This document shows positions 1 through 38,936 of a stretch of 38,936 nt of DNA, in pieces (within the stretch, counting starts at the first letter, position 1; each line of letters begins with the position of its first letter). The notes beneath the pieces are model-generated. The model did no database searches. It was not told the DNA's origin and was given only the letters and a program-made list of their open reading frames with translations. This DNA comes from a virus. The stretch lies in IMG/VR virus record IMGVR_UViG_3300048839_000281, positions 1 through 38,936 of that record; one strand, 5' to 3'. The translations under genes were made by a program, and so were the position numbers.

Positions 1-127
1 CCTCAGTACGGAACAAAGTCACCAGACACTTGCTGGCGCATGGAAAAAGATGTGGTCTACTTTGGCCACGATGGGCGCTACCGCATCTTGGGTTATGAAC
101 CCAACCAACTCAACGTCATCCGAACCG
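1..127. repeat. Direct terminal repeat, left copy (circle junction)
   Basis: These 127 bases are identical to the last 127 bases of the window (38810-38936). The open reading frame entering at 38810 continues in frame from base 1. Because the length equals a common assembler k-mer size, the simplest reading is a circular or circularly permuted molecule written out with one overlap, rather than a biological terminal repeat. Confidence 0.95.
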
Positions 128-822
128 CCGACATTTCAAATCGTATTCAGCCAGAACTTGATGTCCTCGACAAATCAAACTTGGACAACTTTTTTGGGGT
201 ATTTTTCGAGCAGAAATACATGGTGTGCAATGGCTCAAAAGCCTTCCCATATGATCGGCGCTACACTGGTTTCTTGGGCGAGTGGACGAACATGAACTTT
301 TCTCGGTTTATTATCTGGGACAAGGGCAGTGGTAAAGAGCGATTGTTTGGTGCGCGAAAAACTGGCGGAGGCATTGATGAACTGCTAGTTGAAGGCACTT
401 GGGATGACAACGGCGACACCGTTGACTGTTTCATTCGGTTCAAGCGTATTGACGGGGAGTTAGACTCTCTCAAATACTTCCACTACACCAAGTTCAAATT
501 GAAGTTCCCACGTGGCCAAGTTACTTTCTTGACCTACCGTGACGGCGCAAACCTGCTGGATACCACCTCGCTTTCGTTTAGTGTGGGCGGTGGTATTGGT
601 GAGTTTATGTTCGATGAAGCAATGTTTGATGAGGGTTTGGATATTGAAGAAGTCGAGGATGCAGTGCAATATGTAACTAAGGATCTGGAAGTTGAGGCGT
701 ATTCGTACTATCATCAATTAGTAGTTCAAGCGAACGAATACAATCACTGTCTTGTGCAGACCATGGCTGGTCGATATGAGGAAGAGGATGACGACTATCG
801 CCGAGACGAAAGGGTAATCTAA
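1..822 (+). CDS. Beta-propeller-like tail hub/stabilisation protein, C-terminal part
   Basis: This is the 3' part of the gene that starts at 37715 and crosses the circle junction; joined, it is 638 aa. An ATG at 40 is internal (it is also present at 38849), so it is not the start. The visible part has repeated short beta-strand blades with aromatic and glycine turns (for example YFGHDGRYRILGYEP and WTNMNFSRFIIWD), as in propeller-type proteins that form the tail hub or plug packaged DNA in podoviruses. The C-terminus is strongly acidic (EEEDDDYRRDE). It is followed after 2 bases by the next virion gene. The family assignment rests on position and fold-like pattern, so the exact role (DNA stabilisation, tail tube or receptor-binding hub) is uncertain. 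Confidence 0.7.
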   Translation, partial: PQYGTKSPDTCWRMEKDVVYFGHDGRYRILGYEPNQLNVIRTADISNRIQPELDVLDKSNLDNFFGVFFEQKYMVCNGSKAFPYDRRYTGFLGEWTNMNFSRFIIWDKGSGKERLFGARKTGGGIDELLVEGTWDDNGDTVDCFIRFKRIDGELDSLKYFHYTKFKLKFPRGQVTFLTYRDGANLLDTTSLSFSVGGGIGEFMFDEAMFDEGLDIEEVEDAVQYVTKDLEVEAYSYYHQLVVQANEYNHCLVQTMAGRYEEEDDDYRRDERVI

Positions 823-824
823 CT

Positions 825-1850
825 ATGGCCAATACAACACCACATCTACTACCTCGAGGAGAGCGCTTATTGCAGGGAGCAATTGCTGACCTGCTCAGTG
901 ATAGTGCAACAGAAATTGAAGTCAACAACCCCCCCTCGGTGGACGAGTTGCCTACTTATTTTGAACTCGATCCAAGCTCTGACAATCCTGAAACCATCCG
1001 AGTCTTTGATGTCTCGAGTAACACCATCTACTTTGAGCGTGGTGTCTACAACTCTGGCGTAGGTCGAGAGCATCTTCCTAACACTCCATACAAACAAAAA
1101 ATTACTTCCCAGCACTGGAAAAAAGTTGTTGATGCGGTCGAGCAAGGCTACATGCCAGAAGATCCATCACTCACTTTAGTGCGTGACAGCGCCACTCAGT
1201 TTACCGTTGAAGGCGTTGACCGAACCGATTATTACATTGACGGTCGGGTGCTTCGTTTCAACAGCTCTGACGCTAACACGGCAACCGTTGAGTCGTCCGT
1301 CCTCTCGACTGGAGACACGGTTGTGACACTGAAAACAGGGAGTGGCACAGTGCCTTCTCCGCTCAATAGCGTTGAGTTGTCGATCCAACCAAGAGGCTAC
1401 ACCCACCCACTTTCAAACGTCACAGAAATGAAGAACGCAATTGATGGGGAAAGTGCGACTGCGGTGGTAAGTGAAAACGGAATTGTCGATCACGTCAAAG
1501 CGTTCACCCCAGAATGGGTTGATCTCACTTCTGCTTCAAACGCCACCGAAATTGATTGGGCTGACGGCGTAAATCGAAAGTTTCGGTTTACAGAACTTGA
1601 TGAGGACACCACTCTCACATTCACCAACCCCCTCGAAGGTCAAGTTATTATTCTTCGAGTTCCGCAAGACTCAACGGGTGGTTGGACAATCACCTGGCCA
1701 AGTGGCATTTCTTGGGCGGGGGGCGCAGCTCCAGATCAAGCTGAAACATTAAGTACCACCGACCTATATGGCTTTGTATGTACTGATGACACACCCGCTT
1801 CCGAGACGTTTGATGGAGTTGTAATAGCAACTGAGATGGCGACACCATAA
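825..1850 (+). CDS. Tail fibre/tail-spike-type virion protein (unknown fold)
   Basis: A 341-aa protein, rich in Thr, Ser, Val and Asp with few Cys or Lys, as in beta-rich phage surface proteins. Residues 1-110 look like a particle-attachment module, with short strands typical of proteins that sit after the tail hub. The C-terminal part, from about residue 225, alternates hydrophobic strands with turns (WADGVNRKFRFTEL, GGWTITWPSGISW), typical of a trimeric fibre tip. It follows the propeller gene by 2 bases and overlaps nothing. An AAAGGG lies 14 bases before its ATG, so translation may be coupled to the gene upstream. Role inferred from composition and position. Confidence 0.6.
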   Translation: MANTTPHLLPRGERLLQGAIADLLSDSATEIEVNNPPSVDELPTYFELDPSSDNPETIRVFDVSSNTIYFERGVYNSGVGREHLPNTPYKQKITSQHWKKVVDAVEQGYMPEDPSLTLVRDSATQFTVEGVDRTDYYIDGRVLRFNSSDANTATVESSVLSTGDTVVTLKTGSGTVPSPLNSVELSIQPRGYTHPLSNVTEMKNAIDGESATAVVSENGIVDHVKAFTPEWVDLTSASNATEIDWADGVNRKFRFTELDEDTTLTFTNPLEGQVIILRVPQDSTGGWTITWPSGISWAGGAAPDQAETLSTTDLYGFVCTDDTPASETFDGVVIATEMATP

Positions 1851-1851
1851 T

Positions 1852-3153
1852 ATGCCTATAGAAATTGCATCACTACCAGGGATTTTACAATCGGGGTTGC
1901 TTGCTTATTACAAGTTTGACTCAGGCGCACTCACCACTGATAGTTCGGGAAATGGCAAAACACTTACTGCTGACAATTCTCCCGCTGATATTGCAATGGA
2001 TTTTGGTAATGGTGGCGACTTAGGCACCGCCAATACAAACAAGCGCTTCCGCATTGCTGCTTCTACCCTGGGACTAAATCTCATAACAGACTGGTCGTTC
2101 GTTTATCGTTTTAAGATGCGAGCCGAAATTGCTTCTGGTGTTTGGGAAATAATGCATATTGATGACCCCACAGGGAAAGCTAAGTTGTATGTGCAATATC
2201 AATACAATAGTGGCACTCGAAAAATTGTGGTGAACCAGGACAGATGGGTAATTACTGGCATTTCTATTGTTAATCACACAGTTACTCTAGGAACCGCTAG
2301 TGAGCATACTCTTGCGTTTACTAAAAAAGGCGGAGTTATTCGTGTTTATTTAGATAACACCTGGGTTGGGACTGCTGCTTCGGGCGATCTCTCAACCATT
2401 GGTGACACCAATCCTGGGGATAATGTCTACCTTGGGAGTGACGCTTCGGCTAACTATTCTTCGATTGCTATTGATGAGGCTGCTTTCTGGAGTCGAGGAC
2501 TGGAACGCTCAGAGGTTCATGCTTTACATGACGGTGTTGAGTCAGTTGCCACCGTGGTGGTAGATGCAGCAACTTATATTTCAGCCCAAGGAGCGACCAC
2601 CAATTATCGACAATCTCACGCCTTTTTGACCGTAGGTGAATGGAATGGTGGAACTCAGCAAGATAGAGGTATCATTAAAATGCCAAACCTCGCTAGTTTG
2701 CTTCCAGCTGACGCAACAATTACTGCGGTCAACTTGAGAATATATGATGAAGCAGTCAACTACTCTTCTAACGATAGAACCATGCGTGTATATCGTATCA
2801 AGAGAACAGTAAACCCAGATCAGGTTACTTGGAATGTTTACTCATCTGGAAACTCTTGGTCTACAGCTGGCGCTGGAAACACTACTAACGACCGAGAAGC
2901 TACCGACATTGGCTCACTCTCGTTCCCAGCCACCGAAGTAAACCAGTATTACACTATCCCGCTTGATGCAACAAAAATCCAAGAGTTTTATTCTGGAGTC
3001 TTTACAGGCAATGCGCTGTTGCTACAGTTTGATACAGAAAACAACGACATGCACCAGTTTAGTGATGAGCTTGATACCAACCCACCATACTTACAAATCA
3101 CATATAGCTTGCCAGGTGGAGGAGGCGGAGCCTTCTTGCTCAACTTCGTTTGA
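1852..3153 (+). CDS. LamG-like + DNRLRE-domain surface adhesin
   Basis: A 433-aa protein with two recognisable modules. Residues 10-215 match a concanavalin/LamG-like fold: LLAYYKFDSGALTTDSSGNG at the start and IDEAAFWSRGLERSEVHALH at the end are typical edges of that fold. Residues 235-425 match the DNRLRE type (ATYISAQGATTNYRQSH; a strand block near YLQITYS at the end). Both modules are common on extracellular carbohydrate-binding proteins, so a host-surface binding role is likely. The C-terminus is a glycine run followed by hydrophobic residues (PGGGGGAFLLNFV). The start codon follows the previous stop by one base (TAATATG). Confidence 0.7.
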   Translation: MPIEIASLPGILQSGLLAYYKFDSGALTTDSSGNGKTLTADNSPADIAMDFGNGGDLGTANTNKRFRIAASTLGLNLITDWSFVYRFKMRAEIASGVWEIMHIDDPTGKAKLYVQYQYNSGTRKIVVNQDRWVITGISIVNHTVTLGTASEHTLAFTKKGGVIRVYLDNTWVGTAASGDLSTIGDTNPGDNVYLGSDASANYSSIAIDEAAFWSRGLERSEVHALHDGVESVATVVVDAATYISAQGATTNYRQSHAFLTVGEWNGGTQQDRGIIKMPNLASLLPADATITAVNLRIYDEAVNYSSNDRTMRVYRIKRTVNPDQVTWNVYSSGNSWSTAGAGNTTNDREATDIGSLSFPATEVNQYYTIPLDATKIQEFYSGVFTGNALLLQFDTENNDMHQFSDELDTNPPYLQITYSLPGGGGGAFLLNFV

Positions 3154-3165
3154 TCTGGGTATACT
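3136..3165 (+). promoter_or_regulatory. Leaderless-type promoter for the 3172 gene
   Basis: TTGCTC at 3136-3141, an 18-base spacer and TATACT at 3160-3165. The ATG at 3172 lies exactly 6 bases after the -10 box, so the transcript should begin at or next to the start codon with no room for a ribosome binding site. It lies over the end of the adhesin gene and would give the lysis cassette its own transcription start. Confidence 0.6.
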
Positions 3166-3171
3166 AGAGCC

Positions 3172-3402
3172 ATGCCAAAACAACCTGCCGTCAATGTAGC
3201 TCTCATCAACGAAAAGATCCAAAACATCAAGGACGATGTGAAAGACCTCGAAGATACAATCAAAAAAGAGTACACACCGCTTTCAACTACCAACGCTATT
3301 GACACTCGAGTAAAGAAGTTTGAGTCCTTCTGGGATTGGGGCATTAAGATTGTACTTGGTGCGCTAATTGTTGCTATACTGGCAATAATCGGATTGAAAT
3401 AA
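3172..3402 (+). CDS. XhlA-like coiled-coil membrane protein (lysis cassette)
   Basis: A 76-aa protein: residues 10-35 form a charged coiled coil (NEKIQNIKDDVKDLEDTIKK) and residues 55-75 form one hydrophobic segment (IKIVLGALIVAILAIIGL). This layout is that of the XhlA/haemolysin-type accessory holin proteins next to phage amidases. The amidase lies two genes downstream and a second holin-like gene follows it. No ribosome binding site is visible; the ATG sits 6 bases after a -10 box, so translation is probably leaderless. Membrane function is inferred from the layout. Confidence 0.6.
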   Translation: MPKQPAVNVALINEKIQNIKDDVKDLEDTIKKEYTPLSTTNAIDTRVKKFESFWDWGIKIVLGALIVAILAIIGLK

Positions 3403-3403
3403 T

Positions 3404-4096
3404 ATGCGAAAAAATACGTTACTTGAAACAGTCACAGCCATAGTCTTTCTCATTTTTATTGGGGTGATCTTGTATTACTCGTTTTACCCATTCAAAGTTA
3501 CCACGCTCAACTCTATCGGCATTGATGGGGCAGAGTATTGTCGTGGGGATTGGGTTGAAGTTGAAATTGATTTTCAAAAACACATGGATATACAGGGCGA
3601 TATTACATGGTACATAGTTGATGGTATCGTGTATGAACTTGATGCCCCAGGCATTACTCGCCCAGGGGGCGACAATCACATCGTTACACTACGCCAAGTT
3701 CCCTACTCAATTCTCCCTGGTAGATACAATCTCCGAGTGGAGGCCGCCTACGATGTTCACCCGTTTCATAAAACCATCGTCAATACTTGGAACACCCCAA
3801 CGTTCACCGTACTTGAAGCAGATCAGTGTCCACCCATCCCAGCAAATCCAGACAAAACTCCACCTGAATTACCACAACAACCAAGACCAGTTCAAAACTC
3901 TTCGGTAGAAAGCCCCGCACCAGTGGCAGGAGCTTCGGCACAACAGTCGCCAGTCGTCAATCAACCAGAACAAAATCAGTCAGCGGTAGTGGTAACTGAG
4001 CAACAAGAACCACAAGTGGTGGTACAAGAACATCCACCCACACCAGTCAAAGACTTGCTTAAAAAAGTATTGAAGCCAGTTGGAGGACTTTTATGA
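3404..4096 (+). CDS. Membrane-anchored beta-domain protein with Pro/Gln-rich tail
   Basis: A 230-aa protein: one N-terminal membrane segment (residues 9-28, VTAIVFLIFIGVILYYSFYP), a beta-rich domain (about 30-140, with Cys at CRGDW and near DQCPP), then a long Pro/Gln/Val-rich region (about 140-210) and a basic amphipathic end (VKDLLKKVLKPVGGLL). The anchor plus a proline-rich span resembles spanin-type envelope proteins in layout only; I recognise no family. Its stop overlaps the amidase start by 4 bases (ATGA), so the two are probably co-translated and may act together in lysis. Confidence 0.6.
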   Translation: MRKNTLLETVTAIVFLIFIGVILYYSFYPFKVTTLNSIGIDGAEYCRGDWVEVEIDFQKHMDIQGDITWYIVDGIVYELDAPGITRPGGDNHIVTLRQVPYSILPGRYNLRVEAAYDVHPFHKTIVNTWNTPTFTVLEADQCPPIPANPDKTPPELPQQPRPVQNSSVESPAPVAGASAQQSPVVNQPEQNQSAVVVTEQQEPQVVVQEHPPTPVKDLLKKVLKPVGGLL

Positions 4097-4896
4097 CAAT
4101 CATTCAAAACCTCGTTACCCAAGCACAGTGGCCACTAAAGTGTCCACACCCCATGACTCCAATCGGGATCTGTGTGCATAACACCGCCAACGATGCGAGT
4201 GCAAAAAACGAAAGCAACTACATCGTCAACAACCCCGCCTCAAAAGATACCTCATACCACTTTGCTGTGGATGACAAAGAAGCCTATCAAAACTTACCAC
4301 TTGATCGAAATGGTTGGCATGCTGGGGACGGTCAGACGGGGGCTGGTAATCGAAAACACATCGGCATTGAAATATGCTACTCTAAAAGTGGTGGAGAAAA
4401 GTTTACGAAGGCAGAACAAAATGCTGCACAACTGATCGCCCAGCTTCTAAAGACACGAAATTGGGGCGTTGAGAAGGTCAAAAAACACCAAGACTTCTCG
4501 GGTAAATACTGTCCTCACCGCACTCTTGATCTGGGGTGGGATCGCTTTATCAATATGGTCAAGAAAGAATTGGAGGGCGGTATGCCAGGAGATGACTACG
4601 GCACAATTGTTGGAAAATCCACGCAGCGTGATGAGGTGGTGAGTCACTACAAGTTTGAGATTGGCACTGCGGTACCAAACGAACTGCTTGTAAAAGTTCA
4701 GGCACTTGTAACTCAGGCTGAGAAGAAGGGATATGACCGAGGCTATGAAGCTGGCAAGAAAGACGGCGCTGGGACAACCCCAACACCAGCTCCAACTACC
4801 CCATTCCCAGAAGAAGATTTTGAGGTAAATGGTGGTCAGACGAAAGAAGTAATCAACGGCGTTGAAGTTACAAAAAACTTTACAAGGAAAGGATAA
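4093..4896 (+). CDS. N-acetylmuramoyl-L-alanine amidase (Amidase_2 endolysin)
   Basis: A 267-aa enzyme that cuts the amide bond between N-acetylmuramic acid and the stem peptide. The Amidase_2 zinc site is visible: H29 (GICVHNTA), H132 (KKHQDFSG) and C140 (KYCPHR), with catalytic Glu E93 in HIGIEICY. The catalytic domain covers about residues 1-160. The rest is a spacer with a GYDRGYEAGKKDG stretch, a Thr/Pro linker and a short C-terminal segment that could bind the wall. GGAGG precedes the ATG by 7 bases. It is flanked by membrane proteins, a typical lysis cassette. Confidence 0.92.
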   Translation: MTIIQNLVTQAQWPLKCPHPMTPIGICVHNTANDASAKNESNYIVNNPASKDTSYHFAVDDKEAYQNLPLDRNGWHAGDGQTGAGNRKHIGIEICYSKSGGEKFTKAEQNAAQLIAQLLKTRNWGVEKVKKHQDFSGKYCPHRTLDLGWDRFINMVKKELEGGMPGDDYGTIVGKSTQRDEVVSHYKFEIGTAVPNELLVKVQALVTQAEKKGYDRGYEAGKKDGAGTTPTPAPTTPFPEEDFEVNGGQTKEVINGVEVTKNFTRKG

Positions 4897-4897
4897 T

Positions 4898-5140
4898 ATG
4901 GAAAGCACATTTATTGTTGGAGCCGTGATCGGCTTCACCCAACTGGTAAAGTCTGCGTTTGATAGAGACTATCGAACCTGCGTGATTATCGTTGGAGCTG
5001 CAATTATCGGAGCTTTGGCTGGTTATTTTGCCATTGACGGCGTGACCATTCCTATGGGTATTGTCTACGGGCTTACCGCTTCGGGGGTTGTAACCTTGGC
5101 TCAGGCCGCAGGTGGCCAACGTATCAGTAAAGTAGATTAG
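4898..5140 (+). CDS. Holin-like two-helix membrane protein
   Basis: An 80-aa protein. The chosen ATG at 4898 has AAGGA 7 bases upstream; a longer in-frame ATG at 4862 lies inside the amidase gene. Two hydrophobic segments (about 25-45, CVIIVGAAIIGALAGYFAI, and 50-70, IPMGIVYGLTASGVVTLAQA) follow a short amphipathic N-terminus and end in a polar tail. Size, segments and position right after the amidase fit a class II holin-like protein. No sequence family is asserted. Confidence 0.6.
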   Translation: MESTFIVGAVIGFTQLVKSAFDRDYRTCVIIVGAAIIGALAGYFAIDGVTIPMGIVYGLTASGVVTLAQAAGGQRISKVD

Positions 5141-5157
5141 CACTCATTGTCCAATAC

Positions 5158-5166
5158 TGCTATCTT
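5158..5166 (+). promoter_or_regulatory. Possible extended -10 promoter before the MazG-like gene
   Basis: TGCTATCTT is an extended -10 box (TGnTATCTT) in the 72-base gap between the holin-like and MazG-like genes. A -35 box at 17-18 bases is weak (TAGCAC). A short inverted repeat AGTTG/CAACT lies just downstream (5172-5188). Evidence is limited to these motifs. Confidence 0.3.
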
Positions 5167-5212
5167 GGCTCAGTTGCTAAAAACAACTAAGCATCAATAA
5201 AAATGGAGGTTT

Positions 5213-5635
5213 ATGTCACGTCTCGAACACGCGGTTGATGGTATAAAAACCCAACAAGATCACCGTAGAACGTGGCAGGAAGGCGATAGTGCGGAGAAAA
5301 TCGCCAACTACATTCTTGAAGAAACTGCGGAATTAGTTGAAGCCATTCAAGTTTCCTTTTTGACGGGCGATGTGTTCAGTGTGGCGAGTGAGATTGCCGA
5401 CATTTTGTTCCTTGCGCATCGACTCTGCCAAGAGTTAGGCTTCGATCCTGCCGACCTCATCGAAATGAAAACGATCCGCAACTCCATGAAGTACAACGAT
5501 GCCGTCCTCAACAACGGGTATTCACCTATTGAAGCGGCGCTGGTGGCAAAGAAAATGTGGGGTGCTATGGGCGGGGACGTGGCCTTCTCACACGCTTACC
5601 TAGAGTGTATAGTGGTTGATAGCCATGACGAATAA
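5213..5635 (+). CDS. MazG-like nucleoside triphosphate pyrophosphohydrolase
   Basis: A 140-aa all-alpha protein with the MazG/dUTPase-type metal site: EETAE at residues 36-40 and ExxD at E60-D63 (SEIADILFL). Members hydrolyse NTPs or dNTPs to monophosphates and are common in phages, where they may adjust nucleotide pools or the host alarmone response. GGAGG lies 7 bases before the ATG. The end overlaps the RusA gene by 11 bases. The C-terminal third (from about residue 100) is less typical. Confidence 0.75.
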   Translation: MSRLEHAVDGIKTQQDHRRTWQEGDSAEKIANYILEETAELVEAIQVSFLTGDVFSVASEIADILFLAHRLCQELGFDPADLIEMKTIRNSMKYNDAVLNNGYSPIEAALVAKKMWGAMGGDVAFSHAYLECIVVDSHDE

Positions 5636-6002
5636 AACCTTTTTCATTCCTGGGAATGTCCCAAGTTCAAAGAACGGCAAGCAGTGGACTGGCCGATATT
5701 TTGTGTACAGCAAAGCCACCAAGAGGTACCAAAAAGAGTCTCGGGACTGGTACTTGGTATATAGAGACGAGTTCAAAGAAATCATCAAAGATCTTCCCAA
5801 ACCACTCGTTATTGAGTTTGAGTTTGTGCGTGACTCGCACCGAAAGTTTGACTATGTGAACCCGCTCCAAACGGTGCAGGACTTTATGGTTGAGGCTGGG
5901 TGGATGGAAGATGACAATGCAGACGAACTGATCCCCAGGTTCCTGCCCTACCGATACGATAAAGAGAAACCTGGGGTGTATATTTCAGTTGTTACTTCGT
6001 AG
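5625..6002 (+). CDS. rusA: RusA-like Holliday junction resolvase
   Basis: A 125-aa protein that matches RusA in length and order. The N-terminus (FFIPGNVPSSKN) is the usual family opening, and the acidic site is D76 in RKFDYVNPLQTV, D86 in QDFM and D96-D97 in MEDDNAD. RusA cuts four-way junctions, here probably resolving replication and recombination intermediates before packaging. I chose the ATG at 5625 over an upstream TTG at 5616. It overlaps the previous gene by 11 bases, and its stop overlaps the convergent leftward gene by 11 bases. Confidence 0.88.
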   Translation: MTNKTFFIPGNVPSSKNGKQWTGRYFVYSKATKRYQKESRDWYLVYRDEFKEIIKDLPKPLVIEFEFVRDSHRKFDYVNPLQTVQDFMVEAGWMEDDNADELIPRFLPYRYDKEKPGVYISVVTS

Positions 6003-6297
6003 CTTTTTTCTTTTTCTCTTTGTGAGCAACATCGTCTTTGTGCATTTTCTCAACTATGTCAAGAAAACCTTTTGTGAAATCGATGCTTCGACCATACGCC
6101 TGAAGAACTTCATCGAGCAAGTTTCCCTGCTTGTAGAGCATCCACCCAAAGATAGCAGCCCCCGCGTTGAAGCCTAGTAAAATGCCACTCCAAGTGTTCT
6201 GGTCAGTCCAACCACCGTCAACCGTTATGTCACCGAGTTCTAGGGCTACCAGAGAGACTTGCAACACAATCAGCAAGATGCGTAAATCAATTTTCAT
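5992..6297 (-). CDS. Small membrane protein with charged C-terminus
   Basis: A 101-aa protein with two hydrophobic segments (about 6-21, RILLIVLQVSLVALEL, and 37-54, SGILLGFNAGAAIFGWML) and a Lys-rich tail (HKEKKKKATK). AAAGGA precedes its ATG by 5 bases. It is the last gene of the leftward operon and overlaps the previous gene by 4 bases and RusA by 11. Function unknown; a membrane role is all the sequence shows. Confidence 0.65.
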   Translation of the reverse strand: MKIDLRILLIVLQVSLVALELGDITVDGGWTDQNTWSGILLGFNAGAAIFGWMLYKQGNLLDEVLQAYGRSIDFTKGFLDIVEKMHKDDVAHKEKKKKATK

Positions 6298-6482
6298 TTT
6301 ATTCCTTTCTCGTTGTCCAGATTAAAAACTGCCCAGCTCACGATAGTCCCGACAATAATCGAGAGGGTGAATATCCCTAAAATCTCAATCAGTCCTTTGA
6401 ACCCAACGGTTCCAACTATCACAGTGACAAAGGCAGTAGCCACCACTCCGAGTAATATCATGGCCAGGTGTTTGTATTTCAT
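6294..6482 (-). CDS. Small two-helix membrane protein
   Basis: A 62-aa protein made almost wholly of two hydrophobic helices (about 7-27 and 32-53), with a short charged end (NLDNEKGIK). GAAAGG lies 5 bases before the ATG. It overlaps the next gene by 4 bases and is one of several tiny membrane proteins in this operon. No family recognised. Confidence 0.65.
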   Translation of the reverse strand: MKYKHLAMILLGVVATAFVTVIVGTVGFKGLIEILGIFTLSIIVGTIVSWAVFNLDNEKGIK

Positions 6483-6496
6483 GGCAACCTTTCGTT

Positions 6497-7210
6497 TTAG
6501 TACAGGCGTGTCCGCACTTTATTATTATGATTATAAATATCCTCGAGTACACGCAGATAATCTCGAGTGCTTTCGTAGGCTGGGATCTGTTTTGTGTAGG
6601 ACTCCAGCTTCTCTGCCATTCTTGACCAGTCAACATCGGGGTTGCGCAGACAGGTTCGCATTGCTCTGACAAACCCCCTGCTTCGGCGCACCTGTTGATT
6701 AGTGTGTTCGTGGAACATGTGGATTTTACCCACCACTTCATAGGCTTCGTCCATCGAGGTGACTTCAAAACCACCCGTCTTGAACTGAGCCATGTGTCCA
6801 CCTCCCCAATTTTCTTTTGAGAGTAGCCACACTGATATGCTCACTGGCAGATCGTGGTTCTCATAGAAACTTTTGAGGGTGATGTAATGCTCGTTGCCCT
6901 GTGAAGCGTAGGACTCCGCATAATCTTTGAGTCCCCACTGTCGCTGGTGAGCGTTGAGTTGCTGAACGACCTTGATCGTTGCACCCTGCACCGTGACGTA
7001 GGCGACCTCTACACCCAAACTTTCGGCTGCTAAGAGTCGATGCTGACCATCAATCACCTCCATCTTTTCATTGACCAAAATGGGGTTGTAGGGGAGTAGG
7101 TTTTGCTGCGCAATACTGGCAGCTAATTGTTTGACGTGGTTATCACTCACCTGACGGTTGCCCGTTATGGTTTTGAAAACCCGATAGTCCTTGGTACTGT
7201 TTATTTTCAT
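6497..7210 (-). CDS. ParB/Srx-fold nuclease-like protein
   Basis: A 237-aa protein with the ParB N-terminal core: SIAQQNLLPYNPILVNEKME followed by VIDGQHRLLAAESLGV (residues 52-67), where DGQHR is the family signature. In phages this fold appears in ParB-like nucleases, partition-like proteins and regulators of DNA modification. No clear ParB helix-turn-helix is visible, and the C-terminal half (from about 100) is unlike partition ParB proteins. The ribosome binding site is weak (AGAAAGAAAA). It sits in a replication-linked operon, but its role is open. Confidence 0.75.
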   Translation of the reverse strand: MKINSTKDYRVFKTITGNRQVSDNHVKQLAASIAQQNLLPYNPILVNEKMEVIDGQHRLLAAESLGVEVAYVTVQGATIKVVQQLNAHQRQWGLKDYAESYASQGNEHYITLKSFYENHDLPVSISVWLLSKENWGGGHMAQFKTGGFEVTSMDEAYEVVGKIHMFHEHTNQQVRRSRGFVRAMRTCLRNPDVDWSRMAEKLESYTKQIPAYESTRDYLRVLEDIYNHNNKVRTRLY

Positions 7211-7232
7211 GGCTTTTTTCTTTCTGTTTTTT

Positions 7233-7571
7233 TTACTTTCTAATTAGTTGAATACTTGCGAGTGGAAGTGCAGCAAAGATACACACACCAGCTATTACCA
7301 AGGCGGTTTCACTGAAACCAAAATTGATCGAGTGATTGCTCACCTCTTCAATGGTAATAAGCAGGAATGGAACCCAGATGCCGAGCATCAATATGGCTGC
7401 GATGATTTTGTTTTTCATAGCTTGTTCTCCTTTCTGTGGAGCATTATACCCCCCACTAATACGTTTTGCAATAGGGGTGGGTTTATCCAGCCAGCTACAC
7501 CCACGACTGTGGTTAGAACCAGTTCCTACATTACACTCGGGGCATCTGCCCTTGCGACTCCATCGTTTCAT
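7233..7571 (-). CDS. Zinc-finger-like + two-helix membrane protein with an internal start
   Basis: A 112-aa frame. Residues 1-51 hold a Cys/His cluster (CPECNVGTGSNHSRGC), and residues 52-112 form two membrane helices. The 7571 ATG overlaps the previous stop (ATGA) and has GGAGG 8 bases upstream, so the long form looks translatable. At 7418 (residue 52) a second ATG has a stronger AAAGGAG, and a consensus promoter lies in the coding sequence just before it. The locus may therefore make both a 112-aa protein and a 61-aa membrane protein. No family recognised. Confidence 0.6.
   Translation of the reverse strand: MKRWSRKGRCPECNVGTGSNHSRGCSWLDKPTPIAKRISGGYNAPQKGEQAMKNKIIAAILMLGIWVPFLLITIEEVSNHSINFGFSETALVIAGVCIFAALPLASIQLIRK
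7443..7460. promoter_or_regulatory. Palindromic box 1 (ATTATAC-C(n)-TAAT variant)
   Basis: ATTATACCCCCCACTAAT, 18 bases, covers the -10 box and part of the spacer of the promoter at 7443-7471. It aligns base for base with the box at 10103-10120 apart from three positions in the right half. It is the weakest palindrome of the set. Confidence 0.5.
7443..7471 (-). promoter_or_regulatory. Leftward promoter inside the zinc/membrane gene
   Basis: On the minus strand TTGCAA (7471-7466), a 17-base spacer and a perfect TATAAT (7448-7443). It is followed by the AAAGGAG ribosome binding site and the ATG at 7418. It would transcribe the membrane-protein form and the downstream ParB-like and membrane genes. 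Confidence 0.7.
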
Positions 7572-7828
7572 TTTCGATACCTCCTCAGCGCTGGTGGGGT
7601 GCAGGGAACCAGCTGTTCTACTAACTCCATGTCGTTGAGCTTCTTGCCGTTTGAGCGAACCATTTCTGGTGTCCACTCCACACTGGCATGATAGATCGCC
7701 CAATCGTGGACTTGGCCACGGGTTGCGACCCAACGAAACTCTTCACCAGTTTCAGTTTCATAAATACCTTTGGCAAAAATGCCAGGCTTCATTCTTCTAA
7801 GATTGGTTATTGTCAGACGATTTTGCAT
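7568..7828 (-). CDS. Small unknown protein
   Basis: An 86-aa soluble protein with predicted mixed strands and helices (GIFAKGIYETETGEEFRWV; NDMELVEQLVPCTPPALRR). AAGGAGG lies 6 bases before the ATG. The stop overlaps the downstream gene in an ATGA. I recognise no family; the regular ribosome binding site and tight packing support it as a real gene. Confidence 0.65.
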   Translation of the reverse strand: MQNRLTITNLRRMKPGIFAKGIYETETGEEFRWVATRGQVHDWAIYHASVEWTPEMVRSNGKKLNDMELVEQLVPCTPPALRRYRK

Positions 7829-8027
7829 CTTGTTCCTCCTTCTCTTGCGCGGTGCGCAGCATAGTTAGTAATTCTGCAACTGCCTTGGTGCGAATAAGGA
7901 AGGCAGTCTCAATGATGATCGACTGTAATTCTGATACGGTCAGCTCATTGATAAGCTCGAGTGCTTTGATAAACCCTGGATTTGGGGCTGTCCCAAGTGG
8001 GCTAGTAGGTAATGACTTTTTTTTCAC
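7797..8027 (-). CDS. Small unknown helical protein (GTG start)
   Basis: A 76-aa protein. I chose the GTG at 8027, with GGAG 6 bases upstream, over an upstream ATG (8084) that lies deep inside the helicase gene. Residues 20-60 are helical with regular hydrophobics (INELTVSELQSIIIETAFL), and the end is acidic and polar (EKEEQDAKSSDNN). It overlaps the helicase end by 26 bases and the next gene by 32. Function unknown. Confidence 0.6.
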   Translation of the reverse strand: MKKKSLPTSPLGTAPNPGFIKALELINELTVSELQSIIIETAFLIRTKAVAELLTMLRTAQEKEEQDAKSSDNNQS

Positions 8028-9222
8028 GTTCAACTCCTCTCTTGACTTTATGTTCGTATAAAGTTCGGTTGTGCCAAGTGCCACCCGAACTCACTAATTC
8101 CCAACCCGTTGTTCTACGTTCGAGTTTGATTGTCTCAATCTCGCCGATAGTTTTTACAGTGCTGGTGACATCAATAACTTTGCAAGTTTTCTTTCCTGGT
8201 GCAAGGCGAACCCCGCGTCCAAGCATCTGGTAATACAACCCAATGCTTCGGGTCGGTCGTGCCAATACAATGCAGTCTAATTCGGGGTGATCGAAACCCG
8301 TAGTCAGCACACCCATATTGAACACCATCTTGATCTGTCCTGTGCGGAAGTCTGAAATGATGCGCTCCCGCTCTTTCTTTGGGGTTGTGCCAGTTACCAC
8401 GGCTGAGTTTGGGGTTGCTTCGGCTAACACTTCGGCTTGCATCACAGACGAACAAAACACCAAGATCGAAGTGCCGATCTCTTGTGCGTGGGCGAGCGCT
8501 TCTTCCAACCCCCCGTTCTCAGCGAGGATCGCTTCGTAGGCCACCAAGTCAAAGTCAGACTTTGATTTATTGGTCGGGAGTTGGTCGTGGTTAATTTTGC
8601 TCATGTCGATGTATTCAAGTGGAGTAAGGTAGCCTTGCTCAACCAAGTCCCCATTGTTGACGTTGTAGACGATGCGACTCCAAAAGCGTTCTTTCAAACG
8701 GTTGATGAGCTTGGTGGTAGTGATAGCCCTCCAGCCCCACGGAGCTGGCACATAATTGTTTGCCATGCGGTAAGGCGTGGCTGTGAGTCCAATTACCTTT
8801 GGGTTTCCTATGCCCTTCAAAAATGAGGTAAACATACCCTGTAAGTTCTTCGGGTTTACTAGGTGGCACTCGTCAATGATGACTGTGTTGAAGTGGGTGA
8901 ACTTTTCGGGTTTCTTATAGATACTTTGGATGGTAGCAAATGTGTAGTGGCCAACAGTCTTTTCTCCCATTGAAGCCGAATAAATCCCGACTTCCCACGG
9001 ATCAACAAACCGTGTGAGCTTGGCATGGTTTTGTTCCAAAATCTCTTTGGAGGGTTGGAGAATGAGAAGTGGCTCGTCCAAACGATTGGCCAGTTCTGCA
9101 ATAACAATCGACTTCCCAGCTCCCGTTGGCAGCACACAGATGTCATTGCCAGCCAATGTCTTTGACCAAGTGAGTCGGCTGATAGCTTCTTCTTGATAGG
9201 GGCGTAGTTCAAAGGGTGTCAT
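8002..9222 (-). CDS. SF2 DEAD/DEAH-box DNA helicase
   Basis: A 406-aa superfamily 2 helicase, in the group of phage UvsW/type III restriction-like enzymes. Visible motifs: Q-like LRPYQEEAI (6-14), Walker A LPTGAGKS (31-38), DECH (117-120), TATP (147-150), LVFCSS (254-259) and motif VI QMLGRGVR (332-339). It hydrolyses ATP to unwind or remodel DNA branches, which suits a genome that also has a RusA resolvase and a RecB-like nuclease. No ribosome binding site precedes its ATG; the stop of the tiny upstream gene ends just before it (TAATATG), so translation is probably coupled. Confidence 0.92.
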   Translation of the reverse strand: MTPFELRPYQEEAISRLTWSKTLAGNDICVLPTGAGKSIVIAELANRLDEPLLILQPSKEILEQNHAKLTRFVDPWEVGIYSASMGEKTVGHYTFATIQSIYKKPEKFTHFNTVIIDECHLVNPKNLQGMFTSFLKGIGNPKVIGLTATPYRMANNYVPAPWGWRAITTTKLINRLKERFWSRIVYNVNNGDLVEQGYLTPLEYIDMSKINHDQLPTNKSKSDFDLVAYEAILAENGGLEEALAHAQEIGTSILVFCSSVMQAEVLAEATPNSAVVTGTTPKKERERIISDFRTGQIKMVFNMGVLTTGFDHPELDCIVLARPTRSIGLYYQMLGRGVRLAPGKKTCKVIDVTSTVKTIGEIETIKLERRTTGWELVSSGGTWHNRTLYEHKVKRGVEREKKVITY

Positions 9223-9223
9223 A

Positions 9224-9361
9224 TTAGTTCACAATGAGAAATGTCACGAACATTCCCCACCCTACATAATTTGTGTGGCCGTGGTACGCAGCGATGGCTA
9301 CTCCAATCCACATGCCGATAAGTCCAATGAGTTTGAGTTGGTTACTCTCGCTGAGCTTCAT
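9224..9361 (-). CDS. 45-aa membrane peptide
   Basis: A 45-aa frame between the helicase and the upstream gene. GGAGG lies just before its ATG (GGAGGGGGAGTAATG). It overlaps the upstream stop by one base (TAATG). Two hydrophobic stretches are seen: LKLIGLIGMWIGVAIAAY and VGWGMFVTFLIV. Length, packing and ribosome binding site support it as a gene; function unknown. Confidence 0.6.
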   Translation of the reverse strand: MKLSESNQLKLIGLIGMWIGVAIAAYHGHTNYVGWGMFVTFLIVN

Positions 9362-9672
9362 TACTCCCCCTCCACCTCGGACTCTCCAGCTTCGAGTGAA
9401 CGGAAGTGACCTTGGATTTTTTCAATGATAAGTGGTTGCACAATTTGAAAGAGCGCAGCTCCAATGCCAGGGATGGCGATAGGAACTTCGATTTTTGTTT
9501 TGTCATTCCACCCGTTTGAAGAGTAGGAAAATGATGTGACCTCTTGGCCAGTCTCACTGACAAGGTTGCCAGAAATAGAGAGTTGCCATTCGCCGTTCTC
9601 CAGCCCAATACTGACGCTGGTAATGTCGGCTCGGGTGATCCGAATATCGACCTCGTTAATTTTTTGTGACAT
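9361..9672 (-). CDS. Unknown 103-aa protein
   Basis: The protein has alternating beta strands in the first half (VDIRITRADITSVSIGLENG; WQLSISGNLV) and a hydrophobic helix near the middle (IAIPGIGAALFQIVQPLIIE), ending acidic (EAGESEVEGE). AAAGGAG lies 6 bases upstream. No family recognised. It overlaps the previous gene by 17 bases. Confidence 0.6.
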   Translation of the reverse strand: MSQKINEVDIRITRADITSVSIGLENGEWQLSISGNLVSETGQEVTSFSYSSNGWNDKTKIEVPIAIPGIGAALFQIVQPLIIEKIQGHFRSLEAGESEVEGE

Positions 9673-9901
9673 CGCTGTCTCCTTTCATGGCTTGCTCTTG
9701 TACTATTTTTTGAGCCATCATTAAAATGACCTGATCCATGCCAGGTAGTGTTTCAACCATATGTTCGAGCAAGTGGAAGAACGCGTGGTTGTCTGAGTCA
9801 ATTTCAAACTCAGTAATCTTGCATCCGCAGTACCCGTCCTCACGAACGTGGTGTTCCCACCTGGCAATAAATGTGGCATGTTGGGGTTGATTGTTTGTCA
9901 T
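9656..9901 (-). CDS. Unknown 81-aa protein
   Basis: The N-terminal half has Cys/His residues (WEHHVREDGYCGCKI) and the rest is helical with hydrophobics (HLLEHMVETLPGMDQVILMMAQKIV). No ribosome binding site is evident; the ATG lies 3 bases after the previous stop, so it is probably coupled to the zinc-ribbon gene. Function unknown. Confidence 0.55.
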   Translation of the reverse strand: MTNNQPQHATFIARWEHHVREDGYCGCKITEFEIDSDNHAFFHLLEHMVETLPGMDQVILMMAQKIVQEQAMKGDSDVTKN

Positions 9902-9904
9902 AAT

Positions 9905-10096
9905 TTATTCGCAGCTTTGCAGCGCCTCCTTACTCCAGATAATTTTTATTCCACAGTTAGGACAAAACTTATAGTCCTCTGCAATGTTCTCTTCTCCACA
10001 TCGAGGACACTCAAACCAGAAGCAGTACATTTCTTCCTGTCCAGAGTTGTGTCGAGCTTTGATAATTTTGAAGGAGGGTTTATTAGTTTTTTGCAT
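9905..10096 (-). CDS. Zinc-ribbon protein (leaderless)
   Basis: A 63-aa protein with one zinc ribbon: CPRC (30-33) and CPNC (45-48). The ATG at 10096 lies exactly 6 bases after a perfect TATAAT, so the mRNA should begin at the start codon; a longer frame at 10132 would run back through the promoter. Small zinc ribbons bind DNA, RNA or proteins. Because its promoter carries the recurring palindromic box, it is one candidate for a regulator or a co-regulated gene. Confidence 0.65.
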   Translation of the reverse strand: MQKTNKPSFKIIKARHNSGQEEMYCFWFECPRCGEENIAEDYKFCPNCGIKIIWSKEALQSCE

Positions 10097-10102
10097 AAGC
10101 TG

Positions 10103-10120
10103 ATTATACCCCCGTGTAAT
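10103..10120. promoter_or_regulatory. Palindromic box 2
   Basis: ATTATACCCCCGTGTAAT: the 7-base arms ATTATAC and GTGTAAT pair with one mismatch around a CCCC centre. It covers the -10 box and part of the spacer, a place where a bound repressor would block RNA polymerase. Confidence 0.6.
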
Positions 10121-10132
10121 AGTTTTGTGCAA
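10103..10132 (-). promoter_or_regulatory. Leaderless promoter of the second leftward module
   Basis: Minus strand: TTGCAC (10132-10127), an 18-base spacer and TATAAT (10108-10103). Six bases separate the -10 box from the ATG at 10096. It lies between the replication genes and the module of zinc-ribbon, helicase and small genes. Confidence 0.75.
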
Positions 10133-10141
10133 GTAGTAGTT

Positions 10142-10435
10142 TCATAAACAGAGCGCCTCGATAACGTCCTTGATAAACGGATCGTCCTCTGCTTGCTTTT
10201 TAGTTTCCAACACATCGGCAATTTCACCCATCGCTCGCCACACCTTCTTTTGGTCGGGATCATTTCGGTCTGCTCTAAATATCCACTCCAGCATGCGAGC
10301 CTTCTTAGCTTCCAATTCGGAGATCGAAAGCTCATACCAGTTGCGTGTCATTCCTGGTGATTGAGGCTCTGGTTTTGGTGGGTCTGGACGCTTCTGAGCG
10401 TTAGTTCTATATGCGTCCCACGGATGCTGGCTCAT
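10142..10435 (-). CDS. Small unknown helical protein
   Basis: A 97-aa protein with a Pro-rich N-terminus (RPDPPKPEPQSPGMTRNWYE) and a helical, charged body (ELSISELEAKKARMLEWIF). It overlaps the prim-pol stop by 4 bases (ATGA). Adjacency to the replicative enzyme suggests an accessory replication role; no family recognised. Confidence 0.6.
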   Translation of the reverse strand: MSQHPWDAYRTNAQKRPDPPKPEPQSPGMTRNWYELSISELEAKKARMLEWIFRADRNDPDQKKVWRAMGEIADVLETKKQAEDDPFIKDVIEALCL

Positions 10436-12027
10436 GCCATGTCTCCAAATAAATCTTTGGCCATGTCGGTAGTATCAAGGATGCCAGCGCCGTTCTCTTG
10501 GAACTCAATCACCACGCGCCCCTGCTTCCCCGCCTTGGTTTTTCTAATCAAAATACTTCCCATGTTGGTGTAGATCTCAGAACCCGAGTCGTCCTTCTCA
10601 TGCTCACGCACCACCAGTAGCACGTCAGTGGCATCTTGTTTGAACGCACCCGATCCTGCGATGTCATCTTCGTGGAGCTGGGCTTTTCTACTCTGACGCT
10701 TACGAATGTGAGCCACAACTACAATGGCGCTTTGTTTTGACTTGGCCAGTCCTGCGAGTTTTTTCATAGCATCCGCTTGCAAATCCAAGGTTTTACCAGC
10801 TTCCGTAGTGAAGTAGCCAATGTGGTCAACCACAATCAGGTCGTATCTGGGGAGTGCGTTCACCACTGCGATCAAGTCACTAAGTTTTCTAATCTGGTCT
10901 TTGCTGTATACCGAAATGTTTCCGTCAGCTTGGAGAATATCTTCTGTCTCCAACTCGGCAAATGTCTTGCCAGTCCTGATGCTAGCCAGATAGTCAACGA
11001 TAGTGTTCTCTGGTTCGAGTGCAAAGTACAATACTTTTTTTCCCTGCTGTGAGACGCGGTGCGCAAAGTTCAAACACATGGTTGTTTTTCCCACGTTGGT
11101 ATCGCCTGAGAAAGCAATAAGGTGGCCAGGGATGAAGCCCTTGATATGCTCATCAAGTTTTGAGTAGCCAGTGCTGGGTGCTATCTTTTCGAGCTTGCGC
11201 TCCTCCACACGTTTCATGGCCACTTCGCCCAAGCTCATTGGTTGCACCACCCCGTCACTTGGAGTGATACCGTTCCTGCGAGCGATCATCTCGGAGCGCT
11301 TGACACTATCGAATGTAGCTTTGAGTTCGTGTTCGGGAAGTGGGGGGTCGCACTTCTCAATGTTCCATTGCCTGAGACTTCCCCAAGCTGCCATGTCCCA
11401 CAACTCAATGTCGATTTTGCGAAGTAGAGAACCAGCAACCCGCGCTGCGGTATCGTTGCGTCCACCCTCCGACACTTTGGGGTAGGGGTTGTCTTGGCTG
11501 GGATCGAAGTCAAGGGGGGTGTGTTCTTTCTTTTTGAGCATTTCTGCCACGTTGGCTGGCAACTCACTCAAATACATTGGCGCAGTTCGGCGCTCAAACT
11601 CGTAGCTCTTTTCACCATAGGCGCTGGGTGGAAGTACCACATACCCACCATCACCACGGAAGTCTATTGGCATCCCGTCTACACGCACCGTATTTCTCAG
11701 TCCCTCAGTCCAACGATAGAAGTAATGACGACCCCCGCTAAACGCCGATTTCACCACAATTGGTGAGCTGAGACTCACTGGATCTTTCTCATCGTCCACG
11801 TCTATCACAACCACGTTTGAGATTTCACCAGTCACTAGGCCAATACCCATCGGGCGCATCTTGATCCACTCATCAACTTCTGCCTCAGTCGCCAGTCTGG
11901 ACTGGTAGGGTTTCCAAGCAACCATTGGTTTCTTCTCAATTTTGCCAGAGGCGTTTCGCTGAAAGGTGACGGGGAATACTGACCACCCCAGACCGATGTA
12001 CTCACGGAAAGTTTCTTTGGTAATCAT
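10432..12027 (-). CDS. Prim-pol primase/polymerase fused to RecA-type replicative helicase
   Basis: A 531-aa fusion. Residues 1-165 are an archaeo-eukaryotic type primase/polymerase (prim-pol): VVVIDVDDE with catalytic acids D76-D79, SGGRHYFYR (97-105) and DFRGDGGYVVLPPS (122-135). Residues 185-250 look like the linker or PriCT-like helical region (EGGRNDTAARVAG). From about 285 a DnaB/RecA-type motor follows: Walker A GDTNVGKTT (308-316), Walker B LIVVDHIG (397-404) and VVVAHIRKR (436-444). It should both prime and unwind the fork. GGAGGG lies 6 bases before the ATG, which overlaps the initiator stop. Confidence 0.88.
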   Translation of the reverse strand: MITKETFREYIGLGWSVFPVTFQRNASGKIEKKPMVAWKPYQSRLATEAEVDEWIKMRPMGIGLVTGEISNVVVIDVDDEKDPVSLSSPIVVKSAFSGGRHYFYRWTEGLRNTVRVDGMPIDFRGDGGYVVLPPSAYGEKSYEFERRTAPMYLSELPANVAEMLKKKEHTPLDFDPSQDNPYPKVSEGGRNDTAARVAGSLLRKIDIELWDMAAWGSLRQWNIEKCDPPLPEHELKATFDSVKRSEMIARRNGITPSDGVVQPMSLGEVAMKRVEERKLEKIAPSTGYSKLDEHIKGFIPGHLIAFSGDTNVGKTTMCLNFAHRVSQQGKKVLYFALEPENTIVDYLASIRTGKTFAELETEDILQADGNISVYSKDQIRKLSDLIAVVNALPRYDLIVVDHIGYFTTEAGKTLDLQADAMKKLAGLAKSKQSAIVVVAHIRKRQSRKAQLHEDDIAGSGAFKQDATDVLLVVREHEKDDSGSEIYTNMGSILIRKTKAGKQGRVVIEFQENGAGILDTTDMAKDLFGDMA

Positions 12028-12716
12028 TGGTTGCCCTCCTTCAACGCATCACGGAACCGCAACACTTGGGGATCGTCAGTCTCAAAATTAAGAAGCTGAC
12101 CAATTACATCGAGGTCAGCTCCCTTTGAGTCCGTTCGTTTGAAGAGAAGATGTGGTGTGAGTTTGTCGCCCCAATACGGGTGCTTCTGGTGTGAGCCAAT
12201 GGCGACTTTGATTTCCTTCTCAGAGTACACACTCGTCCAGTAATCAAACGTCTCGCCACTCACAGCTTGTGATCGAAACTTTTTGCTGTAGCGTTTGTTC
12301 CACCATTCCAACAAAGACTCTTTCGTGAACCCATTTACTATAGGACGTTCCTGTGTATGTGTATTTTTTATTTTATTCTTGTTATTTATATGCCCCATCT
12401 GTGGGGAGGGGGTATCCCCCGCTGTGGGGAGGGGGGACGTAGATGAGGCTCGGATAATTCTCTCAGTTTTCCAGCGCCCACGCTCGTCCTGAGACTTCTT
12501 CGCTTCAACCTGAATGACTCCGAGTCGGGCAAGTTTGGACACAATGCGTGAAATACTTTTGGCAATGACTCCCACCTGCTCCGCAATGTGTTCATTCGTT
12601 GCGTGGCAGAAGCCATTCTTTTTTGTGAGGCCAAGGATAACGCCAGCCACATACTTGTCAGTGATCGTCAGATCTTTGCGTGAAGCAACTTCAATTGGTA
12701 TGTGGACATACATCAT
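12024..12716 (-). CDS. Winged-helix replication initiator-like protein with origin-like linker
   Basis: A 230-aa protein. Residues 1-75 form a winged helix: ITDKYVAGVILGL, then VGVIAKSISRIVSKLARLGV as the recognition-helix region. Residues 85-125 are a low-complexity linker (SPQMGHINNKNKIKNTHTQE) encoded by the AT- and G-rich repeats at 12378-12435. The C-terminal part (about 130-230) resembles DnaD/helicase-loader domains (FTKESLLEWWNKRYSK, WTSVYSEKEIKVAI). The layout is like lambda O, where the origin lies in the linker-coding part. It begins the leftward replication operon. AAGGA lies 7 bases before the ATG. Confidence 0.75.
   Translation of the reverse strand: MMYVHIPIEVASRKDLTITDKYVAGVILGLTKKNGFCHATNEHIAEQVGVIAKSISRIVSKLARLGVIQVEAKKSQDERGRWKTERIIRASSTSPLPTAGDTPSPQMGHINNKNKIKNTHTQERPIVNGFTKESLLEWWNKRYSKKFRSQAVSGETFDYWTSVYSEKEIKVAIGSHQKHPYWGDKLTPHLLFKRTDSKGADLDVIGQLLNFETDDPQVLRFRDALKEGNQ
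12378..12435. other. Origin-like element inside the initiator gene
   Basis: A perfect 14-base direct repeat, CTGTGGGGAGGGGG, lies at 12399-12412 and 12422-12435 (period 23), next to an AT-rich tract (about 12360-12390). A copy of the same 42-base block (12378-12419, about three mismatches) lies in inverted orientation at 24475-24517. Iterons plus an AT-rich tract in an initiator gene is the lambda-type origin layout. The G-runs could also form a quadruplex. Function inferred. Confidence 0.5.
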
Positions 12717-12736
12717 GGCCGTTTCCTTTCAAAACG

Positions 12737-12870
12737 AAAAAACCGTCTTTCGGCTGGCAAGGCTCTAGTAAAAGAGACTTTTGGCAAAGTGTTACCTTGC
12801 CATGCGAAAAACGGTTTGTTGAGTTTCGCTCTTGTTTACTAAGATAGACCCCACACTTTGCCAAATGGGG
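12737..12870 (-). ncRNA. Structured leader (attenuator-like) of the replication operon
   Basis: Read on the minus strand, the RNA has a CCCC/GGGG hairpin (12870-12849) whose loop contains TTTGGCAAAGTGT (12865-12853). It is followed by a branched domain closed by AAACCGT/ACGGTTT (12817-12811 with 12746-12740). Inside are TGGCAAGG/CCTTGCCA (12802-12795 with 12762-12755) and two small hairpins, ACTTT-GCCA-AAAGT and CTCT/AGAG. The closing stem runs into six T bases (12742-12737), like a terminator. The first loop is a perfect 13-base complement of 12792-12780, inside the domain, so two folds exclude each other. It ends before the AAGGA and ATG of the initiator gene. Confidence 0.6.
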
Positions 12871-12939
12871 ACGGAGTTTATGCTCTCCGACTTGCGTAGT
12901 CTTGACCCTTGTTGGGGGACGGCTTCTTACGGCTTTCAC

Positions 12940-12969
12940 ACAATAGCACGGGGGGTGTAATGTTGTAAA
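12940..12969 (-). promoter_or_regulatory. Leftward promoter of the replication operon
   Basis: Minus strand TTTACA (12969-12964), an 18-base spacer and TATTGT (12945-12940), extended by TGC (TGCTATTGT). Predicted start near 12933 would give a leader of about 215 bases to the initiator ATG, holding the branched RNA. The spacer and -10 box overlap palindromic box 3. Confidence 0.55.
12943..12961. promoter_or_regulatory. Palindromic box 3
   Basis: On the minus strand ATTACACCCCCCGTGCTAT (19 bases): arms ATTACAC and GTGCTAT around a C-run. It has one extra C relative to boxes 2 and 5. It overlaps the -10 box of the replication-operon promoter. Confidence 0.55.
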
Positions 12970-13071
12970 GTAGAAGAACTCTACTCGAGGTAGAGCAAGC
13001 TGCACCTCCTGAAAATTACCACAATGGCTAGTAGTGAAGCGCAGCTTGCTAGACAGCGGTAGTATATACGC

Positions 13072-13119
13072 TTGACTTTCATTTTGGAAGTTGCTATTCT
13101 TGTTGCACCCCGTTATAAT
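13072..13119 (+). promoter_or_regulatory. Two overlapping rightward promoters for the early region
   Basis: Promoter A: TTGACT (13072-13077), 17 bases, TATTCT (13095-13100). Promoter B: TTGCTA (13091-13096), 17 bases, perfect TATAAT (13114-13119). B's -35 box overlaps A's -10 box. The AAAGGAGG and ATG of the ssDNA-binding-like gene (13155) lie downstream. The palindrome CGTTAT-A-ATAACG (13111-13123) is centred on B's -10 box. Confidence 0.75.
13102..13119. promoter_or_regulatory. Palindromic box 4
   Basis: GTTGCACCCCGTTATAAT: a left arm TTGCAC as in box 5 and a right arm ATAAT as in the mirror of box 2, around CCC. It covers the spacer and -10 box of promoter B at 13091-13119 and sits next to the 13-base palindrome 13111-13123. 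Confidence 0.5.
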
Positions 13120-13154
13120 AACGAAGTATTAAAAACTAATTAAAGGAGGCTATC

Positions 13155-13718
13155 ATGGTAAATGATGCTTGGGTTCCAGAGGACTATTCCGTACCATCGG
13201 GAGGTTCACCATTTATGAGGTTCGAGGATGGGGACAATGTTGTTCGCATCATGTCGAAGCCAACCTTCGGTTGGGAGTTGTGGATTGAAAACAAACCACT
13301 GCGCCGAAAAGATAAAGCTGAGTTCACTAAAGAGGAACTAGCCAAGGCAGACATCAACTCTTTCTCTGGTGAGCGCTCACGTCCTCAACACTTCTGGGCG
13401 TTGCCTGTATGGAACTACGCTGCAAAGCAAGTTCAGTTGTTACAGGTCAATCAAAGCTCGGTGCAGTCACAATTACTTGGACTCGTTCGCAACCCAAAAT
13501 GGGGCGCGCTGGACAAGTATGACGTGAACATCGTCAAAGGTAAGCAAGGTCAACAGGTCAAGTACACAGTACAACCTGAACCACCAACACCTCTTGATAA
13601 AGACATCAAGGAAGTTTGGGATAACGTCACTCTGAACATGGAGGAATACTTCACTGGCGGTCGTCCACTAGAGCTCAACACTCCAACTGAGTCAGCTGAA
13701 AGTGTTATCAACGATTAG
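13155..13718 (+). CDS. Single-stranded DNA-binding-like protein
   Basis: A 187-aa protein at the head of the rightward early operon. It begins with FMRFEDGDNVVRIMSKP and contains HFWALPVWNYAAKQVQLLQV and QSQLLGLVRNPKWGALDKYD, a pattern seen in phage OB-fold ssDNA-binding proteins. The C-terminus is acidic (NTPTESAESVIND), as in SSB tails that recruit partners. AAAGGAGG lies before the ATG. Family assignment is from pattern only; no crystal-type motif fixes it. Confidence 0.65.
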   Translation: MVNDAWVPEDYSVPSGGSPFMRFEDGDNVVRIMSKPTFGWELWIENKPLRRKDKAEFTKEELAKADINSFSGERSRPQHFWALPVWNYAAKQVQLLQVNQSSVQSQLLGLVRNPKWGALDKYDVNIVKGKQGQQVKYTVQPEPPTPLDKDIKEVWDNVTLNMEEYFTGGRPLELNTPTESAESVIND

Positions 13719-13725
13719 TAAAAAC

Positions 13726-13779
13726 ATGAGGCTCTCGTATGACGAGGTAAGGGAAGCTAGACGCTCTAGCCATCCTCAT
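13726..13779 (+). promoter_or_regulatory. Nested hairpins in the intergenic gap
   Basis: An outer stem ATGAGG (13726-13731) / CCTCAT (13774-13779) followed by TTT, and an inner perfect hairpin GCTAGA-CGC-TCTAGC (13756-13770). This fills the gap between the ssDNA-binding-like gene and the next gene, just before the AAAGGA of the latter. It could be a partial terminator or a processing site. Confidence 0.4.
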
Positions 13780-13793
13780 TTTGAAAGGAAGCT

Positions 13794-14153
13794 ATGGCAA
13801 GTTACGCACAAGAAGAACAAATGGAAGCCCGTGGTGAGATGGCCAAAGAAGATCGTCTCGCTCGCAGGTATCCACACAACGCATCAAACACAATTGAAAA
13901 AGATGCACCGCTCAAACGAGCGCTCAAAAACCAAGAGCAACTACTCATCGACCTTGGTGCTGAGCTAGACACCTTGCAACAAAGATTGCTGCCAATCACT
14001 GTGGACGTACCAGAGGCAGATATGAAAGACACTATTGATCCAACTCCACACATCGGTGACTCACAAATTGTTCGGGGAGTGGTTGATCTCAACCGCACCA
14101 TCGAGGAGTACATTAAAAAAGTAATCAAGCTGAGAGGCCGATTAGAAATCTAA
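13794..14153 (+). CDS. Unknown 119-aa helical protein
   Basis: A polar, charged protein with long helical stretches (LKNQEQLLIDLGAELDTLQQ) and a second coiled region near the end (VDLNRTIEEYIKKVIKLRGR). AAAGGA lies 4 bases before the ATG. It sits in the early operon next to the ssDNA-binding-like gene. No family recognised. Confidence 0.65.
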   Translation: MASYAQEEQMEARGEMAKEDRLARRYPHNASNTIEKDAPLKRALKNQEQLLIDLGAELDTLQQRLLPITVDVPEADMKDTIDPTPHIGDSQIVRGVVDLNRTIEEYIKKVIKLRGRLEI

Positions 14154-14164
14154 AGGAGTACATT

Positions 14165-14776
14165 ATGGCAAGCGACAATCTAGTATATTCAGATCAAGTT
14201 CTCAACGAACTTATCACCAGTGGCGAGGACGAGTCTAAGCTCATCTTCGACAACCCCAACTCGGAGTTGTCGCTTGCCTACTTCCTGCTTCTGCGCAAGG
14301 CGTTCAACGATGCCTATGACAGAATAAAGCAGCAAGTCACCGAAGCTGGCACATCACAAATCGGTGAACACTTTCGGGGGTTAGCTGGTGGATACGTCCG
14401 AGGCTCATACTCTGAACGTGGCGGATCAAAGTACACAGTTGATGCAGGTTTGGAAATGGAAGTGGGGGCTGAACTCTCAGAGTTAGTGGCCACCTTCATG
14501 GTAGACAAGCATCCAGAGATTGACCCAGACTTTATTGAGGTCGGGATCAGTTTTAAGGTCAACACAAAAAATGTTGACGCGCACATTAAAAAAGAAAGAG
14601 AGCTACCAATGTTCATTCAGAACGCTGAGCGCAGCAAGTCACTCTCACTGACGGTACTCAAAAGTGCCAAGGAAGAGTTGCAAGCCAATGCCGATGCGTT
14701 GCTTGGGGTAGCCCCATCCGTACTCGTAATTAGCGAGGACTCGGAACATACAGGACAGGAGGTTCAAGGTGAATAA
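14165..14776 (+). CDS. Unknown 203-aa early protein
   Basis: AAAGGAG lies 7 bases before the ATG. The body has a helical region (FLLLRKAFNDAYDRIKQQV) and a glycine-rich turn (FRGLAGGYVRGSYSERGG), then a mixed beta region (DFIEVGISFKVNT). It overlaps the next gene by 8 bases. Given the operon, a role in DNA metabolism is likely, but I recognise no motif. Confidence 0.65.
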   Translation: MASDNLVYSDQVLNELITSGEDESKLIFDNPNSELSLAYFLLLRKAFNDAYDRIKQQVTEAGTSQIGEHFRGLAGGYVRGSYSERGGSKYTVDAGLEMEVGAELSELVATFMVDKHPEIDPDFIEVGISFKVNTKNVDAHIKKERELPMFIQNAERSKSLSLTVLKSAKEELQANADALLGVAPSVLVISEDSEHTGQEVQGE

Positions 14777-15245
14777 TCCACTATCCCCAACAACACCAAT
14801 GGCGGAGTACCGCATGGTTGAGTCAGCTGATACCGAGACAATCAACGCCACGCGCAATCTGATCCAGCGCAAGGGTCGGGACTTGGCTAAGCTCAAAGAG
14901 AAAAAGAAACTACTCAAAGAAAAAGAGCAGAGTCTACTCGACAACAACCAGGAGTTCCAAGAGGCCGAGGAGGCTGCACAGGAGTACGTTGATAAAGTGA
15001 AGCTCATCAAAAAACAAATCAAAGACTCACCCGAAGCTGCTCGCATCCGCATCTTGAAAAAAGAAGTGGCCGATGAAGAAAAAGAGTTGGACTCTGATCT
15101 TTCAAATCACCTCGTCAACTACCGCTCAATGACTGGTAGCAACGTGTTTGACACAGACGATGGCCGAGAGATCCCATTCAAAACCAATGGCAAGTTCTCA
15201 TCCAAAGCACTGACTCAGTTCTTGGAGGAAGGTGACGATGAGTAA
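14769..15245 (+). CDS. Coiled-coil early protein (GTG start)
   Basis: A 158-aa protein with a long coiled coil (about 27-110; LKEKKKLLKEKEQSLLDNNQ and a second charged stretch). The GTG at 14769 has GGAGG 6 bases upstream, which decides the start over an internal ATG at 14799. It ends acidic (FLEEGDDE) and overlaps the next start. Role unknown; it may pair with the protein encoded just before it. Confidence 0.65.
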   Translation: MNNPLSPTTPMAEYRMVESADTETINATRNLIQRKGRDLAKLKEKKKLLKEKEQSLLDNNQEFQEAEEAAQEYVDKVKLIKKQIKDSPEAARIRILKKEVADEEKELDSDLSNHLVNYRSMTGSNVFDTDDGREIPFKTNGKFSSKALTQFLEEGDDE

Positions 15246-15537
15246 ATACAGAAAAAAACCAGTTGTTATTGAAGCGTTCAAATGGATGGGCGATCATACC
15301 AGTATGGAAAATCCCCCAGCCTGGTTGCTTACTGCAATCAAAGACGGAACGATTATGTTTACCCAACTACACGATGTGTTCGGCGACCAAATGCTCATCG
15401 AAACTTTGGAAGGCACACACCGAGCCAGCCCTGGCGACTTCATCATTCAAGGCGTGAAGGGTGAGCTATACCCCTGTAAGCCAGATATTTTTGAAGCCAC
15501 CTACGAACTGGTGGAGGAGGACAACCATGCAAAATAA
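15238..15537 (+). CDS. Conserved phage protein (PGDFIIQGVKGELYPCKPDIF type)
   Basis: A 99-aa protein. The start YRKKPVVIEAFKW and the block PGDFIIQGVKGELYPCKP are hallmarks of a small family found in many tailed phages; its function is not known to me. I chose the ATG at 15238, which overlaps the previous stop; a GTG at 15232 is also in frame. It overlaps the nuclease gene by 11 bases. Confidence 0.75.
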   Translation: MSKYRKKPVVIEAFKWMGDHTSMENPPAWLLTAIKDGTIMFTQLHDVFGDQMLIETLEGTHRASPGDFIIQGVKGELYPCKPDIFEATYELVEEDNHAK

Positions 15538-16126
15538 CATCCACATGCGCCTCAGCTACACAGCGTTCAACCTCTGGAAACGAGGTAACATCCCAGGACT
15601 GGTGGACTACATGCGGGGGGTGGAGTTCATACCAACCGAGCAAATGCTTGAAGGCATGAAGTTTGATGACGAGGCGTGTAAGTCTGCGCTCGACACCAAG
15701 CAGCTTCCCGATTGTTTCGGAGGCTTCAAGCTCAAAGCGCCACGCGCCCAGCTCTATCTAAGTGCCACGCTGGTTACTCCAAAGGGTAGAACCTTTGACT
15801 TTGTTGGTAAGCCAGACGTGGTAGACATCGCAGACAAGGCGCTCTACGAACTCAAAACAGGCGTGATGAGTAGTCTTTCCTACGCACAGACTTTGCAGGT
15901 TCCAACCCAGGTCATGCTGCTTTTGAAGGCCAAGAACATCAAGATCGAAAGAGCATACGTGTGTCGGCACGATCAGTATTTCAACACCACCGATGTCTCT
16001 CAAATCCTGTTGAGTGATAGACTAATTAGCAATACCGAGGCAGAAGTGCTAGAGATAGCCGACAGCATCTACGACTTCCTCTCGGAAACAATTACAGAAA
16101 GTACACCAAGATGGAAAATAAACTAA
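15527..16126 (+). CDS. RecB/Cas4-like PD-(D/E)XK nuclease
   Basis: A 199-aa protein with a PD-(D/E)XK core: D97 in FVGKPDVVDI, then E108 and K110 in LYELKTG, with a following helix carrying Gln (YAQTLQVPTQ) like the QxxxY region of RecB/Cas4 nucleases. Such enzymes act as exonucleases in phage recombination and replication. I chose the ATG at 15527, preceded by GGAGGAGG; an in-frame earlier start lies in the previous gene. It overlaps the neighbouring genes at both ends. No Cys cluster for an iron-sulfur site is seen. Confidence 0.8.
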   Translation: MQNNIHMRLSYTAFNLWKRGNIPGLVDYMRGVEFIPTEQMLEGMKFDDEACKSALDTKQLPDCFGGFKLKAPRAQLYLSATLVTPKGRTFDFVGKPDVVDIADKALYELKTGVMSSLSYAQTLQVPTQVMLLLKAKNIKIERAYVCRHDQYFNTTDVSQILLSDRLISNTEAEVLEIADSIYDFLSETITESTPRWKIN

Positions 16127-16401
16127 CACAAGACCAGGTGGTCGAACGGTCAGGCAGTTGGTTTACCAGCGCAGAGATCTGTGAGATCTATGGAGTCAGC
16201 GAACAGACACTTAAAAACTGGAGACGGGGGTCATACTTCCGTGGCACAAAGAAGATCTTGTTCCTCGAGGACGGGACGTTCCTCAACCACCTTCCACCCG
16301 ATCCAGGTAAGAGCATCCTCTACCAGATCAGAGATGTGAACAAGTGGCTTCGTAAGATAGGTCGGGAAGAAACAATTCCTGATTATCTCTCCAACCTTTG
16401 A
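16111..16401 (+). CDS. Helix-turn-helix protein (MerR/excisionase-like)
   Basis: A 96-aa protein; residues 18-40 (FTSAEICEIYGVSEQTLKNW) form a helix-turn-helix of the MerR/excisionase type, followed by a wing-like region (GTKKILFLEDGTF). It overlaps the nuclease stop by 16 bases and ends the early operon just before a bidirectional terminator. With no integrase present, an excisionase role is unlikely; it is the best visible candidate for a DNA-binding regulator of the palindromic boxes. Confidence 0.7.
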   Translation: MENKLTQDQVVERSGSWFTSAEICEIYGVSEQTLKNWRRGSYFRGTKKILFLEDGTFLNHLPPDPGKSILYQIRDVNKWLRKIGREETIPDYLSNL

Positions 16402-16411
16402 CACCGAAAAA

Positions 16412-16453
16412 AACACACTGGCTCAGCCCCACCATAAGCTATGCGAGTGTGTT
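16412..16453. terminator. Bidirectional terminator
   Basis: The 8-base stem AACACACT (16412-16419) / AGTGTGTT (16446-16453) has an A-run on the left and a T-run on the right, so it can stop transcription from both sides. It separates the early operon from the leftward gene at 16464-16739. Confidence 0.75.
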
Positions 16454-16463
16454 CTTTTTGTTG

Positions 16464-16739
16464 TTACAGGAGATCAGAAAGCAGAGAGCAGATGCGGTAG
16501 TATCGCTTGTCAATATCACCAAAGTATTTTTGAAACACCTTGTATAAACTACCCTCTTCCTTGATAAGTATTTTGAAAAGCTCAGCCATATTTTGTTTGG
16601 CTAAGTGCATGTCGTCACGATGATTTTGGTTTTCTATTTTGAGGTTCTTGATCTGAGCTTGGTTGCCACGCACCCGCGAGAGCTTTTCTTCGTAAGCCTC
16701 GAACAAAAAAACGATAGGTGGTTTCTGTGGATTTTCCAT
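16464..16739 (-). CDS. Lone leftward unknown protein
   Basis: A 91-aa helical, charged protein (AYEEKLSRVRGNQAQIKNLK in a coil; CSLLSDLL at the end). I chose the ATG at 16739; a longer frame to 17111 would overlap the divergent virion gene and its upstream part lacks coding character. It is the only minus-strand gene here, with its own 7-base-leader promoter divergent from the ejection-protein gene, and it ends at the bidirectional terminator. A small regulator is plausible, but no DNA-binding motif is clear. Confidence 0.55.
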   Translation of the reverse strand: MENPQKPPIVFLFEAYEEKLSRVRGNQAQIKNLKIENQNHRDDMHLAKQNMAELFKILIKEEGSLYKVFQKYFGDIDKRYYRICSLLSDLL

Positions 16740-16746
16740 TAGTAAG

Positions 16747-16776
16747 ATAGTAGCACTTGCTGACAGGTCTTGCCAA
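16747..16776 (-). promoter_or_regulatory. Leaderless leftward promoter
   Basis: Minus strand TTGGCA (16776-16771), an 18-base spacer and TACTAT (16752-16747), 7 bases before the ATG at 16739. Its -35 bases are shared with the divergent promoter on the other strand (TTGCCAA read both ways). Confidence 0.45.
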
Positions 16777-16799
16777 TCACAGAAAAAGTATTGTATTCT
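16770..16799 (+). promoter_or_regulatory. Leaderless promoter for the first ejection-type gene
   Basis: TTGCCA (16770-16775), an 18-base spacer and TATTCT (16794-16799), with 6 bases before the ATG at 16806. The divergent promoter at 16747-16776 uses the same -35 bases on the other strand, so the two probably compete. Confidence 0.6.
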
Positions 16800-16805
16800 T
16801 CCACT

Positions 16806-18470
16806 ATGGCAAATCTCTTTGATGCAATCGGCGCAGCTTCTAATCGTGTCCTCGGTGGACTTGGACGTACCATTGACGTGGTAGGTAACGCAGCTGGTAA
16901 CTATCTTCCTGAAATGAACTGGTCTGAAAACCTCGAGTATCAAGGTTCCAAATCTCTCACTCCTGAACAGCGTGTGACTGAGCGTGTTGAGCAGGGCAAA
17001 CCAATCGCAGGACAAGATACTCAGATTGGACGCGACCTCGGACTCAACTTTACTTACGACACTGGCGCTGGTATCTCTGGTGACAAGCCAGCCTACAATA
17101 TCCAAGAACAACAGTCAGCGCTTGGTAAAGCACCAAGCTCTCAGTTCACCAGCGGTGAACTTCAATCACTCGGACTCTCAACAGATTTATACAACGGTCA
17201 AGAAATCACAATCAGTGGTCAGAAGTATCGTGTCAAAGATAATGGCAACGGTACTCGATCCTTTGAACCAATCACTCCTTCACAAAAAACAAATCTTTCA
17301 GGCCAAGACAAAGCCAACGCACTCTCTGGTGCTGGGTCTGACATCCTGCGCAACCTTGACCAAGGTAACATCAATGATCTACTCAACAAACAGTTTGACA
17401 ACATGAATGATTTTGCCAAAGAGATTGAGCGTGTGGCACGTGAGAACGCTGAGCGTGAGTACGGCACAATCCTTCAAGCACTCGGACGACAGAGGGGTGA
17501 GGTAACAACTCTGGCTGGTGAGCAAAAAGAAAATATCTCGAAGCAGGGTGAAATGGCTGAGGAAGATCTCAGCATCCGATCCGACAAAGAACAAAAAGAA
17601 ATTGACAAACAGCGCTCTGGTTTTGTGGAAGGTGTTGAAGAAACCAAAGATCAACTCGCCCGCAACTGGCGTGATATGAGTTTGCAAGTGCAACGTATCA
17701 TGCGTGGCCGTGGTATCTCCGACTCCACCTTTGCTTCCAGTGAAGAGTTGAAAGTGCTACGAGACTTCAACCAAGGTCTGCGACAACTGGCTGTCAAAAA
17801 GTCTGGCGCACTCAAAGACTTCGCTGATGCTATCACTGAAACCAACAGCTTCTACGAAAGAAAGAAGGTTGAACTGGCTGAGGAAGTTCGAGTCAACTTA
17901 CAGAAGGTTGACCAGTGGGTGCGACAGCGAACCATCGACATTCAAAACCAAGAGGGTATGGCCTTGTCCAACAAGCTCTCTCAAATCAATGACGCTAACC
18001 TGAGAGCTGAGGGCTTGCGCACTAACATCAAAAACGAAATCCTACAGAAACAAATGGACTACGACATGTGGATCAAGCAGACCGAAGTCAACTACAAGAT
18101 GGCTGTGGCCACTGCTGCTAAAGGCAAGGTGCAAACTGCCAACGATCAAATCAAAGAGGCAGCTGCGCTATCCAAAAACATGTTCACTCTCTTGCAAAAC
18201 GGTCAGGCACACTACACCCAAATGGAGAATGGCCAGTGGGCTATTCAAGACTCCATGACTGGTGCTGCAATTCCAACCACTCAGGCTGCCAAAGATCGGT
18301 TTGAAGAAGAGCAAGACCTCCAACAGCAAATCCTCCAACAACGAGCAACTGGCAACGATGCCTTCTCTCAATTGTTTGGTGGGGGTGCGGTACTCGGTGG
18401 CGCTCAAACTCAGGAAGAGGAAGAGCGAACTGGCATGTTTGGTGGCATCATGCAGGGTCTTGGACTCTAG
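16806..18470 (+). CDS. Internal virion (ejection-type) coiled-coil protein
   Basis: A 554-aa protein. The ATG at 16806 is chosen because it lies 6 bases after a -10 box; a TTG at 16770 in the same frame is the -35 box itself. Residues 190-420 form long, polar coiled coils with frequent Glu, Gln and Lys (FAKEIERVARENAEREYGTI and more). The C-terminus is rich in Gly and hydrophobics (SQLFGGGAVLGGAQT). Size, composition and the neighbouring 1176-aa protein fit internal or ejection proteins of podoviruses. No enzyme motif is seen. Confidence 0.65.
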   Translation: MANLFDAIGAASNRVLGGLGRTIDVVGNAAGNYLPEMNWSENLEYQGSKSLTPEQRVTERVEQGKPIAGQDTQIGRDLGLNFTYDTGAGISGDKPAYNIQEQQSALGKAPSSQFTSGELQSLGLSTDLYNGQEITISGQKYRVKDNGNGTRSFEPITPSQKTNLSGQDKANALSGAGSDILRNLDQGNINDLLNKQFDNMNDFAKEIERVARENAEREYGTILQALGRQRGEVTTLAGEQKENISKQGEMAEEDLSIRSDKEQKEIDKQRSGFVEGVEETKDQLARNWRDMSLQVQRIMRGRGISDSTFASSEELKVLRDFNQGLRQLAVKKSGALKDFADAITETNSFYERKKVELAEEVRVNLQKVDQWVRQRTIDIQNQEGMALSNKLSQINDANLRAEGLRTNIKNEILQKQMDYDMWIKQTEVNYKMAVATAAKGKVQTANDQIKEAAALSKNMFTLLQNGQAHYTQMENGQWAIQDSMTGAAIPTTQAAKDRFEEEQDLQQQILQQRATGNDAFSQLFGGGAVLGGAQTQEEEERTGMFGGIMQGLGL

Positions 18471-18472
18471 CT

Positions 18473-18500
18473 TTCACTCTCCCGACTTTGTGTTTATACT
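18473..18500 (+). promoter_or_regulatory. Leaderless promoter for the 1176-aa gene
   Basis: TTCACT (18473-18478), a 16-base spacer and TATACT (18495-18500), with 6 bases before the ATG at 18507. It lies in the 36-base gap after the stop of the upstream gene, which has no terminator. Confidence 0.55.
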
Positions 18501-18506
18501 GAGATC

Positions 18507-21500
18507 ATGGCATTACTAAACGCTATTAGCTTCGGCACTAAGAAAAAGAAAGACGAGGAAGAGTTACTTGCACCTGCTCCTACAGCTGGCGCTTCTGCTC
18601 AACTCGCTTCCCCCGCACCACAAGGCGGTGGCTTCTTTTCCAAAGCAAAGACTGGTATCAAAAACTTCTTTGCCCCATCACCAGACGGGGTTCGTGTTCG
18701 TGATGTAGTGCGTGAGTTGCCAGGTGCCACTGCACAAACCGCCAAAGGCATTGGAAACTTTGCCGTCAATGTGGGGCGTGGATGGATCACTAGACCCACA
18801 GCTCAGGCCATACTCTCAGTCGCCGATGCCTCGGGCATTACACCTATCGCTGGTGAGAACAAAGGTGTGCGGATGACTACCATCCCAGCACCACAAGATC
18901 CAGCTGGCAAACTCCTCTTCGGCGATCAAGACCTCAAGTCCTATCAACAGCAAACCCGTGACGCGCAACAGTTCCTCGAGCAAGACCTCGGACTCTCTAA
19001 AGAAACAGCGATGCCTCTGGGTCTGGCAGCTGGAGTCGTCAATGCTGGGTTGGATCTCCCAGGTGGAGGTGCTGTCAAATCAACTGGTAAGGAAGCACTC
19101 GAACAAGTCGTCAAGAAAACAGGAAAAGAAAACGCTGAGCAAGTGGCTAAGACTGCTATCAAAAGCGCAGAAGATCTTGCCCCCTACCTCAAGTCACTAC
19201 TCCCTAAGTTCAAAGGCAAGCTCGATGATGCACTCGAAGAAGCCAGTAAGGCGCTCGACATCCCCGAGTCAGTGGTCAGCCAGATCAAGTCTGGCAAGGT
19301 GATCGAGGGTGACAACTTTGTGTTCCAGTTCCGTAAAGATACGGGCGACTTCATCGCCAACTTCGAGAGCAAACTCAAAGCCATACCTCTTCCAAAGATC
19401 AAGCAGAAGGTAGTCGAAACTGCTAAGCAAACACTCGATGAGACTGCCAAGCCGTTAGTTGAAACAGCAACCAAAGCCAAAGACACCGTTGCCGAAGTGG
19501 TTGATGAAGCCACTGATTTTGCCAAAGACATTACGGATCGCAAGAAGTTCTCTGCGCTCACTGATGATGCAGCTGAGGTACTCGATGACATTGCCAATGA
19601 TGAGACATTCAAGAAGCTGGTCGAGCGAACCAAAGGCGCACCAGTCACAGCTGATGAGGTTAGGCAAGCAGCACTCAACATTCAAGACACACTTGGTAAA
19701 GCTACCTCTCGAGCAAATACCGTGGAAGAAATTGCCAAGTCAACCAACTCATTCGATGAAGCTGATCGGTTGATGAACGAGGGTGGAGATCCCGCTGACA
19801 TTGCTAAGTTCCTCAATGAAGGACTCAGCTTTCTCACGGACGCTGCTCGCAAACTCCAGTCTGGTAACACCACAAGCCGACCCGACTCTATCGTTGGCGA
19901 CCCACTCATCAAAGAGATCTACCAAAAGACTGGCAACATCACGGCTGAGATCGTTGAGAAGTACAAAGCTATCGACAAAACAAATCCCCAAGCGGTGCGT
20001 GACTTTTACTACACCTACGCCAAACCATCACTGGTTGAAGTGCTTGACGAGTATCGCTACATCAACATCCTCTCGAGTCCAAAGACTCAGCTAAGAAACA
20101 TCAACGCCAACTTGATCGACTCGGTTATCACTGAGCCTGGCACCAAGCTGATGCGTGGGTTTGTTGACCAAGTGAAGTCAGCCGTCACCAAACAACCACG
20201 CCAACACTTCTCTCGAGAAGCTACCGCCTACTACAAGGGGTTCTTCAATGCTGGAAAAGAAGCAGTTGATAACGTCAAAGCTGTGATGAAAGGTGATCGG
20301 TTCATCGGCAACCCAGACCTGAGAGCCATGCCAATTGGTAAGTACGCAGCTCCCACACTCGAAGAAGCCTACAAAGGTATCAAGCTACCAGCTGCCGAGA
20401 CTGCTGCCCGAGTCTCTGGTCAAGCATTGGAGGTTGGAACCAACGTCAACAAAGCACTGGAAGCAATGGATGTATTTTTCACCACACTCATCAAACGTGG
20501 TGAGGAGTCAGCACAAGCCTATCGCCAGAGCCGAGGCGTGGAGTTGACTAAAGAGTTCATCGAAGCTGAGTCAGATCGAATGGCACAAGAGGTGGCACTG
20601 CGTACTGCACTCGATCCTACCAACGAAACAGGCCAAGGACTCGTAGCTTCTGGCATTGACCAGGTTGTGAGCTGGCTTGGACAAACACGCAACTCCCCAT
20701 ACAAAGCAATCTCAACTACTGCCAAGGTTATCTTTCCATTTCTACGAACCACTGCCAATTATGTCACTCGTTTCCTCGAGTACACACCTGGACTTGGTAT
20801 GCTCAACGCAGCTGGACGCAAGAACGTGGACGAACTCATCGCCCGCCAAGCCTTTGGTTCTACCGTGCTGGCTGGCACACTGATGTATGCGTTCCGTGCG
20901 GGGGCTGAGGACAACATGACTTGGGATGCTCCCACCTCTGAAAAAGAAAAGAACTTATTCTATGACTCAGGTCGCCGACCCTACTCAATCAAGCTCGGCG
21001 ATCAGTGGGTTGGCTATCAACAACTCGGCATGCTGGGTGCGCCACTCGCACTCACCGCTGCACTCAAACACCACCTCGAACAAGACAAAGATGTGTCCGA
21101 ACCAATGATCCAGTCGGTAGTCAGAGCCTACGGATCAATGCTCCCGTACTTTGGTGACATGAGTTTCGCTCGATCATTCGGTAACTTGGGGGACGCAATG
21201 AAAGGCGAGCAAGGTGCAGTACTCAAACTCATCAACGAGCCATTCAGACAGGCGGTTCCGCTCGCTGGTATGCAGGGCTGGGCGAAAGCAATCCTTGATC
21301 CAATCTATCGCAAGTCAGAGCCAAACGATCCCTACTCTGCCACTGGCCTGGTACTCACCGCCTTTGCACCAACACTCAAAAACCTACCGTTCCTGTCCCA
21401 ACTCTACGAACCCTACACTGACACGCTGGGTCGGCCGTCTGATATTGACAAGCCACTCCTCAATGCGTTCTCACCAATCTCAGTCAGTAGCCACAATGAA

Positions 21501-22037
21501 CTGTTCGACTTTGCCTACCAGCGTAAACGCTTGGAGTCGCAGGTCAACAAACTAAAGAAGGACTTTGAGGATGGCAAGATCAACGCGGGAGGTGTCGAGC
21601 GTGGGGTCAATACCGTGCTTGATAACTTTGTGCGGTTCGTTGGTGGTGATCCATCCGACATGGGTGATTTTACCCTACCTGAGCAGGTCGAGAGAGGCTT
21701 TCGTATCCCCAAGGAAGAGCCAGCACCAATCAATCTCACCCCTGAGCAAGAGAAACAGTTAGCTGCCAACCTGCCACAGATCAAACAAGAAATGCTTGAC
21801 GCTATCACAACCACCCGAGCGTCCATTGCTAGTAGTGGGGGTCGGGGGGTGTCGGTTAGAGCGGGCAGTCGCAAGGTATCCGCACCCAAACTCTCAGGCT
21901 CCAAGTCCAGAGGTGTAGCCCTCAAAGCCAGCACCCCTACCCGTACCAAACGCACGGGCATTGCCTTCCGTCCGACTGGTATTTCCCAGACCACTGACAT
22001 CGGTGCGTCTCTGCCCGAGTTGCCACAGTTCGGTTAG
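18507..22037 (+). CDS. Very large internal virion (ejection-type) protein
   Basis: A 1176-aa protein, by far the longest in the genome. It begins basic and polar (FGTKKKKDEEELLAPAP), has long helical, charged repeats (about 210-400), a middle region with RNINANLIDSVITEPGTKLM, a hydrophobic stretch near 770-800 (AFGSTVLAGTLMYAFRAG), and a basic, Ser/Thr-rich end (KLSGSKSRGVALKASTPTRT). The pattern fits proteins that enter the host with the DNA or form an inner core. No transglycosylase, polymerase or protease motif is visible. Leaderless start at 18507. Confidence 0.65.
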   Translation: MALLNAISFGTKKKKDEEELLAPAPTAGASAQLASPAPQGGGFFSKAKTGIKNFFAPSPDGVRVRDVVRELPGATAQTAKGIGNFAVNVGRGWITRPTAQAILSVADASGITPIAGENKGVRMTTIPAPQDPAGKLLFGDQDLKSYQQQTRDAQQFLEQDLGLSKETAMPLGLAAGVVNAGLDLPGGGAVKSTGKEALEQVVKKTGKENAEQVAKTAIKSAEDLAPYLKSLLPKFKGKLDDALEEASKALDIPESVVSQIKSGKVIEGDNFVFQFRKDTGDFIANFESKLKAIPLPKIKQKVVETAKQTLDETAKPLVETATKAKDTVAEVVDEATDFAKDITDRKKFSALTDDAAEVLDDIANDETFKKLVERTKGAPVTADEVRQAALNIQDTLGKATSRANTVEEIAKSTNSFDEADRLMNEGGDPADIAKFLNEGLSFLTDAARKLQSGNTTSRPDSIVGDPLIKEIYQKTGNITAEIVEKYKAIDKTNPQAVRDFYYTYAKPSLVEVLDEYRYINILSSPKTQLRNINANLIDSVITEPGTKLMRGFVDQVKSAVTKQPRQHFSREATAYYKGFFNAGKEAVDNVKAVMKGDRFIGNPDLRAMPIGKYAAPTLEEAYKGIKLPAAETAARVSGQALEVGTNVNKALEAMDVFFTTLIKRGEESAQAYRQSRGVELTKEFIEAESDRMAQEVALRTALDPTNETGQGLVASGIDQVVSWLGQTRNSPYKAISTTAKVIFPFLRTTANYVTRFLEYTPGLGMLNAAGRKNVDELIARQAFGSTVLAGTLMYAFRAGAEDNMTWDAPTSEKEKNLFYDSGRRPYSIKLGDQWVGYQQLGMLGAPLALTAALKHHLEQDKDVSEPMIQSVVRAYGSMLPYFGDMSFARSFGNLGDAMKGEQGAVLKLINEPFRQAVPLAGMQGWAKAILDPIYRKSEPNDPYSATGLVLTAFAPTLKNLPFLSQLYEPYTDTLGRPSDIDKPLLNAFSPISVSSHNELFDFAYQRKRLESQVNKLKKDFEDGKINAGGVERGVNTVLDNFVRFVGGDPSDMGDFTLPEQVERGFRIPKEEPAPINLTPEQEKQLAANLPQIKQEMLDAITTTRASIASSGGRGVSVRAGSRKVSAPKLSGSKSRGVALKASTPTRTKRTGIAFRPTGISQTTDIGASLPELPQFG

Positions 22038-22071
22038 AGCGCCCATCTTTTCGGTTAGAACCTCAACTCAC

Positions 22072-22094
22072 ATCCTCCCTCGAGAGGATTTTTT
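22072..22094 (+). terminator. Rho-independent terminator after the 1176-aa gene
   Basis: ATCCTC (22072-22077) / GAGGAT (22084-22089) with a six-base loop, followed by TTTTTT (22089-22094). It ends the ejection-protein transcript before the boxed promoter at 22185. Confidence 0.8.
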
Positions 22095-22183
22095 GCGTTG
22101 GCACTCACTCGATCCGACTGCTATTTTTTCTCATTCTACCTCGAGTAGACACACCCAAACCCCACACAATCACAGCGCACACT

Positions 22184-22201
22184 ATTGCACCCCCGTGCAA
22201 C
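22184..22201. promoter_or_regulatory. Palindromic box 5 (perfect core)
   Basis: ATTGCACCCCCGTGCAAC: the core TTGCAC-CCCC-GTGCAA is a perfect inverted repeat. It is the best palindrome of the set and sits on the -35 box of the accessory promoter. Confidence 0.65.
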
Positions 22202-22213
22202 GTGTCCTATACT
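22185..22213 (+). promoter_or_regulatory. Promoter of the accessory operon
   Basis: TTGCAC (22185-22190), a 17-base spacer and TATACT (22208-22213). The start would fall near 22220. The gene at 22268 has AAAGGA before its ATG, so this transcript has a leader. The perfect box 5 overlaps the -35 box. Confidence 0.75.
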
Positions 22214-22267
22214 ATCCACAGCGCACAACAGCGCAGAACATTAACAAGTAAAGAAAGGACGCAAGCC

Positions 22268-22444
22268 ATGATAAGCGAATACTTATCAGACTATCGCACT
22301 GAGTTGCGAGAGGTCGAACTGGCCGAGAGGCTAGCCGAGCAAGATCTACAAATTGAACGCCAGAAATGGCAGAAGGGGACACAATGCAACTACAACGCAT
22401 CAAAACAAATCGAGGTTGGACGGTATACCTCAGAGACAAGCTAA
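22268..22444 (+). CDS. Small charged protein
   Basis: A 58-aa protein, AAAGGA 10 bases before the ATG. It is helical and charged (RTELREVELAERLAEQDLQI). Its last 61 bases overlap the next gene in another frame, so the true end may be earlier in a relative; the frame itself is open. Function unknown. Confidence 0.5.
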   Translation: MISEYLSDYRTELREVELAERLAEQDLQIERQKWQKGTQCNYNASKQIEVGRYTSETS

Positions 22445-22530
22445 CAATATACCGCGGGGACGGTGCCACATTCACCGAAGCCATGACTCAGGCATTGAGT
22501 CTAGTAATACATAACGAAAGGATCAAATGA
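22384..22530 (+). CDS. 48-aa accessory protein
   Basis: It has a compact beta-alpha pattern (RGWTVYLRDKLTIYRGDGAT, then FTEAMTQALSLVIHN), AAGGGG before the ATG, and an ATGA overlap with the next gene. This regular packing supports it as real despite its small size. No family name is asserted. Confidence 0.6.
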   Translation: MQLQRIKTNRGWTVYLRDKLTIYRGDGATFTEAMTQALSLVIHNERIK

Positions 22531-22802
22531 TCTATACATGGTTCGCAGACCCAGGCCATGCCTGGCTGCAAGTAAACAAACATAAGGCGTTCGACTTGGG
22601 ATTGTGGAACAAAATCAGTTCTTACTCATACCAGGACGCACACAATATCTATCTCGAGGAGGATATTGACGCATCATTATTCATTCAGGCATACAAGGCC
22701 AAGCACGGCAGCGCACCACAGACCCAAGAGCAAGGCGGGGGCGCAGTTGATAATAGCTTTGTGCGCAGACTCGAGCGCTTCACACCAGAAGCAAAAAAAT
22801 AA
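22527..22802 (+). CDS. Conserved PGHAWL-type phage protein
   Basis: A 91-aa protein of a family found in many phages and mobile elements: the blocks ADPGHAWLQV, NKISSYSYQDA and IYLEEDIDASLFI are its hallmarks. Its function is not known to me. It overlaps the previous gene in an ATGA. The end is Gly/Arg-rich (QEQGGGAVDNSFVRRLERF). Confidence 0.75.
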   Translation: MIYTWFADPGHAWLQVNKHKAFDLGLWNKISSYSYQDAHNIYLEEDIDASLFIQAYKAKHGSAPQTQEQGGGAVDNSFVRRLERFTPEAKK

Positions 22803-22822
22803 AATAACCGAGCCTTGAATAC

Positions 22823-22954
22823 TTGCGCGGGGAGATCGAAGCCGAGCGCATAAGTTACGCCGAGATCGCAGAACTGCAAGACCTGGCGCAGTACATAGAG
22901 CCAGGCGACAACTTATTATTACAATGGGCGAATGTCCCAGAAGGATCAAAATGA
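22823..22954 (+). CDS. Small conserved-looking frame, start uncertain (TTG)
   Basis: A 43-aa frame, if read from TTG at 22823: RGEIEAERISYAEIAELQDL, then IEPGDNLLLQWANVPEG. From memory this resembles a small family found in many phages, whose members also have residues before this point. In this genome the five codons upstream (PSLEY) also fit, but a stop lies just before them and no ATG, GTG or ribosome binding site exists. It ends in an ATGA overlap with the next gene. It may be a translated frame with a weak start, or a decayed gene. Confidence 0.45.
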   Translation: MRGEIEAERISYAEIAELQDLAQYIEPGDNLLLQWANVPEGSK

Positions 22955-23649
22955 AAGTACAGAACCTAATCTATAAAATGCTCACAGAGTCAACAGGCAT
23001 ACACATGATGGACTCAGGAGGTGGTGAAGGCCGACACTGGCAACGCAACCAAAAAAAGACACTCAAAGACTTTACCAATGAGCCAGAGGTGGACATTGAC
23101 GCGGAGAACGTCACCACATCCGAAGAGGTAGACTTCACCGTGTCAGTGTTTCATTACCTGAATAGGTATGAACTTGACGAAGTGTGCGACTACTTCAACC
23201 GCTTGCAGTGTAAAAACTGGGAGAATATACACGACATTTACGGCGTGAGTGAGGCGCAACTTGATAAGCTAGCCAAGCGCACAACTGGTCATTACTCATG
23301 GTCAGAAGCGATAGACTCAGGCGACATCATCAATCATGGTGCGTACAACACCTACAACGGCGATTGTCCACTATCCCAAACGCTGCAAGGTGCAAAGATT
23401 GAAATACTTGGCGACTCATACGAGTTCATACAAGTACATCAGGGCGCAGACGTGCGAGGTGGCTACACTGATGCAAAGCTATTCAAGTATCCAAAGTACG
23501 CCGACTTTATGAGTTGGGACGTGTACGGCTCAATTGACGGCGTAGACGTTGACACCAGATACAACGGCTACAGTCTCACAGACGACAATGGTAACAGTGT
23601 GCCAGTCAAACCAGATAGTAAAATTGAATTGTACTTGGGGGAGATGTAA
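22951..23649 (+). CDS. Conserved phage accessory protein of unknown function
   Basis: A 232-aa protein. The start LTESTGIHMMDSGGGEGRHW followed by QRNQKKT is a hallmark of a protein family found in many phages and mobile elements, with no known function. Residues 60-85 (FTVSVFHYLNRYELDEVCDY) are also typical. The ATG at 22951 overlaps the small frame before it by 4 bases (ATGA); a longer frame from 22924 has no ribosome binding site. Confidence 0.75.
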   Translation: MKVQNLIYKMLTESTGIHMMDSGGGEGRHWQRNQKKTLKDFTNEPEVDIDAENVTTSEEVDFTVSVFHYLNRYELDEVCDYFNRLQCKNWENIHDIYGVSEAQLDKLAKRTTGHYSWSEAIDSGDIINHGAYNTYNGDCPLSQTLQGAKIEILGDSYEFIQVHQGADVRGGYTDAKLFKYPKYADFMSWDVYGSIDGVDVDTRYNGYSLTDDNGNSVPVKPDSKIELYLGEM

Positions 23650-23651
23650 CT

Positions 23652-23744
23652 ATGAAAGGATCAACCACACAGGCACAACTCAAAACAATTCTAGCCGTGG
23701 CGCTCATGCTCATACTTGCAGCACTGATAACCGCCTCAGTCTAA
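23652..23744 (+). CDS. 30-aa membrane peptide
   Basis: The frame has a single hydrophobic segment (TILAVALMLILAALITASV) after a short polar start. It follows the previous stop by 2 bases, and its stop is 20 bases before the operon terminator. Length is at the limit for calling a gene. Confidence 0.5.
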   Translation: MKGSTTQAQLKTILAVALMLILAALITASV

Positions 23745-23763
23745 CAATCACACGGCAACATCT

Positions 23764-23788
23764 AAGCCCCCAAATCGGGGGCTTTTTT
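23764..23788 (+). terminator. Strong rho-independent terminator
   Basis: AAGCCCCC (23764-23771) / GGGGGCTT (23777-23784) with loop AAATC and a T-run to 23788. It closes the accessory operon. Confidence 0.9.
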
Positions 23789-24377
23789 GCGTCTATGGGA
23801 CTATGTAGTTATTGAGGTGTAAACGTGGCGAAATGGTGTCAATGATGGGCGATAATTGATAAGTGTGAGGCGGTCGGGGATTGTATCGCGGGGCGTGGGG
23901 GTTGTCTAGTGCAAGGTTCGGCAGTCAGGGGGATCGACTGCTAAATACATGGGTATTGGAGGGCGGGGGTCGGTAGTTGGCGTGAGTTAGCACTTACACG
24001 CACCCCCGCACCCCGTTTCTACCTCTGGTGCGTGGGGTTACGTCGCAAATGCAATATTGTGCGACATAAAACCCTCAGTACCTCAAGTTGGGGGTTGACT
24101 AAAACACCCCCCGCCCCCCAAATCAAAGCACCCCCCATACCCCTACATCACATTGAGAAGCACCCCCACCCCGTGCGGGGGTTGGGTAGGTGGGGGGCTG
24201 GACACGTGACCCTCAGTCAAAACTTTTTTGCTAATTCGTTTCACGCCTCAAATTACCGCGCAATTTTTTGTACTCGGCTATTTTTTTGTGTTCAATTTTT
24301 TTTAGAAAAAATTATATGAAAACCCGAAACACCCCCCCCAACCCCCAACCCTCGACATCAAGAACCGAGGAACATAT

Positions 24378-24433
24378 ATGTCCATCGGTCTACCTCTGAT
24401 CCGATCCTCATAAATGTCCCTCGGTCTACCTCT
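24378..24433. repeat. 20-base direct repeat in the noncoding region
   Basis: ATGTCC(A/C)TCGGTCTACCTCT occurs at 24378-24397 and 24414-24433, one mismatch, 36 bases apart. A shorter AACCCGAAACAC repeat lies around 24325 and 24438. No promoter or gene is linked to them. Confidence 0.75.
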
Positions 24434-24474
24434 AGTAAACCCGAAACACGCTGTATTACACGGGTGTACATGTA

Positions 24475-24530
24475 GGGGTATACCCCCCCCCCACAGATGA
24501 GGCATATAAATAACAAGTATAAATAACAAG
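24475..24530. repeat. Second copy of the origin-like block, with a tandem 13-mer
   Basis: 24475-24517 carries, in inverted orientation, the block at 12378-12419 (GGCATATAAATAACAAG, the CCCCACAGATG stretch and a GGGG-TAT-CCCC palindrome; about three mismatches). The 13-mer TATAAATAACAAG is then perfectly repeated at 24505-24517 and 24518-24530. It is noncoding here and coding at the first site. Confidence 0.7.
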
Positions 24531-24712
24531 TTACATACACACATAGGCAGTATCCTATAGTATTTTTTTTTAGACACACCCTTTGCGACCACCCCACCTC
24601 GTTGCTTTGCAGTATCGCTAATCAGCGTGAGTGATCCCCCGCATAGCCGACTTGCCCCTTTCGACTAAAACTGGTGTAGGCAGGGCAAGGCGCGAGTGGT
24701 AGCATTGGTGGT

Positions 24713-24817
24713 ATGGAAAACTTTTTTACCAATTTTCTGATCTTGACTGGTGCAGCCCTCGTCTGGGCGCTCATGTTCTGGCAGTTAGCGACTGCGACGG
24801 CGAGACTTGCGCTTTGA
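24713..24817 (+). CDS. 34-aa membrane peptide
   Basis: One hydrophobic segment (FLILTGAALVWALMFWQLAT). A candidate promoter TAGGCA, 17 bases, TAGCAT ends 7 bases before the ATG, like the other leaderless genes, but it is weak. The next leaderless promoter begins inside this frame. Could be a real small protein or a chance frame. Confidence 0.4.
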   Translation: MENFFTNFLILTGAALVWALMFWQLATATARLAL

Positions 24818-24835
24818 AAAAAAGTCATTCATAAT
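24807..24835 (+). promoter_or_regulatory. Leaderless promoter for the acidic gene
   Basis: TTGCGC (24807-24812), a 17-base spacer and CATAAT (24830-24835), with 6 bases before the ATG at 24842. Confidence 0.55.
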
Positions 24836-24841
24836 GCCGTT

Positions 24842-25174
24842 ATGCCTCAAAATACAGGATACAAACCAAACCAGATTTCCCAGATACAGAAAGCACTTGA
24901 CGCGCTCAGTGAAGCGGTTGAGGCGATTGGTGATGGTGAGATCAAAGATCAATTGATGACTGGTGTTTCGGCGCTTGGTGAAACTGTTGCCAGCATGGAA
25001 AGTGCAGAGGTGGCACCAGAAGATGAGATGCTTGACTTGGCCGAAGATGAAAGTGGCATGGAGTTTGGTGAGTTGCAGGACATGGCACCAGATATGGCTG
25101 GCATGGAACCTGCGAAAAAACCCGCAAAGAAACAGAGATTAGGAGCTATGATCGAGGAGGACGAAGATGAATAA
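24842..25174 (+). CDS. Acidic, Met-rich virion-type protein
   Basis: A 110-aa protein with a helical N-terminus (ISQIQKALDALSEAVEAIGD) and a highly acidic, methionine-rich second half (DEMLDLAEDESGMEF). It has a leaderless start and overlaps the following gene by 8 bases. It may be a chaperone, scaffold-like or decoration protein for its neighbour. No family recognised. Confidence 0.6.
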   Translation: MPQNTGYKPNQISQIQKALDALSEAVEAIGDGEIKDQLMTGVSALGETVASMESAEVAPEDEMLDLAEDESGMEFGELQDMAPDMAGMEPAKKPAKKQRLGAMIEEDEDE

Positions 25175-26243
25175 CGGTCTTGGGTACATTGTGCCACAAC
25201 GCTTGACATTGAACTTCACAGACACGCTTGCAAAAGCCGTGGTTACGTTGACTTCTGATGCGACTAATCCTGATGCTGGTGGCACGTTTGTGCTTGGCTC
25301 GAAAGAGTACGAGTTGGTTTCCTCACTCACTGCTGGTGTAGAAGCCGAAGCGGATCTCACCACAGACGAGACGGAAGTTGCCGATGGTACGCAAGTTGTG
25401 GTTGGCTCTCGCACCTACACCATCGTTGAAACACTCCCCACCTACGACCCCTACGATACTGCGATTTATGTGTTGATTGGCGCTGATGCTGATGAGACGC
25501 TTGATAACTTGGCTGATGCCATCAATGGTGACTCTTCGGCTTGGGGTGTGACACATTCCAAAAACAACTCCCCACATCCCGATGTGGAGGCAAGCGCTGT
25601 AACTTCTCACGTTTCAACCATCACGGCTCTGGTAGCTGGTGAGGCTGGAAATGACATTGCTCTGACTTCTGATGATGCGCATTTAGTTGCTGAGTCGGCC
25701 ACGCTTGAAGGCGGAGTTGATACAGTTCCCAATGAGATTGTGATTGGCGGATCTGCTGCGGTGACGCTGGATAACATCAAAGCTGCGGTGAACGCCGAAG
25801 CGGGGATTGGCACGACCTACTCACTTGGCACGACAGCCAATGAGGAGTTTGAAGCCACGACCAATGGTGCTACGACTCAGGTGTTCCAAGCTCGCACAGG
25901 GGGTGTGGCTGGAAACAGCTTGACCGCCACCGAAGATGCAACGCACCTTTCGTTTGGTTCTGTAGCTGGGGGTGGAGGCACCGTTGCCAGCGCTCCAATT
26001 GGTAATGGCGGAGGCTACGTTAGCAAACTCATTTTCACTGTTCCACAGCTCGCTGGTACCCCAACCTTGACTCCTACCTTGGTCGATAGTGATGGTAATA
26101 CCATCGCCACTATTGACGCAGTTGCAGAGAATGATGTCTCGATTGTCGACATCGGCATGGTACTTCGGGACGCTGATACAGTTGTCCTGACGGCCAGTAG
26201 CACGGTGGAAGATAATCTCGATGTTATTGTCGAAGCAAGGTAA
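25167..26243 (+). CDS. Virion surface/structural protein with an internal repeat
   Basis: A 358-aa, acidic, Thr/Val/Ala-rich protein of beta character. A unit of about 90 residues occurs twice or more: LDNLADAING ... AGEAGNDIALTSDDAHL and LDNIKAAVNA ... GGVAGNSLTATEDATHL, each ending in a glycine-rich turn. This type of unit occurs in phage decoration and tail surface proteins. C-terminal strands follow (KLIFTVPQLAGTPTLTPTLV). It overlaps the acidic gene by 8 bases. Confidence 0.6.
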   Translation: MNNGLGYIVPQRLTLNFTDTLAKAVVTLTSDATNPDAGGTFVLGSKEYELVSSLTAGVEAEADLTTDETEVADGTQVVVGSRTYTIVETLPTYDPYDTAIYVLIGADADETLDNLADAINGDSSAWGVTHSKNNSPHPDVEASAVTSHVSTITALVAGEAGNDIALTSDDAHLVAESATLEGGVDTVPNEIVIGGSAAVTLDNIKAAVNAEAGIGTTYSLGTTANEEFEATTNGATTQVFQARTGGVAGNSLTATEDATHLSFGSVAGGGGTVASAPIGNGGGYVSKLIFTVPQLAGTPTLTPTLVDSDGNTIATIDAVAENDVSIVDIGMVLRDADTVVLTASSTVEDNLDVIVEAR

Positions 26244-26248
26244 ACACT

Positions 26249-26917
26249 ATGGGAACACTCCCAATCAACGCAACACCATTTCCTCAAAGCGAAACGCTCG
26301 GACTTTCAACTGGTTTTCCTATTCGTTCATACATTTCTCCAACTGGCATCTCCAAGCTCGAGACGTTGGTTGAAAACTTTTCAAGTGGGAAGATACGAGC
26401 GCAGAAGTGGGATAATTGGGGTGACGCTCAGATCACAGTGGTTGAGGAGAAAGTAGTATTGACCTCAGTGTTGGGTGGAGGGTACTACGGACTGCAAAGC
26501 CAAAATAGGTATCGCCTTACTGAAAGTCGAGTTTCAACTGAACTTGTTGATGCGGGTGACACCGACATCCCCTCTTGGGAGGTGTATCCAATTCAGGTGT
26601 TTGCAGATACAGATAACACTCTCCAAATTGCAATAGCTAGTGGAAATATTTTGTGTCGAAAGAAGGTTGCAACTGTGGTTTCGACAGTTGACACCACAGC
26701 CTACGACCCCGATGTTCATAAGTGGTTTAGATTGAGTGAAACTGGTGGGGAAGTTTTTTATGAGTATTCAACAGACGGAGAAAACTGGCTGGAGCTACAT
26801 AGTGAAAGCACCCCTATTGATGTGTCCTCCGTTGTGTTTGAGGTTTTAATTGGAACCTGGCAAGCCGAGGGATCTACTACCTCAGCAATAATAGATAACA
26901 TCAACTTCTCTTCTTAA
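26249..26917 (+). CDS. Concanavalin-like surface protein
   Basis: A 222-aa protein. The pattern RLTESRVSTELVDAGDT, NTLQIAIASGNILCRKK, and KWFRLSETGGEVFYEYSTDG with WLELHS is typical of concanavalin/jelly-roll carbohydrate-binding folds (DUF1349-like). It is probably a virion adhesin or decoration protein. AAGG precedes the ATG. It ends the rightward group, facing the leftward glycosyltransferase pair; no clear hairpin terminator lies in the short gap. Confidence 0.65.
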   Translation: MGTLPINATPFPQSETLGLSTGFPIRSYISPTGISKLETLVENFSSGKIRAQKWDNWGDAQITVVEEKVVLTSVLGGGYYGLQSQNRYRLTESRVSTELVDAGDTDIPSWEVYPIQVFADTDNTLQIAIASGNILCRKKVATVVSTVDTTAYDPDVHKWFRLSETGGEVFYEYSTDGENWLELHSESTPIDVSSVVFEVLIGTWQAEGSTTSAIIDNINFSS

Positions 26918-26932
26918 TGTAAACTTTTTATT

Positions 26933-27295
26933 TCAATTGTCTGGTGATTGTAAACTCCGCTCGGAGTATTCGTATGTGGTGAGGTCGATCATCCAGAGGT
27001 AGAGTCTGTGTGGTAGAAACCACGGGCGGGGTTTGGCGACTCGCACTCCCACTTCGGGAGCGTAGACTTTGGCAGGTTGAGCGATGAAGGTACTGACCGT
27101 GACTCCCAGATCCCACTGTTCTTCTTTGGTCAACAAGCGATAGCGCTTCTTGATGATGTGTTCACCCATTGTGTGATTGCCACCAGACTCAGTGGTTTGC
27201 ACATGCCAAGCGTCACCAGTTTTTTGAAGGATGCGCAGGTACGTTCCCTTTCGGCGCTCGATCCAGACTTGACCCTTCTTGATTTTTTTTATCAT
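26933..27295 (-). CDS. Unknown basic protein next to the glycosyltransferase
   Basis: A 120-aa basic protein (KKIKKGQVWIERRKGTYLRI) with a beta-rich N-terminal part that resembles a small barrel, and a Trp/Tyr-rich middle (PWFLPHRLYLWMIDLTTYEY). It overlaps the glycosyltransferase stop by 4 bases (ATGA), so the two are co-translated. Role unknown; nucleic acid binding is possible. Confidence 0.6.
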   Translation of the reverse strand: MIKKIKKGQVWIERRKGTYLRILQKTGDAWHVQTTESGGNHTMGEHIIKKRYRLLTKEEQWDLGVTVSTFIAQPAKVYAPEVGVRVAKPRPWFLPHRLYLWMIDLTTYEYSERSLQSPDN

Positions 27296-28008
27296 TGCAT
27301 GACGGTCTGTTCATTTTTCAGCCCCTCATAGTATTTTTCTTTTTCTTCTTTGATCCAGCGAGTGAAGTCGGCCTTGGTTTTTGTGGAGTTCCCAACGTGG
27401 CCAAGCTCAATTCGATTGTGCGCCCACACTTCTATGCCCTGTTTTCGGGCTTCCAAACAGAACGCGATGTCCTCGCCCACCTCATCGTAGGGGAACGGCT
27501 TTTTGGTTAGGTTGAACTGCTCTGGCTTAGCATGAAAGAAGAATGGAGGCTCCATTTTTTTGAATACTTCCATGTCAATGAGCAAGAACCCTGTGCCGAT
27601 GCCTTCCACTTGGAACATGTTCACGTCATCGGGGACGTGGCTGGGGTTGGTAATTTCGTTTGGAAGGGTGGGGTGTTTGATTTTCAGCACGGGGAACGGG
27701 GTCATGCGTCCGTAGTAGATGCCACCGATGATGTCTTTCTTGGCTTCAAGCAGTGTTTCGATCCCGTCAGCGGGGAAGTTGATGTCTGAGTCGATGAACA
27801 TGAGGTGTGTGGCACCCACGTCCACCGCTTCATACACCGCACGGTTTCTCGCCATGTGGATGTAGGTCTGTCGCTGGATGTCAAAGGTAAATGGTATCCT
27901 GGTTTTCTGACTCCACATAATGAAGCTAGCAAAAGTCTCTGCTTTTATTTCACCTAGACATGGGATACTGATATGAAGTTTAATGGCTTTATTGTTTTTA
28001 GTCAGCAT
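27292..28008 (-). CDS. GT-A fold glycosyltransferase
   Basis: A 238-aa protein with a family 2-like GT-A layout: IHMARNRAVYEAVDVGATHL then FIDSD (71-75), where DSD (73-75) is the metal-binding DxD motif; GIYYGRMTPFPVLK and GTGFLLIDMEVF follow. It transfers a sugar from an activated donor, perhaps to the virion, DNA or host surface glycans. It is divergent from the terminase, only 20 bases away, so promoters for both must overlap neighbouring sequence. Confidence 0.85.
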   Translation of the reverse strand: MLTKNNKAIKLHISIPCLGEIKAETFASFIMWSQKTRIPFTFDIQRQTYIHMARNRAVYEAVDVGATHLMFIDSDINFPADGIETLLEAKKDIIGGIYYGRMTPFPVLKIKHPTLPNEITNPSHVPDDVNMFQVEGIGTGFLLIDMEVFKKMEPPFFFHAKPEQFNLTKKPFPYDEVGEDIAFCLEARKQGIEVWAHNRIELGHVGNSTKTKADFTRWIKEEKEKYYEGLKNEQTVMQ

Positions 28009-28028
28009 ATAACAGAAACTTTACACTA

Positions 28029-30647
28029 ATGGCGCAGATAAAACCACAACCAGTTGAGCTTGAAAGCCTTGATGATTTCCTCGAGATACCAGAGGAAGTT
28101 GCCGAGCCGAAGTGGGTTGCTCCGAGCAAAAAAAAGAAGGGCATGGCAGTGCCAGTTGAGTTGCGCAACTCTCCCCGCACCAACCTCAAAGCAGCTAAGC
28201 CAAAGAAGGCAGACACCACCAACCCGATGTCCTCACCCGAGATGCACTCGACTGGAGTCCTCAACACCGACATCCCCGATCTGACTAGCTTCGTTGATGA
28301 AGCCTTTGGCCACACACACAAAAATCCAAACAACTGGCATCACCAACTCTTCTACGAGATTTTGGAAAACAAAATCATTCAAGGATCTGATGGCCTACTT
28401 TATCGTGCTGACCGCCACGGCCTTGGTCGGGAGAATAAAAACATCTTGGCACTCGCTCCTCGTTTCCACGCCAAGTCTCAGTGTTTCACCGTTCACTATC
28501 CAATCTGGGAAATGTACCGCAACCCCAATAAACGTATTATGATTGTGTCGGCTAACCAAGAGATTGCCACTTCGTTCGTGCGTCAGATCGTCAATCACCT
28601 CGAGAACAACCATGTAATGATCGACAAATATGGATCGCTCCAACCCCAGCCTGGGGATCAAAAGAAGTGGGGAGAGAAGGCGTTCATCGTTGAGCGTACC
28701 TCGTTTGATAAAGACCCATCGGTGGCTGGTATTGGTATCGGTGGAAAAATTATTTCTAAACGTGCTGACATCATTATCCTTGACGACATCATCGACATGG
28801 ACACCGCTCGCACTCCTGCCATGCGTCAGAAAACCCTGGACTGGTTTGAGAACGTGCTACTGCCAGTGCTGGAAGATAACGGGCGCATCGTGGTGGCAGG
28901 AACCACTTGGTACAAAGACGACCTCTACGACTACTTATTCAAGCACCCATCGTTTGATGTCAAACTCAAACTCAAAGCGCTAATCTACCACCCCAACTAC
29001 ATTCGAGAAGATGCAAATGTTGTGAGACACCTTCCCTACAATCTGATTGATTTTCCACTTGCTCTTGATGCTGGCACTATTTTTTCTCCCGAGATAATGT
29101 TCCATTACAAGCTCAACACCGTACTAGAGGGCGGTGTGTTGTGGCAGGAGAAGTGGGACTTTGACAAATTGATGGAGAAGAAAGCTGGTATGAGTCCTGG
29201 TGCTTTTATGCGCCAGTATCTCAATGAGCCGACCAGTGCTGATGAGCGGTTGTTTTCTGAAAGAAGCATCAATGACACACTCCAACTCGGAAATAAAAAA
29301 TCACTCGTCTCTACTTGGGACAACTCTAGTGACGGAGTGTCGCATCATTTTGGCTACGGCAACTTGGTTATTGCGGTGGGTGTTGACTTGGCTATCTCGA
29401 AGAAAAAGACTGCCGACAAATCTGCCATTGCGGTGTGGGGTCTTGATGATCGGCGCAGACGCATCCTCCTGTGGCTAGAGTCTGGCCGTTGGTCGCCTGA
29501 TGAAACAAAACAGCGGGTGCTGGACATCAATGAGCGGTTCAATCCAGTCAAGATTGTGGTGGAAAATGTAGCCTACCAAGACATGATCCGTCAAGACTTG
29601 GCCAACGATGATGTGCCAGTCGAGGGGTTCCGCACCACTGCAAACAAAAAGTATCACGAAGAAACTGGTATTGCTCAAATCTCAATGCTCATGGAGCAGG
29701 GTAAGGTGTTGATCCCGAACTCAAAAACTGATGCCGAGACAATCAGAATGGTCAAGGAGTTTGCCTACGACTTGGCAGTCTATACTTACGACTCTCACGC
29801 TCCTGACATGCTGATGGCTAGCTGGTTTGCGTTCGATGCACTGTCTGACTTTGACAAGAAAATGAAAACCAACCGTGGGTTTTTCTCAACCAATGCCTTG
29901 GTCGAACACTTGAAGAGTCGCCGTGCAGCCAACAAGGTGTTGCTCATTGAGTCAAGCCCACCAAAATATCGCTACGCCAAGAACTCATTGGTATCAATTT
30001 TCCGTGACATGGAGAACCCCAAGTTCAGTGAGTCGGTATTCTTTGAACCCACTGAGCAATTTTTTATTTTCTGCACTCGCAGTGAGCGCAGTCTTGCCTA
30101 CATCATTCAAAAAACTACCAACGAGATTGTTGGCAAAATTGAGGGTGGCAACATTTCCACAATGATGTTTGCTCAACTACTTGAGAAAGCTGGGGCATTT
30201 TTCAACAAAGCTCAGGTGATTGTGGATAACAACGATGAGGGCGCAGCTGTTCTACTTGAAATGCAAAAGCGTGGATATGACAACCTAATGTGTCTACAAC
30301 CAGATAGAGATGGTGGGCTAGAGTTCAAAGAAGGCTTCAAGATTTCTGCGCAAACACTCCCGTTGGCGGTTGACCATTTCAAAAGTTTGACGGATGGTTT
30401 ACATGTGAGAGTTCCTGACGAGTCTCTGCTCAAAGAAATGAGCGACCTGATCGGGGTGGAGGGTGATAGTATTGTCATAGGATATGGTGAAGGACAGCGC
30501 ATAAAAACAGTTGCCACCGCCCTATGGCTAATAGACCACTATGAAAATGACGCAAAAGCTGTCTATAATGAGGGAAAGAAAATCACTGCTGAACAAAAAG
30601 CTAAGAAGGCATTTAGCGGTTTGCGGTATAACTTTTTGAGTAAATAA
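28029..30647 (+). CDS. Terminase large subunit with a second RNase H-like domain
   Basis: An 872-aa protein, longer than the usual 450-600 aa. ATPase: Walker A-like APRFHAKSQ (143-151), Walker B ADIIILDDIIDM (246-257), coupling motif VVAGTTWY (288-295). Nuclease: D453 (IAVGVDLAIS), E512 (IVVENVAY), D593 (HAPDMLMAS). Residues about 640-840 repeat the nuclease pattern: EIVGKIEGGN, QVIVDNNDEGAAVLLEMQKR (compare the first domain's E512 region), and a final helix without the metal-binding HDD. This copy looks inactive. The N-terminus has an extra basic segment (SKKKKGMAVPVELRNSPR). Confidence 0.9.
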   Translation: MAQIKPQPVELESLDDFLEIPEEVAEPKWVAPSKKKKGMAVPVELRNSPRTNLKAAKPKKADTTNPMSSPEMHSTGVLNTDIPDLTSFVDEAFGHTHKNPNNWHHQLFYEILENKIIQGSDGLLYRADRHGLGRENKNILALAPRFHAKSQCFTVHYPIWEMYRNPNKRIMIVSANQEIATSFVRQIVNHLENNHVMIDKYGSLQPQPGDQKKWGEKAFIVERTSFDKDPSVAGIGIGGKIISKRADIIILDDIIDMDTARTPAMRQKTLDWFENVLLPVLEDNGRIVVAGTTWYKDDLYDYLFKHPSFDVKLKLKALIYHPNYIREDANVVRHLPYNLIDFPLALDAGTIFSPEIMFHYKLNTVLEGGVLWQEKWDFDKLMEKKAGMSPGAFMRQYLNEPTSADERLFSERSINDTLQLGNKKSLVSTWDNSSDGVSHHFGYGNLVIAVGVDLAISKKKTADKSAIAVWGLDDRRRRILLWLESGRWSPDETKQRVLDINERFNPVKIVVENVAYQDMIRQDLANDDVPVEGFRTTANKKYHEETGIAQISMLMEQGKVLIPNSKTDAETIRMVKEFAYDLAVYTYDSHAPDMLMASWFAFDALSDFDKKMKTNRGFFSTNALVEHLKSRRAANKVLLIESSPPKYRYAKNSLVSIFRDMENPKFSESVFFEPTEQFFIFCTRSERSLAYIIQKTTNEIVGKIEGGNISTMMFAQLLEKAGAFFNKAQVIVDNNDEGAAVLLEMQKRGYDNLMCLQPDRDGGLEFKEGFKISAQTLPLAVDHFKSLTDGLHVRVPDESLLKEMSDLIGVEGDSIVIGYGEGQRIKTVATALWLIDHYENDAKAVYNEGKKITAEQKAKKAFSGLRYNFLSK

Positions 30648-30652
30648 ACACT

Positions 30653-32812
30653 ATGAGCAAAGACATCCTTTCACTATACAAAGAGCGCATGAAACAGTCG
30701 ATGACACTGGCCGAACCCCACTGGCAGCGCTCGATTGATAACTACAAGCACTACTTTGGTCGGCTTGACGCTGGCACGAACGATGACTCTAATTACCCCT
30801 TCTACTCAAAGATGAGTTTGTCACTATCCTATGAGGTAGTTGAGACTGTGTTACCCCGACTTATTGGTAAAGATCCTGAGTTTAATTTTGTTGCTCAGGA
30901 AGCTGCCGATGTTAAGTATGAGGACTTGGCAAAGATCACAGTTGGTTCTCAATACGACAACCCCAAACTCGAACTACTCGGTGAGCCAATCTATCTAAAA
31001 CTCATGCGAATGGTGAAGGAATGTTTGATTACAGGTAACGCTGTTGGTCGTCCGATGTGGCGTAGACAAACCAGGCAGATTGCAAAATACATGGCCACGC
31101 TTGAACGCGCTGGTTTCAAAAACGAAAAAGATATTCAAAAAGTTATTCAGGCTGCACAGAAGCTCGGCGCAGAAGATGAGATCAAATACGGCAAGGAGTT
31201 TGCAGAAACCCCGTGGCTGGATGATTTCGATCTCACTCACCTTCCATTTTTCTTTTATTTTGGTGACTGGATTATGGTTGAGCCTGGACGGTTCCGCTAT
31301 CAGATTGAGCGTGAACTGATGACGATTGATGACCTCGAGGACGAAGCAAAACGCTTTGGTTATGACAACGTGGTAATGGATGAGATCCGTGGCAAGCATG
31401 CGACCAAAGACACCTACTTCAACCCAGCTGACGACTCCCCAATCTCCAAGAACTTCATGTGGGAATACTACAATTTGTTTGCTATCGAAGATCAAAGTGC
31501 GTTTGCCACTGATGACGAAAAAGTTCCACTGCTTCGCGTGGACAAAATGTGGGACGCTGATGGAAAAGTCCATGTGTTTGTTAACGAACAATGGGGACTA
31601 ACTGGTACTGGATCATCTGGTAAAGAAGGTTTGATTGCTAATGCAAAAGCCCAGGGCGGTATGCAGAAGGGCGAGCATAAAGAAGAAGGTATTGAAAATC
31701 CATACGACATCAAAAAACCACCATTCATCCACGTCCATGACGTTGTGATCCCTCACTCTTATTTCTCTCGCGGAGAGATTGACTCAATCAAAAAACTCGA
31801 AGATGGTGCGAATGACTTGATGAACATGCGCTTTGATAACTTGCTCCAGTCGATGCTCCAATACTGGCTCTGGAACCCAAAGATGATGAGCAATGCCAAT
31901 GATGAGTTCGTGCCAATTCCAAACACTACTACCGCAGTGAAAGATGTTGAGAAGGCTGTGCGAGTTATTTCTGGAAATGACGTGACGGCTAGTGCCTACA
32001 AAGAAGCAGATAACCTGGTGGCTTCGATCAAATCCATTGCTGGTTTGAACGACTACGCGCAGGGGGTTGAAGGTGGCACTGTCGCTGGTAGAACCTACGG
32101 CGGTATGCGCTTGGTTCAAGAAGTGGCCAATGCTCGATTTATTGTGAAGTCTCGATTGTTTGAAAAAGTTACGCTCAAAGCACTTGGATATTTCATGCTT
32201 GAGTTCTCACGACAGTTCATCTCTAAAGACCGTGTGCGCCGTGTTTCGGGCGAGATGGGTACTACAGTGGAGCATAAGATCAGTGCGGGCGATCTCAAGT
32301 CAATTGCGGGCTTTATGGATCTCAAAGTTGTACCTAACTCTTCAATGGTTATTGACCAACAGGCTGAGGCAATGCGACTCAATGGTGTGGCTGATCGGTT
32401 TGCTACCGAGAAGGGCGCGTTCAAAGACATTCCTGATGAAGTCTATGACAAGTTCCTACTCAAGTTCTTGCAAGCCAATGGTATCACTGACGCAATTTAT
32501 TGGGTACGCGCACGACAAGAAGCTCGTAAAGCTGCAAAAGCTAAGGGTGAAACAGTCGATCAAGGCACGGGCGGAACTGGCAAAGAACTCCTACAACAAG
32601 CAATGGGTGGTGCTATGCCACAACAACCTCCCCAAGTTGGAGGGATGCCAATGCAACCTCCCCAAGTTCCCGCACAGATGGGGGGATTGACACCAACCAT
32701 GCCGATGGGTAATACTCTTCCCATAGGTAATAGTGAAGTGCTACAATCTGACCAGATAGCTGTGCAGCCCAATCCGCTGGAGCAATTACTAAATGCACAA
32801 GCCGTCTCATAA
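30653..32812 (+). CDS. Portal protein
   Basis: A 719-aa protein following the terminase by 5 bases. The early segment YKERMKQSMTLAEPHWQRSI and the block MVKECLITGNAVGRPMWRRQ are typical of portal proteins of the large podovirus class, with a long helical C-terminal half. The end is Pro/Gln/Met-rich (PQQPPQVGGMPMQPPQV), a feature of unstructured portal tails. It forms the dodecameric ring for DNA entry and exit. A 15-base direct repeat (CAACCTCCCCAAGTT) encodes the repeated part of the tail. Confidence 0.85.
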   Translation: MSKDILSLYKERMKQSMTLAEPHWQRSIDNYKHYFGRLDAGTNDDSNYPFYSKMSLSLSYEVVETVLPRLIGKDPEFNFVAQEAADVKYEDLAKITVGSQYDNPKLELLGEPIYLKLMRMVKECLITGNAVGRPMWRRQTRQIAKYMATLERAGFKNEKDIQKVIQAAQKLGAEDEIKYGKEFAETPWLDDFDLTHLPFFFYFGDWIMVEPGRFRYQIERELMTIDDLEDEAKRFGYDNVVMDEIRGKHATKDTYFNPADDSPISKNFMWEYYNLFAIEDQSAFATDDEKVPLLRVDKMWDADGKVHVFVNEQWGLTGTGSSGKEGLIANAKAQGGMQKGEHKEEGIENPYDIKKPPFIHVHDVVIPHSYFSRGEIDSIKKLEDGANDLMNMRFDNLLQSMLQYWLWNPKMMSNANDEFVPIPNTTTAVKDVEKAVRVISGNDVTASAYKEADNLVASIKSIAGLNDYAQGVEGGTVAGRTYGGMRLVQEVANARFIVKSRLFEKVTLKALGYFMLEFSRQFISKDRVRRVSGEMGTTVEHKISAGDLKSIAGFMDLKVVPNSSMVIDQQAEAMRLNGVADRFATEKGAFKDIPDEVYDKFLLKFLQANGITDAIYWVRARQEARKAAKAKGETVDQGTGGTGKELLQQAMGGAMPQQPPQVGGMPMQPPQVPAQMGGLTPTMPMGNTLPIGNSEVLQSDQIAVQPNPLEQLLNAQAVS

Positions 32813-32820
32813 AGGCTGTT

Positions 32821-33282
32821 ATGACGAAACTTTACCTCAAGCGTGACTATGGTTTGGGCGAGACGTATATCATTCGAGAAGTCGAAGATCACCACCTCTC
32901 TTCCTACCAGTATGAGCAGCGAAATATCGACTGTAAAAAGTGCAAAAAAAAGATAACCATACTATGTTCAAACGGCCAATTCAGCAAGTTCTCAGAAATG
33001 TTTTGCCCTGGATGCGTAGATCGCAGGACGGAGGCGTACATAGCAGCAGCTCCAAAATCAGTGGGCTTCGCAACGAAGAACATCCCAAGCTGGCGATTGG
33101 ACATGGAAGGAGCGACACCCGAGGATATATTGACGCGTTCCGAAGGCGACTTCAAAGTTCCCTACAAGAGTCATCAAGAATGGCAAGAGTATTATCAAAG
33201 TCCACACGAATTGAAGAGACAGAGGGAGTTCGAGAAAAATCAGAGGCAAGAGTCCGATCAGCTGTTGAGATCACTCGGCTAA
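32821..33282 (+). CDS. Small zinc-ribbon protein
   Basis: A 153-aa protein with a zinc ribbon: DCKKCKKK (about 38-45) and MFCPGCVD (about 60-67). The second half is polar and helical (SPHELKRQREFEKNQRQES). AAAGG lies 5 bases before the ATG. It follows the portal and overlaps the next gene by 103 bases in another frame. Function unknown; perhaps a head-assembly or DNA-associated factor. Confidence 0.65.
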   Translation: MTKLYLKRDYGLGETYIIREVEDHHLSSYQYEQRNIDCKKCKKKITILCSNGQFSKFSEMFCPGCVDRRTEAYIAAAPKSVGFATKNIPSWRLDMEGATPEDILTRSEGDFKVPYKSHQEWQEYYQSPHELKRQREFEKNQRQESDQLLRSLG

Positions 33283-33512
33283 TTGCGCAACCTGGTTTTA
33301 AGCATTACCAATCATTGTTTGATAGACTTGAAGCTGACGCATACTTTTCACTACGCGCACCCGCTGGCATGAAAAAAGACGATATGTCTTTGGAGTATTA
33401 CATAGGGTATTATGCTGGTGTGTTGAACGTAATTGACGACTTCAAAAGCGTAGCTGACATGGCGAAGGCTGAGGTTGAGAAAGCACGAAAGAGAACAGAA
33501 GATGGCAAATAA
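33180..33512 (+). CDS. Overlapping helical protein
   Basis: A 110-aa protein. Its distinctive part (ITRLIAQPGFKHYQSLFDRL, and YYIGYYAGVLNVIDDFKSVA) lies after the previous gene's stop, but the only in-frame ATG is at 33180, so the two genes overlap by 103 bases. A weak Shine-Dalgarno is all that is seen (ACAAGAG). A longer in-frame start at 32940 is unlikely. Function unknown. Confidence 0.55.
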   Translation: MARVLSKSTRIEETEGVREKSEARVRSAVEITRLIAQPGFKHYQSLFDRLEADAYFSLRAPAGMKKDDMSLEYYIGYYAGVLNVIDDFKSVADMAKAEVEKARKRTEDGK

Positions 33513-33831
33513 TACGAAGGTTTCTAGGGAAGCATGGTGGGAGTCGGTCAAGCGTTCAAAGGACTCAAAATATGTTGAGATCACTGAACCCGAAGCCATA
33601 CCTGCGTTTTCTGCTGATGAGTGGGACTCACTTCGTTTTCGCATTAGCAACCACTCTCTTCGACTTGCTGAGTGCATCAATCCACCTCATCGTGATCCTG
33701 TTGTTTTTCGCTTGTTCCCTCCTCATCTCTGGAACATTGAAGGTGGAAAAATTATGCAAAAAGTTGATGGGAAATGGGTGAGGTTCGTCCCCAGGCTGGA
33801 AGAGAACCTTGATCGTTTTTCAAAGAGCTGA
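33502..33831 (+). CDS. Small unknown head-region protein
   Basis: A 109-aa protein. I chose the ATG at 33502, which overlaps the previous stop by 11 bases, over a TTG at 33475. It has a basic N-terminus (NNTKVSREAWWESVKRSKDS) and a Pro/Arg/Trp-rich later part (INPPHRDPVVFRLFPPHLWN). No family recognised. Confidence 0.6.
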   Translation: MANNTKVSREAWWESVKRSKDSKYVEITEPEAIPAFSADEWDSLRFRISNHSLRLAECINPPHRDPVVFRLFPPHLWNIEGGKIMQKVDGKWVRFVPRLEENLDRFSKS

Positions 33832-33871
33832 TAGCATGTGTAATAAGCAACTATAAAAAGGTAACTAAACT

Positions 33872-34987
33872 ATGGCAACTGACAAACCCTCTTTCCTAAA
33901 TGGTGTTGATCCTACTCCTGACGAGCAAGAGATCATGGATGTACTGGCGGATAATCCCGATCCAGGTGATAATGGAGAAATCAATGATGCGACCCCTAAC
34001 GATACTCAACCAGCGACAACCGAAACTCCAAGTGACACCAGTGGGGACGGCGAGCAGAGTTCCAGTGACTCAGGTGAAGGCGATGCAGGAGGTGGCGATA
34101 CACCACCAGCGGGTGGTGGAGAGAAACCAACGGAACCTACTGGCGATCCAAAAGAAGGAGAACAGCCAGCCGAAGGTGAAGCAGCCAAAAGTGAAAAACA
34201 ACCAGAAAAACCCAGCGACAAAGAAGTAGAGCGCATGCTGAACTTGAAGTTCGGCACGTTCAAATCCCCAGAGGAAGCTGAGAAAGCCTACAAAGAATTG
34301 CAGCGCACACTCACTCGTTTGCGTCAGACTGCAACTGCTCCTGCCACTACTCCTACTGAGAAAAAAGAACAACAAAAAGCAGCCGAGCAGTACATTGCTC
34401 TTGCTAAAAAAACCCCATTGGTTGATGTAAAGATCCCGAACTCAAAAGATTATGTGCTTGATGATGGCACGTATGACATGGACAACTTTGCCCGTGACTT
34501 GGTTCACAATACTACGATGGCTTTTCAACAAGCATTGGTTGGTGGACAGCTTGGCAGTCTCCAATTCGGTTTGCTACAAGAGGCGATGAACGATGAAATT
34601 GTTGCAGCAAAGCAACAGGATCAAGCTCACCAGCGCACAACCAGTATTGAAAACAAACTCTACGAACAGTTCCCAATTCTCAAAACCAATGAGCGCGTGG
34701 CCACACGGCTTGAGCGTGAGATTTTTGGAGAGGTTGCTCGAAGAAAAGCAGCTGCACAAAAAGCTGGTAAAGAGTTTGAACCGATGGTTGAACAGGATTT
34801 TCTCGACCTAGCAACCGACTTACTCAAAGACATCAAGGTTGAAGCAGCTGACGTTCCACAAGAACAGGCTGACCGAGTACCACGTGGTGTAGTAGCTCAA
34901 CCAACTGGCAAAGCGCCTCTCGCTGAGATTGACCAAGACATCGAAGATATGATGAACGTCAAGAAAAAATCTGGTAGTATTTTTTAA
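33872..34987 (+). CDS. Scaffold-like capsid assembly protein
   Basis: A 371-aa protein between the portal and major capsid genes, the usual scaffold position. Residues 1-115 are acidic and low-complexity (Gly, Ser, Thr, Pro, Glu). Residues 115-155 are helical (ERMLNLKFGTFKSPEEAEKA), 205-330 form long helices with Gln and Ala, and the end is basic (MMNVKKKSGSIF), like scaffold tails that bind the capsid. No protease motif is seen, and there is no separate protease in the genome. AAAAAGG is the nearest ribosome binding site. Confidence 0.65.
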   Translation: MATDKPSFLNGVDPTPDEQEIMDVLADNPDPGDNGEINDATPNDTQPATTETPSDTSGDGEQSSSDSGEGDAGGGDTPPAGGGEKPTEPTGDPKEGEQPAEGEAAKSEKQPEKPSDKEVERMLNLKFGTFKSPEEAEKAYKELQRTLTRLRQTATAPATTPTEKKEQQKAAEQYIALAKKTPLVDVKIPNSKDYVLDDGTYDMDNFARDLVHNTTMAFQQALVGGQLGSLQFGLLQEAMNDEIVAAKQQDQAHQRTTSIENKLYEQFPILKTNERVATRLEREIFGEVARRKAAAQKAGKEFEPMVEQDFLDLATDLLKDIKVEAADVPQEQADRVPRGVVAQPTGKAPLAEIDQDIEDMMNVKKKSGSIF

Positions 34988-34992
34988 TACAC

Positions 34993-35064
34993 CGCGGGAT
35001 GGCAGAGAGGTCATGCGCTAAGCTCATAACTTAGACCACGTTGGTTCGACTCCAACTCCCGCAA
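34993..35064 (+). tRNA. Initiator-like tRNA-Met (CAT)
   Basis: A complete cloverleaf. Acceptor arms CGCGGGA / TCCCGCA pair at six of seven positions, leaving the 1-72 pair as C·A, which is the hallmark of bacterial initiator tRNA. U8, the D arm GCA/TGC and the loop CTCATAA (anticodon CAT) fit. The T arm GTTGG-TTCGACT-CCAAC is perfect. The anticodon stem CTAAG/CTTAG lacks the three G-C pairs of a typical initiator. The CCA end is not encoded. An elongator Met or lysidine-modified Ile tRNA cannot be excluded. Confidence 0.8.
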
Positions 35065-35077
35065 CAGTAGGTTTAGC

Positions 35078-35187
35078 CCAGAGGTGGCGGAAATAGTAGA
35101 CGCACTGGCTTGAGATGGTAACATCGGCAAGACCTCCGAAACCGCAGTCGAGCAGACGGTGTGCAGGTGCAAATCCTGTCCAATGGA
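35078..35187 (+). tRNA. tRNA-Leu-like sequence (GAG), degenerate or with an insert
   Basis: The 5' part reads like a Leu tRNA (acceptor CCAGAGG, TGG, then a D arm GCG...CGC and a loop TTGAGAT with anticodon GAG). The 3' part has a T arm (GCAGG-TGCAAAT-CCTGT) and acceptor CCAATGG. However, two acceptor pairs, two pairs of the anticodon stem and the usual T55 fail, and the region between anticodon and T arms is about 41 bases, well over a normal variable arm. It may be a decaying tRNA, or one with an unusual arm. Confidence 0.45.
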
Positions 35188-35210
35188 CTAAACCTATTAG
35201 CAACCCCCTC

Positions 35211-35239
35211 TTGACACTGCCAACCCCCTGTTCTATTCT
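35211..35239 (+). promoter_or_regulatory. Consensus promoter for the major capsid gene
   Basis: TTGACA (35211-35216), a 17-base spacer and TATTCT (35234-35239). It lies 141 bases before the capsid ATG, downstream of the tRNA loci. GGATAATCT is repeated at 35267 and about 26 bases further on, and a CAGAC/GTCTG hairpin lies between them. The strong promoter suits the most abundant virion protein. Confidence 0.75.
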
Positions 35240-35379
35240 GATAGTCAAGTGAAACTGCTACGGCAGGATAATCTTTGACTCAGACCCGTCTGGATAATCT
35301 CGAGTACAAGACCCCCCACTTTTTTCAGTTCACCCCAATATAAAAAATATCTTTTTGCATTTTGCAACAGAAAGGCTAT

Positions 35380-36534
35380 ATGGCTTTAATTGCTGGTGCG
35401 AGAGGAAGTAACAACATCGAACAGTCTCGAAGGAAATATGATGTTTCCGACAAGCTGTGGTTAGTTGATCCTGACCACGCGGTGATGTCTTTCTTCGCAC
35501 GTAAACTAAACAAAGCTCGGGTTATTGACCCTGAGTTCCGCTGGTTCGATAAAGAGCAACCATCTCGTTATGATGCTACAAACTCGACCATCACGGCTGA
35601 CATCACTGCATTGGTAGTGGTAGATGGTACTAAGTTCCGAGACAACGACATCGTGATGAACGTGTCCACTGGTGAGCATATGCTCGTCACTGACATTTCT
35701 ACCAACACGCTGACCGTCAAACGTGGACACGGTAGTACCGCTGCTACGACCTCTACCTCTGATGACACCTTGGTGATCTTGGGTAGCTCGTATCAAGAGC
35801 ATGCTGCTTCTGGTATTGCCAGAACCACCAAAGCTGTGAAGCGACACAACTACACGCAAATCTTCCGTGAACCAATCGAGGTCACTGGAACTGAGGATGC
35901 GACTGAGTTGTATGCTGGTGGAAATGACTTGGCTCAACTGCGCCGAGAACATTTGCAAATCCACATGACTGACATTGAGCGGTCTGCCTTCTTCGGTGAA
36001 GCCAAAGAAGATGTGACTGGTACTCAACCACAGCGCACAAGTGCTGGTGTCAAGTCGTTCTTGACCTCTAACCTCAAAAACGCCTCTGGTGTTTTGACTG
36101 AGGCTGAGTTCGAGGACTGGGTACGCATGTTGTTCGACAAAGGTGGCGATAAGAAAATGGGCTTCCTGTCCCCTCTCATCGGTTCCGCTGTCAACTCATG
36201 GGCTGCTGGTAAACTCCAGATGTTCCCGAAGGATAAAACCTACGGTATCGGCATCTCTAGTTACCTAAGCATCCACGGTCAACTCGACTTCGTTATCGAG
36301 AAGCTGTTCTCTGAGAACGCTACTTGGAACGGAATGGGCTTTGGTCTGGACATGAGCTTGGTTGGACAACGCTACTTGGGTGGTAACGGCAAAAACCGTG
36401 ACACCAAGCTGTTGAAAGATCGACAGTCCACTGACGTAGACGGTGTGAAAGAAGAATATCTCTCTGAGATCGGCTTCTGGTTAGCACTCGAAAATCGTCA
36501 TGGTTTGCTCTACGGAGTCACCAGTTACTCATAA
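35380..36534 (+). CDS. Major capsid protein, SU10/DUF5309-type
   Basis: A 384-aa protein. The start block RKYDVSDKLWLVDPDHAVMS, the segment IARTTKAVKRHNYTQIFREP and the end EEYLSEIGFWLALENRHGLL fit the SU10-type (DUF5309) family of HK97-fold capsid proteins. The ATG at 35380 has GAAAGG 4 bases upstream; a TTG at 35362 in frame is not preferred. It follows the scaffold-like gene and tRNAs, has its own promoter and is followed by a strong terminator. Confidence 0.88.
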   Translation: MALIAGARGSNNIEQSRRKYDVSDKLWLVDPDHAVMSFFARKLNKARVIDPEFRWFDKEQPSRYDATNSTITADITALVVVDGTKFRDNDIVMNVSTGEHMLVTDISTNTLTVKRGHGSTAATTSTSDDTLVILGSSYQEHAASGIARTTKAVKRHNYTQIFREPIEVTGTEDATELYAGGNDLAQLRREHLQIHMTDIERSAFFGEAKEDVTGTQPQRTSAGVKSFLTSNLKNASGVLTEAEFEDWVRMLFDKGGDKKMGFLSPLIGSAVNSWAAGKLQMFPKDKTYGIGISSYLSIHGQLDFVIEKLFSENATWNGMGFGLDMSLVGQRYLGGNGKNRDTKLLKDRQSTDVDGVKEEYLSEIGFWLALENRHGLLYGVTSYS

Positions 36535-36563
36535 ACTTGAAATCAGTTTAGTAACAAAGCGAG

Positions 36564-36587
36564 AGCCTCCCTTCGGGGAGGCTTTTG
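36564..36587 (+). terminator. Rho-independent terminator after the capsid gene
   Basis: AGCCTCCC (36564-36571), TTCG loop, GGGAGGCT (36576-36583) and a T-run. It is a perfect 8-base stem with a stable tetraloop. Confidence 0.92.
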
Positions 36588-36602
36588 TGTTATCTTAGTT
36601 TT

Positions 36603-36660
36603 GGAGGTTTTCGTCATGGCTTACCTCCTTTCGCAGATGCCTCCTATACACGGGAGGCAT
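36603..36660 (+). promoter_or_regulatory. Two further hairpins around a second start codon
   Basis: GGAGGT (36603-36608) pairs with ACCTCC (36623-36628), with an ATG (36616) in the loop; GGAGG is also a ribosome binding site for that ATG. Then ATGCCTCC (36637-36644) / GGAGGCAT (36653-36660) forms a second perfect stem. With the capsid terminator, three CCTCC/GGAGG hairpins follow each other and could mispair, a regulatory layout. Confidence 0.55.
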
Positions 36661-36711
36661 TTGTTTTGGTATAGTGTTTTCAGTAGCAAAATTATAATAA
36701 GGAGAAAAGCT

Positions 36712-37092
36712 ATGATATTCACATCACCCTACCGCAAGTTGAGCGTGGTATTACGCCCTGCGAGATACGTTTTTGACCAAGAAGGCCAGCGCCGATTTAA
36801 GGCTGGTATTAGAGCTGAGTTCATGGACGGTGCGTTCCGCACTGACGATGAAGAAACCATTGAGTTGATGATGGCTCACCCTGGACTTGGGTCTGAGTTC
36901 CATGCTCAAAACAAACCAGTTCCAAAAGAAGTTGAGAAAAAAAACATCGAAGAGAAAAAGAAAAAAGAGGATGAGCTAGCCGAGCTGACTCATGCCGACA
37001 AAACTAACAAGAAGCCAAACTCAAAAGCAAGCTCTGAGTCTACCTCAGAAGAAATTGATCGAGAGTTGGGACTCAATAAAAAAGGTAAATAA
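36712..37092 (+). CDS. Small head protein with a charged tail
   Basis: A 126-aa protein. AAGGAG lies about 8 bases before the ATG at 36712. The N-terminal 60 residues are beta-rich (YRKLSVVLRPARYVFDQEGQ) as in capsid-associated decoration or head-fibre proteins; the rest is polar and Lys/Glu-rich (VEKKNIEEKKKKEDELAELT). An in-frame ATG at 36616, with its own GGAGG, would add 32 residues; it lies in the hairpin cluster, so I use the downstream start. Function inferred from position. Confidence 0.65.
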   Translation: MIFTSPYRKLSVVLRPARYVFDQEGQRRFKAGIRAEFMDGAFRTDDEETIELMMAHPGLGSEFHAQNKPVPKEVEKKNIEEKKKKEDELAELTHADKTNKKPNSKASSESTSEEIDRELGLNKKGK

Positions 37093-37097
37093 ACTCT

Positions 37098-37712
37098 ATG
37101 CTCATAACCACCGCTGAGCCTATTCTAAAAAAAGCATCCGCACGACTGAATGAAAAAACAGTGGTGACTGACTCTAATCGTCTGAGTTTTTTCAATCAAG
37201 CTGCGGATCATGTTGTTGGGTACTCGAAGTGGGATTGGGCTAAAAAAGAAGCAACCATCACGCTGACACTCAACCAGACCACGGTTGATCTTGAAGCTGA
37301 AATATCGGACTACAACTCGATGTGGGGTCTATCTGATGAAGAGTCAGACTATGACGACTCAATCAAAATCTCTTTGTCCAGAGACAATAAAACGCTGAGT
37401 ATTTTGCAGGATGTGGCAGCTGGAACCGAACTAAAAGTCTGGTACTACCAGTCACACGTTGATGTCACCTCGGCCACTGCAACTCTAAACATCCCCTTCC
37501 CAAAGGAAATGACAACTGCATTGGTGCTATACATCAAGCATTTAGTTCACGATGGCAAACGTCAGCGTAACGATGCCCGCAATGCCATTCTTGACTATCA
37601 GGAAGTAATGGAGGAACTGGTTGTGCAGGGGGCTTCAAAGAAGTCCTCGAGTAAACCGAAGCAGATCCAGCATCCGCTATCAGGGTACAGGCGCACGTAT
37701 GCTAGACACTAA
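37098..37712 (+). CDS. Head-to-tail adaptor-like protein
   Basis: A 204-aa protein after the capsid genes. Its helical N-terminus (AEPILKKASARLNEKTVVTD), middle beta segment (VWYYQSHVDVTSATATLNIP) and helical end (MTTALVLYIKHLVHDGKRQR) match the layout of podovirus adaptor or gateway proteins that bind the portal. AAAGG lies before the ATG. The basic C-terminus (SSSKPKQIQHPLSGYRRTYA) may contact DNA or the portal. Confidence 0.65.
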   Translation: MLITTAEPILKKASARLNEKTVVTDSNRLSFFNQAADHVVGYSKWDWAKKEATITLTLNQTTVDLEAEISDYNSMWGLSDEESDYDDSIKISLSRDNKTLSILQDVAAGTELKVWYYQSHVDVTSATATLNIPFPKEMTTALVLYIKHLVHDGKRQRNDARNAILDYQEVMEELVVQGASKKSSSKPKQIQHPLSGYRRTYARH

Positions 37713-37714
37713 TT

Positions 37715-38936
37715 ATGCCGAACGCAAAATTATATGCACAACGAATTGGTAATGCACCACGCAACCGCTTCTGGCGACAGGAGGGCTGGTCGAAGGGTGC
37801 TAATTCTTTTGCCGAAGATAATGAGGTTCGGGACGTAGAGTTTTACAAGGCCAGAAACGTAGAGATTACTGGTCGTTCTTCAATTCGTATGGGGCGCAGA
37901 GGCCACCGAGTCATGGCTGACATTGTAGGTGGCACTGACTTCAATGGTTGGGGTATCTACAAAAATCCAAAGACCGATGCCAACCTGATGATTGTGCAGC
38001 ACACAGGGCGACTGTACCGCATCAATACGGCTGATGTAGTCACTGAGATAGACAATGCTGAGACGTGGGATGCCGAGGCGAAAATGAGGGGTATCCTGCT
38101 GCGAGAGTGGTTCTACTTTGGCAACGGCATTGATGCAATGGCAAAGACAGATGGTTCGTCCATTGAGCGTTGGACTGAGATTACGGCAGTCGCAGGGCTT
38201 GGAGCAGTTGTTACCAGCACCGCTGATGACGATACCCTCTACGAGTATGCGGTCACAGCCACAACCCCCAACGGCGAGACTGAGTATGAAATTGTCACAG
38301 ACGATTTTGCTCCCAAAAAACTCGGGGAAGATGATTACCTCACCCTCACTTGGACACGAAAAACCGACACTGACGTAACTGGTTACAATATCTACAAAGC
38401 AGTCAACGGTCGCACCCTCCAACTGCTCACCTTCGTTGACCAACCCACCTCTGGAACTAACGTCACCTATGCCGACAAAGGCATTGAACAACAATCGCTC
38501 ATTCACGAAGCCCCAACTTTCAACACCACTGGTGGTGTGAAGGGGAACATCTTCGACAAATACGCCAACACTTTATTCGTCTCTGGAAACCCAGATGAGC
38601 CAGACACCGTGTTCTACGGTGGCACAGGTTCTCAATGGGAGTCTTTCTCACCCGATGCCAATGGTGGAGCAATCCGTGTGGGACGTGGTGACGGGGAGCG
38701 GGTGACAGCGCTCATTGGTTTTGATGACTTCTTACTTATTTTCAAAGAGACTTCTATCTGGAAGTTTGTGTTCGGTGGTGACGGCTCTCCGACTTTGGTG
38801 TCGGTGATCCCTCAGTACGGAACAAAGTCACCAGACACTTGCTGGCGCATGGAAAAAGATGTGGTCTACTTTGGCCACGATGGGCGCTACCGCATCTTGG
38901 GTTATGAACCCAACCAACTCAACGTCATCCGAACCG
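37715..38936 (+). CDS. Beta-propeller-like tail hub/stabilisation protein, N-terminal part
   Basis: The 5' part of the 638-aa gene that runs through the circle junction and ends at 822. The start is ATG 37715, 2 bases after the previous stop. The N-terminal part (RNRFWRQEGWSKGANSFAED, then RGHRVMADIVGGTDFNGWGI) fits a virion tail-hub family. A fibronectin III-like segment lies around residues 165-260 (LYEYAVTATTPNGETEYEIV). Propeller-type blades follow (FDDFLLIFKETSIWKFVFGG). It probably closes the head or forms the tail hub. Confidence 0.75.
   Translation, partial: MPNAKLYAQRIGNAPRNRFWRQEGWSKGANSFAEDNEVRDVEFYKARNVEITGRSSIRMGRRGHRVMADIVGGTDFNGWGIYKNPKTDANLMIVQHTGRLYRINTADVVTEIDNAETWDAEAKMRGILLREWFYFGNGIDAMAKTDGSSIERWTEITAVAGLGAVVTSTADDDTLYEYAVTATTPNGETEYEIVTDDFAPKKLGEDDYLTLTWTRKTDTDVTGYNIYKAVNGRTLQLLTFVDQPTSGTNVTYADKGIEQQSLIHEAPTFNTTGGVKGNIFDKYANTLFVSGNPDEPDTVFYGGTGSQWESFSPDANGGAIRVGRGDGERVTALIGFDDFLLIFKETSIWKFVFGGDGSPTLVSVIPQYGTKSPDTCWRMEKDVVYFGHDGRYRILGYEPNQLNVIRT
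38810..38936. repeat. Direct terminal repeat, right copy (circle junction)
   Basis: Identical to 1-127. When these bases are counted once, the circle is 38,809 bp and the propeller gene is uninterrupted (frame preserved across the join). Confidence 0.95.

Follow-up and report, generated by a model that had tools for sequence, protein, structure and literature searches.

A candidate palindromic operator common to four or more non-virion promoters of a phage

We identified an 18- to 19-bp dyad, ATTRYAC-C4/5-GTRYAAT, that is present on either strand at five promoter-linked places in the genome of a phage whose host is uncultured. The dyad is probably the operator of one dimeric, sequence-specific protein that blocks the core promoters of non-virion genes, possibly including those of the module at box 1. 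There is good support for the presence of an operator palindrome at a minimum of four non-virion promoters. One repressor acting on one palindromic operator at many phage promoters is the usual arrangement, and this phage is a new instance of the well-known sharing of an operator among several promoters. The box predicts the early-gene switch of a phage without a cultured relative and supplies a short operator that is open to testing.

The window, i.e., the whole stretch of DNA analyzed, is a phage record of 38,936 bases. Because its ends carry a 127-base direct terminal repeat (positions 1-127 and 38810-38936), the record very probably represents the entire genome, some 38.8 kb in length. Annotated noncoding DNA makes up 8.6% of it. 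The encoded proteins include a terminase, a portal, a capsid protein, an amidase, a ParB-like protein, a helicase, a primase-polymerase/DnaB helicase, a lambda O-like replication initiator, and an HTH_17 protein. No integrase was recognized among the phage proteins scanned, nor did a Pfam scan of those proteins reveal a CI/Cro/LexA/S24-type repressor gene. There was no DNA-level similarity to a phage collection in the parts of the genome compared. A tRNA-Leu-like stretch at 35085-35200 (GGTGGCGGAAATAGTAGACGC...), just after tRNA-Met, was not recognized as a tRNA by ARAGORN or Rfam and is possibly a decayed tRNA gene.

The original prediction placed boxes at 7443, 10103, 12943, 13102, and 22184, and all five sequences were found there. 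The left arm of box 1 (7443 to 7460; ATTATAC-CCCC-CACTAAT) doubles as the -10 element (TATAAT) of a leftward promoter with its -35, TTGCAA, at 7471-7466. Box 2 (10103 to 10120; ATTATAC-CCCC-GTGTAAT) matches the arms at 14 of 14 positions and holds the -10 of another leftward promoter. Box 3 (12943 to 12961; ATAGCAC-GGGGG-GTGTAAT), upstream of the replication operon that runs leftward from 12716, lies in a leftward promoter spacer and overlaps three bases of the -10. The right arm of box 4 (13102 to 13119; GTTGCAC-CCCG-TTATAAT) is the -10 of the rightward early promoter. Box 5 (22184 to 22201; ATTGCAC-CCCC-GTGCAAC) spans a rightward promoter's -35-like TTGCAC; the perfect core inverted repeat claimed for it is present as a perfect 6-bp core dyad.

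A consensus promoter scan that was independent of the boxes found sigma-70-like promoters at boxes 1 to 4 (7471-7443 [-], 10131-10103 [-], 12969-12940 [-], and 13091-13119 [+], respectively), and among the promoters between 5 and 25 kb, three of the top-scoring four contain a box. The promoter at box 5 is weak (TTGCAC/TATACT with a 17-base spacer, TATACT being at 22208-22213) and was read from the sequence. Hence, each box overlaps a -35 or -10 element, as had been claimed, for boxes 1 to 4 by the promoter scan and for box 5 by reading. A good capsid promoter at 35211 has no box. This agrees with the predicted control of non-virion but not virion promoters, for which the positions of boxes 2 to 5 also argue and that of box 1 argues weakly.

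Two observations concern the genes around boxes 1 and 2. Box 1 sits in frame within an open reading frame, 7233-7571 (-), that starts with a good Shine-Dalgarno sequence of its own and an ATGA overlap; its product has a Cys/His zinc-finger-like N terminus fused to a membrane protein, and an internal start (7419) lies inside it as well. At 10096-10108 (-), the -10 of the box 2 promoter is only 6 bases ahead of the ATG of the zinc-ribbon gene, so the transcript of that gene is predicted to lack a leader unless translation starts at an ATG farther downstream.

The dyad is rare in the rest of the genome. We scanned the whole genome for ATTRYAC/GTRYAAT arms with at least 11 of 14 matches around a center of 4 or 5 bases with a run of four C's or G's. 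The scan returned exactly the five boxes and no other site, against an average of 0.43 sites expected under a second-order Markov null. At a threshold of at least 12 of 14, there were four sites, and none in 60 simulations under that type of model. The shorter pattern TTRYACCCC has five exact matches on both strands of the genome, all of them in the boxes. When each box was left out of the matrix in turn and ranked among ~77,600 positions, box 3 ranked 1 (with a 5-base center; 301 with a 4-base center), boxes 2 and 5 each ranked 2, box 4 ranked 4, and box 1 ranked 8. The site next below the five boxes is a weak sixth candidate (24455 to 24472 [-]; CATGTAC-ACCC-GTGTAAT; matrix score, 11.9), with 12 of 14 arm matches and a center without a C4 run; it adjoins a second origin-like copy, described below, in a 1-kb noncoding region. 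The matrix and arm searches did not yield many equally good matches in coding sequence, which leaves the predicted regulon standing.

Boxes 1, 2, and 4 each have an arm made up of TATAAT and a single further base. We therefore set the -10 arm of these boxes aside and scored the other arm across all 1137 -10-like hexamers of the genome. Only 6 of the 1137 have at least 6 of 7 matches, and boxes 2 (7/7) and 4 (6/7) are among the six. The other arm of box 1 matches at 4 of 7 positions (hand count), a level reached by ~15% of the hexamers; because of this, box 1 is indistinguishable from a promoter with a G-run. The claim of common arms and a C-rich center thus stands for boxes 2 to 5, with a center of 5 bases in box 3, and is doubtful for box 1. 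As for an operator of a repressor that serves several promoters, the same dyad occurs at several promoters and rarely elsewhere. We concluded that boxes 2 to 5 are real and strong and that box 1 is doubtful.

The starts of the half-sites are 11 bp apart, i.e., one helical turn, so a dimer on one face of the DNA fits, each subunit presumably reading one ATTRYAC-type half-site. Since the boxes overlap -10 or -35 elements, the bound protein would exclude RNA polymerase and thereby repress transcription. Repression would extend to the nested leftward operons, which carry the replication and helicase genes and perhaps the ParB-like module, as well as to the early operon, which runs rightward, and to the accessory operon. 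The promoters at boxes 3, 2, and 1 could transcribe the leftward genes between 12716 and 5992 in nested fashion, whereas the promoter at box 4 could serve the early genes (13155-16401) and that at box 5 the accessory genes (22268-23744); the virion promoters would be left free. The same single protein may act at all boxes. A single regulator is the simplest reading of these sequences, and the predicted phage-wide regulon with one regulator is upheld by the statistics and positions of four boxes, box 1 being weakly supported.

Other functions for the box were considered. The C-run is found in either orientation relative to transcription, which argues for an operator rather than a directional promoter element. 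An RNA hairpin was rejected: the arms of boxes 1, 3, and 4 pair poorly as one strand, yet they match as DNA half-sites. Two features sit less easily with a simple symmetric dimer. The center is a near-invariant C4/G4 and is asymmetric, which such a dimer does not require, and the center of box 3 is one base longer than the others, an extra base that a rigid dimer would not normally tolerate. It is conceivable, although doubtful, that the box represents a new type of operator in which the asymmetric C4 center is itself read, and which controls every non-virion promoter together with an origin-side site, coupling early transcription to replication without a classical repressor.

The phage P22 c2 operator, ATTTAAG-N4-CTTAAAT, is a lambdoid repressor operator. 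The box resembles such operators in being an 18-bp dyad with two 7-bp arms and a 4-bp center that overlaps early promoters; it differs in its half-site, in its near-fixed C4 center, and in occurring as one site per promoter rather than in clustered triplets. An Xre-type domain, which marks the lambdoid CI/Cro/c2 repressors, was not found in the phage proteins scanned. Cluster A mycobacteriophage stoperators are asymmetric 13-mers, present in >20 copies and bound by a monomer (PMC9283540), whereas here there are five dyads, all at promoters. The likeness to the Cluster A immunity repressor would lie in one small phage helix-turn-helix repressor with sites dispersed across the genome, for which the HTH_17 protein is a candidate here.

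The original prediction named two candidate regulators. One, at 16111-16401 (+), is an HTH_17/DUF1233 (excisionase-like) protein (HTH_17, 1.1e-7; DUF1233, 1.2e-6). It is the last gene product of the box 4 early operon and the only classical helix-turn-helix regulator found with Pfam, and its HTH_17 domain makes it a plausible, putative regulator. Its structure model (a helix-turn-helix plus a wing) has a mean pLDDT of 55, a low confidence that is too weak to use. Little was learned from comparing sequences with solved structures; the HTH_17 protein gave a nonsignificant match (E, 0.05) to a mycobacteriophage immunity repressor. An 18-bp dyad is not known to be a typical target of HTH_17/excisionase-like proteins. 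We regard the HTH_17 protein as the best candidate, tentatively, as an assignment that is possible rather than probable; if correct, it would provide a function for the excisionase-like family in a phage without a recognized integrase. The other protein named, a single zinc ribbon at 9905-10096 (-) (Zn_ribbon_3, 5.5e-9), had no helix-turn-helix that we could find, and its place just downstream of box 2 weakly suggests a regulatory role. A further candidate DNA-binding protein is the ParB-like protein at 6497-7210 (-) (phrog_12305, 6e-31), in the leftward module of box 1. The first gene downstream of box 3 encodes the lambda O-like replication initiation protein (12024-12716 [-]; phrog_270, 1.6e-12), which has a winged-helix N terminus.

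Three other readings were weighed. It is very improbable that there is no regulon and that promoter hexamers beside C/G runs resemble one another by chance: the arms of boxes 1, 2, and 4 do coincide with TATAAT, and with this hexamer set aside box 1 falls to the level of chance, but boxes 2 to 5 are still far beyond chance and the arms of box 3 lie largely outside the hexamers. The regulator could be the replication initiator or the ParB-like protein, either of which would link early transcription to replication or partition. The initiator gene follows box 3, palindromes can be bound by members of the ParB family, and RYACCCCC half-site-like elements are concentrated in noncoding DNA, among it the region at 24 kb next to the second copy of the origin. 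However, the origin repeats (CCCCATCTGTGGGGAGGGGG) differ in sequence from the box and the ParB-like protein gave a structure model of too low a quality for judgment, and we consider this reading improbable.

A host regulator, e.g., a LexA-type SOS repressor, might instead be used by the phage in place of a repressor of its own, a reading absent from the original prediction and one that we consider unlikely. The lack of a CI/Cro/LexA/S24-type gene among the scanned phage proteins favors it. LexA boxes usually have variable centers, unlike the C-runs seen here. Two phyla with distant capsid relatives showed no enrichment of the exact pattern TTRYACCCCCGTRYAA (584 genomes in all; 1 match in each of the sets of 297 and 287 genomes), phyla that may not include the host. 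The LexA loci of metagenome-assembled genomes that hold distant relatives, which proved uninformative, have no such box. The AC-N4-GT core geometry resembles that of LexA boxes, for example RGTACNNNDGTWCB of cyanobacteria (PMC3091678), and phage GIL01 is a precedent, since it uses host LexA as its phage repressor (PMC6182141). As in GIL01 (PMC6182141), a dimeric repressor from the host, bound to palindromes with an AC-N4-GT core, could hold the early promoters; unlike in GIL01, the center here is a C-run, and a LexA homologue was not found in the phage. If the regulator came from the host, the box would in addition be a clue to what that host is. A phage-encoded regulator acting on the shared operator is more likely than a host one.

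Relatives were sought with the primase, with the terminase, with the capsid protein in three alignments, and with an origin pattern. Only the capsid search gave relatives, in IMG/VR, with 57 to 71% capsid identity and none with the early module. Their contigs, most of which are fragments, match the virion genes; one also matches the MazG- and RusA-like genes. No match to the initiator, primase, ParB-like, zinc-ribbon, or SSB-like genes was found in these contigs, and neither was the box. Because the early genes are also missing there, the absence of the box argues neither for nor against the regulon. De novo palindrome searches in the relatives gave AT-rich noise only. The perfect box has 18 exact matches in IMG/VR, roughly the estimated chance level, and each of 11 records checked has one perfect site; hence, we rejected the possibility that the box is a common phage operator. 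In one relative (L199/L200; IMG/VR 3300045116_000323), a ATTAGACAATT element is repeated at record positions 9237, 11199, 11896, and 18490, in short gaps before virion genes, and is perhaps that relative's own late-promoter element.

Within the replication-initiator gene, at 12300-12470 (-), there are two 20-bp repeats, CCCC..CTGTGGGGAGGGGG, spaced 23 bp and followed by an AT-rich run. This stretch is copied at 24420-24580 (+), in the 1-kb noncoding region at 24.4 kb. From its sequence, the arrangement looks like a lambda O-type origin inside the initiator gene with a second origin-like copy. The RYACCCCC element occurs six times in the noncoding DNA at 23990-24500, which also has several inverted repeats rich in C and a tandem repeat of 36 bp.

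Follow-up and report, generated by a model that had tools for sequence, protein, structure and literature searches.

In phage lambda the replication origin lies inside the initiator gene O, between the parts encoding the DNA-binding and C-terminal regions of the protein. Four iterons spaced 20-24 bp apart, each an inverted repeat in lambdoid phages, are followed in the direction of the gene by an A/T tract, and two iterons plus this tract are described as the minimal unwinding unit (PMC7466680). Phage SPP1 combines one initiator with two origins, oriL in gene 38 and the noncoding oriR, 12-13 kb apart; both contain direct repeats and an A/T-rich DUE, and binding of the initiator G38P to both has been reported (PMC6316719, PMC3485210). 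Forks are thought to stall at G38P bound to oriR (PMC6316719, PMC3485210), perhaps for the switch to concatemers (PMC6316719, PMC3485210, PMC5615212). P1 oriL, located in repL, is an A/T-rich in-gene origin that is sensitive to synonymous change (PMC9948254).

The window, meaning the whole stretch of DNA analysed (38,936 nt), is the IMG/VR virus record IMGVR_UViG_3300048839_000281, of environmental origin. Its ends are identical over 127 bp, so it was handled as a 38,809-bp circle. Judged by its terminase, portal, capsid and amidase genes, it is a tailed phage. We propose that this phage has a lambda-type origin inside its initiator gene and a second, noncoding initiator-dependent site, an arrangement resembling that of SPP1, and we favor this model as a whole with moderate confidence. 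The features discussed are collected in Table 1.

Table 1. Coordinates of the in-gene block, its noncoding twin and the surrounding genes in the window
Feature	Position	Strand	Remarks
Prim-Pol and DnaB-like helicase gene	10432..12027	-	Neighbor of initiator gene; Pfam PF09250 3.5e-20, PF03796 5.5e-20
Replication initiator gene, 230 aa, winged-helix N-terminus	12024..12716	-	PHROG 270/428/678 replication initiation, E 2.8e-12 to 2.4e-7
Part of initiator gene (nt 296-381) duplicated outside the gene	12336..12421	-	End is TCCTATAGTA (12336-12345)
A/T-rich tract, candidate unwinding element of in-gene origin	about 12348..12392	-	
Iteron 2, inverted repeat CTCCCCACAGATGGGGCATA	12389..12408	-	23 bp from iteron 1
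14-bp direct repeat CTGTGGGGAGGGGG, copy 1	12399..12412	+	Perfect, period 23
Iteron 1, imperfect inverted repeat CTCCCCACAGCGGGGGATA	12413..12431	-	
14-bp direct repeat CTGTGGGGAGGGGG, copy 2	12422..12435	+	Perfect, period 23
Largest intergenic gap, 1,192 bp	23650..24841	.	Contains twin and cumulative GC-skew minimum (24,671)
Noncoding twin of the block	24475..24562 (88 bp)	+	Opposite orientation to in-gene copy; reaches TCCTATAGTA at 24553-24562
Twin palindrome GGGGTATACCCC	24475..24486	+	Gene copy has GGGGGATACCCC there
Iteron-2-like box of the twin	24487..24506	+	2 mismatches in 20
A/T-rich tract of the twin	24503..24573	+	Tandem 13-mers TATAAATAACAAG (24505-24517, 24518-24530)

The original prediction described a perfect 14-base direct repeat with a period of 23 and an AT-rich tract beside it, and both were recovered by our analysis. 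A perfect repeat of at least 14 bp within 60 bp occurred in 0 of 300 dinucleotide shuffles of the initiator gene, the longest being 11, and the only further repeat of this kind in the window is at 32624. A period of 23 is not divisible by 3, which puts the two copies into different reading frames with different encoded residues (PLPTAG and PSPQMG), so the repeat is a property of the DNA and not of the protein. On the coding strand, the repeat units fall within two inverted repeats, TCCCC-ACAGC-GGGGGA and TCCCC-ACAGAT-GGGGC. The A/T tract holds the easiest-melting 30-bp window of the circle (12362-12391; 0 windows easier). This architecture shares with lambda the in-gene position, the inverted-repeat iterons at lambda-like spacing and the A/T tract that follows them in the direction of the gene; it differs in having two iterons instead of four and in the iteron sequence, with its CCCC-ACAG-GGGG arms. 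The likeness to P1 oriL concerns the A/T-rich in-gene origin and its sensitivity to synonymous change as published. Two DnaA boxes were found in the window, which is below the shuffle counts, and neither lies at the block or its twin. A promoter role of either copy is unsupported, with no consensus promoter at the 12.4-kb or the 24.5-kb copy.

The block corresponds to about residues 94-127 of the initiator. In a predicted model of low confidence (mean pLDDT 42, built without relatives), residues 91-131 are unstructured and follow a helix-helix-strand-strand unit, which would place the block between a winged-helix-like unit and the C-terminal part, in agreement with the proposed linker after a winged helix. 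Winged-helix/HTH matches in Pfam were below the cut-off. The 'loader-like' domain that had been proposed for the C-terminal part could not be confirmed, as Pfam gave no family match in that region at E<=1. A PDB sequence search returned nothing at E<=0.1 (best 0.88).

The initiator alignment drew 61 loci from viral contigs, and the 58 complete genes were divided into eight groups by shared 5-mers. Among these groups, which are not fully independent because L162 and L158 are closely similar in the compared stretch, the longest perfect in-gene repeat (within 80 bp) has a period of 21-24 or 69, lies at nt 267-378 and is found beside an A/T tract in six of the eight (L162, L118, L158, L161, L106 and L165), and in five (L162, L118, L158, L106 and L165) no other site of the locus melts as easily as the tract. 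The exceptions to the period pattern are L105 (13 bp, period 47) and L151 (9 bp, period 27). Inverted-repeat units were seen in several of the groups, in lambda and in G013, a relative found via its capsid protein, where palindromic units such as GTTCCACCCACAGGTGGAAC precede an A-rich tract, the site of G013 that melts most easily. G005, also found via the capsid protein, has a DnaD-like initiator with repeated AGCCACA units and then an A/T tract; the units failed to score as inverted repeats, and 28 windows melt more easily than the tract. A 26-bp repeat of G005 (865 / 23577) was rejected as an origin because it lies just before predicted gene starts.

Synonymous differences were analyzed in the largest group (47 loci entered, 46 complete genes, 28 distinct). 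Over codons 79-126 (nt 235-378), which contain the repeats and the A/T tract, they amounted to 0.000-0.006 among the 28 distinct genes, compared with 0.033-0.147 in 12-codon windows upstream (0.033-0.069 just before, codons 61-84) and 0.012-0.351 in 12-codon windows after codon 120. Suppression over the repeats and the A/T tract would be expected from a DNA element within the gene; this constraint was shown in one related group, the phage itself having no close relatives. Searches with the initiator, Prim-Pol and terminase in viral_contigs, and with the terminase in genome_contigs, gave none. Its nearest kin (L014-L019) are fragments, with values of 51-55% for the terminase in the five that hold it and 58-70% for the best capsid segment, and the initiator was not detected in the closest, G001 and G002, which are fragments as well. 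Among 16 records, the initiator search matched one (G013) and the twin search none. The DNA patterns of the element at first gave 0 matches in viral_contigs; the later matches L003 and L175-L177 were rejected as unrelated to the phage by tblastn. BLAST of both regions against phages and plasmids returned only short, mostly A/T-rich matches.

Because of the iteron inverted repeats, the layout shared within the family and the near-absence of synonymous change at this place, a lambda-type origin inside the initiator gene is likely from the sequence evidence, and the block is very probably an origin to which the initiator would bind. Linkers in this initiator family are rich in Asn, Lys and Pro, which would suit a block that is a mere low-complexity linker with biased codons; however, the repeat with its period of 23 does not keep the reading frame, relatives show suppressed synonymous change at this position, and a homologous copy is retained in DNA outside any gene, so we regard that explanation as very unlikely. 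The G-runs had been suggested to form a quadruplex. A four-run motif fits at 12403-12436 when loops of up to 15 are allowed, and a tighter motif exists on the minus strand in the region of the twin (24323-24351), but the initiator gene contains none at loops of 7 or 12, and the G-runs pair with C-runs as the arms of the iteron inverted repeats. Seven of the eight related groups lack an in-gene four-run motif at loops <=12 (only L161 has one), though most keep the repeat/A/T layout. A quadruplex role of the G-runs is therefore extremely unlikely. Dense C-runs at 24107-24351, in the gap of the twin, give quadruplex-type motifs on the minus strand at 24107-24143 and 24323-24351.

The noncoding twin was overlooked in the original prediction. 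Compared with the rest of the genome by BLAST, the in-gene block matches the twin over 69 nt at 87% (77.9 bits, E 1.7e-16), and alignment lengthens the match to TCCTATAGTA, covering nt 296-381 of the initiator gene. Dinucleotide shuffles of the block (n=200) gave at most 32.8 bits, and of the 352 tiles compared, each 110 nt long, none but the two copies scored above 33.7 bits, the value of the best unrelated tile. The twin lies about 12 kb from the in-gene block, in a gap of 1,192 bp where the second largest, according to our own gene calls in this compact genome, is 438 bp. It is the second easiest-melting 30-bp site of the genome and contains its easiest 70-bp window (start 24504). A single recognizable iteron is kept, compared with two in the gene, and the copies point divergently, with the A/T tract leftward at 12.4 kb and rightward at 24.5 kb. 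The twin strand does not fold better than shuffles, and no consensus promoter or terminator overlaps it. Further upstream, a 22-bp stretch is collinear (gene nt 262-283 and 24399-24420, 4 mismatches), with a score reached by 5 of 2000 shuffles and 2 of 340 other segments; this weaker match points to an originally longer duplication. The inverted pair was also considered as the ends of an invertible segment and rejected, since inversion would break the initiator gene. Just upstream of the twin, an imperfect 36-bp tandem repeat (24362-24433, 81%) is flanked by two copies of AAACCCGAAACAC (24320-24332, 24437-24449), perhaps additional binding sites.

A noncoding second site that shares the iteron box and the A/T tract is the trait that recalls SPP1, where an in-gene and a noncoding site with repeats and an A/T-rich DUE are likewise separated by 12-13 kb; the two phages are likened by published layout, and initiator binding is reported for SPP1 alone. 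We found no description of a twin of this kind beyond SPP1 in the open-licence literature. Additional origin copies in the cell block the replication of lambda (PMC4488673), so a second copy in the genome is unlikely to be indifferent. The off-gene copy test detected a twin in 0 of 13 comparator records (G017, G018, G019, G020, G013, G005, lambda, D2SVT, B1578, SE-1, Ld3, phi39:1 and Funu2; best 34.6 bits, 29.2 bits in lambda), which are not all independent, as the portal is identical in D2SVT and B1578 and one 69-residue query matches both G018 and G020 at 100%, and which include some contigs of uncertain completeness. The portals of 'Acinetobacter phage D2SVT' (L008, PQ554527) and Enterococcus phage B1578 (L009, PQ283533) are 100% identical, and both genomes appear to carry one gene set in opposite orders, which makes one of the two host labels doubtful.

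A GC-skew signal at 12.4 kb had been named as a check on the in-gene origin, but the raw cumulative curve has its minimum at 24,671 and its maximum at 5,913, 18.8 kb apart on the 38.8-kb circle. The twin is about 110 bp from this minimum, and no such signal is present at 12.4 kb. The range of the skew was matched by 30 of 1000 shuffles with 300-bp blocks and 38 of 1000 with 1-kb blocks. As the coding strand matters, a strand-corrected scan was performed on fourfold-degenerate sites using the leading-minus-lagging G difference; the best origin positions were 24.2-25.6 kb, with +0.078 at 24.5 kb and -0.021 at 12.4 kb, and gene-level permutation gave p 0.038 for the fixed site and 0.122 for any site. 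Without strand correction, the plain cumulative curve of fourfold sites mainly reflects gene direction (detrended minimum 23,577, maximum 13,534). The skew thus modestly favors the neighborhood of the twin without proving a start there. The lambda-like in-gene origin of the original prediction agrees with the architecture and with the relatives, whereas its expected skew did not appear.

By analogy with lambda, the winged-helix domain of the initiator would bind the two palindromic iterons 23 bp apart and melt the A/T tract next to them, and the melted tract would let the neighboring Prim-Pol/DnaB-like helicase load. The twin would serve as a second initiator-dependent site, as SPP1 oriR does beside oriL, where it might fire, stall forks or mark the switch to concatemers. 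We consider it probable that the twin functions as an initiator site in one way or another. That it is itself a start site has, in our estimate, slightly less than an even chance, because the skew support is modest and one iteron is recognizable.

The single iteron would also be expected if the in-gene block were the sole origin and the twin a relic, now without a role, of a gene fragment that was once copied. The collinear 22-bp stretch is what a decaying larger duplication would leave, and the twin is absent from the 13 comparators. However, no other 70-bp site of the genome melts as easily as the twin, and its A/T 13-mer is present twice. The twin is also close to the skew minimum and within the largest gap of an otherwise compact genome, so a relic appears unlikely. 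Alternatively, the twin may be bound by the initiator as a regulatory, packaging or fork-stalling site and not as a start. Its setting in a large noncoding region, with the terminase gene about 3.5 kb downstream, and the stalling proposed for SPP1 oriR would suit this role; the A/T tract retained besides the binding box, the strand-corrected skew fitting an origin near 24.5 kb and the lack of an overlapping consensus promoter or terminator speak against it, and we judge it improbable. A split replicon, in which one initiator serves two divergent copies of one origin and the noncoding twin is the dominant start, is quite doubtful; if true, forks moving mainly toward the A/T tracts would copy the halves of the circle outward, in the prevailing direction of transcription, and the 12-kb stretch between the origins would be copied last.

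In the preferred model, an in-gene origin together with a second initiator-dependent site, the initiator protein and its target are tied to one stretch of DNA, as is general for in-gene origins, and the off-gene copy shows how a noncoding origin could arise from an in-gene one. With a second copy, the roles of early theta start and later switch could be divided between two sites. This layout, if real, extends the two-origin plan of SPP1 to a phage with lambda-like palindromic iterons. The footprint of synonymous suppression in initiator genes offers a general, experiment-free route to in-gene origins.

Elsewhere in the genome, a ParB-like protein is encoded at 6497-7210 (PHROG 12305, 6.7e-31), with full-length relatives at 33% in Flavobacterium phages lillamy and morran. 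The gene at 27292-28008 has two adjacent relatives in G001 (L095, 2974-4764), 44% and 33% identical. A tRNA-Met (CAT) is located at 34993-35065, in a 395-bp gap immediately upstream of the capsid gene.

What the first reader, a model, noticed from the sequence alone, without database searches (positions are those of the whole stretch)
24475..24530. A second, inverted copy of the origin-like block in noncoding DNA, followed by a perfect tandem 13-mer
About 42 bases of the element at 12378 recur here with around three mismatches, although this copy codes for nothing and lies 12 kb away in opposite orientation. Conservation in coding and noncoding contexts implies selection on the DNA itself. It carries a GGGG-TAT-CCCC palindrome and two tandem copies of TATAAATAACAAG. 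A second origin, a termination site or an initiator-titrating site are possible.
Basis: partly seen in the sequence, partly recalled or inferred. Interest (0 to 1): 0.75.

Follow-up and report, generated by a model that had tools for sequence, protein, structure and literature searches.

The report
Duplicated, inverted phage replication origin
A bacterial virus appears to carry two copies of its DNA-replication start site, one hidden inside the gene for its starter protein and one, in reverse orientation, in non-coding DNA 12,000 bases away, an arrangement known from the Bacillus phage SPP1 and rare among the related phages looked at.

Summary
The window is a circularly closed tailed-phage contig (127-nt end repeat; 38,809-bp unit). 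Copy A (12352-12420) and copy B (24475-24543, inverted) match over 69 nt, 84% ungapped (77.9 bits; best of 200 shuffled genomes 31.0). A lies in the linker-coding part of a winged-helix replication initiator gene; B is non-coding. Mismatches fall at codon positions 1/2/3 as 8/2/1 and B has a stop in A's frame, so protein constraint does not explain the likeness. Both combine G-rich boxes with an AT-rich block that is among the six least stable DNA peaks of the genome at each of three window sizes.

Most phages tested with related initiators (18 of 25) carry iteron-like arrays at this place in the gene: a lambda/SPP1-style in-gene origin. A second, distant copy was found only in the window and three SPP1-like phages (4 of 25), where it coincides with SPP1's known second origin, oriR. 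Best reading: A is an oriL-like origin and B an oriR-like second initiator site (late origin or fork-stalling site). It differs from SPP1 in being inverted, with each copy pointing along local transcription, and in having one G box in B. Function is inferred; nothing here shows binding or firing.

The parts
12024..12716 (-). Replication initiator gene (230 aa): N-terminal winged helix, low-confidence linker and C-terminus; contains copy A
   Evidence: PHROG 'replication initiation protein' phrog_270 E 1.6e-12 and phrog_428 E 1.1e-11; AlphaFold model, helices and two strands in residues 8-90, block pLDDT 57-84, below 50 from residue 93 on; Foldseek matches to Rep/initiator N-terminal domains 4pql, 5kbj, 4pt7 at E 9e-4 to 3e-3
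10432..12027 (-). Primase-polymerase / DnaB-type helicase fusion directly downstream of the initiator (places the initiator in a replication module)
   Evidence: Pfam Prim-Pol E 3.5e-20, DnaB_C E 5.5e-20
12352..12435 (-). Copy A: in-gene origin-like element (gene nt about 282-365); the 69-nt block shared with B is 12352-12420
12399..12435 (+). Two G boxes CTGTGGGGAGGGGG, 23 bp start to start (12399, 12422), with GGGGGTATCCCCC (12408-12420) overlapping: putative initiator iterons
   Evidence: only places in the genome with <=2 mismatches apart from 24483; a 23-bp period is also found in the in-gene arrays of W04, W05, W12
12355..12391 (.). AT-rich block of copy A, putative DNA unwinding element, including one TTGTTATTTATA box (12379)
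   Evidence: peak rank 1 (36-bp window), 2 (24 bp), 6 (50 bp) among least stable DNA of the genome
24475..24543 (+). Copy B: inverted, non-coding second copy of the element
24475..24496 (-). Single G box of copy B (24483-24496) with the perfect palindrome GGGGTATACCCC (24475-24486)
24505..24530 (-). Two perfect tandem 13-mers TATAAATAACAAG (AT boxes) of copy B; with flank 24504-24540 the putative unwinding element
   Evidence: peak rank 2 (36-bp), 4 (24-bp), 4 (50-bp) among least stable DNA
23794..24712 (.). Non-coding gap that holds copy B; rich in C- and G-runs; also a 36-nt tandem repeat at 24362-24433 and a second unstable stretch at about 24274-24333
23764..23784 (+). Intrinsic-terminator-like stem-loop before the gap
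   Evidence: 1 found, 1.5 expected in shuffles, so weak on its own

Best explanation
The phage has two copies of one replication-origin element, in the manner of Bacillus phage SPP1 (oriL/oriR). Copy A, inside the linker-coding part of the initiator gene, is the in-gene origin: the initiator (winged helix) binds the G boxes, the neighbouring AT-rich block melts, and the primase-helicase encoded next to it is loaded. Copy B, in a non-coding gap ahead of the packaging/structural genes, is a second site for the same initiator. I think it most likely acts late, as a second origin or as a place where forks stall or restart and replication switches to concatemers, as proposed for SPP1 oriR. Shown: the sequence duplication, its DNA-level nature, the initiator family, the low duplex stability of both AT blocks, and the match in layout to SPP1-like phages. 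Inferred: initiator binding, melting, firing, and B's late role.
For: Duplication far beyond chance. DNA-level, not protein-level, likeness. Initiator family by PHROG and by fold of its N-terminal domain, next to primase-helicase. Iteron-like arrays at the same place of the gene in 18 of 25 phages with this initiator type, followed in gene direction by AT-rich repeats where such repeats are flagged; A has this order. SPP1-like phages L181, L183, L184 show the same duplication in the same self-comparison: gene-38 linker versus late intergenic gap, 79-100 nt, 74-82%, the place where SPP1 oriL and oriR are described (PMC6316719 and PMC3485210, passages read; oriL insert coordinates in PMC5615212, passages). 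SPP1's initiator and the window's share PHROG phrog_428 (E 7e-47 and 1e-11). Both AT blocks are among the six least stable peaks of the genome at 24-, 36- and 50-bp windows. Distance 12.1 kb here, 12-13 kb stated for SPP1, 13.9 kb in L181. Cumulative GC skew has its minimum at 24,672, but see evidence against.
Against: B has only one G box, so direct iterons, a feature of SPP1 oriR, are not met in B. The pair is inverted while the SPP1-like pairs are direct; a fork leaving A through its AT side would reach B from B's AT side after about 26.7 kb, so the SPP1 fork-block geometry does not carry over directly. No relative with the same initiator and both copies was found, so conservation of the pair is untested. 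21 of 25 phages with such initiators lack a detectable second copy, G038 among them. GC-skew support is weak: block-shuffle p about 0.04-0.05, the minimum moves to 22,727 when the C-rich gap is left out, and third-position skew changes at B against the right arm (p 0.019) but not against all other plus-strand genes tested (p 0.12). A top-1% unstable window occurs in 48% of random segments of gene length, so instability of the initiator gene alone is modest evidence.
Confidence: 0.68

Rival explanations
1. Initiator-titrating or handcuffing site: B does not fire but binds initiator, alone or looped to A, to limit initiation.
For: B keeps a G box and palindrome but one iteron only. Extra origin copies in trans arrest lambda initiation (PMC4488673, abstract and outline read) and iteron plasmids compete for lambda O (PMC3985674, passages read).
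Against: Titration needs binding sites only, yet B keeps two perfect AT boxes and is one of the least stable stretches of the genome. One extra site in cis would titrate little (inference).
Confidence: 0.15
2. Fork barrier or terminus only: initiator bound at B stops forks arriving from A, and B never initiates.
For: Proposed for SPP1 oriR (PMC3485210, passages read). B lies ahead of the packaging module, where concatemers are needed.
Against: As for titration, an unwinding block is unnecessary; the inverted geometry differs from SPP1.
Confidence: 0.12
3. Regulatory site: the initiator or another phage factor binds A and B to control transcription (early operon at A, late operon at B).
For: B sits in a long gap between a terminator-like stem and the late genes.
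Against: A lies deep inside the initiator gene, not at a promoter; the promoter scan finds no site at B (2 found in the region, 1.9 expected, neither at B); in-gene arrays at this place look origin-type in related phages.
Confidence: 0.05
4. Accident: a recent duplication or recombination remnant without function.
For: Rare among relatives; no second genome shows it.
Against: Ends of the likeness coincide with a G-box plus AT-box module; the AT boxes are perfect while flanks differ; B has a second AT box; no coding remnant beyond 69 nt.
Confidence: 0.08
5. Inverted repeats serving site-specific or homologous inversion of the 12-kb segment.
For: 69-nt inverted repeats.
Against: Inversion would cut the initiator gene at codons 99-122; no recombinase was found among the proteins scanned (not all ORFs were scanned).
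Confidence: 0.02

Closest known systems
Bacillus phage SPP1 oriL/oriR (initiator G38P, gene 38) and SPP1-like phages 049ML001, 000TH010, 279BB001
   Same: One copy in the linker-coding part of the initiator gene, the second in a late-region intergenic gap 12-14 kb away; binding-site block followed by an AT-rich block in the direction of local transcription; initiators share PHROG phrog_428.
   Different: Copies are inverted here and direct in SPP1-likes; G-rich palindromic boxes at 23 bp, not 11-bp A-rich iterons; single G box in B; primase-polymerase/helicase fusion instead of separate loader and helicase; structural genes unrelated by the searches made.
Phage lambda ori within gene O, and O-like phages such as HK542
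   Same: Origin repeats inside the initiator gene (HK542; lambda: PMC6022878, abstract start in the listing; four iterons, PMC3985674 passages).
   Different: No second copy in HK542.
Phage P1 oriL within repL
   Same: Origin postulated inside an initiator gene with an AT-rich part (PMC9948254, abstract start in the listing).
   Different: P1's other origin has a different initiator (recalled); not compared here.
Staphylococcal plasmid RepA N-terminal domain (PDB 4pql, 4pt7, 5kbj) and DnaD N-terminal domain (2v79)
   Same: Among the best fold matches of the initiator's N-terminal domain (titles say DNA binding protein / initiator / Rep-DNA; 'staphylococcal RepA' is recalled).
   Different: Low-confidence model, TM-score about 0.5 or less; fold similarity of a winged helix only.

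Membership tests
SPP1-type paired origins (oriL/oriR) | One copy inside the initiator gene | tested here: met
   copy A at codons 99-122 of the initiator
SPP1-type paired origins (oriL/oriR) | Second copy in non-coding DNA of the late region | tested here: met
   stop in homologous frame; gap between terminator-like stem and late genes
SPP1-type paired origins (oriL/oriR) | Both copies have direct repeats plus an AT-rich unwinding block | tested here: inconclusive
   A: two G boxes + AT; B: one G box + two AT boxes; both AT blocks very unstable
SPP1-type paired origins (oriL/oriR) | Same orientation of both copies | tested here: not met
   inverted; SPP1-likes direct. Whether this defines the kind is doubtful, as all annotated genes of the SPP1-likes are read one way
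SPP1-type paired origins (oriL/oriR) | Initiator homologous to G38P | tested here: met
   shared phrog_428, window E 1.1e-11, SPP1-like E 6.9e-47; PHROG-level only
SPP1-type paired origins (oriL/oriR) | Initiator binds both copies; replication starts at one and switches to concatemers | not testable with these tools
   needs protein and infection
Lambda-type in-gene origin | Iterons within the initiator gene followed by AT-rich DNA | tested here: met
   copy A, two boxes then AT block in gene direction; same order in many relatives
Lambda-type in-gene origin | Initiator with N-terminal DNA-binding and C-terminal helicase-recruiting parts | tested here: inconclusive
   N-terminal winged helix modelled, C-terminus below pLDDT 50

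The most novel reading that the evidence does not exclude
A phage lineage unrelated to SPP1 in its structural genes has independently acquired a second origin, and the two copies are placed so that each fires along its own transcription unit: A leftwards with the early replication genes, B rightwards with the late genes. The phage would have two divergent origins run by one initiator, with B switching replication to the late, packaging-linked mode. The inversion relative to SPP1 would follow from the inverted early gene module.
Probability: 0.3. Interest if true: 0.65.

Novelty: new variant of a known kind. Interest (0 to 1): 0.5.

Why it matters
In what I read, SPP1 is the one phage lineage described with such a pair of origins, and the role of oriR there is still a proposal. 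A second, probably independent instance with inverted copies separates features that SPP1 cannot: whether orientation, iteron number in the second copy, or distance to the packaging genes matters. The survey also shows a simple rule (in-gene iterons, then AT-rich DNA, along transcription) by which origins of such phages can be found from sequence.

Tried and rejected
Peptide-pattern scans of viral contigs with the initiator, terminase and primase-helicase found no relatives, nor did a DNA pattern of the shared core or a plasmid search with the gap. tblastn of the initiator in the phage collection: no match. The MCP alignment reached kin, but the kin closest in structural genes, L009 (70%), shows in its 11.9-kb fragment only matches to window genes from 33.9 kb round to 5.6 kb, so it lacks both loci, and G038 (59%) has another initiator.

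GC skew was looked at as an independent test and judged weak and confounded by gene direction and by the C-rich gap. Duplex instability of the initiator gene in 24 of 25 phages looked striking until the control showed that 48% of random segments reach the same mark; the peak ranks of A and B were kept, with the window sizes at which they change.

G020's 23-nt perfect inverted pair (initiator gene/non-coding) was considered as a second example and set aside: it lies in the HTH-coding part, not in the iteron/linker part.

Rfam gave only the tRNA. Only residues 4-90 or so of the initiator model have usable confidence.

Limits of the survey: gene bounds were approximate for G017, G021, G024, G037 and W11; W03 and W07 were read to base 40,000 only; many contigs are not closed, so a second copy could lie outside; second copies much shorter or more diverged than those of SPP1-likes would be missed. 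By my reading of the TRF output, clear iteron arrays were flagged in 18 of 25; W06, W09, G037, G020, G017 and G024 were not clear, and the window itself (two boxes) was not flagged. All 30 longer MCP-kin records were self-compared; only 7 of them (G003, G016, G017, G020, G021, G024, G031) had an initiator that I placed and entered the 25; G036, with a weak phrog_428 match (E 3e-4), was left out; G038 came from a later scan.

Full report
WHAT THE WINDOW IS. The window begins and ends with the same 127 nt, so it is a circularly closed contig of 38,809 bp. It carries tailed-phage genes: terminase (PHROG E 9e-85), portal, DnaB-type primase-helicase and a replication initiator. The tool calls it a virus record. 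The major capsid protein has kin at about 30% identity or below in named phages and at 70, 59 and 58% in three IMG/VR contigs.

THE OBSERVATION. Copy A (12352-12420) and copy B (24475-24543) are inverted copies over 69 nt, 84% ungapped, 12,054 nt between the arms; it is the only dispersed repeat of the genome at E below 1e-3. In 200 dinucleotide-shuffled genomes the best match to A reached 31.0 bits against 77.9 observed. Read in the direction AT box to G box, A is [TTGTTATTTATA] TGCCCCAT [CTGTGGGGAGGGGG] TATCCCCCG [CTGTGGGGAGGGGG], and B is two perfect 13-mers, then TGCCTCAT, [CTGTGGGGGGGGGG], TATACCCC. A thus has one AT box and two G boxes (23 bp apart), B two AT boxes and one G box. Neither kind of box occurs elsewhere at the mismatch levels given.

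DNA-LEVEL LIKENESS. A codes for residues 99-122 of the initiator. The 11 mismatches fall at codon positions 1, 2, 3 as 8, 2, 1, the opposite of what protein constraint would leave, and B read in A's frame has a stop. B lies in a non-coding gap between a terminator-like stem (23764-23784) and the next small ORF.

THE INITIATOR. Gene 12024-12716 (minus) matches PHROG replication initiation families phrog_270 (1.6e-12) and phrog_428 (1.1e-11). The model has a winged-helix pattern in residues 8-90 and no confidence beyond 92, so copy A encodes the low-confidence stretch just after the DNA-binding domain. Foldseek's best matches are Rep/initiator N-terminal domains (4pql E 9e-4, 5kbj, 4pt7), with many other winged helices close behind.

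RELATED PHAGES. I examined 25 phages with an initiator of this broad type: the window, three SPP1-likes, twelve named phages, G037, seven of the 30 longer MCP-kin contigs (G003, G016, G017, G020, G021, G024, G031) and G038. In 18 of 25, TRF finds an iteron-like array in the middle of the initiator gene; where an AT-rich repeat is also flagged it follows the array in gene direction. This is the lambda/SPP1 in-gene origin, and copy A has the same place and order. The 23-bp spacing of A's G boxes equals the period of the arrays of W04, W05 and W12.

A distant second copy of the linker element (E below 1e-6) was found in 4 of 25: the window and the three SPP1-likes. In the latter it joins gene 38 (nt 350-449) with the intergenic gap after the head-protein gene: 79 nt 82%, 99 nt 74%, 100 nt 75%, all direct. 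[quoted passage not shown] G38P at oriR is proposed to stall forks and trigger the switch to concatemers (PMC6316719, PMC3485210: passages read). So the same self-comparison that flags the window also recovers a pair of known origins.

DUPLEX STABILITY. Ranking the least stable peaks of the circular genome, A's AT block is 2nd, 1st and 6th and B's 4th, 2nd and 4th for windows of 24, 36 and 50 bp. The SPP1-like oriR gaps hold the least stable 36-bp window of their genomes in 3 of 3. As a caution, random segments of gene length contain a top-1% window in 48% of 1000 draws, against 24 of 25 initiator genes.

GEOMETRY. In A the G boxes precede the AT block in the direction of the initiator gene (leftwards); in B they precede it in the direction of the late genes (rightwards). 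In SPP1-likes both copies run repeat block then AT block, rightwards, as all annotated genes do. So in both systems each copy points along local transcription, and the window's pair is inverted because its early module is inverted. This is an inference from layout. It also means that a fork leaving A through its AT side meets B after about 26.7 kb, from B's AT side, so the SPP1 barrier model does not transfer unchanged.

GC SKEW. The cumulative minimum lies at 24,672 and the maximum at 5,913, near B and near the point opposite. I give it little weight: block shuffles give p 0.04-0.05, the minimum moves to 22,727 without the gap, and third-position skew is equivocal.

VERDICT. Most likely A is the in-gene origin and B a second site of the same initiator, functionally like SPP1 oriR. 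Binding, melting and firing are not shown. I file it as a new variant of the SPP1-type paired origins and not as a plain member, because orientation was tested and not met and B's direct iterons are missing. Literature searches for other phages with such pairs listed none that I recognised beyond SPP1; this rests on titles and abstract starts, within the open-access library only.

Noticed in passing
window 23794-24712: The gap holding copy B has 15 of the genome's 61 runs of five or more C or G in 919 bp, G-runs mostly left and C-runs mostly right; the corresponding gap of G038 (12624-13523) is also C-rich in part although it lacks the element. It may hold a packaging or other signal.
   Followed up: partly
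window 24362-24433: Tandem pair of 36-nt repeats (81%) in the same gap, about 40 nt before copy B.
   Followed up: no
G020 (L141-L143) 40252-40274 and 45984-46006: Perfect 23-nt inverted pair, one arm in the HTH-coding part of the initiator gene, the other non-coding.
   Followed up: partly
G038 (L233:7767-8501): Nearest long-contig structural kin has a different initiator (phrog_2514 type) with its own in-gene 11-bp iterons and AT repeats: initiator and origin appear swapped together while capsid, terminase and portal stay 54-59% alike.
   Followed up: yes
window 6497-7210 (-): ParB-like protein (phrog_12305 E 6e-31) in the early module.
   Followed up: no
window 27292-28008 (-): Protein encoded against the late genes beside the terminase; a homologue also lies next to the terminase in G038, and others occur in G003 and in cyanophages. 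It reads like a glycosyltransferase (recalled, not tested).
   Followed up: no
window 34993-35065 (+): tRNA-Met (CAT) among the structural genes.
   Followed up: no
G031 (L145, L146), about 1.6, 3.5, 26.2 and 28.6 kb: Four dispersed copies of a 40-90-nt element, mostly non-coding, in a phage with an in-gene iteron array; the array's own unit was not found outside the gene.
   Followed up: no
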